Assembly: GCF_004341365.1 (NCBI RefSeq)
Contig: NZ_SLXH01000002.1
Location: forward strand, 62,001-126,000
DNA length: 64,000 bases
Direction: 5' to 3'
Source of the DNA: Simplicispira metamorpha
GTDB taxonomy: Bacteria; Pseudomonadota; Gammaproteobacteria; Burkholderiales; Burkholderiaceae_C
The notes beneath the pieces were generated by a model that was given only the letters and a program-made list of their open reading frames with translations, ran no database searches and was not told the DNA's origin. Made by a program: the position numbers and the translations under genes. Below, in pieces: positions 1-64,000 of this stretch (its first letter is position 1; each line of letters starts with the position of its first letter).

Positions 1-108
1 CGGCTCGCCGTTGAGCATGAACGTGAGGTACTGCGTCTGCTCTTGCAGACGGGCGGAGTGTTCCGCCAGCGCCACTGACTTGGCCGTGGCCGGGACGACT
101 TGGTTCAT
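1..108 (-). CDS. cheW: CheW-like chemotaxis coupling protein (N-terminal fragment, cut by window edge)
   Basis: Only the first 36 codons are in the window; the gene continues to the left of position 1. The ATG is at 106-108 on the minus strand. After a helical, Gln/Ala-rich leader the peptide reaches QYLTFMLNGEP, which matches the first beta strand of CheW (typically YLTF.L..E.YG). CheW couples chemoreceptors to the CheA kinase at the inner membrane. It follows the chemoreceptor gene by only 11 bases on the same strand, as expected for the last visible member of the chemosensory operon. The family call rests on a short stretch plus context, so a CheW-domain variant cannot be excluded. Confidence 0.78.
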   Translation of the reverse strand, partial: MNQVVPATAKSVALAEHSARLQEQTQYLTFMLNGEP

Positions 109-119
109 GGCGGGTTCTT

Positions 120-2762
120 TCAGAATTTGGTGAACTTGGACTCGTCAATGTCCGTGTCACTGCCGTCCAGGGCTGCCGACGAACCCAGGCCCATTGATTC
201 CATGAACGCCTTGGGTGTGCCACCACTGGAGGCTTTGCGCGCAGCGGGCTTGTAGGACTGCTGTGCGGCCTTGCGGGCGTTGCTGTTGGCCGATGGCTTG
301 TGGCCGCTGGTTCCTGCCCCGTGGCCAGCGCCGTCAATCTTGAAGAACGCCATGGTCTGCTGCAGCTGCTCGACCTGGCTGCTCATTTCTTCGGCGGTGG
401 CGGCCAGTTCTTCGGAACTGGAGGCATTTTGCTGTGTGGTCTGGCTCAGCTGGCTGATGGCCGAGTTGATCTGACCGGCGCCCGAGGACTGCTCTTCCGA
501 GGCGGCGGTGATTTCCTGCACCAGGTCAGATGTCTTTTTGATGCTGGGCACGATCTCGTCGAGCAGCTTGCCAGCTTTTTCGGCCAGATCGACGCTCGAG
601 CCTGCAACCTCGCCGATCTCCTGCGCCGCCACCTGGCTGCGTTCGGCCAGCTTGCGCACCTCGGCGGCCACCACGGCAAAGCCCTTGCCATGCTCGCCCG
701 CGCGCGCTGCCTCGATGGCCGCGTTCAGGGCCAGCAGGTTGGTCTGGTAGGCAATGTCGTCAATGATGCCGATCTTCTTGGCAATCTGCTTCATTGCTGC
801 CACCGTGGCCGCCACCGACTCGCCGCCCTCGGTGGCCTGCTTGGCCGCCTGGCTGGCCATGCCGTCGGTGATCTTGGCGTTTTCGGTGTTTTGCGAGATG
901 GAGGACGTCATCTGCTCGATGGACGCGCTGGTCTCTTCCACGCTGGCTGCTTGCTCGCTGGAGGCCTGCGACAGCGATTGCGCTGTGGCGCTGACTTGCT
1001 CGGAGGCGCTGGAGAGGGCTTCGGCGGCCACCAGCACCTCGGTGATCACGCTGGCCATTTTGCTGACGGCGTTGTTGACCATGGTGCTGAGTTCGCGCAG
1101 ATCGCCTTGGTAGTTGCCGTTGACGTCGAGCGTCAGGTCACCGCGTGCCACAGCGCCCATGACGGTGCGCACTTCGTTGACGGGAATGACGACCGATTCA
1201 AGGGTGGCGTTGATGCCTTGGATGACCTTGCGGAAGTCCCCGTGGTGCTTGGCTGCATCGGCGCGCACCGAGAGCTTGCCCTCCACCGTGGCTTGCGAGA
1301 GCAGGTTGGCATCGGCCACCAGGGCCGTGACGGCCTGGATCACATCGCGCAGGCTCTTGGCCAGTACATCGTTGTCCGAGCGCACCTTGACCGAGACCGA
1401 CAAGTCACCCTTCGAGATGGACTGCGCCGCTGCCGATTGCTGGTTGGTCGCCTCAATGCAGGCATTGAGGTTGTTCTTCAGCGTGTTGAAGTCGCCGTTG
1501 TAGGAGTCGGTGATCTGCTTGGGGATATCGCCAATGGCAATCAGCTCGACGTACTTGGCGGCCACGTTGAGCGGGCCAATGACCGCGTCCAGCGTGTCGT
1601 TGACACCCTGCACGATTTTGCGGAAATCGCCCTGGTGCTTGGCGGCGTCGGCACGGGTGGCCAGCTTGCCCTCGACGGCAGCCTTGGACAGCATGCTGGC
1701 GTCTGCCACCAGTGCATTGACGGCGTCGATGCAGGTGTTGAGGTTGTTCTTCAGCGTGTTGAAATCGCCGTTGTAGGTGTCGGTGATTTTGGCGGGAATG
1801 GCGCCGCGCGAGATGTCGTCCACGTACTTGGCGGCCACGTTGAGCGGGCCAATGACCGCGTCCAGCGTGTCGTTGACGCCCTGCACGATCTTGCGGAAAT
1901 CGCCCTGGTGCTTGGCAGCATCGGCGCGGGTGGCCAGCTTGCCTTCGACGGCAGCCTTGGACAGCACGCCCGCGTCCGAGATCATGGCTTGCACCGCCGA
2001 TTGCATGGAGCGCAGCGACTGGGCCAGTTTGCCGATTTCGTCGTTCTGGTTCAGCGCCAGCGTATTGCCGAAATTACCGGCGGCCATTTCATTGGCGTGC
2101 TCCATGAGCTGGTGAGTGGGGGCTGTGATGCTGCGGGTGATCAGCCAGCCCAGTGCGGCACTCAGCGCCGCGGCCAACACCGTCAGTACCAGCAGCAGGC
2201 GTTCTGCGTCACTAGCCAGCTCTTCTGCTGCCTTGCCCCGTGCCTGGATCAAGGCAGTTTGGCCTTCTACCAGGGCCTGGACGGCACCGATGTAGCTGGC
2301 TTGGCTCTTGCGCAGGGTGCCAGACAACATGCTGGCTGCTTCTTCGCGTTGGCCTGCCTTGATCAGGTTGATGTACTGCCCCATGTCCTGCACGTAGTTC
2401 ACACGGACATCCTTGACCTTTTGCAGGCTGGCTTTGCCGACATCGGTGGTGATCATTTGCTCCAGTTTGGCAATGCCTTCGGAGATGATGCGGCTTTGTT
2501 CTGGCAGACGATCCAGTTCTTTCTGGATTTCAGCCTCCTTGAAAATGTAGAGGTTGCGCAACACCCGCGCATTCACATTGATGGCATCCACAACGTCGTT
2601 GGCCACTACCGTTTTGGGGAAATCCTGCTGCACCAGCGACCGGATGTCGCCGTTGATCTGGTTGATCCGGGACATGCCAATGCCGGCCACAATGATCAGC
2701 AAGACCAGCGTGGCGCAGAAGCCGATGGCCAGCCGGACTCCAATCTTCATGTTCTTGAACAT
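120..2762 (-). CDS. Methyl-accepting chemotaxis protein with tandem HAMP-type modules
   Basis: An 880-residue transmembrane chemoreceptor. Residues 11-30 form TM1, about 33-185 a helical periplasmic sensor of the four-helix-bundle type, 188-208 TM2, and 209-262 a first HAMP. About 265-560 is a run of HAMP-like linker modules in which the segment [10 protein letters not shown] recurs at about 266 and 357 and, diverged, at 487. The signalling hairpin has its tip near 664-705 (motif [20 protein letters not shown]). The last five residues, KFTKF, fit the x-aromatic-x-x-aromatic pentapeptide that tethers CheR/CheB in some receptors. It lies between cheA and cheW, so it probably feeds this CheA. 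The sensor ligand is unknown. The two central modules are almost identical in DNA, suggesting recent duplication or gene conversion. Confidence 0.93.
1422..1967 (-). repeat. Two tandem 273-bp coding repeats in the chemoreceptor (HAMP-linker modules)
   Basis: The unit encodes residues 266-356 and 357-447. The stretch starting with gtacttggcggcc at 1551 reappears at 1824, exactly 273 bp away, and both copies then run about 145 bp with only a few silent or conservative differences. The second halves of the units diverge more. A third, clearly older copy begins near residue 487, after an extra HAMP-like insert. Confidence 0.9.
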
Positions 2763-2820
2763 ATTGATCTCTTTCTAAAAAATTGGTTGAACAGCGTCTT
2801 GCCAGGGTCACTGAAATGGT

Positions 2821-4995
2821 TCAGGCCAATGCCAGGGTTTCGCCCGTTTTGTTGCCTGCAAAGCCTTGGGCCGCCTGTTGTATCAAGGCGGGTACGTCCA
2901 GAATCAGGGCGACTTCGCCGCTGCCCAGAATGGTGGAGCCACTGATGCACTTGGCTTGGTTGAACAGCTTGCCCAAGGGTTTGATCACGGTCTGGAACTC
3001 GCCCAGCAGCGTGTCCACCACCAGCCCGGCTTTTTGCCCGGCGTGCTTGAGCACCACAATGTTTTCGCGCCGCTTGAGCGGCTGCGTGATGCCGAACAGC
3101 TCGCGCAGCCGGATGAAGGGCAGCACCTCGCCGCGCAGGTTGGTGTAGTTGTGACCGGGTTCGGCAGAAAAAGCCACGCATTCCTCGATCATGTCCAGCG
3201 GAATGGCAAACACCGAGGTATCGACTTCGACCAGAAAGCCATCAATGATGGCCAGCGTCAGCGGCAGGCGCACGGTGACGGTGGTGCCCTTGCCCTCGGT
3301 GCTGTTGATGCTGACGCTGCCGCGCAGCGCCGTAATGTTGCGCTTGACCACGTCCAGCCCCACGCCCCGGCCCGACAGGTTGGAGACTTTCTCTGCAGTG
3401 GAAAAACCCGGCTCGAAGATCAGCCCATACACCTCGCTGTCGCTCAGGTGGTGCCCTGGCTCGACCAGGCCGCGCTCGATGGCCTTGGCCAGGATGCGGT
3501 CGCGTTTGAGACCGCCGCCGTCGTCTTCCACCGTGATGACGATACTGCCCGAGTCATGGAAGGCATTGAGCTTGAGCAGGCCCTTGGCGGGCTTGCCCCG
3601 CTCGGCACGCACTGCGGCGGACTCGATGCCGTGGTCCAGCGAGTTGCGCACCAGGTGCATCAGCGGGTCGCCAATTTTTTCGACCACCGTTTTGTCCAGC
3701 TCGGTGTCCTCGCCGTTGATGACCAGGGCAATGTCCTTGCCCAGGTCGCGTGACATGTCGTGCACCACGCGCTGAAAGCGGCCAAAGGTGGCGCCAATCT
3801 TGACCATGCGCAGTTGCAGGGCACTGTCGCGCACTTCTTCCACCAGCCCGGAGAGTTTGGAAGTGTGCTCCTGCAAGTCGGCCATGTTGGCGCGCCGGGC
3901 GATCAGGTTGACGCCTGCGCCGACGATGATCAGCTCGCCCACCAGGTTGATGAGCTGGTCGAGCTTGTCGGCATCGATGCGCACCGAGCGGCTTTCCTGC
4001 GCGTGCAGCTCCTTGACCTGCGTTTGCTTTTTGATGGCGGCATCCACCACTTCGGGGTGGACGGCGCGCTGCTCGACCAGCACGGTGCCGATCAGGGGTG
4101 TCGGCGTGGTTTTTTCCTGAATGTTCAGGGCCTCGTCCAGCTCTTTCTGGGTCAGGGCGCCGCAGCGCACCATCATTTCGCCAATGCGCACCGAGACTTC
4201 GTGCTGCTCTTGCTGGATGTGTTGTATGTAGTCGCTGGTGCGGCTGTGGGGCGGCAGGATGCGCACTTCGCAGTCGTCGTGGACAAACTCGAAAGCGTTT
4301 TCGATGGCGGCCTTGGTGGCACTGCTTTCCAGCTCTATTTCGTAGCCGAGGTAACAGGCCTCGGGGTCCATGTCCTGGGGCTCGGGCAGTTTCTCGGACA
4401 GCACCAGCACCTCTTCAATGCGCCCGAGGGTGCCCAGGAAGCGGATGAACGACAGCGGATCCATGCCGTTGCGCAGCACTTCGGGGCCAAAACGCAGTGA
4501 AATGTGCCAGTGGTCTTGTGCCGCACCGCTGCCAGGCATGCGCTGGGTGGCGTCTGCGGGTGCCGCCGCTGCACTGGCCGATAGCCCCGAAGGCACTGCC
4601 GCTTGTCCCAGGTGTGCGCGCAGTTGCTCCAGCAGCGGCTCGCCTTGCGCGGTCAGCGCAGGGTTTTCGGCGGTGTCGCCAGCGGCAATGGCGTCAATCA
4701 GGGTGCCAATGTGGTCGCCGCATGACAGCAGCAAGGCGATGAGGCTGTCGCTGATGCCAATACGGCCATCGCGCACCCGGTCCAGCACGCTTTCGGTGAC
4801 GTGGGTAAAGGCCACCACATGGTCGAGGCTGAACAGTCCGGAAGAGCCCTTGATGGTGTGCGCCGTGCGAAAGATGGCGTTGATCAGCTCTGTTTTTTCT
4901 TCTGCCTGCTCCAGGGCCAGCAGCGCGTTCTCCATGTCTTGCAGCAGCTCGCGGCTTTCGACAATGAAGGTTTGCAGGGCTTCGTCAAGGTTCAT
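2821..4995 (-). CDS. cheA: Chemotaxis histidine kinase CheA with an MshEN-like insert
   Basis: A 724-residue histidine kinase that phosphorylates CheY-type regulators. P1/Hpt lies at 1-105 with the phospho-acceptor His46 in RTAHTIKGSSG. A P2-like region covers about 160-250. Residues 270-324 hold two 24-residue motifs of MshEN type (RIG...G...L...L..Q, then LIG...Q). P3 dimerisation is about 335-400. The ATPase has its N box at HLVRNSLDHG (447-456), its G1 box at DDGGG (491-495) and a GRGVGLDVV box near 542-550. A CheW-like domain ends the protein (585-720). All catalytic boxes look intact. A Shine-Dalgarno-like AAAGG precedes the ATG. The gene sits between the STAS gene and the poly-HAMP receptor. 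The MshEN-like piece is not part of textbook CheA and could bind c-di-GMP; that is inference. Confidence 0.95.
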   Translation of the reverse strand: MNLDEALQTFIVESRELLQDMENALLALEQAEEKTELINAIFRTAHTIKGSSGLFSLDHVVAFTHVTESVLDRVRDGRIGISDSLIALLLSCGDHIGTLIDAIAAGDTAENPALTAQGEPLLEQLRAHLGQAAVPSGLSASAAAAPADATQRMPGSGAAQDHWHISLRFGPEVLRNGMDPLSFIRFLGTLGRIEEVLVLSEKLPEPQDMDPEACYLGYEIELESSATKAAIENAFEFVHDDCEVRILPPHSRTSDYIQHIQQEQHEVSVRIGEMMVRCGALTQKELDEALNIQEKTTPTPLIGTVLVEQRAVHPEVVDAAIKKQTQVKELHAQESRSVRIDADKLDQLINLVGELIIVGAGVNLIARRANMADLQEHTSKLSGLVEEVRDSALQLRMVKIGATFGRFQRVVHDMSRDLGKDIALVINGEDTELDKTVVEKIGDPLMHLVRNSLDHGIESAAVRAERGKPAKGLLKLNAFHDSGSIVITVEDDGGGLKRDRILAKAIERGLVEPGHHLSDSEVYGLIFEPGFSTAEKVSNLSGRGVGLDVVKRNITALRGSVSINSTEGKGTTVTVRLPLTLAIIDGFLVEVDTSVFAIPLDMIEECVAFSAEPGHNYTNLRGEVLPFIRLRELFGITQPLKRRENIVVLKHAGQKAGLVVDTLLGEFQTVIKPLGKLFNQAKCISGSTILGSGEVALILDVPALIQQAAQGFAGNKTGETLALA

Positions 4996-5024
4996 GGAAC
5001 ACCTTTGGGGACAGAGGGCGGTGC

Positions 5025-5351
5025 TCAGGCACGGGCGGCGCCCAAGGGCTGGGGAATCACCAGGTCGTCCCCAAAATAGGCGGCGAGGTGGAGCAAGTCA
5101 AACACCTCCAGCACCGCCGCGCTGTGGCCCACCAGCCGCAGCTGGCCTTGCTGCTTTTGCGCGGTGCGTTTGGCCAGCATCAGCAGTTGCACGCCAGCGG
5201 TGTCCAGTTCGGTCACGGCCGACAAATTGACCTCCAGCGTGGTGTGGGGCTGCAAGGGCTCCAGCAGCGCCCGCTTGAGCTCCTCGGCCCGGTAAATGGT
5301 TATTTCACCTTCGATGCGCAAGGGGGCATCGGACGCGGCAGGGGTGGTCAT
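5025..5351 (-). CDS. STAS-domain protein
   Basis: A 108-residue single STAS domain of the type found in anti-sigma-factor antagonists and MlaB. The fold signature is LRIEGEITIYRAEEL at the N-terminus and LDTAGVQLLMLA at 49-60. At the loop where classical antagonists carry a phosphorylatable Ser (DSSG), this protein has Asp50-Thr51-Ala52-Gly53. It may therefore be a non-phosphorylated scaffold or adaptor, although Thr51 cannot be ruled out as an acceptor. It lies 29 bp upstream of cheA and 19 bp downstream of the cheY-like gene on the same strand, so it is almost certainly co-transcribed. Its partner is unknown; no serine kinase or phosphatase of the Rsb type is visible. Confidence 0.88.
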   Translation of the reverse strand: MTTPAASDAPLRIEGEITIYRAEELKRALLEPLQPHTTLEVNLSAVTELDTAGVQLLMLAKRTAQKQQGQLRLVGHSAAVLEVFDLLHLAAYFGDDLVIPQPLGAARA

Positions 5352-5370
5352 GGGCGTAACGGCAGATCAA

Positions 5371-5739
5371 TCAAGGCAGGCACAGCTTTTGCACAGCGCC
5401 CAGCATTTGCTCGGGCTTGAAGGGCTTGACCACCCAGGCTTTGGCGCCTGCGGCCTGGCCTTCGCGCTTTTTGGATTCATCGGACTCGGTGGTCAGCATG
5501 ATGATCGGCGTGAACCGGTAGCTGGGCATTTGCTTGACGTTCTTGACGAAGGTGATGCCGTCCATGACGGGCATGTTCACGTCACTGATGATCAGGTGTA
5601 CCTTTTGGCCCGTGAGTTTGCCAATGGCGTCCTTGCCGTCCTGGGCTTCGATTACCTCGTAGCCAGCACGGCGCAAGGCAATGCCAACCACCATGCGGAT
5701 AGAGGCTGAATCGTCCACCACCATGATTGTTTTAGCCAT
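5371..5739 (-). CDS. cheY: CheY-like single-domain response regulator
   Basis: A 122-residue receiver domain with no output domain. The acidic pair is Asp9-Asp10, the phospho-acceptor is Asp53 (ISDVNMP), the switch threonines are T83/T84 (MLTTES), and the conserved Lys is K105 (VVKPF), with Trp102 where E. coli CheY has Tyr106. I chose the ATG at 5737-5739 because MAKTIMVVDD is the normal receiver start; a longer in-frame opening runs back into the upstream gene and has no receiver-like sequence. The likely phospho-donor is the CheA at 2821-4995. The gene upstream, 8 bp away, encodes a receptor-like protein carrying a CheZ-type phosphatase motif. Confidence 0.93.
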   Translation of the reverse strand: MAKTIMVVDDSASIRMVVGIALRRAGYEVIEAQDGKDAIGKLTGQKVHLIISDVNMPVMDGITFVKNVKQMPSYRFTPIIMLTTESDESKKREGQAAGAKAWVVKPFKPEQMLGAVQKLCLP

Positions 5740-5747
5740 CTGCCGTC

Positions 5748-6953
5748 CTAAAAGAAAGTAATGCCATCGTCCGCTTCGGGCGCTGGGCGGGTGGGGGGTG
5801 GGGCGGTGCCTTGGTGGCTGGGCGCCTTGGCCACCGCGAGCGGTGTTTTTCTGTCGTGGGCCAAGTGCTGGTCTTTCATGACATACGACTTGCGCATTTC
5901 GGCCAGAAAACCCTCTGCATCCAATGGCTCCAGGTGGCCTGTGGCAAGGCACTCCTGCTCGTGCTTTTCAAAGTACGCCGGGATGTGGGTGATGTTGCTT
6001 TCCACCTGGGTCAGTATTTGGCTGACCCGGTCTTGGAACTGCAAGTTCAGCAAGACATCGCCAATATCGGCGTGAATGGCCATGCTTTCGTTTTTCAGCA
6101 AGTCGGTGGACGTTTGCAACCCGGAGGTGATGCTCCTGAAGTTGTCCATCACGCTGACGATGCGCTCTTGCGAGGTGCGCAGCGAGTCGTCTTCCTGGCG
6201 CACGGACGCCTGGGCGGCGCTGCAGGTGCTGGTGATGGCCTCGCTGATGACGGCCACCATCTGGGCGATGCGCCGACCGGTTTCACCGGACTGCTGCGAC
6301 AGCATGCGAAATTCTTTGGCCACCACCGCAAAGCCCCGGCCATGCTCGCCCGAGCGTGCGGCCTCAATGGCGGCATTGAGCGCCAGCAGATTGGTTTGCG
6401 AGGCAATTTTGGCCACATCGGTGGCCATGTCTTCGAGTTGTTTGGTGAACTGGTTGAGCGACTCCACCTTGTCCAGCATGGCAGCCATGCTGGTCATGGC
6501 CGCTGTTTGCGAGGAGAGCACCTGGGTCAGCTCATCCTGGCTGCGCTGGAACACCGACACCAGGTCTTGCCCCTCGGTAGAGGCCGTGGCCTGGCCCGCC
6601 GTATCGACGGTATGTTCCAGGCGTTGCACTATCTCGCTGAAGCGTTCGGTCAATGCCGTGATGCCGCTTTCCATCTGTTGGCGCGAGTTGCCAATGTGGC
6701 CGACCCAGACGGGGGTGACTTTTTCGCCAAATTGCCTTTGCCCTGCCAGAAACTCTTCGAGGTGGGAGTGCAGGTTGCGGTTTTTTCGCAGGGTGGCACG
6801 CCAGCCCGAAAAGGCCCCCAATGCCACCAGCACGGTGGCCAGCGTGGCCGATGTGGCGGTGACGCCGCCAGCCACAAGCACAGCCACGCTGCCCAGGGCA
6901 CCCACGCCTGTGGGTGACCAAAAGGTGACACTGTTCCAGTCGGAGCTGTTCAA
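5748..6953 (-). CDS. MCP-like signalling protein with a CheZ-type FQDxxxQ motif
   Basis: A 401-residue protein without a periplasmic sensor. Residues about 17-50 are a hydrophobic hairpin (one or two membrane segments). About 100-290 is a coiled-coil receptor-type hairpin whose tip reads [23 protein letters not shown] (185-207, interrupted tip motif of MCPs). At 304-312 comes LQFQDRVSQ, which matches the catalytic FQDxxxQ of CheZ (E. coli D143 and Q147) at D308 and Q312. The protein ends in a Pro-rich linker and an acidic-aromatic tail, EADDGITFF, reminiscent of the CheY-binding tail of CheZ. It is the first gene of the operon, directly ahead of cheY. The receptor-like part is certain; phosphatase activity is inference. 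Confidence 0.87.
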
Positions 6954-7264
6954 AGCGTTGGCTCCTGTGCGGACGGGCCAGGCCCATGGGGGGAAAACAG
7001 GGGTGTATTCATGGGGGCATAAAAGCCATGCGCATGGCGTGAATATCAGGGGGAAAGCAGCTTCTGTAACGTTTGGAATCGTATCAGTTTCGCCATGGGT
7101 TTCCAGGCCCTGGGGACGGGCGGCACAAAGCGCATGTGGGGCTGGGTCTGGCCGCCCGGGCGCTTGGCACCGTGGCGGGTATTGCAGCGGTTAATGATTT
7201 GGAATAAAAAGTGCCTTGAAGGCAATGACGGTGGGCGCAATTAGCTATTAAAAAAATAGCAAAA
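6954..7264. other. 311-bp intergenic region upstream of the chemosensory operon
   Basis: No convincing gene is present. The right-hand end (7202-7260) is one copy of the dispersed repeat. The remainder must carry the promoter of the operon that starts at 6953, but I could not pick a convincing -35/-10 pair or a flagellar sigma-28 box. Confidence 0.6.
7202..7260 (-). repeat. Dispersed double-hairpin repeat, copy A
   Basis: Read on the minus strand it begins GCTATTTTTTTAATAGC, continues with TAATTGCGCCC, and ends with CTTCAAGGCAC followed by a T run. It lies between the stop of the AEC gene and the start of the MCP-like gene, both on the minus strand. Its left half is nearly the same as copy H and its right half resembles copy E. 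Confidence 0.8.
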
Positions 7265-8170
7265 TCAGCGCAGCACACCCAGCGCCAATGTCAGGCTGGC
7301 CATGCCCAGCAGCGTTGACAGCGTGACCAGGCCCGCTACATACGGGCCGTTGTAGCCCATGCGTGCGGCCAGCACGTAGCAACTCGAGGCGGTGGGCAAG
7401 GCCGAGAATGCCAGCAGCACCGTGGTTTGCACGGCCTCCAGACCCAGCAGCCGTGCCATGGCCCAGGCCACCAGCGGTTGCAACAGATGGCGAATGCCCA
7501 GCACCGATGCCGACAGCAGCTTGCTGCGCGTGAGCAGCCCGAACTGCATGCCTGCACCCGCTGCCATCAGCCCCAGCGCCAGAGAGGCGGCACTGATGCG
7601 GCCAATGGTGGGCTCTGCCCAGGCCGGAATCCGAAAACCCAGCAAGTTGGCCACCAGCCCTGTGGCCGTGGCCAGAATCAGCGGGTTGCGCAGCAGCTCA
7701 CGGGCAAAGCTGTGCTGGCCCTGGCGTGCCATGGGCCAGACAGCGGCCACGTTGAACAGCGGCACACAGACGCCAATCAGCACCGCAATCAGCAGCAGGC
7801 CCTGGCTGCCTGCCAGGCGCTCGGCCAGCGCCAGGCCAATGAAGGAGTTGAAGCGGAATGCCACCTGGGCGCTGGCCGCATGGTCGCGCGCGTCGATATG
7901 CCGACCCAGCCAGGGCAGGTGGGGCAGGGCATAGGCCAGCGCGATACCGCACACCCCCGACGCCAGCCCGGCCACCATCAGGCCGGAGGCCATGCCCAGG
8001 TCGATGGGGCTTTTGACGATGGACTGGAACAGCAGCACCGGGAAAAGCAGGTAATACACCAGGCTCTCGACGGGTTGCCAGACGGAGCGGTTGAGTGCTG
8101 TGTAGCGGCAGATCAGGTAGCCGCACAGAATCAGGGAGAAATCCGGAAAAAGAAGTTGGGCGTAATTCAC
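7265..8170 (-). CDS. AEC (auxin efflux carrier) family transporter
   Basis: A 301-residue, very hydrophobic protein with about ten predicted membrane segments in two five-helix halves, the usual AEC layout, and close to the normal length (about 310). The N-terminus FPDFSLILCGYLICRY and the late motif FSALPTASSCYVLA are typical of the family. AEC proteins export or exchange small organic acids such as malate or malonate; the substrate here cannot be read. The start is a GTG at 8168-8170 with no strong ribosome binding site visible. It is divergent from the tctC-type gene, 182 bp apart, which hints at a shared carboxylate theme, but this is weak evidence. Confidence 0.85.
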   Translation of the reverse strand: MNYAQLLFPDFSLILCGYLICRYTALNRSVWQPVESLVYYLLFPVLLFQSIVKSPIDLGMASGLMVAGLASGVCGIALAYALPHLPWLGRHIDARDHAASAQVAFRFNSFIGLALAERLAGSQGLLLIAVLIGVCVPLFNVAAVWPMARQGQHSFARELLRNPLILATATGLVANLLGFRIPAWAEPTIGRISAASLALGLMAAGAGMQFGLLTRSKLLSASVLGIRHLLQPLVAWAMARLLGLEAVQTTVLLAFSALPTASSCYVLAARMGYNGPYVAGLVTLSTLLGMASLTLALGVLR

Positions 8171-8352
8171 GGGTGCAGGATGCAGAGCGGTGTTGGCGGG
8201 GCAGCACCAGTGGGTGGTTCATGTTTTTAGGGGGCAGTGGCCGCGTTCAGGGTTTGTCCTGAGCTTGCAGCACCCCAAAAGGATCGGTCTGGCGCAGGTC
8301 TGCACGTAGTATCGACGGCGGTTTCTTGTTACTTTTTCAGGAGTGTTTGCCC

Positions 8353-9315
8353 ATGTACCGTCGAAGCTTGATTGGCCTGGCCGTGGCATTGTCTGCGGGA
8401 GCCGTATTGGCACAGAGCTATCCCAACAAGCCCGTGCGCCTGGTGGTGCCGTTTGCACCCGGGGGCACTACCGACATCATTGCGCGCGTGATGGCCGATC
8501 CGCTGTCGCGGGCGCTGGGCCAGCCGGTGGTGGTGGAGAACAAGTCTGGCGGTGGCGGCATCGTCGGTGCGGCTGAAACGGCCAAAGCCACGCCCGATGG
8601 CTACGCACTGGGCATTGCCACCGTCTCTACCACGGCGGCCAATCCAGCCATCAACACCAAAACTCCCTACAACCCGCTGACCGACTTCACGCCCATCATC
8701 AACATTGCCGCCACGCCCAACATCATTGCGGTACACCCCAGTTTTGCGGCCAAGGACTACGCCAGCTTTCTCAGCGCCGTGAAAAAGGCGCCGGGCCAGT
8801 ATTCGTTTGCCTCGTCAGGCACGGGCGGCATTGCGCACCTGCAAATGGAGCTGTACAAAAACCTCAGCGGCACCTTCATCACCCACATTCCCTACCGGGG
8901 TTCGGGGCCTGCGCTCAACGATACGGTGGCCGGGCAAGTGCCCATCATTTTTGACAACCTGCCCTCTGCGCTGGCTTTCATCAAGGAAAACCGCCTGGTG
9001 CCCATCGTGGTGGCTGCACCAGAGCGCATTGCCGCACTGCCCCAGGTGCCCACCTTCAAAGAGGTGGGGCTGGAGCCCGTGAACCGCATGGCTTACTACG
9101 GCATTGTGGGCCCCAAGGGTTTGCCCAAAGAGGTGGTAGACAAGATCAACGCTGCGGTACGCAAGTCGCTGGAAGACCCCGCCGTGCGCAAGCGCATCGA
9201 AGACACCGGCGCTTTTGTTGTGGCCAATACGCCCGAGCAATTCGGTGCCCAGATCAAAGCCGAGTTCGAGACTTACAAGCGCGTGGTGGAGCAGCAAAAG
9301 CTGCGCCTGGATTGA
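8353..9315 (+). CDS. Tripartite tricarboxylate transporter binding protein (TctC/Bug family)
   Basis: A 320-residue periplasmic binding protein. A signal peptide covers about 1-22 (MYRRSLIGLAVALSAGAVLA then Q). The Bug signature YPNKPVRLVVPFAPGG follows immediately, and later VVVENKSGGGGIVGA and the HIPYRGSGPAL motif are diagnostic. I chose the ATG at 8353 because AGGAG lies at 8339-8343, nine bases ahead; an upstream in-frame start at 8326 would spoil the signal peptide. No tctA or tctB membrane subunits are nearby, so it is an orphan, as is common for the expanded Bug families of Comamonadaceae. The ligand is probably a small carboxylate. Confidence 0.93.
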   Translation: MYRRSLIGLAVALSAGAVLAQSYPNKPVRLVVPFAPGGTTDIIARVMADPLSRALGQPVVVENKSGGGGIVGAAETAKATPDGYALGIATVSTTAANPAINTKTPYNPLTDFTPIINIAATPNIIAVHPSFAAKDYASFLSAVKKAPGQYSFASSGTGGIAHLQMELYKNLSGTFITHIPYRGSGPALNDTVAGQVPIIFDNLPSALAFIKENRLVPIVVAAPERIAALPQVPTFKEVGLEPVNRMAYYGIVGPKGLPKEVVDKINAAVRKSLEDPAVRKRIEDTGAFVVANTPEQFGAQIKAEFETYKRVVEQQKLRLD

Positions 9316-9348
9316 GCCAGCCCACAGCCTGGCCACCAGAGTGCGAGC

Positions 9349-9389
9349 TTGATGTGCGTCAACGTGAGAGGGACATGCCTGCCTATAGT
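9349..9389 (+). promoter_or_regulatory. FNR/ANR-type site and -10 box ahead of the macro-domain gene
   Basis: TTGATGTGCGTCAA at 9349-9362 matches the FNR consensus TTGATnnnnATCAA at 9 of 10 fixed bases. A good -10, TATAGT, lies at 9384-9389, predicting a start near 9396 and placing the site centre at about -41, the class II activator position. This geometry supports a real oxygen- or NO-responsive promoter, although CRP-family sites resemble each other. Confidence 0.6.
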
Positions 9390-9474
9390 GGGTGCAGGCA
9401 CAACCTCCTCGTTGGTGCTCTGGCTTCTGGCACTGCGGCCCTGACGGGGTATTCATCGTAAGAAAAGGCAGACC

Positions 9475-9981
9475 ATGATTCGTGAAGTTGAAGGCGATAT
9501 TTTGTTGACCCGCGCCCAGGTCATTGCCCACGGCATTGCGCCGCAGGATCACTTTGACAGCGGGTTGGCGCTGGCTTTGCGTGAGCGTTGGCCCTCGCTG
9601 GTGCGCGATTACCGCCATGCCACCCAGTCACGCGCTGCCAGCCCTGGCGACATCTGGGTGTGGGCGGGTGTGGATGCCGATGGAGCCACGCGCCGCATTG
9701 TCAACCTGCTGACGCAAAACATGCGTGGCGAAGGCCCGGCGGCCAAGCCCGATAAAGCCACCCTGGAAAACGTGGGACATACCCTGAAGGCGTTGGCGCA
9801 GTATGTGCAAAAAGAAGGCATCAACAGCCTGGCGTTGCCCCGTTTGGCCACGGGCGTTGGGGGACTGGAATGGGCTGGCGTGAAACCGCTGATCCATCAG
9901 TACCTGGGTGGATTAGGCACTGCGGTGCTGGTCTATGAGGTGTACCGCGCTGGCGTGCAGGCCGACGAGCAGTTGGGTTGA
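9475..9981 (+). CDS. Macro-domain protein (ADP-ribose-binding / ADP-ribosyl hydrolase type)
   Basis: A 168-residue protein that looks like a stand-alone macro domain. The start REVEGDILLTRAQVIAHGI fits the family's first strands (GDI....D.IVH), and SLALPRLATGVGGLEW matches the typical IALPxIGTGxGGLxW ADP-ribose loop. Family members bind ADP-ribose or remove it from proteins or nucleic acids. The Asn usually seen after the first strand in hydrolases is not obvious, so the exact chemistry is uncertain. The gene stands alone between the TctC gene and the convergent EAL-HDOD gene and has an FNR-type promoter of its own. Confidence 0.82.
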   Translation: MIREVEGDILLTRAQVIAHGIAPQDHFDSGLALALRERWPSLVRDYRHATQSRAASPGDIWVWAGVDADGATRRIVNLLTQNMRGEGPAAKPDKATLENVGHTLKALAQYVQKEGINSLALPRLATGVGGLEWAGVKPLIHQYLGGLGTAVLVYEVYRAGVQADEQLG

Positions 9982-10016
9982 TCGCACAGGAGCACTGCCC
10001 CTGGTTTTTTGAAAAT

Positions 10017-10033
10017 AGGCCCGTCAAGGGCCT
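10017..10033. terminator. Probable bidirectional terminator hairpin
   Basis: AGGCCC and GGGCCT pair across a five-base loop, with AAAAT on one side and GTTTG on the other. It lies between two convergent genes ending at 9981 and 10091. Confidence 0.5.
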
Positions 10034-10090
10034 GTTTGCCGTTGGGCGCAGACTTGTGCAGCGGTGGGGTTCACGCTGCACACAAAAGGT

Positions 10091-11371
10091 TCAGACACTG
10101 CCGAGGTCTTCAGCCCAGGTCAGTGCCTGCAAATGGGCCCAGTTGACTTGGCGGTTGGACAGGTGCAGGTCTTCGGCATAGCGTGCAAAGGCTGCGTCAT
10201 CGCCTGCTTCACAGGCTTTGGCTAAGGCCAGAAACGGGGCGAAGGGGCCGGTGTTGTGCAGCAGCGCATCGACCACGGGCTGCGGCAGTGCAACGGATTC
10301 CATGGCCTTTTCCATGGAGACACCCAGCATGGTGTCGAGCAGCGAGAAAACGCCCACGACAAAAGCGTTGTCGCATTCTTCGGGGGGCATCAGTTCGGCA
10401 GCCAGCAGCTCCATCAGCCTGCCGCGCACCACGGCGGTGGTGCCCACGACAGGGGGCGAACCACCGGCGCGCGAGGTGGTCAACAGCAAGGCGGCCCAGC
10501 GGAACAGCTTTTTCAGGCCCAGGATCATGACCGCATGGCGAAACGAGGTGATCTCGCACGACAGGCCGAACCCCGAAGAGTTGATAAAGCGCAGCAGGTT
10601 GAAAGACAGCGTAGGGTCTTTTTTGAGCAGGTCTTCGATCTCTGCCGTGCTGGCCTGTTTGCGCACCAGGTTGATGAGCTGCACGACCGTCGCTTGCGAT
10701 GGCCGGATGGTGTGTGCTTGCACCAGCGCAGGTTTGGCAAACCAATACCCCTGAAAGAGTCTGACGCCCAGATCCGCCATGAGCTGGTGCTGTTCGGCAG
10801 ATTCGACTTTTTCTGCGATCAGCTGTGCGTTGGTGTGTGCGCGCGAGAACTTCACCAGCGATTCGGCCGTTTCGGGAGCGAAGGTCATCATGTCCAGCTT
10901 GATGAACGCCGCCAGCGGTAGCCACGAAACGTACTGGCGGCGCAGGATTTGCTCGCTGAACGCCAGGCGAAAGCCCTGCTTGCGCAAGCCCTCCAGCGTC
11001 GGGATGCGCCCTTCAATATCTTGCAGCGTGGCCGATTCAGGCAGGGTGGGTACTTCCAGCACCACTTTTTCGGGGTGGATGAGTTCAAGGTGGCCGCCCG
11101 AGAGGCTCTCGTGCGTGCAGTTGATGAAGACCAGCTTTTCGCCTACCAGCGACTCGGTGCCTGCGTAAGACAGCGCGTTGAACAACAGTGCTGCATCGCT
11201 GGCGGCGCTGTGTGCGTCAGATGCCGTGGAGCGGTCGAACAGTTCGTACCCAAAGACGGCCTGGTGTGAGTCCACGATCGCCTGGCGGGCAATCATGGCC
11301 AGATTGTCGGCCTCTGCGGGCCGTGTAGCCAGGAGGGTATCGGGGACTGCTTGCTCGGGTGTACTGGACAT
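10091..11371 (-). CDS. EAL-HDOD signalling protein, paralogue 1
   Basis: A 426-residue cytoplasmic protein. About 25-225 is an EAL-like domain, recognisable from GYELFDR, INCTHESL, FIKLDM and LFQGYWFAKP. About 230-400 is an HDOD domain (VVQLINLVRKQASTAEIEDLL.. LSFNLLRFINSSGFG). The EAL residues needed for c-di-GMP hydrolysis are replaced (ELF for EAL, EVPT for EITE, IAEKVE for IAEGVE), so it is probably a c-di-GMP sensor or protein-binding platform, not a phosphodiesterase. This matches the YuxH-type EAL-HDOD family. It directly follows a close paralogue on the same strand with a 63-bp gap. Confidence 0.9.
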   Translation of the reverse strand: MSSTPEQAVPDTLLATRPAEADNLAMIARQAIVDSHQAVFGYELFDRSTASDAHSAASDAALLFNALSYAGTESLVGEKLVFINCTHESLSGGHLELIHPEKVVLEVPTLPESATLQDIEGRIPTLEGLRKQGFRLAFSEQILRRQYVSWLPLAAFIKLDMMTFAPETAESLVKFSRAHTNAQLIAEKVESAEQHQLMADLGVRLFQGYWFAKPALVQAHTIRPSQATVVQLINLVRKQASTAEIEDLLKKDPTLSFNLLRFINSSGFGLSCEITSFRHAVMILGLKKLFRWAALLLTTSRAGGSPPVVGTTAVVRGRLMELLAAELMPPEECDNAFVVGVFSLLDTMLGVSMEKAMESVALPQPVVDALLHNTGPFAPFLALAKACEAGDDAAFARYAEDLHLSNRQVNWAHLQALTWAEDLGSV

Positions 11372-11434
11372 GGGGGCTACGAAATGGTTTGCCGTTGATT
11401 CTAGGAGCGATGGCGTGATCGTGCCCGTTCGCAG

Positions 11435-12688
11435 TCATTCACCGAAATGGTCGGCCCAAGCCAGGGCTTGCAGGTGGGCGCCGTTGATTTGCTGGCTGGT
11501 CAGTTGCAGGGTGCTGGCTGCGCGGTCAAAGGCAGCATCGTCATTGGACTCGCACGCCCTTGCCAGGGTCAGCAGGTGCCCCAGAACGCCCTCGCCACGC
11601 AGCAATGCGGCTTCCGCGCTGGGAGGCACGCTCAACAGGCCCAGTGCGGTTTCCATGGGCATGCCCAGCATGGCGTCGAGCATGGAGAAAATGCCCACCA
11701 CAAATGCCTGGTCAGCTTCTTCCTGGCCCATGGACTCCAGCGCCAGCAGCTCCATGAGGCGGCCACGCACCACCGCGGTTTGTCCTACGGACGATGGCGT
11801 GCCGCTGGTGCGCGACGTGGTCAGCAGCAAGGCTGCCCAGCGAAACAGCTTTTTCAGACCCATGAGCATGACGGCCTGGCGGAACGAGGTGATTTCGCGG
11901 GCCAGGCCAAAGCCCGAGGAATTGATCAGCCGCATCAGGTTGAAGGCCAGGCCCGCATCCTTTTTGAGCACTTCCTCAATGTCTTCAGTGCTGGCCTGGT
12001 TGCGCACCAGGGTGATCAGCTCCAGGATGCTGGTTTGTGCTGGCGTAATCAGTTTGGCCTGCACCAGCGCCGGGCGTGCAAACCAGTAGCCCTGAAAGAG
12101 CTGCACCCCGTGGCTGGAGACCATGTCGTACTGCTGCGCAGTTTCGACTTTCTCGGCAATCAGGTCAGCGCGCGAGTTCCGGTTGGCGTAGCTGATCAGA
12201 ACCGCCAGTTGGTCGGGGGCCAGCAGCGATAGGTCCAGCTTGATGTAGTCGGCCAGCGGCAGCCAGGCGGCATAGGCCGATTGCAGCACCGTGTGGTTGA
12301 ACGCCAGGTGAAAGCCCCGCGCGCGCAGCGCCGCCAGTGTGGGCATGCGGGTGGCCACTTCTTCAGCGGCGACATGGCCCAGGGGCGGAATCTCCAGCAC
12401 GACCTTGTCGGGGTCTACCAGCTCCAGGTGTCCGCCCACCAGGCTTTCGTGGGTGCAGTTGACGAAGATGAGTTTTTTGCCCACCAGTTCATCGGTGCCC
12501 GCGTGCGAGAGGGCGGTAAATACCAGCGCCACGTCGGTGGCAGCGGTGTGGGTGGGGCCTGAGCGCGAGCGGTTGAACAACTCATAGCCGACAACGGCGT
12601 GCTGCGCATTCACGATGGCCTGACGGGCAATCATGGCCACATTGGTCTGCGGGGTGGCGGGAGACCCGGTAGCGGTGGTGCTCGACAT
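11435..12688 (-). CDS. EAL-HDOD signalling protein, paralogue 2
   Basis: A 417-residue protein with the same plan as its downstream neighbour: a degenerate EAL domain (GYELFNRS, VNCTHESL, YIKLDLS, LFQGYWFARP) then HDOD (ELITLVRNQASTEDIEEVL.. LAFNLMRLINSSGFG). The conserved block ITSFRQAVMLMGLKKLFRWAA is nearly the same in both. I chose the ATG at 12686-12688 because MSSTTATG... parallels the MSSTPEQ... start of paralogue 1; a longer reading frame back to 12820 would overlap the DUF455 gene. Catalytic EAL residues are missing here too. The two genes look like a tandem duplication followed by moderate divergence. Confidence 0.88.
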   Translation of the reverse strand: MSSTTATGSPATPQTNVAMIARQAIVNAQHAVVGYELFNRSRSGPTHTAATDVALVFTALSHAGTDELVGKKLIFVNCTHESLVGGHLELVDPDKVVLEIPPLGHVAAEEVATRMPTLAALRARGFHLAFNHTVLQSAYAAWLPLADYIKLDLSLLAPDQLAVLISYANRNSRADLIAEKVETAQQYDMVSSHGVQLFQGYWFARPALVQAKLITPAQTSILELITLVRNQASTEDIEEVLKKDAGLAFNLMRLINSSGFGLAREITSFRQAVMLMGLKKLFRWAALLLTTSRTSGTPSSVGQTAVVRGRLMELLALESMGQEEADQAFVVGIFSMLDAMLGMPMETALGLLSVPPSAEAALLRGEGVLGHLLTLARACESNDDAAFDRAASTLQLTSQQINGAHLQALAWADHFGE

Positions 12689-12755
12689 GGGATGGGCTTT
12701 TCGGTAGAGGCTGCAATCTGCGTTGCTGGGCATTTTAGGAAGAATTGGGCGGGTA

Positions 12756-13559
12756 TCAGCCCTGGAGCAGCCATTGCAATTCGGCTTCTGTGAACCCGGC
12801 CTGGCGGCGTGCGGTTTCATTGAACGGCGGTTTCAAGCGCGGTGCTTCGTAGCGTTGTACCAGAGTTGTGTAGTGGGACTCGGGATGCAGTCCCTCGCGC
12901 TCGCACAGCCAGCGGTACCAGTGGTTGCCGATGGCCACATGGCCTACCTCTTCGTGCAGGATGGTGTCCAGAATGCCAACGGCGGCCAGCGCGTCGGGGG
13001 TGCCCACCTGGCGCAGCTTGCGCTGGATCAGCGGCGTGGCGTCCAGTCCGCGCGCCTCCATGGTGCGCGGCACCAGCGCCATGCGCGCCACGATGTCGTG
13101 CTGCGTTTTCTCGCACATCGTCCACAGGCCCTGGTGCGCCGGAAAATCGCCGTAGTCGTGGCCCATGGTGCGCAGGTGCGCGCGCAGCAGGCCAAAGTGC
13201 TGGGCCTCTTCGGCGGCCACCTGCAGCCAGTCCAGGTAGTAATCGCGCGGCATGCCGCCAAAACGCCAGATGGCGTCCAGCGCCAGGTTGATGGCGTTGA
13301 ACTCGATGTGGGCAATGGCGTGGATGAGCACCGCCCGCCCCGCGTGCGTGGCCGGCGAGCGCCGCGCGACCTCGGTGTGGCGCAGCAGCAGCGGGCGCGC
13401 CGGGTGCCCTGGCAGGGGCGGGCTGTCTGGGGGGGATGCGGGGGTATTTTCTGCTATTGAAAGAGTAGCTGCTTGCGCATACGTAGCAAGCGTTGCAGCC
13501 GCTTTTTCATCAGGGTCGGTCAGGTGCAAGACCTGCAAGGCACGGTGGCGAAGTTCCAT
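12756..13559 (-). CDS. DUF455 ferritin-like protein
   Basis: A 267-residue protein of the DUF455 family, a ferritin-like four-helix fold. The blocks [33 protein letters not shown] and [20 protein letters not shown] provide the repeated Glu...Glu-x-x-His ligands expected for a di-iron site. The function is uncertain; some relatives are annotated as rRNA or tRNA-modification-associated, but I cannot support that here. I place the start at 13557-13559 (MELRHRAL), the usual family start, and not at a longer frame that nearly reaches the divergent gene. Residues about 17-36 ([11 protein letters not shown] region) are encoded by repeat copy B. Confidence 0.88.
13453..13510 (+). repeat. Dispersed double-hairpin repeat, copy B (inside the DUF455 gene)
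   Basis: GCTATTGAAAGAGTAGC is followed by TGCTTGCGCATACGTAGC and AAGCGTTGCAGCC, then a T run. GCTTGC and GCAAGC can pair as the second hairpin. It runs antisense to the host gene and is read through without a stop, encoding a variable linker near the N-terminus. Confidence 0.8.
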
Positions 13560-13647
13560 CCCTACAATTGTAGGAAAGCCTGTGGCGTCCCGGCGCCGCA
13601 TCCCATCCGCTCCTTGCCCACTTTCTTCTGCCAAACAGGACTTTCAC

Positions 13648-14172
13648 ATGGCCATTTATGCAATTGACGGCGTCGCCCCCCACATCGCAGCCACCGCTTG
13701 GGTGGCCGACAGCGCCCAGGTCATGGGCCAGGTGGAACTGGGCGAGGGCGCCAGCGTGTGGTTTGGCGCCGTGGTGCGCGGTGATACCGACCGCATCACC
13801 ATCGGCGCGGGCTCCAACATCCAGGATGCCAGCGTGCTGCATGCCGATGCGGGCCAGCCCTTGCTGGTGGGCGAGCGCGTTACTGTGGGGCACCAGGTGG
13901 TGCTGCATGGCTGCACGATTGGCGATGAATCGCTGATCGGCATTGGTGCCGTGGTGCTCAACGGCGCCAAAATCGGCAAAAACTGCCTGGTCGGCGCGGG
14001 CGCCCTGGTCACTGAGGGCAAAGAGTTTCCCGACGGCTCCATGATCCTGGGCAGCCCGGCCAAAGCGGTGCGCCAGCTCACCCCCGCGCAAATCGAGGGC
14101 CTGCGCCAAAGCGCCCGGCATTACACCGACAATGCGCGTCGTTTTCGCGACGGCCTGCAAAAAATCGGCTGA
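13648..14172 (+). CDS. Gamma-class carbonic anhydrase family protein
   Basis: A 174-residue left-handed beta-helix (hexapeptide repeat) protein. The three zinc-ligand histidines of the YrdA/CaiE/Cam group are in place: His65 (VLHADAG), His82 and His87 ([10 protein letters not shown]). The Asp and Arg of VVRGDTDRI are also conserved. Family members bind metal, and some catalyse CO2 hydration, while many are uncharacterised. The ATG at 13648 follows CAGGA by seven bases. The gene is divergent from the DUF455 gene and 32 bp upstream of hslO, so the two plus-strand genes may be co-transcribed. Confidence 0.92.
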
Positions 14173-14204
14173 GCGTGTTTTTTACCCTCTGAGGAATCCC
14201 CTGC

Positions 14205-15194
14205 GTGTCTGAACTCCACAAGTTTTTGTTTGACGGCCAGCCTGTGCGCGGCGCCATCGTGCGCCTGACCGATGCCTGGACTGAAATGCTGCGCCGCCGC
14301 CAGGCCAACACCACCACGGGCGCTTACCCCGTGCCGGTCAGCGAGCTGCTGGGCGAGATGGCAGCCGCTGGCGTGCTGATGCAGTCGGGCATCAAATTCA
14401 ATGGTGCGCTGGTATTGCAGATTTTTGGCGATGGCCCGGTCAAGCTGGCCGTGGCCGAGGTGAAGTCCGACCTGTCGGTTCGTGCCACGGCCACGCTCAA
14501 GGGCGATGTGGCGCCGGGGGCTGCGCTGAGTGCGCTGGTCAATGTGGGCGGCGGTGGCCGCTGCGCCATCACCCTGGACCCCGAAGACAAGTTTCCGGGG
14601 CAGCAGCCCTACCAGGGCGTGGTGCCGCTGGTTGATGCCCAAGGGCGCAAGCTCGATCGCCTGAGCGATGTGCTGTCGCACTACATGTTGCAGTCCGAGC
14701 AGCTCGACGCCACGCTGGTGCTGGCCGCCAACGACCAGGTGGCCGCAGGCTTGCTGGTGCAGCGCATGCCGCTCAAGGGCCAGGCCAATATCGCTGCGGG
14801 CAGCGCCCACCGCGAGGACGAAGACCAGATCGGCCAGAACGAAGACTACAACCGCATCGCCCACCTGGCCGCCACCCTGACGCGCGATGAACTGCTGACG
14901 CTGGATGTGGACACCATCCTGCACCGCCTGTTCTGGGAAGAAAAACTGCTGCGTTTTGAGCCACAGCAAGGCGAGCAAGGCCCGCGTTTTGCCTGCTCGT
15001 GCAGCCGCGAGCGCGTCAGCCGGATGCTCCAAAGCCTGGGCCAGGACGAGGTCGAGAGCGTGTTGGCCGAGCAAGGCCAGATTGAAGTGGGCTGTGAATA
15101 CTGCGGTCAGCAATACCACTTTGATGCTGTGGATGCGGCGCAGATTTTTGCCGGGCCTGCCGTCAGCCCGCCAGCCCCTGCCAGCGTGCAATAA
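14205..15194 (+). CDS. hslO: Redox-regulated chaperone Hsp33
   Basis: A 329-residue cytoplasmic holdase activated by oxidation. The N-terminus SELHKFLFDGQPVRGAIVRL is the standard Hsp33 start. The C-terminal zinc/redox switch is complete: a CxC pair in FACSCSRERV and a CxxC pair in GCEYCGQQY. The start codon is GTG at 14205; no in-frame ATG gives a full N-terminus. It probably forms an operon with the gamma carbonic anhydrase gene upstream. It is slightly longer than E. coli Hsp33 (about 290 residues), the extra residues lying in the middle and at the Pro/Ala-rich C-terminus. Confidence 0.95.
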   Translation: MSELHKFLFDGQPVRGAIVRLTDAWTEMLRRRQANTTTGAYPVPVSELLGEMAAAGVLMQSGIKFNGALVLQIFGDGPVKLAVAEVKSDLSVRATATLKGDVAPGAALSALVNVGGGGRCAITLDPEDKFPGQQPYQGVVPLVDAQGRKLDRLSDVLSHYMLQSEQLDATLVLAANDQVAAGLLVQRMPLKGQANIAAGSAHREDEDQIGQNEDYNRIAHLAATLTRDELLTLDVDTILHRLFWEEKLLRFEPQQGEQGPRFACSCSRERVSRMLQSLGQDEVESVLAEQGQIEVGCEYCGQQYHFDAVDAAQIFAGPAVSPPAPASVQ

Positions 15195-15202
15195 GGCCGC
15201 AG

Positions 15203-15220
15203 CCCGCCCACAGCGGCGGG
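15203..15220. terminator. Possible terminator hairpin between convergent hslO and ftsB
   Basis: CCCGCC and GGCGGG can pair across a six-base loop in the 33-bp gap between two convergent genes. There is no clear T run, so termination is only suggested. Confidence 0.4.
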
Positions 15221-15227
15221 TGGTGCT

Positions 15228-15506
15228 TTAGCGCGGGGTGTACTGCACGAACACTTCACCCTGCTTGACCATGCCCAGCTCGCTGCGGGCTTTTTCCTCG
15301 ACCATGTCCAGCCCCTCTTTCAGGTCGTGCACCTCAGAGGACAGGCGTGCGTTGGCCTCTTGGGCCTGGACATTGGCGGCCTCATGGGCCGCCAGTTTCT
15401 GGCGCATCTCACGCACATGGGGCACGCTGCCGCGCCCTTGCCAGAGCTGGCTTTGCAGCAGTGCCAGCAAAGCCAGCAACACCACGGGAACGAGGCGGTT
15501 GACCAT
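15228..15506 (-). CDS. ftsB: Cell-division protein FtsB (septum formation initiator)
   Basis: A 92-residue bitopic protein: a membrane segment at about 4-22 followed by a coiled coil to about residue 75. The tail motif RSELGMVKQGEVFVQY is the FtsB signature (usually ARxELGMVKPGEtfy). FtsB forms the FtsQLB complex at the septum. It lies 41 bp downstream of eno on the same strand, the standard eno-ftsB arrangement in beta- and gammaproteobacteria. Confidence 0.94.
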   Translation of the reverse strand: MVNRLVPVVLLALLALLQSQLWQGRGSVPHVREMRQKLAAHEAANVQAQEANARLSSEVHDLKEGLDMVEEKARSELGMVKQGEVFVQYTPR

Positions 15507-15547
15507 GGTGTGTGCTCAGGTGGTTGCGCTGCGAAAAACCTGCCTGC

Positions 15548-16914
<1,367 letters not shown>

Positions 16915-16923
16915 AATTGCGGG

Positions 16924-20766
<3,843 letters not shown>

Positions 20767-20789
20767 GCATCAATTTTCGGGAGATTGCC

Positions 20790-21362
20790 ATGCGCGCACA
20801 CCCTTCGTCGGATTGGGATACCCCCGCAGATGGCGACTTTGCGCGTTACGTGGAGCAGTTGACCGCACAGCAGGCGACTGCCTCGGCAGCCAACCAGGCG
20901 GCCAAACCCGCGCACACCATGGTTGATCTGGCGGCGACCCCGGCCCGCCGCACCGCTGCTGCGCAGGCGGATCGGCCTGGTGGTGAGGGGGCTGGTGCAT
21001 CGGCCACTGCGGCCCGGCGCAGTGCCAGGGACGCTGAAGGGGGCCGCAATGCAGGCGCAGCAGTGCCGCAAGGGCCAGAGGGGCCGGTGGAGGCGACCCA
21101 GGCCGTGCGCGTGCTGCGCCGCATCGCAGTCGTGCTGGTCTGGCTGATGGCTTTGCAGGCGCTGGCGCTGTGGTGGGCGAGCTGGGGTTCGTGGGCCGCG
21201 CTGTTGGGCACAGCGATGCTGTGGGGCCTGCTGCGCCGGGCGCAAAGCGGTGTGGCGCGGTTACAGTCTGGCCCCTCCCGCGCTGGGGCTGAGCGCCTTG
21301 CGGCCTTGCAGCAGCGTCTGCGTGAACTGGCGCGCCAGCGCGGCAACGACAAGCACCTGTAG
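20790..21362 (+). CDS. Uncharacterised small membrane protein between coaBC and dut
   Basis: A 190-residue protein I do not recognise. The first 100 residues are hydrophilic, Ala/Arg-rich and of low complexity. Two membrane segments follow at about 111-129 and 131-148, rich in Trp ([16 protein letters not shown]). The C-terminus (about 160-190) is a short charged helix. The ATG at 20790 is chosen because GGGAG lies six bases ahead; a TTG at 20763 overlaps the coaBC stop. It starts 23 bp after coaBC and ends four bases before dut, so the three genes form an operon. No function can be inferred beyond a membrane location. Confidence 0.7.
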
Positions 21363-21366
21363 TTTT

Positions 21367-21813
21367 ATGAAAATCGACGTCAAAATTCTCGACCCCCGCA
21401 TGGCGCAGCAGTTGCCCGCCTACGCCACGCCTGGCAGTGCCGGGCTGGATTTGCGCGCCTGCCTGGATGCCCCCCTGACCCTGGAGCCCAATGCCTGGCA
21501 ACTGGTGCCTACGGGCATTGCCATCTACCTGCGCGATCCCGGTTATGCCGCGCTCATCTTGCCGCGCTCGGGTCTGGGCCACAAACACGGGATTGTGCTG
21601 GGCAACCTGGTGGGCCTGATCGACAGCGATTACCAGGGCCAGCTCATGGTCAGCGCCTGGAACCGCAGCCCCCAGGCTTTTACGATAGAGCCCATGGAGC
21701 GGCTGGCGCAACTGGTCATCGTGCCGGTGGTGCAGGCACAGTTCCAGGTGGTGGATGAATTTCCCCCCACGGTGCGCGGCGAGGGGGGCTATGGCTCCAC
21801 GGGCAAGGCCTGA
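21367..21813 (+). CDS. dut: Deoxyuridine 5'-triphosphate nucleotidohydrolase (dUTPase)
   Basis: A 148-residue trimeric dUTPase that hydrolyses dUTP to dUMP and pyrophosphate. All five family motifs can be seen: motif 1 [12 protein letters not shown], motif 2 [10 protein letters not shown], motif 3 [11 protein letters not shown] with the catalytic Asp, motif 4 ERLAQLVI, and the C-terminal motif 5 [10 protein letters not shown]. The ATG at 21367 matches the normal family start; a longer frame upstream runs through the preceding gene. Coupling coaBC with dut is common in proteobacteria. Confidence 0.97.
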
Positions 21814-21984
21814 CATCGCAAGGGCAGGGGCGTTGCCACACCGGCATCCGCCTACAGGGCGGTGCGCCTGCGGCTGACCCCGTGCGCTGTTTTTGCCCGG
21901 CTGCACCGCCCGGTGCGTGCGTGTTCCAATGCCTGCCTGTGGTCAGCCACGGCTGGCTTTTCTGCAACGATTCAAGGAGTTCTC

Positions 21985-22476
21985 ATGCGCAAAATGGTTC
22001 GCAGTGCTGTATTGGTGGGGTCGGTGGTTTTGCTGGGGGCACTGACAGCATGTGCGCCCCAGCGCCATGTGCCTACGGGCTATCCGGCCACCGCTACGCC
22101 ATACCCTGCGTCTGCGTCTGCGGCTGTGGGCACCGAATATGGCCGCGTTCACCAGATTGAGGTGCTGCCGGGCCGCCAGCGCGCACAGACCAGCGGCGCC
22201 GGTGCGGTGATCGGTGCGGTGGTGGGTGGTGTGCTGGGTAATCAGGTGGGACGGGGCAGCGGCAGGGCCGCAGCCACCGCCGTGGGTGTGATTGGCGGTG
22301 CAGTGGCTGGCAACGCTATTGAGGGCAGCAGCGGTGGCACTGGTGCCGACCAGAGTTATCGCCTGACCATACAGTTTGACCGGGGCGGTTACCGCGCCTA
22401 CGACGTGGGCTCGGTGGGCGATTTGCGCACTGGCGACCGCGTGCGCGTGTACAACGGCCAAATCTCGCGCTACTGA
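21985..22476 (+). CDS. Outer-membrane lipoprotein with glycine-zipper domain (SlyB/Rick_17kDa type)
   Basis: A 163-residue lipoprotein. The signal peptide ends in a lipobox, LTAC, with the lipidated Cys at residue 23. A glycine-zipper segment at about 70-110 (GAVIGAVVGGVLGNQVGRGSG, then GVIGGAVAGNAIEG; written in two parts) is followed by a small beta domain ending QFDRGGYRAYDVG...GDRVRVYNGQI. This is the layout of SlyB/PcpB proteins, which stabilise the outer membrane. AAGGAG at 21974-21979 sits five bases ahead of the ATG. It is a single gene between dut and the convergent slyD. Confidence 0.9.
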   Translation: MRKMVRSAVLVGSVVLLGALTACAPQRHVPTGYPATATPYPASASAAVGTEYGRVHQIEVLPGRQRAQTSGAGAVIGAVVGGVLGNQVGRGSGRAAATAVGVIGGAVAGNAIEGSSGGTGADQSYRLTIQFDRGGYRAYDVGSVGDLRTGDRVRVYNGQISRY

Positions 22477-22489
22477 GCACACTGCCATA

Positions 22490-22517
22490 CGCGCCGCCGC
22501 TACTTGGTGGTGGCGCG
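22490..22517. terminator. Possible bidirectional terminator hairpin
   Basis: CGCGCCGCC pairs with GGTGGCGCG (one G-T pair) across a short loop, with a short T stretch a few bases beyond. It sits between convergent genes ending at 22476 and 22532. Confidence 0.45.
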
Positions 22518-22531
22518 CGGTACGGTAGTTT

Positions 22532-23056
22532 TCAGTGCAGCAAGTCGTTGCCGGGGGCTTGGGGCTGGATGCGGAAGAAGCCCGTGCCTGCACTGCCCTG
22601 ACCAATTTCCGCTTCAGTGGCTTCGCGCACGCCACAGACCTTCAGGTGCAGCCGGATGGCGATGCCTGCCAGCGGGTGGTTGCCATCCAGCACTACATGC
22701 TCGGGGTAAATTTCTGACACTGTGTAGAGCACGTCGCGCGGCGCATCGGGGTTGGAGCCTGTGGGCAGTGCGTTGCCCTCCAGCACCATGCCCTCTTCCA
22801 GTTCCAACGGGAACAGTGTCCGGGGCTCCAGAAAAATCAATTGGTCGTTGTAGTCACCAAAGGCTTCTTCGGGTTCTATGTGCAATGACAGCGTTGCACC
22901 CTCGGTGTGGCCCTGCAAGGCCTCCTCGATGCGGCCCAGCAGGTCAGTGCCGCCTACCAAAAATTCCACTGGCTCATCGAGTATGTCCAGTTCCTCGCCC
23001 AAAGTGTCGGTGAGCGTCCAGGTCAGTGCGACCACGCATTGTTCTGTGATTTCCAT
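22532..23056 (-). CDS. slyD: FKBP-type peptidyl-prolyl isomerase, SlyD-like
   Basis: A 174-residue cytoplasmic prolyl isomerase/chaperone. The FKBP core is seen in the start EITEQCVVALTWTLTD, the PVEFLVGGTDLLGRIEEAL block and the PEEAFGDYNDQLI block. The middle insert (about 72-120) corresponds to the IF chaperone domain, and DGNHPLAGIAIRLHLKV closes the FKBP fold. Unlike E. coli SlyD it has no His/Cys-rich metal-binding tail; the end is a short neutral segment. The ATG at 23054-23056 is the standard start. It is divergent from the oxygenase gene, 52 bp apart. Confidence 0.93.
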   Translation of the reverse strand: MEITEQCVVALTWTLTDTLGEELDILDEPVEFLVGGTDLLGRIEEALQGHTEGATLSLHIEPEEAFGDYNDQLIFLEPRTLFPLELEEGMVLEGNALPTGSNPDAPRDVLYTVSEIYPEHVVLDGNHPLAGIAIRLHLKVCGVREATEAEIGQGSAGTGFFRIQPQAPGNDLLH

Positions 23057-23108
23057 AGGAGAATTGTCGCAGTTTGACCAATGGCCCTTTGCCGGGCGGA
23101 GCCGTTTC

Positions 23109-24245
23109 ATGGATACAAAGCAACCCCTCGCCCTGTTGGGCGGACTTACCCCGGCCCAGTTCATGCGCCACCATTGGCAGAAAAAACCCCTGCTGGTGCG
23201 CCAGGCCATCCCCGGTTTTACGGCGCCGTTGCCACGCGCCGATTTGTTTGCGCTGGCTGGCCAGGAGGGCGTGGAGTCGCGCTTGGTGCAGCAGACGGAC
23301 GATGTCTGGAAGTTGCAGCACGGCCCCTTCGCGCGCCGGGCCTTGCCGCCGCTGCAACGGCCCGACTGGACGCTGTTGGTGCAGGGCGTGGATCTGCACA
23401 ACGACAGCGTGCATGCGCTGATGCAGCAGTTCCGCTTTGTGCCCGATGCGCGCCTGGACGATGTGATGATCAGCTACGCCAGCGATGGTGGCGGCGTGGG
23501 CCCGCACTTTGACAGCTACGATGTGTTTTTGCTGCAAGCCCACGGTCAGCGGCGCTGGCGCATCGGCAGACAAAAAAACCTGTCATTGCGCGACGATGTG
23601 CCGATGAAAATTTTGTCGCACTTTGAGCCCGAAGAAGAATACGTGCTGGAGCCCGGCGACATGCTTTACCTGCCCCCACGCTGGGCGCACGATGGCATTG
23701 CCCAGGGCGAGTGCATGACCTACTCGGTAGGCTTTCGCGTGCCCGAGCGCACTGATCTGGCGCAAGAGCTGCTGGTGCGTCTGGCCGACGAAGACGACGG
23801 CGCCACGGCTGCACTGCTGTACCGCGATGCCAAGCAGCCCGCCGTGGCGCAGCCCGCAGAAATCCCCGCCACTTTGCAGGAATTTGCCCGCGATGCGTTG
23901 CAACGTGCTCTGGCGCAGCCCCGCGCCCTGGAGCGGGCTTTGGGCGAATACCTGACCGAACCCAAGTTCAACGTCTGGTTTGAGCCTGGCCCCGAGGGCG
24001 TGCTGCTGGAGCAGGCGGTGCTGGATCGGCGCACGCGCATGATGTACGACGCTGACCATGTCTTCATCAACGGTGAAAGCTACCGCGCTGCCGGACGCGA
24101 CGCCACCCTGATGCGCCAGCTGGCCGACCAGCGCACACTGGGCCCGCGAGATCTGGCCCGGGCCAGCGATGGCGCACTGGAATTGCTGTCGTCGTGGTGC
24201 GACGCGGGCTGGATGCACGCACAAAAACCCAGCCCGGGGCGTTGA
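23109..24245 (+). CDS. JmjC/cupin ribosomal oxygenase (RoxA/YcfD-like)
   Basis: A 378-residue 2-oxoglutarate/Fe(II) oxygenase. The JmjC core carries the iron triad: HxD in GVGPHFDSYDVFLLQ and the distal His in LPPRWAHDGIA. The N-terminus (FMRHHWQKKPLLVRQAIPGF) and YVLEPGDMLYLPPRW are typical of E. coli YcfD/RoxA, which hydroxylates an Arg of ribosomal protein uL16. A C-terminal winged-helix dimerisation region follows (about 255-378). The ATG at 23109 is preferred; a longer frame overlaps the divergent slyD gene. The next gene starts two bases after the stop, so they are co-transcribed. Confidence 0.93.
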   Translation: MDTKQPLALLGGLTPAQFMRHHWQKKPLLVRQAIPGFTAPLPRADLFALAGQEGVESRLVQQTDDVWKLQHGPFARRALPPLQRPDWTLLVQGVDLHNDSVHALMQQFRFVPDARLDDVMISYASDGGGVGPHFDSYDVFLLQAHGQRRWRIGRQKNLSLRDDVPMKILSHFEPEEEYVLEPGDMLYLPPRWAHDGIAQGECMTYSVGFRVPERTDLAQELLVRLADEDDGATAALLYRDAKQPAVAQPAEIPATLQEFARDALQRALAQPRALERALGEYLTEPKFNVWFEPGPEGVLLEQAVLDRRTRMMYDADHVFINGESYRAAGRDATLMRQLADQRTLGPRDLARASDGALELLSSWCDAGWMHAQKPSPGR

Positions 24246-24247
24246 CT

Positions 24248-24760
24248 ATGGAGGCGCCACAGGATGTGCCTGCCCCCGCGCTGTTGCAGGGGCGTTTCAG
24301 TGGCCGTGAGGTGTTCCAGCAGGCCGTGCGCGACGCTTTTGCCACCGCTGCCCGCGATGGTTGGAGCGACATCATCCTCAGTGATGCCAATTTTCATGAC
24401 TGGCCGTTGGGCGAGCGTGCCGTGATTGAGTCGCTACAGGCCTGGGCCCGCACCGGGCGGCGCATGACGCTGCTGGCGTGCAGCTACGACGACGTGGTGC
24501 GGCGGCACGCGCGCTTTGTGCGTTGGCGCGGCGTCTGGGACCATATCCTCACCTGCCGCCGTTGTCCGGGAGGCGATCTGCTGGATATTCCCAGCGCCAT
24601 CTGGTCGCCCGGCTGGGTGCTGCAACGCCTTGATTCTGAGCGTTGTGTGGGCGTAGCGGGCAGCGAACCCGAGCGGCGCGTGCTGCTGCGTGAAACCTTG
24701 AATGAATGGCTGCGCAATAAAAGCGTGCCCGGCTTTGCCGCCACCACTTTGGGGTTGTAA
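24248..24760 (+). CDS. Uncharacterised protein in an operon with the ribosomal oxygenase
   Basis: A 170-residue soluble protein that I cannot place in a family. It has a clear alpha/beta look: an N-terminal helix, IILSDANFHDWPLG as a probable strand-loop, a MTLLACSYDDVVRRHARFVRWRG block, and a CRRC pair (ILTCRRCPGGD) that might bind metal. The C-terminal half has several Trp and a LLRETLNEWLRN helix. The start at 24248 follows the oxygenase stop by two bases, so the pair is translationally linked. A role with the oxygenase or its substrate is plausible, but no more can be said. Confidence 0.75.
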   Translation: MEAPQDVPAPALLQGRFSGREVFQQAVRDAFATAARDGWSDIILSDANFHDWPLGERAVIESLQAWARTGRRMTLLACSYDDVVRRHARFVRWRGVWDHILTCRRCPGGDLLDIPSAIWSPGWVLQRLDSERCVGVAGSEPERRVLLRETLNEWLRNKSVPGFAATTLGL

Positions 24761-24858
24761 CCACGGTGGCTGCGCGGCACCTTGAGAGGCATAAGTGGTG
24801 CCTTGAAAGGTGTCAGTCAATTGCAACGGTTCACGTTCTCCGGCCCTTGTTGGTGTTA

Positions 24859-24886
24859 TTCACTATTGACGAATACACAATATAAT
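24859..24886 (+). promoter_or_regulatory. Candidate promoter of the alanine-rich lipoprotein gene
   Basis: A perfect -10, TATAAT, at 24881-24886 with TTCACT at 24859-24864 as a weak -35, 16 bases apart. This would give a leader of about 110 bases before the ATG at 25005. The surrounding 24761-25004 is AT-richer than the rest of the window and holds no gene. Confidence 0.4.
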
Positions 24887-25004
24887 CACCGGCTGATTTA
24901 AGTAAGCCGCAAGCAATTGCACAATCTGCCAAAGCGTAGCCGGGCTGAAAGAGGCTTGACGTTGCGGCATCCCCCATTTTGACTGTCCAACTAGGAAAAC
25001 TGAA

Positions 25005-25346
25005 ATGAACAAGACCCTTGTCATCGCCTCCCTGATCGCTGCCGCTGCCCTGGCTGCCTGCGGCAAAAAAGAAGAACCCGCTCCTGCTCCCGCACCCGCT
25101 CCCGTGGAAGCGCCAGCTCCCGCACCAGCACCTGCTGCTGAAGCCGCACCTGCCGCTGCTGCTGCTGCTGACGCCGCTGCTGGCGCTGCAAGCGCCGCTG
25201 GTGATGCCGCTCAAGCTGCTGGCAATGCTGCAGCTGGTGCTGCCAACGCTGCTGGCGATGCCGCTGCTGCTGCTGGCGATGCCGCCAAAGCTGCTGCTGA
25301 CGCCGCTGCTGCCGCTGCCGCAGGCGCCGCTTCTGCTGCCAAGTAA
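25005..25346 (+). CDS. Small alanine-rich lipoprotein with periodic polar residues
   Basis: A 113-residue secreted lipoprotein. The signal peptide ends in the lipobox LAAC with Cys19 as the lipidated residue, followed by KKEE. Residues 25-45 are Pro-Ala repeats. From about 50 to the end it is nearly all Ala with Gly, and the few polar residues fall in a regular pattern (D56, S63, D67, N74, N81, D85, D92, D99), spaced 7 or 4. This predicts a long, thin amphipathic helix reminiscent of Lpp-type spacers. Its codon use is unusual for the window (many GCT where neighbours use GCC/GCG), and a strong terminator follows, both pointing to high expression. No function is known to me. Confidence 0.82.
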   Translation: MNKTLVIASLIAAAALAACGKKEEPAPAPAPAPVEAPAPAPAPAAEAAPAAAAAADAAAGAASAAGDAAQAAGNAAAGAANAAGDAAAAAGDAAKAAADAAAAAAAGAASAAK

Positions 25347-25390
25347 TTAATGTCTTGAGTCTCGGGGTTTGCACCCCGGGACTGCAAAGC

Positions 25391-25425
25391 AAAAGCCCCG
25401 CACCTTTTGGATGCGGGGCTTTTTT
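25391..25425. terminator. Strong bidirectional Rho-independent terminator
   Basis: GCCCCGCA (25395-25402) pairs with TGCGGGGC (25412-25419), flanked by AAAA on the left and TTTTTT on the right, so it can work on both strands. It separates the lipoprotein gene from the convergent bamC. A second small hairpin (CGGGG...CCCCG) lies just ahead, near 25363-25378. Confidence 0.92.
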
Positions 25426-25441
25426 ACGTGCGTACTGCGCT

Positions 25442-26536
25442 TTACTTCAGGTCATCGGCCAGCACGCGCACGATGTTCTCGGCGTTGGCAGAGGTTTCCG
25501 GTGTTCCCGAAGCGTTGAGAACCGAGACAGTAGAGGCTTCGCCCTCGCTGCGCACAACGATGCGGTATTTGAGCGGTGGTGTTGCCGCTGGCGCACCACT
25601 GAACAGCTTGCTGAAAAATCCCGGTTCTTTTTTGTCTGTGCCTGGGGCCACGTAGCGGACAAAGTAAACACCCTGGCTGCGGTCGCGGTCTTCGACCGTG
25701 AAGCCGGTGCGATCCAGCGCCAGACCCACGCGGCGCCAGGCACGGTCAAAGCCTTCAGCCAACTGCACCACCGGCACATTGTTGACCGTGGCCACGCGCG
25801 CTGCTGCCGGGCGCTGTACCGATGCAGCCACCACGGCTTTGGCTTGCTCCTGGCTGGCACCCAGTTTGACCATCATGCGGCGCAGAAATTCGGTTTCCAG
25901 CTCCGGGTCTACGGGCCGGGCTTGCCAGACGGTGGCGTCTTTGGCGCTGCTGCTGTAGACCTCGGCCATACCCCGGTGGCTGACATAGATTTCCGTGCCA
26001 CCGCTGGCGTTGCGCTCCAGGCGGGTGCGGAACTTGTCACGCTCGCCCGTGGAGTAGAGCGAATCGAGCACTTTGCCCAGCGTGGCGCGGATGATGTCTT
26101 GCGGGATCTTGGCGCGGTTTTCGGCCCAGTCGGTTTCCATGATGCCCAGGTTGGATTGGTCCAGCATCAGGGTAAAGCCGTTTTCCAGCCAGAACTCACG
26201 TACCGGCTCCCAGAGTTTGTCAGCGGGGCGGTTGACCACCAGCCAGCGCTGGTTGCCCGCGCGTTCGATGCGCACATCGCCCAGGCTGTCGATGGCTGCG
26301 CTGGGGCCTGAGGGCTGCACCGCCTGGCCCGCTTGCAGCGCATTGGCCGAAACCACTGCGCCGGGCGTGGCGTAGCGCGTCTCGCGCGAGAGCTGTTGCA
26401 GGTCGGGCGGCACTTCCAGCGTCGAGCCTTTGCTGGCGCTCTTGTAGTCGATCTTGTCGCCCTCCAGCGCAGAGCAGGCGGACAGGGCAAGGGTCAGGCC
26501 AAGCAGGCCCAGTCGTGCAGTAGGGGGCAGGTTCAC
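25442..26536 (-). CDS. bamC: Outer-membrane assembly lipoprotein BamC
   Basis: A 364-residue lipoprotein of the BAM complex, which inserts beta-barrel proteins in the outer membrane. The signal peptide ends LSAC, with lipidated Cys at about residue 18. The next segment, KIDYKSASKGSTLEVPPDL, is the conserved unstructured region that binds BamD. Two helix-grip domains follow. I chose the GTG at 26534-26536 because AAGGA lies just ahead and it gives a clean signal peptide; longer frames reach into dapA. The dapA-bamC order is the standard proteobacterial pair. Confidence 0.92.
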   Translation of the reverse strand: MNLPPTARLGLLGLTLALSACSALEGDKIDYKSASKGSTLEVPPDLQQLSRETRYATPGAVVSANALQAGQAVQPSGPSAAIDSLGDVRIERAGNQRWLVVNRPADKLWEPVREFWLENGFTLMLDQSNLGIMETDWAENRAKIPQDIIRATLGKVLDSLYSTGERDKFRTRLERNASGGTEIYVSHRGMAEVYSSSAKDATVWQARPVDPELETEFLRRMMVKLGASQEQAKAVVAASVQRPAAARVATVNNVPVVQLAEGFDRAWRRVGLALDRTGFTVEDRDRSQGVYFVRYVAPGTDKKEPGFFSKLFSGAPAATPPLKYRIVVRSEGEASTVSVLNASGTPETSANAENIVRVLADDLK

Positions 26537-26583
26537 GCAGAAATCCTTGGAAATACTGGCGGTGGTGGTGACGTGGGCGGGGT

Positions 26584-27480
26584 TTACAGCAGGCCGCTGG
26601 CGCGCAGCGCGCCTTCGACCACCGCTTCGTTGCTGGCGGCAAGGGGTGTCATGGGCAGGCGCAGGGTGCCGCCGCACAGGCCCATGCGGGCCATGGCCCA
26701 CTTCACGGGAATGGGGTTGGCTTCGACAAACAGGTGCTTGTGTACGGGCATGAGCTGGAACTGGATTTCCATGGCACGGCGGGCATCACCGGCCAGGGCA
26801 GCAGCGCACAGCTCGCTCATCAGGCGCGGCGCCACGTTGGCGGTGACGCTGATGTTGCCGTGGCCACCGCACAGCATCAGGGCCACGGCGGTGGGGTCAT
26901 CGCCCGAGTACACGGCAAAGTTTTTCGGCAGGTCACGGATCAGCCACTGCGCGCGCTCGATGTTGCCCGTGGCCTCCTTGATGCCGATGATGCCGGGCAC
27001 CTGGGCCAGGCGCAGCACCGTGTCGTGCAGCATGTCTGCCACCGAGCGGCCAGGCACGTTGTAGAGCACGATGGGCAGGTCGCCCGTGGCCTCGGCAATG
27101 GCCTTGAAGTGCTGGTACTGGCCTTCTTGCGTGGGCTTGTTGTAGTAAGGCACGACCTGCAACTGGCTGTCGGCGCCGACCTTTTTGGCGAACTGGGCCA
27201 GCTCGATGGCTTCGCGCGTGGAGTTGGCACCGCAGCCGGCCATGATGGGCACGCGCTTGGCAGCCTGTTCGACGGCGACGCGGATGATTTCGCAGTGTTC
27301 TTCGACGTTCACCGTGGGCGACTCGCCCGTGGTGCCCACCACGCCGATGCAGTCGGTGCCCTCGGCGATGTGCCAGTCGATCAGTTTGCGAAGTTGGGGG
27401 TAGTCCACGCTACCGTCCTCGTGCATGGGGGTGACGAGGGCGACGATGCTGCCGGTGAGAAGGGCGCTTGAAGAGGTCAT
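26584..27480 (-). CDS. dapA: 4-hydroxy-tetrahydrodipicolinate synthase
   Basis: A 298-residue TIM-barrel enzyme that starts the lysine/diaminopimelate branch by condensing pyruvate with aspartate semialdehyde. Motifs: GTTGESPTV with the conserved Thr pair, YYNKPTQEG with the proton-relay Tyr, YNVPGRS with the Arg, and the Schiff-base Lys in [10 protein letters not shown]. Length is normal. It lies 47 bp upstream of bamC on the same strand. Confidence 0.97.
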
Positions 27481-27514
27481 GTCCGTAGTGGTAAACGGTA
27501 AAAGGGCATTCTAA

Positions 27515-28090
27515 CTAGAGCGGGGGCGCCAATGGGTGGCGCGGTGGTGCGCCCGTGTCGGCGTGCGCTGGCACGCGCACGGCGGCAATGCGCTGCACAA
27601 AGCGCTCCGGGGCGTGGAGGTAGCCGTTCTCGTAGGCCACCACGCGCAGCCCCGTGCAGGCGGCGATCAGTTCGCCAGGCTGGAGCAAGAAATCAGGCCG
27701 TGCGGGCCGCCCCACGCTGGCGTTGCCGTGGGCAAAGGTTTCGTAGAGGAGTACGCCGCCTTCGGCCACGCTGGCGAGCAGCGTGGGCAGCAGCGGTCGC
27801 CAGAGGTAGTTGGTGACCACTACGGCGCCAAACTGGCGCCCCGCCAGTGGCCAGGGCGCGCCCTCGATGTCGGCCAGGATGGCCTCGCCCACCTCGCTGG
27901 CCGATTGCACGGCCTGCACGTCGCGGTCAATGCCCGTGACCGGGTGGCCCAGCGCCCGGAACCAGCGCAGGTGCCGCCCCTGGCCACAGGCCACGTCCAG
28001 CACGACCGCGCCCGCAGGCACCAGGTGCGACCAGCGCTGCACCCAGTCCGAGGGTGGCGCTGTACAGGCGAGGGGTGGATTGTTTTTCAC
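27515..28090 (-). CDS. Class I SAM-dependent methyltransferase (small)
   Basis: A 191-residue protein with a compact Rossmann methyltransferase fold. Motif I is VVLDVACGQGRHLRWF (about 30-45), motif II VTGIDRD, and the motif IV region VVVTNYLWRPLLPTLL. It resembles TehB-like or rRNA-type small methyltransferases; the substrate is unknown. The start is probably GTG at 28088-28090. No ribosome binding site is visible because repeat copy J occupies the upstream region. It follows the small membrane protein gene on the same strand. Confidence 0.85.
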   Translation of the reverse strand: MKNNPPLACTAPPSDWVQRWSHLVPAGAVVLDVACGQGRHLRWFRALGHPVTGIDRDVQAVQSASEVGEAILADIEGAPWPLAGRQFGAVVVTNYLWRPLLPTLLASVAEGGVLLYETFAHGNASVGRPARPDFLLQPGELIAACTGLRVVAYENGYLHAPERFVQRIAAVRVPAHADTGAPPRHPLAPPL

Positions 28091-28145
28091 TATGATTTTG
28101 GTAGCTGGTTACGCCCTGTGGGCGTGCATTAAAGCCCTGTTTAAT
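28089..28145 (+). repeat. Dispersed double-hairpin repeat, copy J (diverged)
   Basis: ACTATGATTTTGGTAGC is followed by TGGTTACGCCC, GGGCGTGC and AAAGCCCTGTTT. The layout matches the other copies with more changes. It sits between two minus-strand genes, covering the translation start region of the methyltransferase. Confidence 0.6.
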
Positions 28146-28147
28146 GC

Positions 28148-28321
28148 CTAAAAACAGGCCCACACCTGATCGGCCAGCATCACCATGAATTCTGGCTGTG
28201 TGTAGAGCGCAAACACCGCCAGCAGCGCCAGCACAGCCGCAGCGCCAGCCAAGCGCGCCAGCCAGCGTTTGCGTATGCGTTGGCGGCGGGTGGGCGACAT
28301 GGGTGGAATAGCGATAGACAT
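28148..28321 (-). CDS. Small single-pass membrane protein (57 residues)
   Basis: A short gene on the minus strand encoding 57 residues (50 if the internal ATG at 28298-28300 is used). It has a basic N-terminus (SPTRRQRIRKRW), one membrane segment (ARLAGAAAVLALLAVFALY) and a short tail ending FMVMLADQVWACF. The first ATG lies 16 bp after the MFS gene stop, so it is likely to be translated from the same transcript. The positive-inside rule predicts a cytoplasmic N-terminus. It ends just before repeat copy J. The family is unknown to me. The tail's aromatic and hydrophobic pattern looks non-random, supporting a real gene. Confidence 0.6.
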   Translation of the reverse strand: MSIAIPPMSPTRRQRIRKRWLARLAGAAAVLALLAVFALYTQPEFMVMLADQVWACF

Positions 28322-28336
28322 AAGAAATCAGATCAA

Positions 28337-29557
28337 TCAGGAGGCAGGTTGTGCAGCGTGGCGCTGGATCGGGTGTTCTTTGATGGGCAGGTTGACCAGG
28401 GCGGCCAGCACGCCCAGCGCTATCGAAAGGTACCAGACGATGTCGTAGCTGCCGGTGCGGTCGTACAGGTAGCCGCCCAGCCACACCCCCATGAAGCTGC
28501 CCAACTGGTGGCTGAAGAACACAAACCCGCCCAGCATCGAGAGGTGTTGCACGCCAAAAATCTGCGCCACGGTGGCGTTGGTGGGCGGCACCGTGGACAG
28601 CCACAGCGCCCCGATCACTGCCGAGAACACGTACACCGACAACGGCGTCAGCGGTGCCCACAAAAACAGGCTGATGGCCACCGCCCGCGCGAAATAGATA
28701 AACGACAGGATATGGCGCTTGGGCAGGCGCTGGCCCAGCGTGCCCGCAATGTAGGTGCCAAACACATTGAACAACCCGATCAGCGCCAGCGCGTAGCTGG
28801 CCACCTGGGGCGACAGGCCGTGGTCACGCAGGTAGCTGGGCATGTGTACGCCGATGAACACCACTTGAAAACCGCAGACGAAGTAGCCCGCCGTCAGCAG
28901 CAAAAAGCTGGGGTAGCGGAACGCCTCGGCAATCGCCTGGGCGATGGTCTGCTCGCGCCGCACCGGCGCTGCGCCCTTGAAGCCGGGCTCACGCAGGCCC
29001 AGCGCCAGCGGCACGATCAGCAGCACCATCAGCGCCAGTGCCAGCAATGCCTCTTGCCAGCCCAGCGTGGCAATCAAAAAGCCCTCCACCGGCACCATCA
29101 GAAACTGGCCGAACGAGCCCGCTGCTGCCGCCACGCCCATGGCCCAAGAGCGTTTTTCCGGGGCAATCTGGCGGCCCAGCACGCCGTAGATCACGGCATA
29201 GGTGGTGCCCGCCTGGGCTGCGCCAATCAGCACGCCCGCCGTCAGGGCAAACAGCGTGGGCGTGGGCGACCAGGCCATGCCCGCCAGCCCCAGCCCGTAC
29301 AGCACCGCGCACACCACCAGCACCCGGAACGCGCCAAAACGGTCGGCGGCCATGCCGGCAAAAACACCGATCACGCCCCATGACAGGTTTTGAATCGCCA
29401 TGGCCAGCGCGAACGACTGGCGCGTCCAGCCCATCTCCTGGGTGATCGGTTGCAGCCACAGGCCAAAACCGTGGCGAATGCCCATGGACAACGTGACGAT
29501 GGCGGCGCCGCAAGCCAGCACCTGGAACATAGAAAGTTTGCGCGGTTCGTTTTGCAT
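28337..29557 (-). CDS. Major facilitator superfamily transporter
   Basis: A 406-residue carrier with twelve predicted membrane segments. The N-terminal half has the motif GMAADRFGAFRVL (the MFS loop 2-3 signature). The sequence IVTLSMGIRHGFGLWLQPITQEMGW is characteristic of MFS proteins near the oxalate/formate antiporter and YbfB-type groups, which carry monocarboxylates. The substrate cannot be told from sequence. A small membrane protein gene follows 15 bases after its stop. It is divergent from parE, 121 bp apart. Confidence 0.9.
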   Translation of the reverse strand: MQNEPRKLSMFQVLACGAAIVTLSMGIRHGFGLWLQPITQEMGWTRQSFALAMAIQNLSWGVIGVFAGMAADRFGAFRVLVVCAVLYGLGLAGMAWSPTPTLFALTAGVLIGAAQAGTTYAVIYGVLGRQIAPEKRSWAMGVAAAAGSFGQFLMVPVEGFLIATLGWQEALLALALMVLLIVPLALGLREPGFKGAAPVRREQTIAQAIAEAFRYPSFLLLTAGYFVCGFQVVFIGVHMPSYLRDHGLSPQVASYALALIGLFNVFGTYIAGTLGQRLPKRHILSFIYFARAVAISLFLWAPLTPLSVYVFSAVIGALWLSTVPPTNATVAQIFGVQHLSMLGGFVFFSHQLGSFMGVWLGGYLYDRTGSYDIVWYLSIALGVLAALVNLPIKEHPIQRHAAQPAS

Positions 29558-29678
29558 GGGTCGAATGTAGCGATGGGCAGTGCATTGTGCTTGACGCCTG
29601 CCGGACAGGGCCGGGTGGCTGTGCCAGGGCTGGTTTTATATCCAGTCTTGCGGCAGTGCAGCACTACAATCCGCGCCC

Positions 29679-31661
29679 ATGGCAGCCAAACCCACCCCCG
29701 CAACCGTCCCTGAATATTCAGAAAACTCCATCCGCGTGCTCAAGGGCCTGGAGCCCGTCAAACAGCGCCCGGGCATGTACACCCGCACCGACAACCCCTT
29801 GCACATCCTGCAAGAAGTGCTGGACAACGCCGCCGACGAAGCCCTGGCCGGGCACGGCAAAAAGATCAAGGTCACGCTGCACGCCGATGGCTCCGTCAGC
29901 ATCGACGACGATGGCCGTGGCATTCCGTTTGGCCTGCACCCCGAAGAAAACGCCCCCGTGATCGAGCTGGTGTTCACCCGCCTGCACGCGGGGGGCAAGT
30001 TTGACAAGGGCAAAGGCGGTGCCTACAGCTTCTCGGGCGGCCTGCACGGCGTGGGCGTGAGCGTGACCAACGCGCTGTCGCAGCGCATGGAAGTGACCAG
30101 CCACCGCGAAGGCCAGGTCGCCCGCCTGGTGTTTGCCGGTGGCGATGTGGTCGAGCCCCTGAGCCTGCGCCCCCAGGCCGAGGGCGACCGCCGCCAGGGC
30201 ACCAGCGTGCGCGCCTGGCCCGATGCCAGCTACTTTGAATCCAGCGCGCTCCCCATGGGCGAGCTGACCCACCTGCTGCGCAGCAAAGCCGTGCTGATGC
30301 CGGGCGTGTCGGTCACGCTCATCAACGAAAAAACCCGCGATACGCAAACCTGGCAATACAAAGGCGGCCTGCGCGACTACCTGATGCAGACGCTGGTCAC
30401 CGACCCGGTGATCCCGCTGTTCGAGGGCGAGGGCTTTGCCGACAGCCAGAACGACAGCTTTGCCGAAGGCGAAGGCGCCGCCTGGTGCGTGGCCTTCACC
30501 GAAGAAGGCGCGCCGGTGCGCGAGAGCTACGTCAACCTCATTCCCACCAGCGCCGGTGGCACGCACGAATCGGGCCTGCGCGATGGCTTGTTCCAGGCCG
30601 TGAAAAGCTTTATCGAGCTGCACAGCCTGCTGCCCAAGGGCGTGAAACTCATGCCCGAAGACGTGTTTGCCCGTGCCAGCTACGTGCTCTCGGCCAAGGT
30701 GCTCGACCCCCAATTCCAGGGCCAGATCAAAGAGCGGCTGAATTCGCGCGATGCGGTGCGGCTGGTGAGCGGTTTTGTGCGCCCGGCACTCGAACTGTGG
30801 CTGAACCAGCACGTCGAATACGGCAAAAAACTGGCCGAGCTGGCCATCAAGGCGGCGCAAACGCGGCAAAAGGCCGGGCAAAAAGTCGAAAAACGCAAAG
30901 GCTCGGGCGTGGCCGTGCTGCCGGGCAAGCTCACCGATTGCGAGAGCCGTGACACGGCCTACAACGAAGTCTTTCTGGTAGAGGGCGACAGCGCCGGCGG
31001 CAGCGCCAAAATGGGCCGCGACAAGGAAAACCAGGCCGTGCTGCCCCTGCGCGGCAAGGTGCTCAACACCTGGGAAGTTGAGCGCGACCGGCTGTTTGCC
31101 AACAACGAGATCCACGACATCTCGGTGGCCATTGGCGTCGATCCGCACGGCCCCCATGACGCGCCCGATTTGAGCGGCCTGCGCTATGGCAAGGTCTGCA
31201 TCCTGAGTGATGCGGACGTGGACGGCTCGCACATCCAGGTGCTGCTGCTGACGCTGTTTTTCCGGCACTTTCCCAAGCTCATCGAGGCGGGCCATGTGTA
31301 TGTGGCCCGGCCACCGCTGTTTCGGGTGGATGTGCCCGCGCGCGGCAAAAAGCCCGCCAGTAAGCTGTACGCGCTGGACGAGGGCGAGCTGGCCGCCATC
31401 CTCGACAAATGCGCCAAAGAAGGCGTGGCGCGCGACAAATGCCAGATCAGCCGCTTCAAGGGCCTGGGCGAGATGAACGCCGAGCAGCTGTGGGAAACCA
31501 CCCTCAACCCCGACACCCGCCGCCTCATGCCGGTGCAGCTGGGCGACCTGGACTTTGCCGCCACCGAGGGATTGATCACCCAGCTCATGGGCAAAGGCGA
31601 AGCCGCCGCCCGCCGCGCGCTGATGGAACTGCACGGCGACAGCGTGGAGCTGGATATTTAA
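29679..31661 (+). CDS. parE: DNA topoisomerase IV subunit B
   Basis: A 660-residue ATPase subunit of topoisomerase IV, which decatenates daughter chromosomes. The GHKL ATPase shows [24 protein letters not shown] and [15 protein letters not shown]. The TOPRIM domain has the catalytic Glu in [31 protein letters not shown] (shown in part) and the DxDxD in [11 protein letters not shown]. Length and the lack of a gyrase-type insert favour ParE over GyrB, as does parC directly downstream. The 68-bp gap between the two genes holds repeat copy F. Confidence 0.96.
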
Positions 31662-31718
31662 GTGTTTTTGGCCTCCAGGCCTTGCCAGATAAGCGCAAGA
31701 AGCTATCAAAAACAGAGC
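31662..31718 (-). repeat. Dispersed double-hairpin repeat, copy F
   Basis: On the minus strand: GCTCTGTTTTTGATAGC, then TTCTTGCGCTTATCTGGC, then AAGGCCTGGAGGCC and AAAAACA. CTTGC...GCAAG forms the second hairpin. It begins right after the parE stop and ends 11 bases before the parC ATG, so it lies within the operon mRNA. Confidence 0.8.
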
Positions 31719-31729
31719 AATTGATTTCC

Positions 31730-34087
31730 ATGACCGACCATCTTTCAGACCCCGCCCACGCCGCCCCTGCGCCCACCCCTGCCAGCGCCGACCCCGACAG
31801 CCTGGGCGCCTACGCCCAGCGCGCTTACCTGGAATACGCCCTCAGCGTGGTCAAGGGCCGGGCGCTGCCCGACGTGTGCGATGGCATGAAGCCCGTGCAG
31901 CGGCGCATTCTGTACGCCATGGAGCGCATGGGCCTGGGCTACTCGGGCAACACCGCGCCCAAGCCAGTGAAAAGCGCGCGCGTGGTGGGCGATGTGCTGG
32001 GCCGCTTTCACCCGCACGGCGACCAGTCGGCCTACGATGCGCTGGTGCGCATGGCGCAGGACTTTGCCCAGCGCTACCCGCTCATCGACGGCCAGGGTAA
32101 CTTTGGCTCGCGCGATGGCGACGGCGCCGCCGCCATGCGCTACACCGAGGCGCGGCTGGCCAAAATCACCAGCCTGCTCACGGGCGAAATCGACGAAGGC
32201 ACGGTGGACTTCATCCCCAACTACGACGGCTCCACCACCGAGCCGCGCCAGCTGCCCGCGCGCCTGCCGTTCACGCTGCTCAACGGCGCCAGCGGCATTG
32301 CCGTGGGCCTGGCCACCGAAATCCCCAGCCACAACCTGCGCGAGGTGGCTGATGCCTGCGTGGCGCTGATCAAAAACCCGCAACTGCCTGCTGAAGAACT
32401 GCTGGCGCTGATTCCCGGCCCCGACTACCCCGGTGGCGGCCAGATCATCAGCAGTGCCTCTGACATTGCCGACGCCTACCGCACCGGCCGGGGCAGCCTG
32501 AAGGTGCGCGCGCGCTGGAAGATCGAAGAACTGGCGCGCGGCCAGTGGCAATTGGTCGTCACCGAACTGCCGCCCGGCGTGAGCACGCAAAAGGTGCTGG
32601 AAGAAATCGAAGAGCTGACCAACCCCAAGATCAAGGCGGGCAAAAAAGCCCTGAGCCAAGACCAGACCCAGCTCAAGGCCAGCGTGCTGGCGGTGCTCGA
32701 TGGCGTGCGCGATGAGTCGAGCAAAGACGCCCCGGTGCGCCTGGTGTGCGAGCCCAAAACCGGCAAAACCCCGCAGCAAGAGCTGATTACGGCGCTGCTG
32801 GCGCACACCAGCCTGGAAACCTCGGCGCCCATCAACCTGACCATGGTGGGCATTGATGGCAAGCCGGTGCAAAAGTCGCTGCGGCAAATCCTGCTGGAGT
32901 GGGTGGAGTTTCGCCAGACCACGGTCACGCGGCGCAGCCAGCACCGACTGGACAAGGTGCTGGCGCGCATCCACATCCTGGAGGGGCGCCAGACGGTGCT
33001 GCTCAACATCGACGAGGTGATCGCCATCATCCGCGAGGCCGAGGAGCCCAAGGCCGCGCTGATGGCCCGCTTTGCCCTGAGCGAGCGCCAGGCGGAAGAC
33101 ATTTTGGAAATCCGCCTGCGCCAACTGGCGCGCCTCGAAGCCATCAAGATCGAGCAAGAGCTGAAAGAGCTGCGCGAGAGCCAGGGCAAGCTCGAAGAGA
33201 TTCTGGGCAGCCCCGCTGCGCTGCGCCGCCTGATGGTCAAAGAGATAGAGGCAGACGCCAAACAGTTTGCCGACGCGCGCCGCACCCTGATCCAGGCCGA
33301 GAAGAAAGCCGTGGCCGAGGTCAAAGTGGTGGACGAGCCGGTGACCGTGGTGGTATCCGAAAAAGGCTGGGTGCGCGCGCGCAGCGGCCACGGCCACGAG
33401 GCAGGCAGCTTTGCCTTCAAGGCGGGCGATGGGCTGTATGGCACCTTTGAGTGCCGCAGCGTCGATACGCTGGTGGTGTTTGGCAGCAATGGCCGGGTGT
33501 ATTCGGTGCCGGTGGCGCAGTTGCCCGGTGGCCGGGGCGATGGCCAGCCCGTCACCACGCTGATCGAGCTGGAAGCGGGCACCCAGATTGCCCACTACTT
33601 TGCCGGCCCGGCGCAGGCGCAGTTGCTGCTGGCCAGCAGCGGCGGCTACGGCTTTCTGGCGTGCGTGGACAACCTGGTGGCGCGCAACAAAAGCGGCAAA
33701 GCCTTCATCACCCTGGCCGAGGGCGAAACGGTGTGCGTGCCCTCGCACGCCGCCCACACCAGCGCCAGCGCACCGCTGCCAGCGGCCACACACGTGGCCT
33801 GCGCCACGGTGGGCGGGCGCCTGCTGACGTTTGACATCAGCGAGTTGAAACCCATGGAAAAAGGCGGGCGCGGCCTGATGCTGATGGCCCTGGAAGACAA
33901 AGACCAGCTGGCGGGCGCTGCCGCCTACACGCGCAGCGTGCGCATTGCCGGTGTGGGGCGCGGCGGCAAGGCACGCGAGGAAACGCTGGAGATTCGCAGC
34001 CTGAACAACGCCCAGGCGGTGCGCGCGCGCAAGGGGCGCGATGCCAACTTCGGTTTCAAGCCTGCCACCGTGGCGCGGGTGGTGTGA
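31730..34087 (+). CDS. parC: DNA topoisomerase IV subunit A
   Basis: A 785-residue DNA-cleaving subunit. The N-terminal block [32 protein letters not shown] (shown for recognition in parts: [24 protein letters not shown]) and [23 protein letters not shown] are diagnostic. The active-site Tyr is in AMRYTEARL. The quinolone-determining stretch reads [11 protein letters not shown], with Asp-Gln-Ser at the usual position. The C-terminal half (about 490-785) is the beta-pinwheel that binds DNA. The ATG at 31730 is the first giving a normal N-terminus; longer frames overlap parE. Confidence 0.96.
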
Positions 34088-34222
34088 TTCAGCGCTGCGT
34101 GCAAACCACAGACTCCCCGATTCCTGCGGTGTGTGGAGCAAAGTGTGTCTAGTATCGGTTGAACAAACCTGAGAAAACGCGCAACATGGTTCGCAAATCA
34201 ATGCTGTTGTGAGGGGATTTGG

Positions 34223-35794
34223 ATGTTGAATCAGTTGCGCATTGCGCACCAGCTATGGCTGGCTGTGGTTTTCACCATCACCATGTTGGTGGTGATCGTT
34301 GGTTTTTCGGGTTATCGCACGGCCACGCTCCAAGCAAGGGGCGATACGGTCACCCAGGAGTTGGCTACACGTTTGGACGCAGCCAACCGCTGGATGGGGT
34401 TGACGCAAACCAATGCTGCGCGCACCCAGGCCCTGATTACCAGCGCTGACCCGGTGGTGGAAGCTACCTTCAAGGACGTGATCGCCGCCACTTCGGCACA
34501 GATCAGCGAGGTGCAAAAGTCGATTGAGGCCATGGCCTTGACCGAGGCCGACAAGGCGCAAATGGCCAAGGTGGCTGCCGCCCGCAAGGCCATGATCGAC
34601 CTGCGCGGCCAGGCGCGCAAGCTCAAGGCCGAGGGCCAGCACGAGCAGGCCCTGGCCTTGATCAGCCAGTCGTACAACCCGGCAACCAGCGCCTACCTGC
34701 AAACCCTGCGCGACTTTGTGCAGATGCAGCGCGATGCTGCCCAGGCCTGGCAGCAAGAACAGGTGCGGGCGCGGGCGCACACAGCGCAGATGGCTACGGC
34801 GGCCATTGTGGTGCTGGTGGTGCTGATTGTGCTGGCCGCTTTCTGGTTCATCCGGGACATGCAGCGCTCGCTGGCACAGGCCACGCAGTGGGCCGAGCGC
34901 ATTGCCCAGGGCGACCTGAGCGCCACCGAGCGCGTCACCCGGGGCGACGAGTTCGGTGATTTGCTGCGATCGTTGCAAACCATGGCCAGTGCGCTGGGCC
35001 GTGTGGTGTCGCAGGTGCGCCAGAGCACCGACAGCATCGCCACCGCCAGCGCCGAGATCGCCAGCGGCAACCACGACCTGTCGGTGCGCACCGAGCAGAC
35101 CTCCAGCAATTTGCAGCAAACCGCTTCGGCCATGGACCAGTTTGCCAGCACCATTGGGCAAAGCGCCAGCAGCGCCCAGCAGGCCAGCAGCCTGGCCGTG
35201 GGGGCCAGCGCGGTGGCCCAGCGCGGCGGCGAGGTGGTGGCGCAGGTGGTGTCCACCATGCACGACATCCACCACAGCAGCCAGAAAATTGCCGACATCA
35301 TCGGCGTGATTGATGGCATCGCCTTTCAAACCAACATCCTGGCGCTCAATGCTGCCGTGGAAGCCGCCCGCGCGGGTGAGCAGGGTCGGGGCTTTGCCGT
35401 GGTGGCCAGTGAGGTGCGCAGCCTGGCTGGGCGCAGCGCTGCGGCCGCGCGCGAGATCAAGCAGCTCATCGGCACCTCGGTGGACAAGGTGCAGGCGGGT
35501 TCGCGTCTGGTGGAAGACGCGGGCGCCACCATGCAGGAGATCGTGCAGTCGGTGCAGCGCGTGACCGACATGATTGGCGAGATCACCGCCGCCGCCACTG
35601 AGCAAAGCGCGGGGGTGTCCCAGGTCAACCAGGCCGTGGGCAGCTTGGACCAGATGACGCAGCAAAACGCTGCCTTGGTCGAGCAAAGTGCCGCCGCTGC
35701 CCAAAGCCTGCGCGAACAGGCCCAGCAGCTGGCGCAGGTGGTGTCGGTGTTCCGGGTGGATTCCCAAGGCGCGGTGGCCACAGCGCGTTCTTGA
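34223..35794 (+). CDS. Methyl-accepting chemotaxis protein (class 36H-like, Tsr/Tar layout)
   Basis: A 523-residue chemoreceptor with standard layout: TM1 at about 10-30, periplasmic four-helix-bundle sensor to about 185, TM2 at about 190-213, one HAMP to about 265, then the signalling domain. The hairpin tip reads [25 protein letters not shown] (given in part), the [16 protein letters not shown] form typical of Tsr-type receptors. It lacks an aromatic CheR-tethering pentapeptide at its C-terminus (ends VATARS). It is a single gene unlinked to the chemosensory operon, 135 bp after parC. The ligand is unknown. Confidence 0.95.
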
Positions 35795-35843
35795 GCGTGG
35801 TGCGTGGGCTGGCGCCCCCGCGCACTGCGGCCACTTTGGTGGC

Positions 35844-36299
35844 TCAGGCCAGTTCAGCGATCAGTTCGATTTCCACGCAGGCGCCCAGCGGAATCTGCGC
35901 CACGCCAAAAGCGCTGCGCGCATGCACGCCGCGTTCGCCAAAAACCTGGCCCAGCAGCTCGCTGGCGCCGTTGGTCACCAGGTGCTGCTCGGTGAAGTCG
36001 CCCGTGGAGTTGACCAGGCTCATCAGCTTGACGATGCGCTGGATTTTGTTCAGGTCGCCGGTGGCGCCGTGCAGCGTGCCCAGCAGGTCAATGGCCACGG
36101 CGCGGGCAGCCAGCTGGCCTTCTGCGGTGTTCATGTTGAGGCCCAGTTGTCCTACCCAGGGCTTGCCGTCTTTGCGCGCAATGTGGCCGCTGAGCATGAG
36201 CAGCTTGCCCGTTTGCACATAGGGCACATAGGCGGCGGCGGGCGTGGCCACGGGGGGCAGGGTGATGCCCAGTTCGTTGAGCTTGTCGTACACGTTCAT
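35844..36299 (-). CDS. RidA family protein (YjgF/L-PSP)
   Basis: A 151-residue protein of the Rid/YjgF superfamily. Typical stretches are LLMLSGHIARKDGKPWVGQLG at the N-terminal half and GVAQIPLGACVEIELIAEL at the end. The archetypal RidA has an Arg at about position 105 that binds the substrate carboxylate; at the matching place here the sequence is HARSAFGVAQIPLGA, which retains an Arg nearby, so imine deaminase activity is possible but unproven. It belongs to the longer YjgF subgroup (about 150 residues, not 128). The ATG at 36297-36299 is used because the frame upstream has no homologous sequence. Confidence 0.9.
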   Translation of the reverse strand: MNVYDKLNELGITLPPVATPAAAYVPYVQTGKLLMLSGHIARKDGKPWVGQLGLNMNTAEGQLAARAVAIDLLGTLHGATGDLNKIQRIVKLMSLVNSTGDFTEQHLVTNGASELLGQVFGERGVHARSAFGVAQIPLGACVEIELIAELA

Positions 36300-36420
36300 G
36301 GGTGACCTTTCAAACAGTAGGTGAGTCCGCCTGTGCCTGCCATGGGGCGCCTGAGCGCGGCGGTGCAGGCCAGTGCGGTAGAGGGGCCGCAAGTGTTGCA
36401 CACGCCCTTACCATGCCGAC

Positions 36421-39117
36421 ATGGATTTGCCGCCGTCTGCACCACCGCCAGCACCTGCGCTGTCGCCATCTGCGCGCGTTTCGCCGTTGTCTGGCGTGGT
36501 GCCGTTGGGCAGCGCGGGCGCGCAGACTGTGGGCGATGCTGGCGATGCAGGTAGCGCAGGGCTGCGCCCGGCGTGGCTGCTGCCGGCTGCGTTGGTGGGT
36601 GGTCTGGCCGGGGCTGCATGGCAGGTGCGCCAGCCGGTGTTGTGGCCGCCCTGGGCCTATGGCCTGCTGGGGCTGGTGGCGGGTGTGCTGGCGCTGGCAC
36701 TGGTGCGTGCGCCGGGGTGGTGGCGGCGCGCCGGGTTGCGGACGGGGGCGGTGGCATTGGCGGCTGCGCTGGCCATGGCCGGGGTGACTGGTTTGCGTGC
36801 GGCGCATTTTGCGGCGCAGGCCCTGTCCCCCGCGCTGGAGGGGCGCGACATCCGCGTTACCGGCACCGTGGTGGCCATGCCCCAGCCCAGCGCCGTGGGC
36901 CTGCGCTTTCGGCTGGCGGTGGAGTCGGCGCAGCTGGCGCCACCGCAGGGCGCGCGGCGCGGTGCTGTGCAATCCCCCTCTGTGGACGCGCCCCAAGGCA
37001 TTGCTGCGGGCGCCACGGCAGACACCACGGCAGATGCCGCCTTGGGCGGGCAGCCAGTGCGCCTGCCCACCCTGATCGATTTGGGCTGGTACCACAGCAC
37101 GCTGTACGGTACAGGCGATGCGGCAGCGCGTCCGGCCCCCGCATTGCGCGCGGGCGAGCGCTGGGCCCTGACCGTGCGCCTGAAAGCACCGCACGGCGCC
37201 CGCAACCCGCACGGCTTTGACTACGAGCTGTGGCTGTGGGAGCAGGGCGTGCAGGCCGTGGGCTACGTGCGCACCGGCGCCCGCGATGTGCCTCCCGTGC
37301 GCCTGGAGGCCACCGCCCAATACCCCGTGGAGCAGGCCCGCCAGTCGGTGCGCGACGCCATCCTGGACGCCCTGGCCGCCCCCGGTGATGGCCCCGGCAG
37401 TGGCCAGGGCGCGCAGGTGGCGGGCGTGGTGGCCGCGTTGGTCACGGGCGACCAGCGCGCCATCGACCGCGCCGACTGGGACGTGTTCCGTGCCACCGGC
37501 GTGGCCCATTTGATGAGCATTTCGGGCCTGCACATCACGCTGTTTGCCTGGCTGGCGGCAGCGCTGGTGCAGTGGCTGTGGCGGCGCTCGGCGCGGCTGT
37601 CGCTGGCAGTGCCTGCGCCGTCTGCGGCGCTGGTGGGTGGCGCAGCGCTGGCGGCGGCCTATGCGCTGTTCAGCGGCTGGGGGGTGCCCGCCCAGCGCAC
37701 CGTGACCATGCTGTGCGTGCTGGCGCTGCTGCGTCTGGCGGGCCTGCGCTGGCCCTGGCCCCAGGTGTGGCTGCTGGCCTGCGCTGCCGTGGTGCTGACC
37801 GACCCGTGGGCGCTGTGGCAGAGCGGTTTCTGGCTGAGCTTTGTCGCCGTGGGGATTTTGTTTGCTACTGATTCAGGAGCTGCCAGCGCACGTCCAGCGG
37901 GCGTTAGAGGTCGATTTATCTTGATGTTGCGTGAGCAGTGGGTGGTCACGCTGGCTTTGAGTCCGCTGGGGCTGCTGCTGTTTGGCCAGATGTCGCTGGT
38001 GGCACTGGGGGCCAATCTGCTGGCGATTCCGTGGGTCACGCTGGTGGTTACGCCGCTGGCGCTGCTGGGTGTGTTGTGGGCGCCACTGTGGCAACTGGCG
38101 GGCTGGGCGGTGCAGGCGCTGGTGGCGTTCTTGCAGCCGCTGGCCAGTGTGCCCTGGGCATCGCTGTGGTTGGCCCAGGCGCCGCTGTGGGCCGGGCTGG
38201 CGGGGGTGCTGGGCGGCGCGCTGTTGGCGCTGCGCCTGCCGTGGCCAGTGCGCGCGCTGGGCCTGCCGCTGCTGCTGCCCGTGCTGTGTTGGCAGCCGCT
38301 GCGGCCCGCGCCCGGCCAGTTTGAATTGCTGGCCGCCGACATCGGCCAGGGCAGCGCCGTGCTGGTGCGCACGGCCCGCCACAGCCTGCTCTACGACGCT
38401 GGCCCGCGCTACAGCCTCGACAGCGATGCCGGCGAGCGCGTGCTGGTGCCGCTGCTGCGCGCGCTGGGCGAGCGCCTGGATGTGCTCATGCTCAGCCACC
38501 GCGACAGCGACCACACTGGCGGCGCGCCCGCCGTGCTGGCCGCCCAGCCCCAGGCGCTGCTCACTGGCTCCATCGCCCCGGAGACGGCACCAGCGGCCTT
38601 GCCACCGGCCCAGCCCTGCGTGGCGGGCCAGCGCTGGCACTGGGATGGCGTGGAGTTTGCTGTGATCCACCCCGCGCAGCCTGCCACGGCCCACACCCCC
38701 GGCAGCGCCCGGCGCCCGCAGACCAACGCGCACAGCTGCGTGCTGCGCATCACTGCTGCCACGGGCGCGGCAGCCCTGCTGGCGGGCGACATCGAGCGCG
38801 CGCAAGAGCAGGCCCTGGTGGCAGCGGGCGCACCACTGGCCGCCGATGTGCTGCTGCTGCCCCACCACGGCAGCAAAACATCGTCCAGCGCAGAGTTTCT
38901 GGATGCCGTGGGCGCGCGCAGCGCCTGGGTGCAGGCGGCTTACCGCAACCGCTTTGGCCACCCCGCGCCCGAGGTGGTGCAGCGCGTACAGGCGCGCGGC
39001 ATGGCGCTGGTGCAATCGGCACACTGCGGCGCGGCCACCTGGTCTTCGACGCAACCGGCGCAGGTGCAGTGCGAGCGCCAACAGCGCGCGCGTTATTGGC
39101 AGCACCTGCCGCCATAG
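36421..39117 (+). CDS. comEC: DNA uptake channel protein ComEC/Rec2
   Basis: An 898-residue inner-membrane protein for DNA uptake in natural transformation. An N-terminal OB-fold/DUF4131 region lies between the first membrane helices (to about 330), then the Competence domain with GVAHLMSISGLHITLFAWL (about 360-380) and many helices, and last a metallo-beta-lactamase domain from about 635 with LAADIGQGSAVLVRT, the metal motif LSHRDSDHTGG and LLLPHHGSKTSSS. Residues about 482-502 (TDSGAASARPAGVRGRF) are hydrophilic, interrupt a membrane region and are encoded by repeat copy G. No other competence gene is in the window. The start is the ATG at 36421. Confidence 0.93.
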   Translation: MDLPPSAPPPAPALSPSARVSPLSGVVPLGSAGAQTVGDAGDAGSAGLRPAWLLPAALVGGLAGAAWQVRQPVLWPPWAYGLLGLVAGVLALALVRAPGWWRRAGLRTGAVALAAALAMAGVTGLRAAHFAAQALSPALEGRDIRVTGTVVAMPQPSAVGLRFRLAVESAQLAPPQGARRGAVQSPSVDAPQGIAAGATADTTADAALGGQPVRLPTLIDLGWYHSTLYGTGDAAARPAPALRAGERWALTVRLKAPHGARNPHGFDYELWLWEQGVQAVGYVRTGARDVPPVRLEATAQYPVEQARQSVRDAILDALAAPGDGPGSGQGAQVAGVVAALVTGDQRAIDRADWDVFRATGVAHLMSISGLHITLFAWLAAALVQWLWRRSARLSLAVPAPSAALVGGAALAAAYALFSGWGVPAQRTVTMLCVLALLRLAGLRWPWPQVWLLACAAVVLTDPWALWQSGFWLSFVAVGILFATDSGAASARPAGVRGRFILMLREQWVVTLALSPLGLLLFGQMSLVALGANLLAIPWVTLVVTPLALLGVLWAPLWQLAGWAVQALVAFLQPLASVPWASLWLAQAPLWAGLAGVLGGALLALRLPWPVRALGLPLLLPVLCWQPLRPAPGQFELLAADIGQGSAVLVRTARHSLLYDAGPRYSLDSDAGERVLVPLLRALGERLDVLMLSHRDSDHTGGAPAVLAAQPQALLTGSIAPETAPAALPPAQPCVAGQRWHWDGVEFAVIHPAQPATAHTPGSARRPQTNAHSCVLRITAATGAAALLAGDIERAQEQALVAAGAPLAADVLLLPHHGSKTSSSAEFLDAVGARSAWVQAAYRNRFGHPAPEVVQRVQARGMALVQSAHCGAATWSSTQPAQVQCERQQRARYWQHLPP
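37864..37926 (+). repeat. Dispersed double-hairpin repeat, copy G (inside comEC)
   Basis: GCTACTGATTCAGGAGC is followed by TGCCAGCGCACG, then GCGGGCGTTAGAGGTC and GATTTATCTTGATG. The core and tail match copy H well (AGCGCACG; TTTTGATG). It reads in the same direction as comEC and encodes a hydrophilic loop of about 20 residues. Confidence 0.8.
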
Positions 39118-39228
39118 GCCCGGGCCGCAGTGGGTGCTAGCGCTCCTGAGGGTATTGGGCGGAAATTCGTTTGCGGCGACAATGCGCGTCCTTTTGAATT
39201 TTTCCCCTGTTTCCGTTCGGTTTTCTCC

Positions 39229-39744
39229 ATGTCCATTCAGGTACGCCCCGCGACGCTTCGCGATGCCAAAGCCATTGCCCAACTCCACACCCTGTCTGCC
39301 CAGACGGCCTACAAAGGCCTGATTCCTGACGAACAGCTCAAAGCCATGTCGGTAGAAAAACGCCAGGCCTACTGGCGTGAAGCCATTGAATACTGCGAGC
39401 CCCAGGTGCAGGTGGCGGTGGAAGACGAAAAGATCGTCGGCTTTGTCGGTTACGACCGCTCCCGCGATGAAAAATCGCGCCCCACCACGGGTGAAATCTG
39501 GGCCATTTACGCCGCCCCCAGCCACTGGAACCAGGGCGTTGGCCTGGCCCTGTGGGATGCTGCCCGTGAAGGACTGCAAGAAGAAGGCTGCACCAACGTC
39601 ACCGCCTGGGTGCCGCTGCGCAACGAGCGTGCCATCCGTTTCCATGAACTCGCTGGCTTCAAGCGCGAAATGACCACCGCCAAAACCGCCGTGGTCGGCA
39701 GCGTGAAGATTGAAGAAGTCCGCCTCAAACGACCACTGAACTGA
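39229..39744 (+). CDS. GNAT family N-acetyltransferase
   Basis: A 171-residue acetyltransferase with the GNAT fold. The N-terminus SIQVRPATLRDAKAIAQLHT is typical; the acetyl-CoA loop is seen as PSHWNQGVGLALWDAA (Q-x-x-G-x-A form), and NVTAWVPLRNERAIRFHELAGFK is the C-terminal GNAT block. The substrate is unknown; the closest general theme is small-molecule or protein N-terminal acetylation. The ATG at 39229 gives the standard start. The next gene follows 8 bp later on the same strand, so the pair is probably co-transcribed. Confidence 0.9.
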   Translation: MSIQVRPATLRDAKAIAQLHTLSAQTAYKGLIPDEQLKAMSVEKRQAYWREAIEYCEPQVQVAVEDEKIVGFVGYDRSRDEKSRPTTGEIWAIYAAPSHWNQGVGLALWDAAREGLQEEGCTNVTAWVPLRNERAIRFHELAGFKREMTTAKTAVVGSVKIEEVRLKRPLN

Positions 39745-39752
39745 AAGACACC

Positions 39753-40901
39753 ATGATTGAATGGAACGAACAGGGCGAGGTGCGCACAGCGCGCTGGCGT
39801 TCCGAAAGCGGCGCCAGTGCGCCGCGCCGCGTCGAGCTGGCCCACGACACCTTGTCCGCCGACTCTGCCTACCGCTTTGCCTGCGCTGGCACTGCCATGC
39901 TGTGGCGCAGCGATTTCCAGAACGCGCGTTTGCTCTTGCAAGCCTTGCAGCGGCGCATTGAAGCCAAGCCGCCCAAGGCGGCGGCCCGCGCGGCGCAAAA
40001 AATCGCCCAGTCCACGCCCGAAGAAGTGTTTCACCTGCACCGCCAGGCGCAGTCGCAGCGGGCGCGCACGCTGGCGGCCATCGTCATCCGGGTCGAGGGC
40101 GACTACCGCATCAAGCTGCGCCGCGCCCCCGACTGGACGGAAGCCCTGACCGAAGCCTGGGGCCCCGCCACGGGCGAGGCGCAGGTGGTGTCGCTGCGCG
40201 AGCTGCTGGGCGTGGTCGGCGCGCACGAGTGGCGCAAGAAGGGCGTAGAAATTGCCGCCCTGGGCGCAGAGCCGCACAACCGCATTCACCCGCACTACGG
40301 CGTGTTCTCGCCCGTGCGCGGCGAATACATCGATCTGGTCGCCCAGGCGCCGCTGCCCTCCAAGGCGCTGGCGTTTGACATCGGCACCGGTACCGGCGTG
40401 CTGGCGGCGGTGCTGGCGCGCCGGGGCGTGCAGCGCATTGTGGCCACCGAGAACGCACCGCGCGCGCTGGCCTGCGCCCAGGACAACCTCCAGCGCCTGG
40501 GCCTGCAAAAGCAGGTCGAACTGCAAGACGTGGACTTGTTCCCTGCCGGGCAGGCGCCGCTCATCGTCTGCAACCCGCCCTGGGTGCCGGCACGGCCCAG
40601 CTCGCCCATCGAGCGCGCGGTGTACGACGAAGGCAGTCGCATGCTGCGCGGCTTTTTGTCGGGGCTGGCGGCGCACTTGGCGCCCGGCGGCGAGGGCTGG
40701 CTGGTGTTGTCGGACTTGGCTGAGCACCTGGGCCTGCGCCCGCGCGAGCAACTGCTGGCGTGGATCGCCGAGGGCGGCCTGCGCGTGCTGGAGCGCCATG
40801 ACGTGCGCCCCCAGCACGCCAAGGCCACCGAGGCCGCCGATGCGCTGGCGCAGGCGCGTGCAGCCGAAGTCACCTCGCTGTGGCGACTGGCTGCGGCCTG
40901 A
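39753..40901 (+). CDS. SAM-dependent methyltransferase with NPPW motif (PrmC/HemK-like fold)
   Basis: A 382-residue protein. The C-terminal two thirds form a class I methyltransferase: motif I DIGTGTGVLAAVLA at about 209-222, acidic strand end IVATENAPRAL, and the catalytic-type motif NPPW at about 274-277 (VCNPPWVPA), used by N-methyltransferases acting on amide or amino nitrogens. The N-terminal 150 residues are a separate, basic, helical domain likely to bind the substrate. The exact target (protein, rRNA or other) is not visible. It overlaps nothing; repeat copy D follows before dusC. Confidence 0.86.
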   Translation: MIEWNEQGEVRTARWRSESGASAPRRVELAHDTLSADSAYRFACAGTAMLWRSDFQNARLLLQALQRRIEAKPPKAAARAAQKIAQSTPEEVFHLHRQAQSQRARTLAAIVIRVEGDYRIKLRRAPDWTEALTEAWGPATGEAQVVSLRELLGVVGAHEWRKKGVEIAALGAEPHNRIHPHYGVFSPVRGEYIDLVAQAPLPSKALAFDIGTGTGVLAAVLARRGVQRIVATENAPRALACAQDNLQRLGLQKQVELQDVDLFPAGQAPLIVCNPPWVPARPSSPIERAVYDEGSRMLRGFLSGLAAHLAPGGEGWLVLSDLAEHLGLRPREQLLAWIAEGGLRVLERHDVRPQHAKATEAADALAQARAAEVTSLWRLAAA

Positions 40902-40941
40902 TGGTGATGGGCGACGCTGGGCGTGGGCCCAGCAGGCGCCT

Positions 40942-41001
40942 GTTATCTTTTTGATAGCTGCTCGCGCTTATTCAGCAAGCGTTTGAGCCTGTTTTGACTA
41001 T
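40942..41001 (+). repeat. Dispersed double-hairpin repeat, copy D
   Basis: GTTATCTTTTTGATAGC is followed by TGCTCGCGCTTATTCAGC, then AAGCGTTTGAGCC and TGTTTTGACTATT. CGCTT and AAGCG pair as the second hairpin. It lies between the methyltransferase and dusC genes, both on the plus strand, and is the cleanest copy in the window. Confidence 0.85.
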
Positions 41002-41033
41002 TTATTACCCATAGCCCCGGTGGGCACCGTCCC

Positions 41034-42002
41034 ATGACATTGCTGCTGGCCCCCATGGAGGGGCTTCTGGATTTTGTGCTGCGCGACGTGCTCACGCGGG
41101 TGGGTGGGGTGGATCGCTGCGTCTCCGAGTTCATCCGCGTCACGGGCACGTTGCTGCCCGACAAAGTGTTTTTGCGCTACCTGCCCGAGCTGCACCACGG
41201 CGGGCGCACGCTGGCGGGCGTGCCGGTGCGCGCCCAACTGCTGGGGTCAGACCCGGTGTGCATGGCCGAAAACGCCGCGCGCCTGTCGGCCTTGGGCCCT
41301 GAGGGCATCGATCTGAACTTTGGCTGCCCGGCCAAGGTGGTCAACCGCCACGGCGGCGGTGCAGCCCTGCTGCAAGAGCCTGAACGCATCGCCGCGCTGG
41401 TGGCGGCGGTGCGCCGTGCCGTGCCCGCGCAGCTGCCGGTGTCCGCCAAGATGCGCCTGGGCTACCACGACGCCAGCCTGATGCGCGAGTGTGCCCAGGC
41501 CATGCAGGACGGCGGCGCCTGCGAGATCGTCGTCCACGCGCGCACCAAGCTCGACGGCTACCGCCCACCCGCGTACTGGGAGCTGATTCCGGCCATCCGC
41601 GCTGTCGTGTCGGTGCCCGTGGTGGCCAATGGCGAAATCTGGACGGTGCAGGATGCGCAGCGCTGCCGCGCCGTCTCGGGCTGCGACGCGCTGATGCTGG
41701 GGCGCGGCATGGTGGCCGACCCCGGCCTGGCCTGGGCCATCCGCGCTGCCGATGCGCTGCCTGGCACCGCACAGGCCCCATCAGCGCCGGTGCAATGGCC
41801 CGAGCTGTTGCCCCATATCGCCCGCTTTTGGCAGTTGGTGTGCGAAGACTTGGAGCCGCGCCAGCGGGCCGGGCGCCTCAAGCAGTGGCTGAACCTGCTG
41901 CGCCGCCGCTTCGCGCAGGCCGAGGAGGCTTACCAAGCGGTGCGCACCCTGACTGACCAGCGCACCATCAGCGCCTGGGTGCAGGCACAGCAGCCAGGAT
42001 AA
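41034..42002 (+). CDS. dusC: tRNA-dihydrouridine synthase, DusC-like
   Basis: A 322-residue flavoenzyme that reduces uridine to dihydrouridine in tRNA. The start MTLLLAPMEGLLDFVLRDVLT and the active-site motif IDLNFGCPAKVVNRHGGGAALL carry the catalytic Cys; VHARTKLDGYRPPAYW and MLGRGMVADPGLAW are typical of DusC (which targets U16) rather than DusA or DusB. FMN is bound in the TIM barrel, and a helical RNA-binding tail follows. It is preceded by repeat copy D and is convergent with amtB. Confidence 0.93.
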   Translation: MTLLLAPMEGLLDFVLRDVLTRVGGVDRCVSEFIRVTGTLLPDKVFLRYLPELHHGGRTLAGVPVRAQLLGSDPVCMAENAARLSALGPEGIDLNFGCPAKVVNRHGGGAALLQEPERIAALVAAVRRAVPAQLPVSAKMRLGYHDASLMRECAQAMQDGGACEIVVHARTKLDGYRPPAYWELIPAIRAVVSVPVVANGEIWTVQDAQRCRAVSGCDALMLGRGMVADPGLAWAIRAADALPGTAQAPSAPVQWPELLPHIARFWQLVCEDLEPRQRAGRLKQWLNLLRRRFAQAEEAYQAVRTLTDQRTISAWVQAQQPG

Positions 42003-42029
42003 AGGCGGCTGATTGCACCATTGTGGGGA

Positions 42030-43232
42030 TTACCAACTGGCGTCCCGGTCGGGGGTGGCACTGATTTTGTGCACAGACAAATCGGCGCCATCGAACTCCT
42101 CTTCTTGCGACAGACGCAGGCCCAGCGTGGCCTTGAGCGCGCCATAAACCAGCACTCCCCCGAGCAAGGCCCAGCACACGCCCATCAGCGTGCCGATGAG
42201 CTGGCCCCAGAAGCTCACGCCGCCCAGCCCACCCAGTGCCGATTGGCCAAAAATACCGGCGGCAATGCCCCCCCAGGCACCGCACAGGCCATGCAGGGGC
42301 CAGACGCCCAGCACATCGTCAATCTTCCATTTGTTCTGCGTGAGGGTGAACATCTGCACGAAGATGCCGCCCGCAATGGCACCCACCACCAGCGCCCCCA
42401 GCGGGTGCAAGACATCGGAGCCCGCACACACCGCTACCAAGCCAGCCAGGGGGCCGTTGTGCACAAAGCCGGGGTCGTTCTTGCCCAGCACCAAGGCCGC
42501 CAAGGTGCCGCCGACCATGGCCATCAGGGAGTTGACGGCGACCAGGCCGGAAATCTTGTCCAGCGTTTGCGCGCTCATGACGTTGAAACCAAACCAGCCG
42601 ACGATCAAAATCCACGCTCCCAAAGCCAGGAAGGGAATGTTCGAGGGTGGGTGCGCGGAAATGGCACCGTCCTTGCGGTAGCGGTTGGCGCGCGAACCCA
42701 GCAGCAGCACGGCAGGCAGGGCAATCCAGCCGCCCACGGCATGCACCACCACGGAGCCGGCAAAGTCGTGAAACTCCTCGCCGGTCAGGGCCTTGATGCC
42801 GTCTTGCACCCCAAAATGGTGATTCCAGGCAATGCCTTCAAAAAAGGGATAGACCAGGCCCACGATCACGGCGGTGGCAATGAGCTGGGGCCAGAACTTG
42901 GCCCGCTCGGCAATGCCCCCCGAAATGATGGCCGGAATGGCAGCGGCAAACGTCAGCAGAAAGAAAAAGCGCGTCAGTTCAAAACCATTCTTGTGCACCA
43001 GCACATCGGCGCTGACAAAAAAATGGGTGCCATAGGCCACGCCATAACCCACGGCAAAGTACACCACGGTAGAGACTGAAAAATCGACCAGGATTTTGAC
43101 CAGGGCATTGACCTGGTTCTTTTTGCGCACCGTGCCCAGTTCCAGAAAAGCGAAACCGGCGTGCATGGCCAGCACCATGATGGCGCCGAGCAGGATGAAT
43201 AGGGTGTTGGTGCCCTGTTGGAGTGATTCCAT
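42030..43232 (-). CDS. amtB: Ammonium transporter
   Basis: A 400-residue Amt/Mep family channel with about eleven membrane helices. Family blocks: FAFLELGTVRKKNQVNALVK, GGIAERAKFWPQL, the first pore His in VVVHAVGGWIALPA, and the second in PLHGLCGAWGGIAAG. The ATG at 43230-43232 is used because MESLQQGTNTLFILLGAIM is the normal start for this Amt subgroup. No PII gene (glnK) is adjacent, which differs from the usual glnK-amtB operon. A sigma-54 promoter lies about 60-90 bp upstream. Confidence 0.95.
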   Translation of the reverse strand: MESLQQGTNTLFILLGAIMVLAMHAGFAFLELGTVRKKNQVNALVKILVDFSVSTVVYFAVGYGVAYGTHFFVSADVLVHKNGFELTRFFFLLTFAAAIPAIISGGIAERAKFWPQLIATAVIVGLVYPFFEGIAWNHHFGVQDGIKALTGEEFHDFAGSVVVHAVGGWIALPAVLLLGSRANRYRKDGAISAHPPSNIPFLALGAWILIVGWFGFNVMSAQTLDKISGLVAVNSLMAMVGGTLAALVLGKNDPGFVHNGPLAGLVAVCAGSDVLHPLGALVVGAIAGGIFVQMFTLTQNKWKIDDVLGVWPLHGLCGAWGGIAAGIFGQSALGGLGGVSFWGQLIGTLMGVCWALLGGVLVYGALKATLGLRLSQEEEFDGADLSVHKISATPDRDASW

Positions 43233-43304
43233 GAGTCTCTCGTGGCCTGTTCGCAGGCAATGAACACTGTTTTGGTGCAGAGCACCCGTTGGTGCACCAG
43301 AAAA

Positions 43305-43320
43305 AGCAAAAAATGCGCCA
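43305..43320 (-). promoter_or_regulatory. Sigma-54 promoter of amtB
   Basis: On the minus strand the sequence is TGGCGC, five bases, TTGCT, which fits the -24/-12 consensus TGGCAC-N5-TTGCW with one mismatch. It predicts a start near 43294 and a leader of about 60 bases. TGCACC/GGTGCA-type half sites like those of NtrC lie just downstream in the leader (about 43273-43298) and not in the usual upstream position. Confidence 0.68.
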
Positions 43321-43405
43321 GCTTGGTGTGTCAACCGGATGACAGGCCCGGACGTTGAGCGTTGGCATTTGCTTTCGGTGTGGCTGTCTCTCAGTCCGCC
43401 TCTTT

Positions 43406-44524
43406 ATGAACTCCCCCATTTCCCGCAACCCCTTGATCGACGCTATCAAGGGCTTGGCCTGTGCGGCCATCGTTTGGCACCATCTGGCTTTTTACGGGCC
43501 TATGTCCGACACGGCCCAGCCACTGTTTCCGCAGCTGATCTCCTGGCTCTACGACTATGGCCGCATGGCGGTGCAGGTGTTTCTGGTGTTGGGAGGCTAT
43601 CTGGCCGCTGCCAGCCTGGCGCCCGAGGGCGTAGCGCGCTTTGGCAGCCCAGCGCACAAAATCGCCCAGCGTTTTGTGCGCCTGGTGGTGCCTTATGCCG
43701 TGGCACTCTTGGTGGCGGTGCTGGCAGCGGCGCTGGTGCGGCCTTGGCTGGAGCACCCCAGCGTGCCCGCCGAACCCCATTTGTCGCAGCTATTGGCCAA
43801 CGCGCTGTTGCTGCAAGACGTGGTGGGCGAAGAAGCGCTATCGGCGGGCGTGTGGTACGTGGCCATTGATTTTCAGTTGTTTGCGCTGGCTGTCGGGGTG
43901 CTGGCATTGGCGCGTTGGCTGGCGGGCCATGGCGCTGGCGCGGTGCTGCTGGGGCGCGCACTGGTGCTGGCCGGGTGTGCGCTCTCACTGTGGTGGTGGA
44001 ACCGCGTGCCCGGTCTGGACATGTGGGCGATTTACTTCTTTGGCGCCTACGGCCTGGGCATGCTGGCGCACTGGGCGGTGCGTGCGCCGCGTGCGCTGCC
44101 CTGGCTGGTGGCCATGGCGATGCTGGGGGGCGTGGCGCTGGCGCTGGAGTTTCGTGGCCGGATTCTGGTAGCGCTACTGACCGCTTTGGGGCTGGTCTGG
44201 GCGCTGCGCCGGCCTTGGCCGCAGGGTGGTGTCCAGGCTCTGGTGCGGCCATTGCAGCAGTTGGGGCAGATGTCGTATTCGGTGTTTTTGCTGCACTTTT
44301 CGGTCTGCCTGCTGGTCAATGCGCTGGTGGCGCAGTGCTGGCCGCAGTCGCCGTGGGCCAATGCACTGGGCATGTGCGCGGCTTTCGGGTTGTCGCTGTG
44401 GGCGGCCCGGCCCTTGTACCTGCATGTGGAGCGCCATGTGCCCGACGTGGCGCTGGCCTTGCGCTGGCAGGCCGCGCTGGTGGGCGGCGGCTGGCTGGTA
44501 GCACTGCTCAGGCCGGTGGTGTGA
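43406..44524 (+). CDS. Acyltransferase 3 family membrane protein (OafA-like)
   Basis: A 372-residue protein with about ten membrane segments. The acyltransferase-3 signature is at the N-terminus: NPLIDAIKGLACAAIVWHHLAFYG, with the catalytic-type His pair, and VFLVLGGYLAA (usually FFVLSGF). Such proteins O-acylate lipopolysaccharide, exopolysaccharide or other surface glycans. No SGNH esterase domain is fused. The ATG at 43406 gives the normal start; the TTG/GTG frame upstream adds Cys-rich sequence of no homology. It is divergent from amtB and its last 17 bases overlap the convergent gene at 44508. Confidence 0.9.
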   Translation: MNSPISRNPLIDAIKGLACAAIVWHHLAFYGPMSDTAQPLFPQLISWLYDYGRMAVQVFLVLGGYLAAASLAPEGVARFGSPAHKIAQRFVRLVVPYAVALLVAVLAAALVRPWLEHPSVPAEPHLSQLLANALLLQDVVGEEALSAGVWYVAIDFQLFALAVGVLALARWLAGHGAGAVLLGRALVLAGCALSLWWWNRVPGLDMWAIYFFGAYGLGMLAHWAVRAPRALPWLVAMAMLGGVALALEFRGRILVALLTALGLVWALRRPWPQGGVQALVRPLQQLGQMSYSVFLLHFSVCLLVNALVAQCWPQSPWANALGMCAAFGLSLWAARPLYLHVERHVPDVALALRWQAALVGGGWLVALLRPVV

Positions 44525-44927
44525 GGGGGGTGTCGCTGGCGTTGGTGCTGCTGGGTGCAGCGCTGTCTGCGGGCGCGGCGCTGTTGCTGGTGCGGGCATT
44601 GCGCTGGCGGCGGTGGTCAATGAACCAGGCCAGAAACGGCAGCAACAGCAGCGAGCCCGGTATCGCCCAGATGATGAGGTAGGGGCTGACCGCCGAGGCC
44701 GAGCGCATGACTTCGCGCAGGCGGGTGCGCTCATCCAGGCTCCACTGGCCCTGGCGGCGCTGGCGCAGGAGCCAGACCACTGAGCCCTTCATGGTGGCTA
44801 TTTCACGGCGCAGGCGGTTTTGTTCGCGGTGGTTGCCAGCCAGAAAAGTGCTGAACCACTGGGGCCGATGGGCCATGCGCCGCTCCAGGGCCTTGGGGCG
44901 CTGGTGCAGAAAGGGCTTGCGGTGCAT
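44508..44927 (-). CDS. Uncharacterised membrane protein with a LETM1-like segment
   Basis: A 139-residue protein. The N-terminal 65 residues are basic (KALERRMAHRPQW, RREIATMKGSVVWLLRQRRQG). One membrane segment follows at about 83-102 (SPYLIIWAIPGSLLLLPFLAWF), and a Ser/Ala/Pro-rich tail ends the protein. The order basic helix then PYLIIWAIPGSLLLLPFLAW resembles the short bacterial relatives of LETM1, but I cannot confirm this. It follows the Rnk gene on the same strand (42 bp) and overlaps the acyltransferase stop by 17 bases. Confidence 0.68.
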   Translation of the reverse strand: MHRKPFLHQRPKALERRMAHRPQWFSTFLAGNHREQNRLRREIATMKGSVVWLLRQRRQGQWSLDERTRLREVMRSASAVSPYLIIWAIPGSLLLLPFLAWFIDHRRQRNARTSNSAAPADSAAPSSTNASDTPLTPPA

Positions 44928-44969
44928 GGCGGGGTGAAGTCGCAGCAGCGCCGCAGCAGCGGCGTGGCT

Positions 44970-45383
44970 TCAGCGGTGCAGTTCGCCCGCGCGCTCGGGC
45001 TGGAACAGGATGTCTGTCACGCGCACCGTCATGGCCTTGCCACCGGGGCCGGGCCAGGCCAGCTCATCGCCCACCGACAAGCCCAGCAGCGCGCTGCCTA
45101 CCGGGGCGAAGATGGACACCTTGTCGGCACTGCCGTCCAGATCGCGCGGGTACACCAGCGTCAGGCGCAGCTCTTTGCCGGTTTCGACGATGGAGAACTG
45201 CACGGTGGAGTTCATGGTGACCACGTTGGGCGGCATCTGCTCGGGCGGCAGCACGTCAGCGCGGTCCAGCTCGGCTTGCAATTCAGCCTTGCCTGCAAAC
45301 GCGCTCGATGGAATCGCGGCCAACAGGGCTTCGATCCGATCCAGATCCAGGGAAGACAGAATGAGCTGGGGCTTTCTTGCCAT
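44970..45383 (-). CDS. rnk: Regulator of nucleoside diphosphate kinase (GreA/GreB-like C-terminal fold)
   Basis: A 137-residue protein of the Rnk family. It starts MARKPQLILSSLDLDRIEALL, the Rnk N-terminal pattern (KP.I.is..D.erLe.Ll), and its C-terminal half is the GreA/B FKBP-like domain: MNSTVQFSIVETGKELRLTLVYP and VGSALLGLSVGDELAWPGP. Rnk binds RNA polymerase near the secondary channel. It lacks the long GreA coiled coil. The ATG at 45381-45383 is the clear start; a ten-residue longer frame is less likely. Confidence 0.92.
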   Translation of the reverse strand: MARKPQLILSSLDLDRIEALLAAIPSSAFAGKAELQAELDRADVLPPEQMPPNVVTMNSTVQFSIVETGKELRLTLVYPRDLDGSADKVSIFAPVGSALLGLSVGDELAWPGPGGKAMTVRVTDILFQPERAGELHR

Positions 45384-45478
45384 GACGACCTCGAAAAATT
45401 GACAGGCTGGCAATGTAGCCTATCGCCGATCTCGCACGCGGGCGCATGGGCAAATGTGGCCCTGGCGCCGGGGCGGCT

Positions 45479-47245
45479 TCAGCTGCGGGCGTGTGCGGTG
45501 TTGGGTGCGGTGGTGGCTGCCATGGGCGCCTGCCGGGTGTTGCGACATGGCGCGTAGATGTCTTGTTCGGCTTGGTAGACGGTACTTTGCACGTCCATCA
45601 ACCCGAGCACAGCGTGGAAATAGCCGTCGTGCGTGATGCGCCGCTGGGCCAGGTCTTTTTGCAGGCAGGCTGTGGCCACGCCGCTGCGCGATTGCATTGC
45701 CGGTGACAGCCAGGTAATCCAGGGCACCTGCTTTTGCACATCAGGGGCAATGGCATAGGGAAGGCCGTGCAGGTAGAGGTTGCCCTCGCCCAGCGATTCG
45801 CCGTGGTCTGATACATAAACCATAGCAGTCTGCGCTTTGTCTGCCTGCGTTTCCAGCCATTGGATGGTGGCATTCAGGAAATGGTCGGTGGCCACGATGC
45901 TGTTGTCGTAGGCGTTGACCACCTGGGCCTGATCGCACTCTTGCAGCGCGTTGGAGGTGCATTCGGGGCCAAAGCGTTTGAGCGATGCGTCCGAGCGCTT
46001 GTAGTAAGCGGGGCCGTGGCTGCCCATCTGGTGCAGCACCACCACGGTGCCGCGCGCACGCTGTTCGGCGGGCAGGGCAGCAATGCGCTCTTCCAGTACC
46101 TTGAGCATGATGGGGTCGCTGCACTCACCATCGGGGCACAAGACCGGGTCTTTCAAGGCCGTGGTGCTGGTTTGGGCCACGCGGTCGCACACCCCTTTGC
46201 AGCCCGACTGGTTGTCCACCCACAGCACGGCCAGACCGGCGTGCTGCAACACATCCAGCAGGGTCTCGGAGTTGGTTTTGCGCCCTTCGAAACCATCGCG
46301 CCCCAGGTGCGAGAACATGCATGGCAGCGAGGCGGCGGTGCTGGTGCCGCACGACCAGGCGTTGGTAGCGCTGACCAGATCGCTGCGTGCCGACAGCAGC
46401 GGTGTGGTGGGTCGGGCATAGCCATTGAGGCCAAAGTTGGCGCTGCGGGCAGTTTCGCCCAGCACCAACACCAGCAGGGGGGGCTTGGTTTGCCCGGCGT
46501 AGCTGGCACCCAGCTGGGCGTCGCGTCCCAGAGGCAGCATCGTGCTGGTGTCGATGCGCAAGGGCTTGGTGGCGATATGGCCCAGTGCATACACGCTGTT
46601 GAGCGGGTTGATCAGGTAGCGCAGCTGGGTGTGGTTGCGCATGGTGGAGGCAAAGTCCTGAAACACCAGCAGCAAGCTGGCTACCAGCACCACCACCGCT
46701 CCCAGCAACAGCAAGCCGTTGTGCGCCACATGGCGCAGTGCGCCCAGTGGCCGCACCGGGCGTTGCAGCAGCCACCACAGCGGCGGTGCGGCCAGCGCCA
46801 GCACCGTGGCGGCCAGGCGCCAGTTGAGCAAATCACCGGCTTCGCGCACATCGGTTTGCAGCACGTTGGTGAGCATGCTGGCGTCGATGACGATGCCGTA
46901 GCTGAGCATGAAGTAGGTGCCCAACGCTGCCATCAACACCACCAGAACCAGTGCTGGTTTGAGGCCCCGGCCCCAGGCCAGCAGGCTCAAGAGCGCCACG
47001 TTGCCTGCCGCCACGATGACGGCAAACGCCAGCCCGAAGCTGGCGCCGCGCAGGCCCGTGTGGTCAGGCAGCGCCGCCACTTCGCGCCAGAGCGGCACGT
47101 TGCAGGCCGTGGCCAGCCACACGCTGACCAGCACCACCAGCCAGGCGGGGTGCCAAGCCTGGGGCGCGTTGGCCGTGTCCAGGGAATGGGAAGGGGTGCG
47201 GCGGCTGTTCAAAAAAGGCAACCAGCGGGTCAGTGTGTGGGGCAT
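45479..47245 (-). CDS. Lipid A phosphoethanolamine transferase (EptA family)
   Basis: A 588-residue inner-membrane enzyme that adds phosphoethanolamine to lipid A. Five membrane helices occupy the first 200 residues. The periplasmic sulfatase-fold domain has the metal-binding GETAR (Glu264), the nucleophile motif CGTSTAASLPC (Cys299, Thr303, Cys309, matching MCR-1 C281, T285, C291), further Cys pairs (SGCKGVCDR, CPDGECSD), and DHGESLGE. All catalytic residues of EptA/MCR enzymes are present. Such enzymes lower the affinity of lipid A for cationic peptides. The gene stands alone on the minus strand, ahead of rnk. Chromosomal EptA is intrinsic in many Comamonadaceae; nothing indicates recent transfer. 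Confidence 0.93.
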   Translation of the reverse strand: MPHTLTRWLPFLNSRRTPSHSLDTANAPQAWHPAWLVVLVSVWLATACNVPLWREVAALPDHTGLRGASFGLAFAVIVAAGNVALLSLLAWGRGLKPALVLVVLMAALGTYFMLSYGIVIDASMLTNVLQTDVREAGDLLNWRLAATVLALAAPPLWWLLQRPVRPLGALRHVAHNGLLLLGAVVVLVASLLLVFQDFASTMRNHTQLRYLINPLNSVYALGHIATKPLRIDTSTMLPLGRDAQLGASYAGQTKPPLLVLVLGETARSANFGLNGYARPTTPLLSARSDLVSATNAWSCGTSTAASLPCMFSHLGRDGFEGRKTNSETLLDVLQHAGLAVLWVDNQSGCKGVCDRVAQTSTTALKDPVLCPDGECSDPIMLKVLEERIAALPAEQRARGTVVVLHQMGSHGPAYYKRSDASLKRFGPECTSNALQECDQAQVVNAYDNSIVATDHFLNATIQWLETQADKAQTAMVYVSDHGESLGEGNLYLHGLPYAIAPDVQKQVPWITWLSPAMQSRSGVATACLQKDLAQRRITHDGYFHAVLGLMDVQSTVYQAEQDIYAPCRNTRQAPMAATTAPNTAHARS

Positions 47246-47281
47246 GGACAGCGATTGTTGGGCCGCTGCCTTAAGTGCAGA

Positions 47282-48163
47282 TTAATCTGCGCTACGCGCC
47301 AGACCCAGCTGTTGTGCGTGGTACGCCAGGTGGTCGGCCATGAAGCTCTGGATGAAGTAGTAGCCGTGGTCGTAGCCCGCGTGGCGGCGCAGGGTGAGCG
47401 GCTGGCCGATGGCGGCGCAGGCGGCCTCGAAGGCTTCGGGCTGCAGTTGCTGCTGGGCCAGAAAGTTGTCGCTCAGGCCCTGGTCGATCAGGATGCCGCC
47501 GGGGTAGGGCACGTGCGCTTGTGCGGCCATCAGCGCGCTGGCGTCGTGCGCCTGCCAGGCGCTGGCATCGTTGCCCAGGTAGCCGCTGAAGGCTTTGCGG
47601 CCCCAGGCGCACTGCGAGGGCGCGGCAATCGGCGCAAAGGCCGACAGGCTCTGGAAGCGCCCCGGGTGGCGCAGCGCCAGCGTGAGCGCGCCGTGGCCAC
47701 CCATCGAATGGCCAAAAATGCCCAGGCGATCGCCGTCGATGGGCTGCGTGGCTGCCAGCAGCGGCAGCAGTTCGTGCAGCACATAGCTTTCCATGCGCCA
47801 GTGCGTGGCCCACGGCGCCTGCGTGGCATCGAGGTAAAAGCCTGCGCCCATGCCAAAGTCCCAAGCGTCGGCTTCGCCCGCCACGCCCGCGCCGCGCGGG
47901 CTGGTGTCGGGGGCGATCAGCGCCAGGCCCAGCGCGGCGGCCAGGCGCTGGGCACCGGCCTTGGTGGCGAAGGTGTCTTCGGTGCAGGTCAACCCCGCCA
48001 GGTAGAGCAGTGCGGGCACCTGCGCACCCGCCAGCGCTTGCGGCGGCAGGTACAGCGCAAACTGCATGGGCAGGCCGATTTCACGCGAGGCGTGGCGGTA
48101 AAAGCGCTGAACGCCGCCAAAACAGGCGTGTTCGCTGCGCAGTTCCAGAGCATCTGAAGTCAT
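47282..48163 (-). CDS. frmB: S-formylglutathione hydrolase
   Basis: A 293-residue esterase of the glutathione-dependent formaldehyde pathway; it splits S-formylglutathione to formate and glutathione. The nucleophile motif is GIFGHSMGGHGAL; the oxyanion and cap regions read LLYLAGLTCTEDTF, DTSPRG and DFGMGAGFYLDAT; the charge-relay His is in YDHGYYFIQSF. I chose the ATG at 48161-48163 because a longer frame would run through repeat copy H. It is the downstream partner of frmA on the same strand. Confidence 0.95.
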   Translation of the reverse strand: MTSDALELRSEHACFGGVQRFYRHASREIGLPMQFALYLPPQALAGAQVPALLYLAGLTCTEDTFATKAGAQRLAAALGLALIAPDTSPRGAGVAGEADAWDFGMGAGFYLDATQAPWATHWRMESYVLHELLPLLAATQPIDGDRLGIFGHSMGGHGALTLALRHPGRFQSLSAFAPIAAPSQCAWGRKAFSGYLGNDASAWQAHDASALMAAQAHVPYPGGILIDQGLSDNFLAQQQLQPEAFEAACAAIGQPLTLRRHAGYDHGYYFIQSFMADHLAYHAQQLGLARSAD

Positions 48164-48166
48164 GGT

Positions 48167-48224
48167 GCTATTTTTTTGATAGCTGCTAGCGCACGTCTTC
48201 TGCGAGTTTGACATTATTTTGATG
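48167..48224 (+). repeat. Dispersed double-hairpin repeat, copy H
   Basis: GCTATTTTTTTGATAGC is followed by TGCTAGCGCACG and TGCGAGTTTGACATT, then ATTTTGATG. It starts three bases ahead of the frmB start codon and lies within the frmA-frmB operon gap. Its first half equals copy A almost exactly; its tail resembles copy G. Confidence 0.85.
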
Positions 48225-48263
48225 TGCAATCCCTTGCAGGGCGTGCGCTATGCGCTATGGTTT

Positions 48264-50850
<2,587 letters not shown>

Positions 50851-50899
50851 TGCTAATTTCCTTGGGTAGGTTGCCGATGGTCGGGCTGGGGCGGTGAAT

Positions 50900-51226
50900 T
50901 CAGTGCGATGGCGTGGCTGCCCCGCTGCCACCTTGGCGCAGCATGCCAAGCACTTCACGAACTTCTTCGGTGTCCAATGGCGCTTCTGGCTCGCGCCGCC
51001 GCAGCAGCAGATCCAGCAGGTCGTTGTCCGCCAAGTCCATCAATGCCAACAAGCCGCTGGCATGGCGCTGGGTCAATTGGGGCTCGAAACGGGTGAAAAA
51101 CTGTTCAATGAACAAGTCGTTTTCCAGCAAGCCGCGCCGACAACGCCAGTGCAGCTTGCTGAGTGCTCGCTCGTCGAGCAGCGGCGAGGCCGCTGCGTCG
51201 AGGCTGTGGGATGGAGTTTCACCCAT
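50900..51226 (-). CDS. sdhE: FAD assembly factor SdhE (DUF339)
   Basis: A 108-residue protein needed to attach FAD covalently to SdhA. The SdhE signature RGxxE is present in [19 protein letters not shown] (as RGLLE), and the helical tail [14 protein letters not shown] is typical of the family. It is somewhat longer than E. coli SdhE (88 residues), with extra residues at both ends. It lies between sdhB and gltA in the operon, consistent with its job. Confidence 0.94.
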
Positions 51227-51248
51227 GGTGGTTGGCTGTCGTGGCAGA

Positions 51249-51953
51249 TCAGACGGCGCGGCGCACCATCAATTCCTTGATCTTGCCAATGGCGCGCGTG
51301 GGGTTCAGGCCCTTGGGGCACACATCCACGCAGTTCATGATGGTGTGGCAGCGGAACAGGCGGTAGGGGTCTTCGAGGTTATCGAGGCGCGCACCGGTGG
51401 CGTCGTCGCGGCTGTCAGCGATGAAGCGGTAGGCTTGCAGCAAACCAGCGGGGCCGACGAACTTGTCAGGGTTCCACCAGAAACTGGGGCAGCTGGTGGA
51501 GCAGCTGGCGCACAAGATGCACTCGTACAGCCCGTTGAGCTCTTCACGCTCTTCGGGCGATTGCAGGCGCTCCTTGTCGGGAGTCAGGCCTTCGTTGATC
51601 AGGTAGGGCTTGATCGAGTTGTACTGCTTGAAGAACTGCGTCATGTCCACGATCAGGTCGCGGATCACGGGCAGGCCCGGCAGGGGCTTCAAAGTGATGA
51701 CGCCCGGCAGCGTGTTCATGTTGGTCAGGCAGGCCAGACCATTCTTGCCGTTGATGTTCATGGCGTCGGAACCACACACGCCTTCGCGGCAGGAGCGGCG
51801 GAACGACAGCGTGGGGTCTTGCTCTTTGAGCTTGACCAGGGCGTCCAGCAGCATGCGCTCGTGGCCGTCGAGTGCGATTTCGACGGTTTGCATGTAGGGC
51901 TTGGCGTCCTTGTCCGGGTCGTAGCGGTAGATTTGGAATGTGCGTTTTTGCAT
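51249..51953 (-). CDS. sdhB: Succinate dehydrogenase iron-sulfur subunit
   Basis: A 234-residue subunit passing electrons from SdhA to ubiquinone. The [2Fe-2S] ligands are in [22 protein letters not shown] (given in part), the [4Fe-4S] ligands in [16 protein letters not shown], and the [3Fe-4S] ligands in [17 protein letters not shown]. All cysteines are intact. Length is normal. It lies 22 bp upstream of sdhE and 26 bp downstream of sdhA. Confidence 0.98.
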
Positions 51954-51979
51954 GGTTCTTCTCTTGAAGTGCTACTGGT

Positions 51980-53788
51980 TTAGAACGTGCGAACCTTGGG
52001 CGGCACGCTGTCCACAGTCAAGGGCTTGAGGTTGACCGGCTTGTAATCGAGGCGGCTGCCTTCGCTGTACCACAGGGTGTGCTTGAGCCACTCCTTGTCG
52101 TTGCGGCCCAGCGGGAACTCGGCGTGGTCGGCGCCATGCTCGTAGTCGTACACGGTGTGGGCGCCACGGCATTCGGTACGGGCGGCGGCAGACACCATGG
52201 TGGCCTGGGCCACTTCGATCAGGTTGTCCACTTCCAGCGCTTCGATGCGGGCGGTGTTGAACACCTTGGACTTGTCTTTCAGGGTGACCTTGCCCACGCG
52301 GCTGCGGATTTCAGCAATCTTTTTGACGCCTTCGTCCATGCTGGCCTGTGTACGGAACACGCCAGCGTGTTGCTGCATGGCCGTGCGGATGTCGCCCGCC
52401 AAGCTTTGGGCATAGATGCCTTCGCTGGACTTGTCGAGTTGGTTCAGGCGCTCCAGGGTGCGGTCGGCCGCGTCCTTGGGCAGAGGCTTGTGCTCTTTGT
52501 TCTTGTCGTTGAACTCGACAATGTGGCGGCCAGCGGCCTTGCCGAACACCAGCAAATCCAGCAGCGAGTTGGTGCCCAGGCGGTTGGCGCCGTGCACGCT
52601 GACGCACGAGCATTCGCCCACCGCGTACAGGCCGTTGACCACGGCATTGTGGATACCGTTGGCCTGCGTGACCACTTGGCCGTTGATGTTGGTCGGCACG
52701 CCACCCATCTGGTAGTGGATGGTGGGCACCACGGGGATGGGCTCTTTGGTGATGTCCACGTTGGCGAAGTTGACGCCAATTTCGTACACCGAGGGCAGGC
52801 GCTTGTGGATGGTGTCGGCGCCCAGGTGGTCGAGCTTGAGCAGCACGTAGTCCTTGTTGGGGCCACAGCCACGGCCTTCCTTGATTTCCTGGTCCATGGA
52901 GCGGGACACGAAGTCACGCGGTGCCAGGTCTTTCAGGGTGGGCGCATAGCGCTCCATGAAGCGTTCGCCGTTGCTGTTGAGCAAGATGGCGCCTTCGCCA
53001 CGGCAGCCTTCGGTCAGCAGCACACCGGCGCCGGCCACGCCGGTGGGGTGGAACTGCCAGAATTCCATGTCCTGCAGCGGAATGCCGGCGCGTGCCGCCA
53101 TGCCCAGACCGTCGCCGGTGTTGATGAAGGCATTGGTCGAGGCAGCGAAGATGCGGCCGGCGCCACCCGTGGCGAGCAGCACGGTCTTGGCTTCCAGGAT
53201 GTACAGGTCGCCGGTTTCCATTTCCAGCGCGGTCACGCCCACCACGTCGCCGTCGGCGTCGCGGATCAGGTCCAGCGCCATCCATTCGACGAAGAAGTTG
53301 GTCTTGGCCTTGACGTTCTGTTGGTACAGCGTGTGCAGCATGGCGTGGCCAGTACGGTCAGCGGCGGCGCAGGCGCGCTGCACAGGTTTTTCGCCGTAGT
53401 TGGCGGTGTGGCCGCCAAAGGGGCGCTGGTAAATGGTGCCGTCGGGGTTGCGGTCGAACGGCATGCCGAAGTGTTCCAGCTCGTACACGACCTTGGGGGC
53501 TTCGCGGCACATGAACTCGATGGCGTCCTGGTCGCCCAGCCAGTCGGAGCCCTTGATGGTGTCGTAGAAGTGGTAGTGCCAGTTGTCCTCGGACATGTTG
53601 CCCAGCGATGCGCTCACGCCACCTTGCGCTGCCACAGTGTGCGAGCGGGTGGGGAACACCTTGGACAGCGAGGCCACGTTCAGGCCTGCGCGGGACAGTT
53701 CGAGGGCAGCGCGCATGCCGGAGCCGCCGGCGCCGACGATGACGACGTCAAATTTGCGCTTGGTGATGTTAGCGTTGGTGTAGCTCAT
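51980..53788 (-). CDS. sdhA: Succinate dehydrogenase flavoprotein subunit
   Basis: A 602-residue flavoprotein that oxidises succinate to fumarate. The FAD-binding start is DVVIVGAGGSGMRAALEL, the flavinylated His is His50 in RSHTVAAQGG, and the catalytic loop is seen in PTIHYQMGGVPTN and GECSCVSVHGANRLGTNSLLDL (shown in parts: GECSCVSVHGANR, NSLLDL). It sits between sdhD and sdhB with short gaps, the standard sdhCDAB order. Confidence 0.98.
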   Translation of the reverse strand: MSYTNANITKRKFDVVIVGAGGSGMRAALELSRAGLNVASLSKVFPTRSHTVAAQGGVSASLGNMSEDNWHYHFYDTIKGSDWLGDQDAIEFMCREAPKVVYELEHFGMPFDRNPDGTIYQRPFGGHTANYGEKPVQRACAAADRTGHAMLHTLYQQNVKAKTNFFVEWMALDLIRDADGDVVGVTALEMETGDLYILEAKTVLLATGGAGRIFAASTNAFINTGDGLGMAARAGIPLQDMEFWQFHPTGVAGAGVLLTEGCRGEGAILLNSNGERFMERYAPTLKDLAPRDFVSRSMDQEIKEGRGCGPNKDYVLLKLDHLGADTIHKRLPSVYEIGVNFANVDITKEPIPVVPTIHYQMGGVPTNINGQVVTQANGIHNAVVNGLYAVGECSCVSVHGANRLGTNSLLDLLVFGKAAGRHIVEFNDKNKEHKPLPKDAADRTLERLNQLDKSSEGIYAQSLAGDIRTAMQQHAGVFRTQASMDEGVKKIAEIRSRVGKVTLKDKSKVFNTARIEALEVDNLIEVAQATMVSAAARTECRGAHTVYDYEHGADHAEFPLGRNDKEWLKHTLWYSEGSRLDYKPVNLKPLTVDSVPPKVRTF

Positions 53789-53810
53789 TATTTGCCTTCA
53801 GTCGCGGTAA

Positions 53811-54176
53811 TCAGAGACGCCACAAAACTTGGAAACCCCAGCCAGCACAGCCGACCAGCCAGACGATAGTGAAGACCTGCAGCGTCAGGCGCAGACCCAC
53901 GGGTTGGATGTAGTCCATGAACACATCGCGCACGCCAACCCAGACGTGCCATGCCAGCGCCACGATGACGGAGAAGGTCAGTACCTTCATCCATTGGGCG
54001 GCAAAAATGCCTGCCCACAGGTGGTAGCCGATGGGGCCTTTGCTGAACACCACTTGCGCCAGCACCACCAGGGTGAACAAGGCCATCAGGACTGCCGTCA
54101 CGCGCTGGCTGAGCCAGTCGCGCAGGCCATAGTGGGCACCGACGACGATGCGCTTGGAACCGTAATTTACGGACAT
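53811..54176 (-). CDS. sdhD: Succinate dehydrogenase membrane anchor, subunit D
   Basis: A 121-residue protein with three membrane helices. GAHYGLRDWLSQRVTAVLM is the conserved N-terminal stretch with the quinone-site Arg, and WHVWVGVRDVFMDYIQPVGLR contains the conserved His and Asp-Tyr region. It anchors SdhAB with SdhC and helps bind heme b and ubiquinone. It lies 22 bp upstream of sdhA and 60 bp downstream of sdhC. Confidence 0.93.
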   Translation of the reverse strand: MSVNYGSKRIVVGAHYGLRDWLSQRVTAVLMALFTLVVLAQVVFSKGPIGYHLWAGIFAAQWMKVLTFSVIVALAWHVWVGVRDVFMDYIQPVGLRLTLQVFTIVWLVGCAGWGFQVLWRL

Positions 54177-54236
54177 AGTTAGTTTCCTCTTGAGTCGATC
54201 ACAGGTGCTGCCGCAGTGGCTGGCACCGCCAGTTCA

Positions 54237-54671
54237 TCAGTACAGACCAAACAGCTTGGCGCCCAGCACCACCGCCAGGGCGATGCTCACCACCAGGACG
54301 GCGGTGGCGGAAGACTTGCCAAACTCTTTGCTGACGGCGTCGTGGCTGACGTCCATCCACAAGTGGCGCATACCGGCCAGCAGGTGATGCAGGTAGGCCC
54401 AGATCAGGGCCAGTGCGGCGAGCTTGACGAACCAGCCGGGCACGAAGCCCAGCCCTGCGCTGAACGCAGACGTGAAGCGACCGAAGGAAATCTCGGAAGA
54501 CACGGAGGTGTCAAACATCCAGATGATGAAGGGCAGCAACAAGAACATGATCAGGCCGCTGGCACGGTGCAGGATGGAAACCCATGCAGCAGCCGTCATG
54601 CGGTAGGTGGTCAGGTCCTTGAAGGCGTTGATGTTGCGGAATTCAGGCCGCTTTTTGGCTAGCTCGGTCAT
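54237..54671 (-). CDS. sdhC: Succinate dehydrogenase cytochrome b556 subunit
   Basis: A 144-residue subunit with three membrane helices. RPEFRNINAFKDLTTYRMTAAAWVSILHRASGLIMF (recognised from RPEFRNIN and SILHRASGL) carries the conserved Ser and Arg of the quinone site, and HLLAGMRHLWMD contains the heme-ligating His. It is the first gene of the sdh-gltA operon. The promoter is not certain; on the minus strand a TAGAAT at 54731-54736 is the best -10 candidate. Confidence 0.94.
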   Translation of the reverse strand: MTELAKKRPEFRNINAFKDLTTYRMTAAAWVSILHRASGLIMFLLLPFIIWMFDTSVSSEISFGRFTSAFSAGLGFVPGWFVKLAALALIWAYLHHLLAGMRHLWMDVSHDAVSKEFGKSSATAVLVVSIALAVVLGAKLFGLY

Positions 54672-54815
54672 GGCAAATGCTTTCGTGGATGTAACTGCTT
54701 GGTAATTTCGCGCGGACGGGGGAAGCCAAAATTCTATTGCAATGCAGCAAGCAGGGGTTTGGCGCGGGCTGTATTTTCAGCTTTTTGCTTGTGTGGCGCT
54801 TACAGACGGGCTTTG

Positions 54816-55607
54816 TCAACTCAATTCGTTGCGGTAATGGTGTGTGTCTGTGCGGTAAAGACCACGGCGTAACTCCATGGGAACATCGTTATAGGTGTAA
54901 GCAATGCGTTCTACGCTCAGCAGCGGTGTGGTGGGGGTAACTTGTAACAGCCTGGCCTGCTCTTCGTCGGGCAGAACGGCGCGGAGTTTTTCTCCGGCGC
55001 GCACCATGCGCACGCCAAAGTCCAGCTCCAGCATGGCGTAGGTGGGGCCGGGGTAGCTGGCCATTTGTGCGGCGCTCAGGCCCTTGAAGGCCTGGCCGGG
55101 CAGCCAGATGTCTTCCAGAATGGTGGGCACGCCGCTGAACGACAAAATGCGACGCGCCTGCACTACGGGGTCGCCCGTGCGCAGGCCCAGCGCGCGGGCC
55201 ACCTCAGCGCTGGCGCGCACCCGCTTGCAATCGAGGATATTGCGCTCGGCAGGGCCTTCCACGCTGGCATCGCCGCTGTCGGGCAGCAGCTTGAGGAAGC
55301 GGTACTGCACATGCTGCTCTGCATGGGTGGCGACAAAAGTGCCCTTGCCCTGGCGGCGAATCACCAGGTGTTCGGCGGCCAGATCGTCAATGGCCTTGCG
55401 CACCGTGCCCTGGCTGACGCGAAAACGGGCGGCCAGTTCCATTTCGCTGGGGATGGCCTCGCCGGGTTTCCATTCGCCCGCTTGCAGGCTTTGCAGGATC
55501 AGTCCCTTGATCTGCTGGTACAGGGGACTGAAGGCTGGCGCGGGAAGGCTTGCTGCGCTGGAGGGCGAAGGCTGGTTGTCGGGGGTGGGCAGGGGCAGGG
55601 AGGACAT
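54816..55607 (-). CDS. GntR family (HutC/UTRA type) transcriptional regulator
   Basis: A 263-residue repressor-type protein. The winged helix at about 30-95 reads PLYQQIKGLILQSL, PGEAIPSEMELAARFRVSQGTVRKAIDDL (in parts) and RRQGKGTFVA, the GntR signature. A UTRA ligand domain follows (about 115-255) with DPVVQARRILSFSGVPTILEDIWLPG. The ATG at 55605-55607 fits this layout. The gene lies between sdhC and the divergent mdh and likely controls one or both TCA promoters. A palindromic operator sits in its own promoter. The effector is unknown, probably a small organic acid. Confidence 0.92.
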   Translation of the reverse strand: MSSLPLPTPDNQPSPSSAASLPAPAFSPLYQQIKGLILQSLQAGEWKPGEAIPSEMELAARFRVSQGTVRKAIDDLAAEHLVIRRQGKGTFVATHAEQHVQYRFLKLLPDSGDASVEGPAERNILDCKRVRASAEVARALGLRTGDPVVQARRILSFSGVPTILEDIWLPGQAFKGLSAAQMASYPGPTYAMLELDFGVRMVRAGEKLRAVLPDEEQARLLQVTPTTPLLSVERIAYTYNDVPMELRRGLYRTDTHHYRNELS

Positions 55608-55663
55608 GGTGGCGCAGGCAATGCGGGCATGCGACCCGGCAACGCCAGGCATGGCACGGCTGC

Positions 55664-55722
55664 ATCATATCTTATATAAGACATAAGACAAATTGGCGCG
55701 GCACGAAAATCAACGGTAGAAT
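55664..55722. promoter_or_regulatory. Back-to-back promoters of the GntR gene and mdh with a palindromic operator
   Basis: A perfect palindrome, TCTTATATAAGA (55670-55681), overlaps a tandem ATAAGAC repeat (55676-55689). On the minus strand it lies exactly between TTGTCT (55686-55691) and TATGAT (55664-55669), which are 16 bases apart, so a bound repressor would block the GntR promoter. On the plus strand TTGGCG (55693-55698) and TAGAAT (55717-55722), 18 bases apart, form the likely mdh promoter, with the operator just upstream. Confidence 0.6.
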
Positions 55723-55818
55723 CGGCGGCTGTTTGCGGGGCACATGTTGCTGGTAACAGGCGCAGGTGGCAACCGCTGCACCCCTCCCTGTTTTTCTTCA
55801 CTTCCTGGAGTTTTCACC

Positions 55819-56805
55819 ATGAGCAAAGCACCCGTTCGCGTGGCCGTCACTGGCGCAGCAGGTCAAATCGGTTACGCCCTGTTGTTCCGCATCGCCTCCG
55901 GCGAAATGCTGGGCAAAGACCAGCCCGTCATCCTGCAACTGCTCGAAATCCCTGACGAAAAAGCCCAGAACGCGCTCAAGGGCGTGATCATGGAACTGGA
56001 AGACTGCGCCTTCCCGCTGTTGGCTGGCATCGAAGCCCACAGCAACCCCGAAGAAGCTTTCAAAGACACCGACTACGCCCTGTTGGTCGGTGCCCGTCCC
56101 CGTGGCCCCGGCATGGAGCGCGCCGACCTGTTGGCCGCCAACGCTGCCATCTTCACCGTGCAAGGCAAGGCCCTGAACAAGGTCGCCAGCCGCAACGTCA
56201 AGGTGCTGGTGGTCGGTAACCCCGCCAACACCAACGCCTACATCGCGATGAAGTCGGCCCCCGATCTGCCGGCCAAGAACTTCACCGCCATGCTGCGCCT
56301 GGACCACAACCGCGCTGCCTCGCAAATCGCTGCCAAGACCGGCACTGCCGTGGGCGACATCCGCAAGCTGACGGTGTGGGGCAACCACTCGCCCACCATG
56401 TACGCCGACTACCGTTTTGCCACCATCAACGGCGCTTCGGTCAAAGACACCATCAACGACCAAGTCTGGAACGCTGACACCTTCCTGCCCACCGTGGGCA
56501 AGCGCGGCGCGGCCATCATTGCAGCGCGCGGCCTGTCGTCGGCTGCTTCGGCTGCCAACGCTGCCATCGACCACATGCGCGACTGGGCCCTGGGCTCCAA
56601 CGGCGAATGGGTGACGATGGGCGTGCCTTCCAACGGCGAATACGGCATTCCTGCCGGCATCGTGTTTGGCTTCCCCGTGACGACTGAAAACGGCGAATAC
56701 AAAATCGTTGAAGGTCTGGAAATCGATGCCTTCTCGCAAGAGCGCATCAACATCACCCTGGCCGAGCTGCAAGGCGAAGCCGACGGCGTCAAGCACCTGC
56801 TGTAA
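55819..56805 (+). CDS. mdh: Malate dehydrogenase
   Basis: A 328-residue NAD-dependent enzyme that interconverts malate and oxaloacetate. The Rossmann start is [23 protein letters not shown] (in part), the mobile loop [14 protein letters not shown] carries the substrate Arg residues, [12 protein letters not shown] has the Asp/Arg pair, and the catalytic His is in [12 protein letters not shown]. It belongs to the cytosolic-type MDH group with the GARPR loop, typical of betaproteobacteria. The ATG at 55819 follows CCTGGAG. It is divergent from the GntR regulator. Confidence 0.97.
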
Positions 56806-56829
56806 ACGCGCCTGACAGCGCAGGTTGCC

Positions 56830-56847
56830 CGGATGGTGAGCCATCCG
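56830..56847 (+). other. Hairpin between mdh and the CitE-like gene
   Basis: CGGATGG and CCATCCG pair across a short loop 25 bases after the mdh stop. A T-rich stretch comes only 20 bases later, so it may partly terminate mdh transcription or stabilise the mRNA end. Confidence 0.4.
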
Positions 56848-56900
56848 TTGCAATTTGCGCTGCCCCTTTTTCCTCTCTTTTTGCCTGCGCTTTTGATGCC

Positions 56901-57890
56901 ATGACCCATCCCCGCGACGTTCTTTTGGGTGCCCAAGCGCAGGCAGGCTTCCTGCCCGTCTGTGATCATTACAGCGGCGTGGAAGTGCGCATGCGCAAAA
57001 GCCTGCAATTGCAGGCCGAAATGACCGAAGAATTCGGCACCTGCGTCTTTGATGTCACCCTCGACTGCGAAGACGGCGCCCCCGTCGGTGCCGAGGCGCA
57101 GCACGCCGCCCTGGTAGCGGCCCTGGCCCGCGATGCCGCCCCCGGCGCCCGTGTGGCAGCCCGCGTTCACCCCGTCGATCACCCCGCTTTTGCCAACGAC
57201 ATCGCCACCATCGTGGGCGAGGCTGGCCACCGGCTGTGCCACATCATGCTGCCCAAGGTCGAGTCGGTGGACGACGTACTTTTGGCTGAAAAAGCCCTGC
57301 AAGCCGCGTCCGCCGGGCGCCTGCCGCTACATGTTTTGATTGAGTCGCCCGCTGCCGTACACCGTGCCTTCGAGATTGCCGCGCACCCGTCGGTGCAAAG
57401 CATGAGCTTTGGCCTGATGGATTTTGTCTCGGCCCATGGCGGTGCCATTCCAGCTTCGGGCATGACATCTGCCGGGCAGTTCACGCACCCGCTGGTGGTG
57501 CGTGCCAAGCTTGAAATTGCCTCGGCCTGCCATGCCCATGGCAAGGTGCCGTCGCACTGCGTGGTCACTGAGTTCAGCGATACCGCTGCCATGCAGTCAG
57601 CCGCCCACCGCGCCGCCTTTGATCTGGGCTACACGCGCATGTGGAGCATCCACCCCGCGCAGATCCGCCCCATTCTGGCGGCCTTTGCACCCGCCCAGAA
57701 TGAGATCGAGTCTGCTGCAAAAATCATAGCTGCTGGCGCAGGTGCAGATTGGGCTCCCATCAGTTTTGAGGGTGTATTGCACGACCGTGCCAGCTACCGT
57801 TATTTCTGGCAGGTGCTGGAGCGCGCCCACCAAACCGGGCAAGCGTTGCCAGTTGCGGTACAACCCTGGTTTGCGCCCACCTGTTCCTGA
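56901..57890 (+). CDS. CitE-like HpcH/HpaI family aldolase/lyase
   Basis: A 329-residue TIM-barrel protein related to citrate lyase beta subunit and malyl-CoA lyases. Landmarks: [12 protein letters not shown] with the metal-binding Glu/Asp pair, [28 protein letters not shown] with the catalytic Glu, and [13 protein letters not shown] with the second metal ligand. No CitD/CitF partners are near, so it is probably a stand-alone lyase acting on a malyl-CoA or citramalyl-CoA type substrate; its place after mdh fits C4-acid metabolism. Residues about 271-290 ([13 protein letters not shown]) overlap repeat copy I. Confidence 0.88.
57713..57770 (+). repeat. Dispersed double-hairpin repeat, copy I (inside the CitE-like gene)
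   Basis: GCTGCAAAAATCATAGC is followed by TGCTGGCGCAGG, then GGGCTCCCATCAG and TTTTGAG. The core ATAGCTGCTGGCGCA matches the family exactly; the tail is weaker. It reads in the same direction as the gene and keeps the frame open. Confidence 0.6.
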
Positions 57891-57918
57891 CCCGAATTGA
57901 CCGCTGGAGTTGTCCGCC

Positions 57919-58563
57919 ATGAAAAATCTGTTTGCAATCACCCTGTTGGCAATGGCCCCCGCCGTGGTGCTGGCCCAGGCGCAAGCCACTGCGCCCAAGA
58001 GTCCCGCCAAAAATGCGTCCAGCGCTGCCGCCAAGAAAAGCAGTGCTGCCAAAGCCGCTGCCAAGCCCCGCGCCAAAACCACTGCCAAGGCCGATGACAA
58101 AGTTCTGGTGGCCAAGGCGCAACCCAGCCGCACCAAGGCCGTGGCCGTCGGCGCTGTGGCAGCGGGTGCCGTCGGTGCAGCGGGCGTCGCCGCCGCAGGG
58201 CTGACGCAGCAAGAGCTGTCGATCGCCGAGCAGGTTCACGTCGGCCACATCCCTTGTGAGCTGGGGGCTTCGGTCAACGTGACCGCTGACGCCAACGCGC
58301 CAGGCCATTTCCATGTCGATGGCAAAGGCTTCAAATACCACATGGCGCCGGTGGCCACCACCACCGGCGCCGTGCGCCTGGAAGACCAGAAGGCCGGGGC
58401 CGTCTGGTTGCAGATTGCCAACAAATCCATGCTCATGGACCAAAAACGCGGCCAGCGCCTGGCCGATGAGTGCATGAGCCCGGCACAGTACCAAGTGGCC
58501 CAGGCCATCAAGAAAAACCCCCCACCCAGCGTGTTGGACGCGCTGCCCAATAACGCCAGGTAA
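57919..58563 (+). CDS. Secreted protein with a histone-H1-like Lys/Ala region
   Basis: A 214-residue exported protein of unknown function. The signal peptide (about 1-19, [15 protein letters not shown]) is followed by a Lys/Ala/Pro-rich stretch to about residue 60 ([19 protein letters not shown]) like a histone H1 tail. A short Ala/Gly/Val segment then leads into a folded C-terminal domain with two Cys ([15 protein letters not shown]) that could form a disulfide and a [19 protein letters not shown] block. That domain faintly resembles lysozyme inhibitors of the MliC type, but I cannot confirm it. GGAG lies nine bases before the ATG. The gene sits between the CitE-like gene and acnB. Confidence 0.75.
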
Positions 58564-58606
58564 GTCCTGGTGTTGCCCCACTTCACAAAAACTACCGGAG
58601 AAACCG

Positions 58607-61198
58607 ATGTTGAAAGCCTACCGTGACCACGTGGCCGAGCGCGCAGCGCTGGGCATTCCCCCACTGCCCCTGGATGCCAAGCAAGTAGCCGACCTGATCG
58701 AGCTGATCAAGAACCCGCCCGCTGGTGAAGATGCCTTCTTGCTCGATTTGCTCACGCACCGCGTGCCCCCTGGTGTGGACGATGCCGCCAAGGTCAAGGC
58801 CTCGTTCCTGGCCGCTGTCGCCCACGGCGACGTGCAAGTTGCGCTGATTTCCAAGGCCAAGGCCACCGAGCTGCTGGGCACCATGGTCGGTGGCTACAAC
58901 GTCCACCCCCTGATTGAGCTGCTGGAGGACACCGATGTGGCCGCCGTGGCTGCCGAAGCGCTGAAAAAGACGCTGCTGATGTTCGACTTCTTCAACGACG
59001 TTGCTGACAAAGCCAAGGCGGGCAATGCCAAAGCCAAGGAAGTGATGCAATCGTGGGCCAATGCCGAGTGGTTCACCAGCCGCCCCGAAGTCGAGAAGAA
59101 AATCACCGTCACCGTGTTCAAGGTGCCCGGCGAAACCAACACCGACGACCTCTCGCCTGCGCCCGATGCCTGGAGCCGTCCCGACATCCCGCTGCACTAC
59201 CTGGCGATGTTGAAGAACACGCGCCCTGACGCAGCCTTCAAGCCCGAAGAAGACGGCAAGCGCGGCCCCATGCAGTTCATCGACGACCTGAAGAAAAAGG
59301 GCCATCTGGTGGCCTACGTCGGCGACGTGGTGGGCACGGGCTCCAGCCGCAAGTCGGCCACCAACTCCATCGTTTGGGCCACCGGCCAAGACATCCCCTT
59401 CGTGCCCAACAAACGCTTTGGTGGCGTGACCCTGGGCGGCAAGATCGCTCCCATCTTCTTCAACACGCAAGAAGACTCGGGCTCGCTGCCCATCGAAGTG
59501 GACGTCTCCAAGCTCGAAATGGGTGACGTCATCGACGTGCTGCCCTACGACGGCAAGATCGTCAAAAACGGCGAAACCGTGGCTGAATTCGCGCTCAAGA
59601 GCGACGTGCTGTTTGACGAAGTGCGCGCCGGCGGCCGTATCAACCTGATCATTGGCCGCAGCCTGACCGCCAAGGCCCGTGAATTTTTGGGCCTGAGCGC
59701 TTCTACGCTGTTCCGCCTGCCCACTGCCCCGGCAGAGTCGAAGGCTGGCTTCACGCTGGCGCAAAAAATGGTGGGCCGCGCCGTCGGTCTGCCCGAAGGC
59801 CAGGGCGTGCGCCCCGGTACCTACTGCGAACCCAAGATGACCACCGTCGGTTCGCAAGACACCACCGGCCCCATGACCCGCGACGAGCTGAAAGACCTGG
59901 CTTGCCTGGGCTTCTCGGCCGATCTGGTCATGCAATCGTTCTGCCACACCGCCGCCTACCCCAAGTCGGTGGACGTGAAAACGCACCGCGAACTGCCTGC
60001 CTTCATCAGCAACCGTGGCGGTGTGGCCCTGCGCCCCGGCGACGGTGTGATCCACAGCTGGCTCAACCGCCTGCTGCTGCCCGACACCGTGGGCACCGGT
60101 GGCGATTCGCACACCCGCTTCCCCATCGGCATTTCCTTCCCCGCAGGCTCCGGTCTGGTGGCCTTTGGTGCCGCCACGGGCGTGATGCCGCTGGACATGC
60201 CTGAATCCATCCTGGTGCGCTTCAAGGGCGAAATGCAGCCTGGCGTGACCCTGCGCGATCTGGTGCATGCGATTCCGCTGTACGCCATCAAGCAAGGTCT
60301 GCTCACGGTGGCCAAGGCGGGCAAGGTCAATGCCTTCTCGGGCCGTATCCTGGAAATCGAAGGCCTGCCCGACCTGAAGGTCGAGCAAGCGTTTGAGCTG
60401 TCGGACGCGTCCGCCGAGCGCTCCGCTGCGGGCTGCACCATCAAGCTCAACAAAGAGCCGGTGGCTGAATACCTGCGCTCGAACATCGTGCTGATGAAGA
60501 ACATGATCGCTGACGGTTATGCCGACGCCAAGACGCTGGCCCGCCGCATCGAGAAGGTCGAAGCCTGGTTGGCCAACCCCAACCTGCTCGAAGCCGACAA
60601 GGATGCCGAATACGCCGCCGTGATCGAAATCGACCTGGCTGACATCAAGGAACCCATCGTCTGCTGCCCCAACGATCCGGACGACGCCAAGTTCCTGTCT
60701 GAAGTGGCTGGCACCAAGATTGACGAGTCCTTCATCGGTTCGTGCATGACCAACATCGGCCATTTCCGTGCTGCCGCCAAGCTGCTGGGCGGCCAGCGCG
60801 ACATCCCCGTCAAGATGTGGGTGGCTCCGCCCACCAAGATGGACCAGTCCGAGCTGATCAAGGAAGGCCATTACGCCGCGTTTGGCGCCTCCGGTGCGCG
60901 CACCGAAATGCCCGGCTGCTCGCTGTGCATGGGCAACCAGGCGCAGGTGCGTGAAGGCGCCACGGTCATTTCGACCAGCACGCGCAACTTCCCCAACCGC
61001 CTGGGCAAGAACACCAACGTGTTCCTGGGCTCGGCCGAGTTGGCCGCCATTGCCTCCAAGCTGGGCAAGCTGCCGACCAAGGAAGAGTACTTGGCCGCGA
61101 TGGGCGTGATCGACGCCGACAAGGCCAGCGTGTACCGCTACATGAACTTCGACCAGATCGAAGAGTACGCCGACGTGGCCAAGGGCGTTGCCGCCTGA
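58607..61198 (+). CDS. acnB: Aconitate hydratase B
   Basis: An 863-residue bifunctional aconitase/2-methylisocitrate dehydratase. The AcnB-specific N-terminal HEAT-like domain starts [22 protein letters not shown]. The swivel domain contains [13 protein letters not shown]. The [4Fe-4S] ligands are Cys in [12 protein letters not shown] and the pair in [14 protein letters not shown]. Length matches E. coli AcnB (865). It is the last gene of the mdh-side TCA group and is followed by a strong terminator. Confidence 0.97.
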
Positions 61199-61220
61199 GC
61201 CGCCTGTTGCGCTCCTTGAA

Positions 61221-61243
61221 AACCCGCTTCGGCGGGTTTTTTT
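61221..61243 (+). terminator. Rho-independent terminator of acnB
   Basis: AACCCGC and GCGGGTT pair across a TTCG-type loop, followed by a run of seven T. It lies 22 bases after the acnB stop. Confidence 0.93.
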
Positions 61244-61320
61244 GTATCTGATACGCCCCGGATTGCCGCATCTGCTGCTGTGATTGCGGTGCGGGCTGCG
61301 CCATAGTCAAGACCTTGGCA

Positions 61321-61344
61321 CAGGGGCGCTGCGCAGCGCCCCTG
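61321..61344. repeat. Perfect 24-bp palindrome ahead of ccoG
   Basis: CAGGGGCGCTGC is followed at once by its exact reverse complement. It lies 20 bp ahead of the ccoG ATG and would form a very stable hairpin with a small loop, or be bound by a dimeric protein. The following bases (GTTGTTGTTTTG) are T-rich but not a clean terminator tail. Confidence 0.8.
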
Positions 61345-61364
61345 GTTGTTGTTTTGAGGCTTGC

Positions 61365-62810
61365 ATGTCCCACACTCCCCCCCCACCGCGCGGGAAATCG
61401 CCGCGCAAAGTCATCCCCATCACCCCGGCAGCCGATTCTGGCTCGCTCTACGAAGCCCAGGTCAAGATACAGCCGCGCTCCATTCGCGGCGTGTTTGCCA
61501 ATTGGCGCTGGGCCATGGTGTGGGTCACCCAGTTGTTCTTCTACATCGTGCCCTGGTTGCAGTGGAACGACCGGCAGATGCTGCTGTTTGACCTGGAGCA
61601 GCGGCGCTTTTACCTGTTCGGGCTGCTGCTCTACCCGCAGGATTTCATCTACCTCACGGCACTGCTGATCATTTCGGCGCTGTCGCTGTTTTTGTTCACG
61701 GCGGTGGCGGGGCGGCTGTGGTGCGGCTTTGCCTGCCCGCAGACGGTCTATACCGAAATCTTCATGTGGATCGAGCACCGGGTGGAGGGCGACCGCAGCG
61801 CGCGCCTGCGCCTAGATGCCTCGCCGTGGACGGCGGACAAGCTGTGGCGCAAATCGCTCAAGCAGTTCTTGTGGGTGGCGGTGTCGCTGTGGACGGGCTT
61901 TACCTTCGTCGGCTACTTCGTGCCGATCCGCACCCTGGCCGTCGAGGTGATGGCGCTGCAAGGCGGCTGGCAGATTTTCTGGGTGCTGTTTTATGGCTTG
62001 GCCACCTACGGCAATGCCGGCTTTTTGCGTGAGCAAATCTGCAAATACATGTGCCCGTATGCGCGTTTTCAGAGCGCCATGTTTGACAAAGACACGCTCA
62101 TCGTCACCTACGACACCGAACGTGGCGAGGCGCGTGGCCCGCGCACCAAGGCAGTGGACTACAAGGCGCAGGGACTGGGCGACTGCATTGACTGCACACT
62201 GTGCGTGCAGGTCTGCCCGGTGGGCATCGACATCCGCGATGGCCTGCAGTACGAGTGCATTGGCTGCGGCCTGTGCGTGGACGCCTGCAACTCCGTCATG
62301 GACAAGATGCAGTACCCGCGCGGCCTGATCCGCTACACCACGCCCAACGCCCTGGCCCAGCGCTGGAGCCCGCGCCAGGTGCTGCGCCGCGTAGCCCGCC
62401 CGCGCGTGCTGCTCTACAGCGCAGCGCTCCTGGCCCTGACGCTGGCCATGGTGAGCAGTCTGGTGGTGCGCACCCCGCTCAAGGTGGACGTGATCCGTGA
62501 CCGTGGCGTGCTGGCGCGCCAGGTAGAGCGCGGGCAGATCGAGAACGTGTACCGCCTGCAAATCGCCAACGCCACCGAGGTGCCCCAGCGCTACCGTCTG
62601 GCGGCCAGCGGCCTGGAGGGGTTGCATGTGGCTTCGGACACCGAGGTGGACGTGGCCGCCGCCGAGGCGCGCTGGGTGGTGGTGCGCCTGCGCCTGCCTG
62701 CGGGTGTGGTGGCCGCAGCGGGATCGCACCCCGTGGTGCTGGAGATCACGGCCACGGGCGATGCAGCAGTGCAGCTGCGTGAGAAAACCACTTTCCTGGT
62801 GCCGCGCTGA
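61365..62810 (+). CDS. ccoG: Cytochrome cbb3 oxidase accessory protein CcoG (FixG)
   Basis: A 481-residue membrane ferredoxin-like protein that reduces copper for assembly of the cbb3 oxidase. Membrane helices lie at about 40-60, 85-105, 160-180, 195-215 and 345-365. LWCGFACPQTVYTEIFMWIE is the conserved CcoG motif. Two ferredoxin clusters read CIDCTLCVQVCPVGID and CIGCGLCVDACNSVMDKM. The C-terminal 110 residues form an Ig-like domain. The ATG at 61365 is the normal start. No ccoNOP or ccoS gene is next to it in this window, so it is separated from the usual operon. Confidence 0.94.
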   Translation: MSHTPPPPRGKSPRKVIPITPAADSGSLYEAQVKIQPRSIRGVFANWRWAMVWVTQLFFYIVPWLQWNDRQMLLFDLEQRRFYLFGLLLYPQDFIYLTALLIISALSLFLFTAVAGRLWCGFACPQTVYTEIFMWIEHRVEGDRSARLRLDASPWTADKLWRKSLKQFLWVAVSLWTGFTFVGYFVPIRTLAVEVMALQGGWQIFWVLFYGLATYGNAGFLREQICKYMCPYARFQSAMFDKDTLIVTYDTERGEARGPRTKAVDYKAQGLGDCIDCTLCVQVCPVGIDIRDGLQYECIGCGLCVDACNSVMDKMQYPRGLIRYTTPNALAQRWSPRQVLRRVARPRVLLYSAALLALTLAMVSSLVVRTPLKVDVIRDRGVLARQVERGQIENVYRLQIANATEVPQRYRLAASGLEGLHVASDTEVDVAAAEARWVVVRLRLPAGVVAAAGSHPVVLEITATGDAAVQLREKTTFLVPR

Positions 62811-62842
62811 GCTGCCGCCAGCCGCCGCGCGGCTCCAGCGGC

Positions 62843-64000
62843 CTACGCCGCTGCTGCGCTGATCTGGCCCAGCGTGGCCAGCGCCTGCTCGGTGCGCGCG
62901 TTCCAGGTGTGGCCATAGTTCAGGCGCAGGCAGTTGGTGAAGGCGTGCGAGGCCGAGAAAATCGGCCCCGGCGCCACGCTGATGCCCTGCGCCAGCGCCT
63001 GGCGGTGGATGTGCAGCGCATCGCAGCCTTCGGGCAGTTCCACCCACAGAAAATAGCCGCCCTCGGGCCGCGTGGCCCGCGTGCCAGGGGGAAAGTAATG
63101 CCCCACGGCCTGGGCAAACACCGCCTGCTGCGCCGCCAGCGCCGCGCGCAGCTTGCGCAGGTGTTTGTCGAAACCGCCGCGCTCCAGGTACAGCGCCAGT
63201 GCCGCCTGGGCCGGTGCCGAGGCGCTCAGCGTGCTGGTCAGTTTGTGCCGCGCCACGGCGCGGGTAAAGCGTCCCGGCGCGGCCCAGCCGATGCGGTAGC
63301 CCGGCGCCAGCGATTTGGAGAACGAGCCGCAGTGCAGCACCAGCCCTTCGGTGTCAAACGCCTTGGCGGGCAGTGGGCGATGGTCGCCAAAATACAGCTC
63401 GGCGTACACATCGTCCTCAATCAGTGCTACGCCGTGGCGGGTGGTCAAGGCGACCAGCGCTTTTTTCTTGGCTTCGGGCATCAGGCTGCCCAGCGGATTC
63501 TGGAAGGTGGTCATCAGCCAGCAGGCTTTGGGGCGGTGGCGCACGATGGCCGCCTCCAGCGCGGCCAGGTCAATGCCCTCGCGCGGGTGGGTGGGCACCT
63601 CGATGGCATGCAGGCCCATGCGCTCCAGCGACTGTAAGGCAGCGTAAAACGTGGGCGATTCCACCACCACCGCATCGCCCGCGCGCGTGACGGCGGTCAG
63701 GCACAGGTTCAGTGCTTCCAGGGCGCCGTTGGTGATGACGATGTCGTCCGCAGACACCGGCATGCCCGCCGCCAGGTAGCGCAGCGCGATCTGGCGGCGC
63801 AGGTCGGCATGGCCGGGCGTGAGGTCGTCCACCGAGCGCCACGGGTCCAGCGACTTGGCACTGGTGGCCAGTGCCTGGCCCAGGCGTTGCAGCGGGTACA
63901 GCAGCGGGCTGGGAAAGGCCGAACCCAGTGGCACCACATCGCGCGCCATGCTGGACTCCAGCACCTCGAACACGCGCTCGCTCACATCGACGGCAATCGA
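62843..64000 (-). CDS. MocR/GntR-type PLP-dependent regulator (3' part; N-terminus beyond window)
   Basis: The frame is open to the window edge; 385 residues are visible. They form a fold-type I aminotransferase domain: SVDDLTPGHADLRRQIALRYL, the N/P region FQNPLGSLMPEAKK, IEDDVYAELYFG with the cofactor Asp and Tyr, and the PLP Lys in SFSKSLAPGYRIGW. The stretch IAVDVSERVFEVLESSMARDVVPLGSAFP is what links a GntR winged helix to its aminotransferase domain in MocR regulators (PdxR, GabR), so a DNA-binding domain is expected just outside the window. A GTG near 63985 could suggest a complete stand-alone enzyme, but it lies inside the linker. The target gene is unknown. Confidence 0.82.
   Translation of the reverse strand, partial: SIAVDVSERVFEVLESSMARDVVPLGSAFPSPLLYPLQRLGQALATSAKSLDPWRSVDDLTPGHADLRRQIALRYLAAGMPVSADDIVITNGALEALNLCLTAVTRAGDAVVVESPTFYAALQSLERMGLHAIEVPTHPREGIDLAALEAAIVRHRPKACWLMTTFQNPLGSLMPEAKKKALVALTTRHGVALIEDDVYAELYFGDHRPLPAKAFDTEGLVLHCGSFSKSLAPGYRIGWAAPGRFTRAVARHKLTSTLSASAPAQAALALYLERGGFDKHLRKLRAALAAQQAVFAQAVGHYFPPGTRATRPEGGYFLWVELPEGCDALHIHRQALAQGISVAPGPIFSASHAFTNCLRLNYGHTWNARTEQALATLGQISAAAA

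What the first reader, a model, noticed from the sequence alone, without database searches (positions are those of the whole stretch)
7202..57770. A dispersed ~55-60 bp double-hairpin repeat present ten times in 64 kb
Copies A-J share the plan: GCTAT, A/T-rich spacer, ATAGC; then TGCTnGCGC; a short loop; AAGCG-like; then a tail like TTGAGCC and TTTTGA. The second hairpin keeps pairing with different bases in different copies: GCTTGC/GCAAGC (B), CTTAC/GTAAG (C), CGCTT/AAGCG (D), CTTGC/GCAAG (F). This compensatory change points to selection on folded RNA or single-stranded DNA. Both orientations occur. Roughly one copy per 6 kb would mean hundreds per genome. No transposase is nearby, as for REP/MITE-type elements moved in trans.
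Basis: partly seen in the sequence, partly recalled or inferred. Interest (0 to 1): 0.75.

Follow-up and report, generated by a model that had tools for sequence, protein, structure and literature searches.

The report
Genome-wide DNA motif, not hairpin repeat
The bacterium carries hundreds of copies of one DNA motif that, at the places tested inside genes, arises and fades in place, much as the marks do that some bacteria use to recognise their own DNA during uptake; it does not look like a jumping repeat or a folded RNA.

Summary
The repeat is real and abundant: 527 genome matches to ATAGCTGCTNGCGC with up to one mismatch, against 6 for the reversed control; a profile scan that ignores the core gives 188 copies in 864 kb. 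Base pairs do not co-vary in 188 copies (first hairpin z -2.9, second +1.9). No two of 126 copies exceed 79% identity. Three copies inside two genes (coaBC- and mnmE-like) show no length difference in 21, 22 and 22 genus genomes, so they arose by substitution, not insertion. A RAYT gene lies beside element-like DNA in many genomes. But three sister genomes keep it while nearly devoid of the motif, and two motif-rich genomes give no match to it. Orientation is neutral, spacing more even than chance, 99 of 126 copies intergenic, six inverted pairs exactly 80 bp apart. These are published hallmarks of DNA uptake sequences (PMC1626085). Best explanation, about even odds: a long uptake-sequence-like motif kept by a trans-acting recogniser. 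Uptake is untested; a chromosomal binding site is the main rival.

The parts
7193..7268 (-). element copy, core with 2 mismatches (ATAGCTAATTGCGC)
   Evidence: profile scan score 42.7
13445..13520 (+). element copy (GTAGCTGCTTGCGC)
   Evidence: score 26.0; called divergent intergenic by my crude gene caller
16847..16922 (-). element copy, exact core, close to the start of the next gene
   Evidence: score 49.3; context
20302..20377 (-). element copy inside a coaBC (dfp)-like gene, antisense
   Evidence: score 33.4; 0 length difference in 21 genomes
19543..20766 (+). coaBC (dfp)-like gene that hosts the coding copy (name is my reading of the protein, no family search)
28081..28156 (+). element copy, degenerate core
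   Evidence: score 29.8
31651..31726 (-). element copy, one core mismatch, intergenic
   Evidence: score 49.9; context
37856..37931 (+). element copy (GGAGCTGCCAGCGC) inside the comEC frame
   Evidence: score 38.5
36421..39117 (+). comEC (Competence, PF03772) frame, DNA-uptake channel family; hosts a copy
   Evidence: PF03772 match at G000:C2:99438-100238 = window 37438-38238; ORF
40934..41009 (+). element copy, exact core, intergenic
   Evidence: score 51.3; context
48159..48234 (+). element copy, exact core; left half of an inverted 80-bp pair, between convergent genes
   Evidence: score 32.2; pair; context
48203..48278 (-). right half of the inverted 80-bp pair
   Evidence: score 16.5; pair
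57706..57781 (+). exact core with poor flanks, inside a gene; doubtful copy
   Evidence: not over score 15 in the non-core scan

Best explanation
The element is a double-stranded DNA recognition motif of about 65 bp (AT tract, core ATAGCTGCTNGCGC, a degenerate inverted half about GSGCTGGAGGC, then AT tracts about TTTTG and AAA). By extrapolation it is present about 800 times per genome, and it is created and maintained in place. The most likely agent is biased uptake and recombination of self DNA: it works like the USS of Haemophilus or the DUS of Neisseria, with a competence receptor preferring fragments that carry it. Shown: abundance, origin by substitution at three coding sites, neutral orientation, even spacing, inverted pairs, strong core, near-loss in one clade. 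Inferred: that one trans-acting recogniser maintains the sites. Not shown: that this recogniser is a DNA-uptake receptor.
For: In-place origin: one site in a coaBC-like and two in an mnmE-like gene have 0 net length difference in 21, 22 and 22 genomes (own included; 21 of the 24 genomes with a coaBC match and 22 of the 26 with an mnmE match were used, partial or weak matches left out), with scores from 55 to -30, 39 to -47 and 40 to -57. Protein sequence at mnmE site 2 is less like G000 (0.36-0.71) than the rest of the protein (0.78-0.87). Strong core in copies chosen without it: A, G, C at positions 2-4 in 188 of 188, GCGC 0.95-0.99. Orientation neutral: 275/252 genome-wide, 27 sense / 31 antisense between co-directional genes, no link with GC skew. 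99 of 126 copies intergenic where 88% is coding by my caller. Spacing CV 0.76 against 0.89-0.91 for three nulls, P 0.010, 0.006, 0.004; six inverted pairs all exactly 80 bp apart. Clade G299/G311/G318 is under threshold at all three coding sites (coaBC only eroded in two of them) and nearly devoid of the core (16, 15, 19 hits, controls 4, 2, 4), while 20 of the 23 other genus genomes have 129-527. The published USS/DUS hallmarks are largely the same (PMC1626085, abstract and passages). comEC matches in 287 of 299 family genomes, including, by hand check, all 40 with at least 20 exact cores.
Against: No uptake or competence data; comEC is near-universal, so its presence does not discriminate. 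In motif-depleted G299 comEC gives one long tblastn match (query 122-897 of 898; stops not checked; G318 and G311 gave no comEC match in the DNA fetched). Density (1 per 4.6 kb) is below the published about 1 per kb. The site is far longer than USS or DUS and partly palindromic. Singly mismatched cores outnumber exact ones in G294 (167, 91), G217 (175, 108) and G262 (144, 64) and equal them in G015 (391, 392). Site states follow the tree with only 2-3 changes in 19 genomes, which plain inheritance could give. The protein at mnmE site 1 is not less conserved than the rest (0.67-1.00 against 0.77-0.85). Two short-distance spacing measures are weaker (fraction under 1 kb: P 0.086, 0.036, 0.020; under 2 kb: 0.024, 0.008, 0.002). 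In 7 loci compared with motif-free G177 the interval differs by +67, +42, +23, -8, -19, -54 and -71 bp: no constant insert, but indels at intergenic sites are not excluded. Element-like DNA lies in fixed register beside the RAYT in at least 14 of 29 motif-rich genomes.
Confidence: 0.5

Rival explanations
1. Binding sites of an intracellular chromosome-organising or topology protein, each kept by selection on the cell, as proposed for some BIME/REP functions.
For: Even spacing, preference for convergent intergenic regions (31 against 14.8 expected by length, p 5e-5) and avoidance of divergent ones (10 against 25.6), dyad-like shape and fixed 80-bp inverted pairs, tracts that switch between TTT and AAA, as expected if DNA shape matters.
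Against: Turnover at single sites within the genus and, at mnmE site 2, a cost in amino acids are hard to explain by selection on each of about 800 sites; no association with GC skew; near-loss in one whole clade.
Confidence: 0.25
2. REP-like family spread by the RAYT of the genome (REPtron/TIRtron), now old and decayed.
For: RAYT (NF047646 85 bits, cut-off 80) with an element on either side in inverted orientation; element-like DNA in fixed register after the RAYT stop in at least 14 of 29 genomes with 20 or more exact cores against 2 of 18 with fewer; REP-like location bias; 80-bp inverted dimers like REPINs; slight excess of similar copy pairs over shuffles (105 against mean 59, max 102).
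Against: No near-identical copies in G000 (max 0.79) or G015 (max 0.80); no insertion at three coding sites; RAYT present in motif-depleted G299, G311, G318 and in G177 with 0 exact cores; G270 and G256 motif-rich without a match, G095 and G196 with only weak ones. The RAYT flank grades in score like the coding sites, so it may be one more site that evolved on the conserved ATCAAA..ATAGC of the RAYT end.
Confidence: 0.17
3. A structured RNA or single-stranded DNA double hairpin kept by compensatory change.
For: Copies fold better than dinucleotide shuffles on average (DNA mean z -1.0); weak excess pairing at 14:24 (z 3.4) and 9:29 (z 2.5) in G015.
Against: No usable consensus structure; P1 z -2.9, P2 z 1.9, P3 z -1.7 in 188 copies; orientation neutral to transcription; no Rfam match in the window or in four loci.
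Confidence: 0.04
4. Transcription terminators at gene ends.
For: Near stop codons (median 7 bp at convergent ends) and enriched between convergent genes.
Against: 27 sense against 31 antisense between co-directional genes, 25 of 126 inside genes, 10 in divergent regions.
Confidence: 0.04

Closest known systems
Uptake signal sequence (USS) of Haemophilus influenzae and other Pasteurellaceae
   Same: Many in-place sites, strong core with flanking AT tracts, no orientation bias, more regular spacing than random, some inverted close pairs, coding copies without gaps (as stated in PMC1626085, abstract and passages; ours).
   Different: Core 13-14 bp within a motif of about 65 bp with a degenerate inverted half; about 1 per 4.6 kb; AT tracts on both sides; uptake untested.
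DNA uptake sequence (DUS) of Neisseriaceae
   Same: Abundance, neutral orientation, inverted pairs; here the motif is limited to one family in the sample.
   Different: Different and much longer sequence; no receptor known here.
REP / REPIN with RAYT, including TIRYT or TnpA_Y1 subclass 2.1 (PMC3733652 passages; PMC6006769 sections 12 and 20 and passages)
   Same: Imperfect palindrome, mainly extragenic, inverted dimers, an RAYT beside element-like DNA; RAYT ends in many genomes carry GGGGTCAG and GGGGACAC, which fit the GGGGWSAS motif of TIRYTs.
   Different: No recent copies, in-place origin at coding sites, not tied to RAYT presence. Subclass of our RAYT not determined; PMC6006769 section 20 reports no REP-like sequences near subclass 2.1 genes.

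Membership tests
DNA uptake sequence (USS/DUS) | high genomic over-representation of a short consensus | tested here: met
   527 against 6 control; 188 copies in 864 kb
DNA uptake sequence (USS/DUS) | sites arise in place, not by insertion | tested here: met
   0 length difference at three coding sites in 21/22/22 genomes; intergenic sites unresolved
DNA uptake sequence (USS/DUS) | no orientation bias, spacing more regular than random, some inverted close pairs | tested here: met
DNA uptake sequence (USS/DUS) | more perfect than singly mismatched cores | tested here: inconclusive
   met in G000 (300 against 227), equal in G015, not met in G294, G217, G262
DNA uptake sequence (USS/DUS) | competence machinery present | tested here: inconclusive
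   only comEC tested: in all 40 motif-rich genomes by hand check, but in 287 of 299 overall
DNA uptake sequence (USS/DUS) | preferential uptake of DNA that carries it | not testable with these tools
   needs an uptake assay
REP/REPIN mobilised by RAYT | RAYT gene flanked by the repeat | tested here: met
   both sides in G000; downstream side in at least 14 of 29 motif-rich genomes
REP/REPIN mobilised by RAYT | family of copies derived from one another (near-identical copies, empty sites) | tested here: not met
   max identity 0.79 in 126 copies; only a slight excess of similar pairs; no gap at three coding sites
REP/REPIN mobilised by RAYT | repeat tied to RAYT presence | tested here: not met
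   G299/G311/G318 have the RAYT and almost no motif; G270, G256 the reverse
REP/REPIN mobilised by RAYT | GT[AG]G tetranucleotide at the hairpin foot | not tested
   not searched for systematically
Structured RNA (Rfam-type) | consensus structure with compensatory base changes | tested here: not met
   Rfam none

The most novel reading that the evidence does not exclude
The first DNA-uptake-sequence system outside Pasteurellaceae and Neisseriaceae: a Comamonadaceae-type family marks its genomes with a 65-bp dyad-like uptake motif, sometimes rewriting conserved proteins to host it. Natural losses of the recogniser (G299/G311/G318, perhaps G177) would make the unknown receptor findable by gene-content comparison.
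Probability: 0.45. Interest if true: 0.9.

Novelty: new variant of a known kind. Interest (0 to 1): 0.77.

Why it matters
Uptake sequences are described, as far as I know, in two families only, and why some competent bacteria mark their own DNA is an old open question. A third, independent case with genus-level gains and losses would let the receptor and the drive be tested comparatively. Even if it is a chromosomal binding site, a motif kept at hundreds of places and able to grow inside conserved genes is unexplained. In the papers library no text holds the core in any of six spellings, and searches joining Comamonadaceae, Burkholderiales or Acidovorax with uptake sequences, intergenic palindromic repeats or RAYT/REP gave no paper; one on transformation, Acidovorax and comEC listed a single unrelated paper. 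Subscription journals are mostly not in that library.

Tried and rejected
Double-hairpin RNA: rejected after alignment, RNAalifold, mutual information and shuffles. The first covariation tests used copies chosen by the core, which froze one arm; they were repeated on copies chosen without the core, with the same outcome.

RAYT as the maintainer: first looked convincing, later weakened. The 14 of 29 is a lower bound: where the frame runs into the element the scan missed it (G222 and G292 show an element-like copy there).

Replication-strand bias: place listings looked one-sided; the listing shows that the printed places are a partial subset, and GC-skew tests were negative.

comEC as the discriminating gene: present almost everywhere, and matched in G299.

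Rfam: none. No covariance model was built, since no consensus structure appeared.

Empty sites in relatives at about 83% identity mostly did not align. The G255/G071/G177 trio gave shared positions between the two close genomes and no clean new insertion.

Script faults and dropped rows: one search stopped with a file error after printing the three loci. A best-match flag dropped matches; one search replaced 47, searches replaced 22, one search was not repeated. Of 189 hits over score 15 one with 12 core mismatches was dropped (188). RAYT loci in which my motif search failed (L084, L133, L141; L350-L352) are missing from those tables. In 29 copies from six genus relatives the highest pair identity was 0.92; orthologous loci and both strands of one palindromic copy are among them. 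The 40 motif-rich genomes were counted by hand. Gene names coaBC, mnmE and gltB are my reading of sequences.
Full report
What is there. The window holds ten element copies by a profile scan that ignores the core, plus one doubtful core at 57706-57781. In the whole genome (3.78 Mb, 68 contigs) the core ATAGCTGCTNGCGC has 527 matches with up to one mismatch against 6 for the reversed pattern; 300 are exact. In 864 kb (40 fetched stretches plus the window), 189 places exceed profile score 15 against 3 in reversed sequence; 188 remain after one with a poor core is dropped. That is one per 4.6 kb, about 820 per genome by extrapolation.

Anatomy. With position 0 at the A of ATAGC: an AT-rich left part with a frequent GCTAT-like stretch at -12 to -8; the core with A, G, C at 2-4 in 188 of 188 copies and GCGC (10-13) at 0.95-0.99; a variable 14-24; G25 (0.93), T29 (0.86), about GAG.C at 31-35; an AT tract at 39-41, mostly TTT, AAA in about a fifth; a second tract at 48-50. 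The 3' part resembles a degenerate inverted copy of the core, and copies fold somewhat better than shuffles (DNA mean z -1.0).

Structure is not what is conserved. RNAalifold predicts two pairs only. Strong dependence exists only between neighbouring columns, such as AA/GG/TT at 23-24. Pairing in the proposed stems is no better than expected from column composition (P1 z -2.9, P2 z 1.9, P3 z -1.7). In G015 pair 14:24 reaches z 3.4 and 9:29 z 2.5, a weak trace. Rfam has no match in the window at gathering thresholds or in four loci at E up to 1.

Placement. Of 126 copies with at most one core mismatch, 99 are intergenic, 25 inside genes, 2 overlap gene ends, where 88% of the sequence is coding by my crude gene caller. 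Convergent regions hold 31 against 14.8 expected by length, divergent ones 10 against 25.6; sense and antisense between co-directional genes are 27 and 31. No link to GC skew. Spacing has a lower CV than three random models (0.76 against 0.89-0.91; P 0.010, 0.006, 0.004; the fraction under 1 kb is weaker, P 0.086, 0.036, 0.020), and six inverted pairs lie at exactly 80 bp, all in the + - order.

Origin. Among 126 copies the highest pair identity is 0.79, among 73 copies of G015 0.80. The number of similar pairs in G000 is slightly above shuffles that keep 8-base blocks (105 against a mean of 59, maximum 102); in G015 61 against 42, maximum 72. The decisive test is in coding DNA: one site in a coaBC-like gene (window 20302-20377) and two in an mnmE-like gene show zero length difference in 21, 22 and 22 genomes of the genus, own genome included (24 and 26 of 26 had a match; partial or weak ones were left out), while the profile score runs from 55 to -30, 39 to -47 and 40 to -57. 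Protein identity to G000 at the site is 0.54-0.85, 0.67-1.00 and 0.36-0.71, against 0.81-0.91, 0.77-0.85 and 0.78-0.87 in the rest, so only the first and third sites are less conserved than their proteins. On a tree of 19 genomes built without the sites, states change at least 2, 3 and 3 times at score 12. In the pair G255/G071, about 93% identical, element-like DNA stands at the same place in 10 of 11 comparable loci by my reading; one is shortened and a twelfth locus had no comparable interval. At seven loci compared with G177 (0 exact cores) the interval differs by +67, +42, +23, -8, -19, -54 and -71 bp: no constant insert, yet indels at intergenic sites are not excluded.

RAYT. The genome has one RAYT at E <= 1e-20 (255-aa frame, NF047646 85 bits) with an element on either side in inverted orientation. 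In many genomes its ends carry GGGGTCAG and RGGGACA.AT.AAA..ATAGC, like the GGGGWSAS ends of TIRYT/subclass 2.1 (PMC6006769 section 20; PMC3733652 passages). In at least 14 of 29 genomes with 20 or more exact cores, and 2 of 18 with fewer, element-like DNA follows in fixed register downstream. But RAYT homologues at E <= 1e-20 are in 282 of 299 family genomes, while 117 of 299 have any exact core. The clade G299/G311/G318 keeps a 74-75% identical RAYT with 16, 15 and 19 core hits (controls 4, 2, 4), while 20 of the 23 other genomes have 129-527 and G312, G304 and G320 have 42, 50 and 84. G270 and G256 are motif-rich without a match, G095 and G196 with weak ones. The RAYT flank of the depleted clade also scores low, and the others grade. 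The register is therefore best read as one more site grown on a pre-existing half site; this is inference.

Distribution. Of 299 family genomes, 40 have at least 20 exact cores (hand count). In 150 genomes of the order (4 of them of the family), no genome outside the family has more than 3. Named RAYT relatives include Acidovorax, Extensimonas, Simplicispira, Giesbergeria, Polaromonas, Rhodoferax and Variovorax; that the family is Comamonadaceae is inferred from this. No call named the organism itself.

Comparison. PMC1626085 (abstract and passages) lists for USS and DUS: no significant orientation bias, somewhat more regular spacing than random, some closely spaced opposite pairs, preference for non-coding DNA with many coding copies, a very strong consensus, and, for USS, origin by substitution shown by gap analysis. 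All are matched here except the strength of the consensus, which is mixed. Differences are the length, the inverted half and the lower density. I hold that it works like an uptake sequence with about even odds; membership is not claimed, since uptake is untested.

Open points. Why changes come in blocks of two or three bases, why pairs sit at exactly 80 bp, and what recogniser was lost in the G299 clade.

Noticed in passing
G000 blocks C2b, C3, C5 (e.g. window 48159-48278): Six inverted element pairs, all exactly 80 bp anchor to anchor and all tail to tail; one half then reads TTTT where the other reads AAAA, which may explain the TTT/AAA alternation among singlets (inference).
   Followed up: partly
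element positions 6-8, 14-15, 23-24, 39-41: Alternative states differ by two or three adjacent bases at once (GCT/TAT/TTA, TT/CC, AA/GG/TT, TTT/AAA) with few intermediates; also between orthologous sites of G255 and G071 (TGC against GAA).
   Followed up: partly
3' flanks of RAYT genes in L074-L103 and L132-L151: Recurrent RAYT ends like AATTGGGGTCAGATTCCAATTA and RGGGACAYATCAAA..ATAGC across the family; the gene often lies beside a gltB-like gene (my reading).
   Followed up: partly
window 36421-39117: comEC lies in the window and itself hosts an element copy at 37856-37931.
   Followed up: no
window 25104-25340: GCTGCTGC-type repetitive stretch.
   Followed up: no
window 10300-11940 and 1156-1997: A 300-bp repeat (76% alike) and a threefold 179-bp repeat, probably paralogous or duplicated coding DNA.
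   Followed up: no
G262:C1:605051/605076 and 1523207/1523232; L124 about 17838: Element copies whose two arms are inverted core copies a few tens of bases apart: a near-fully palindromic form.
   Followed up: no
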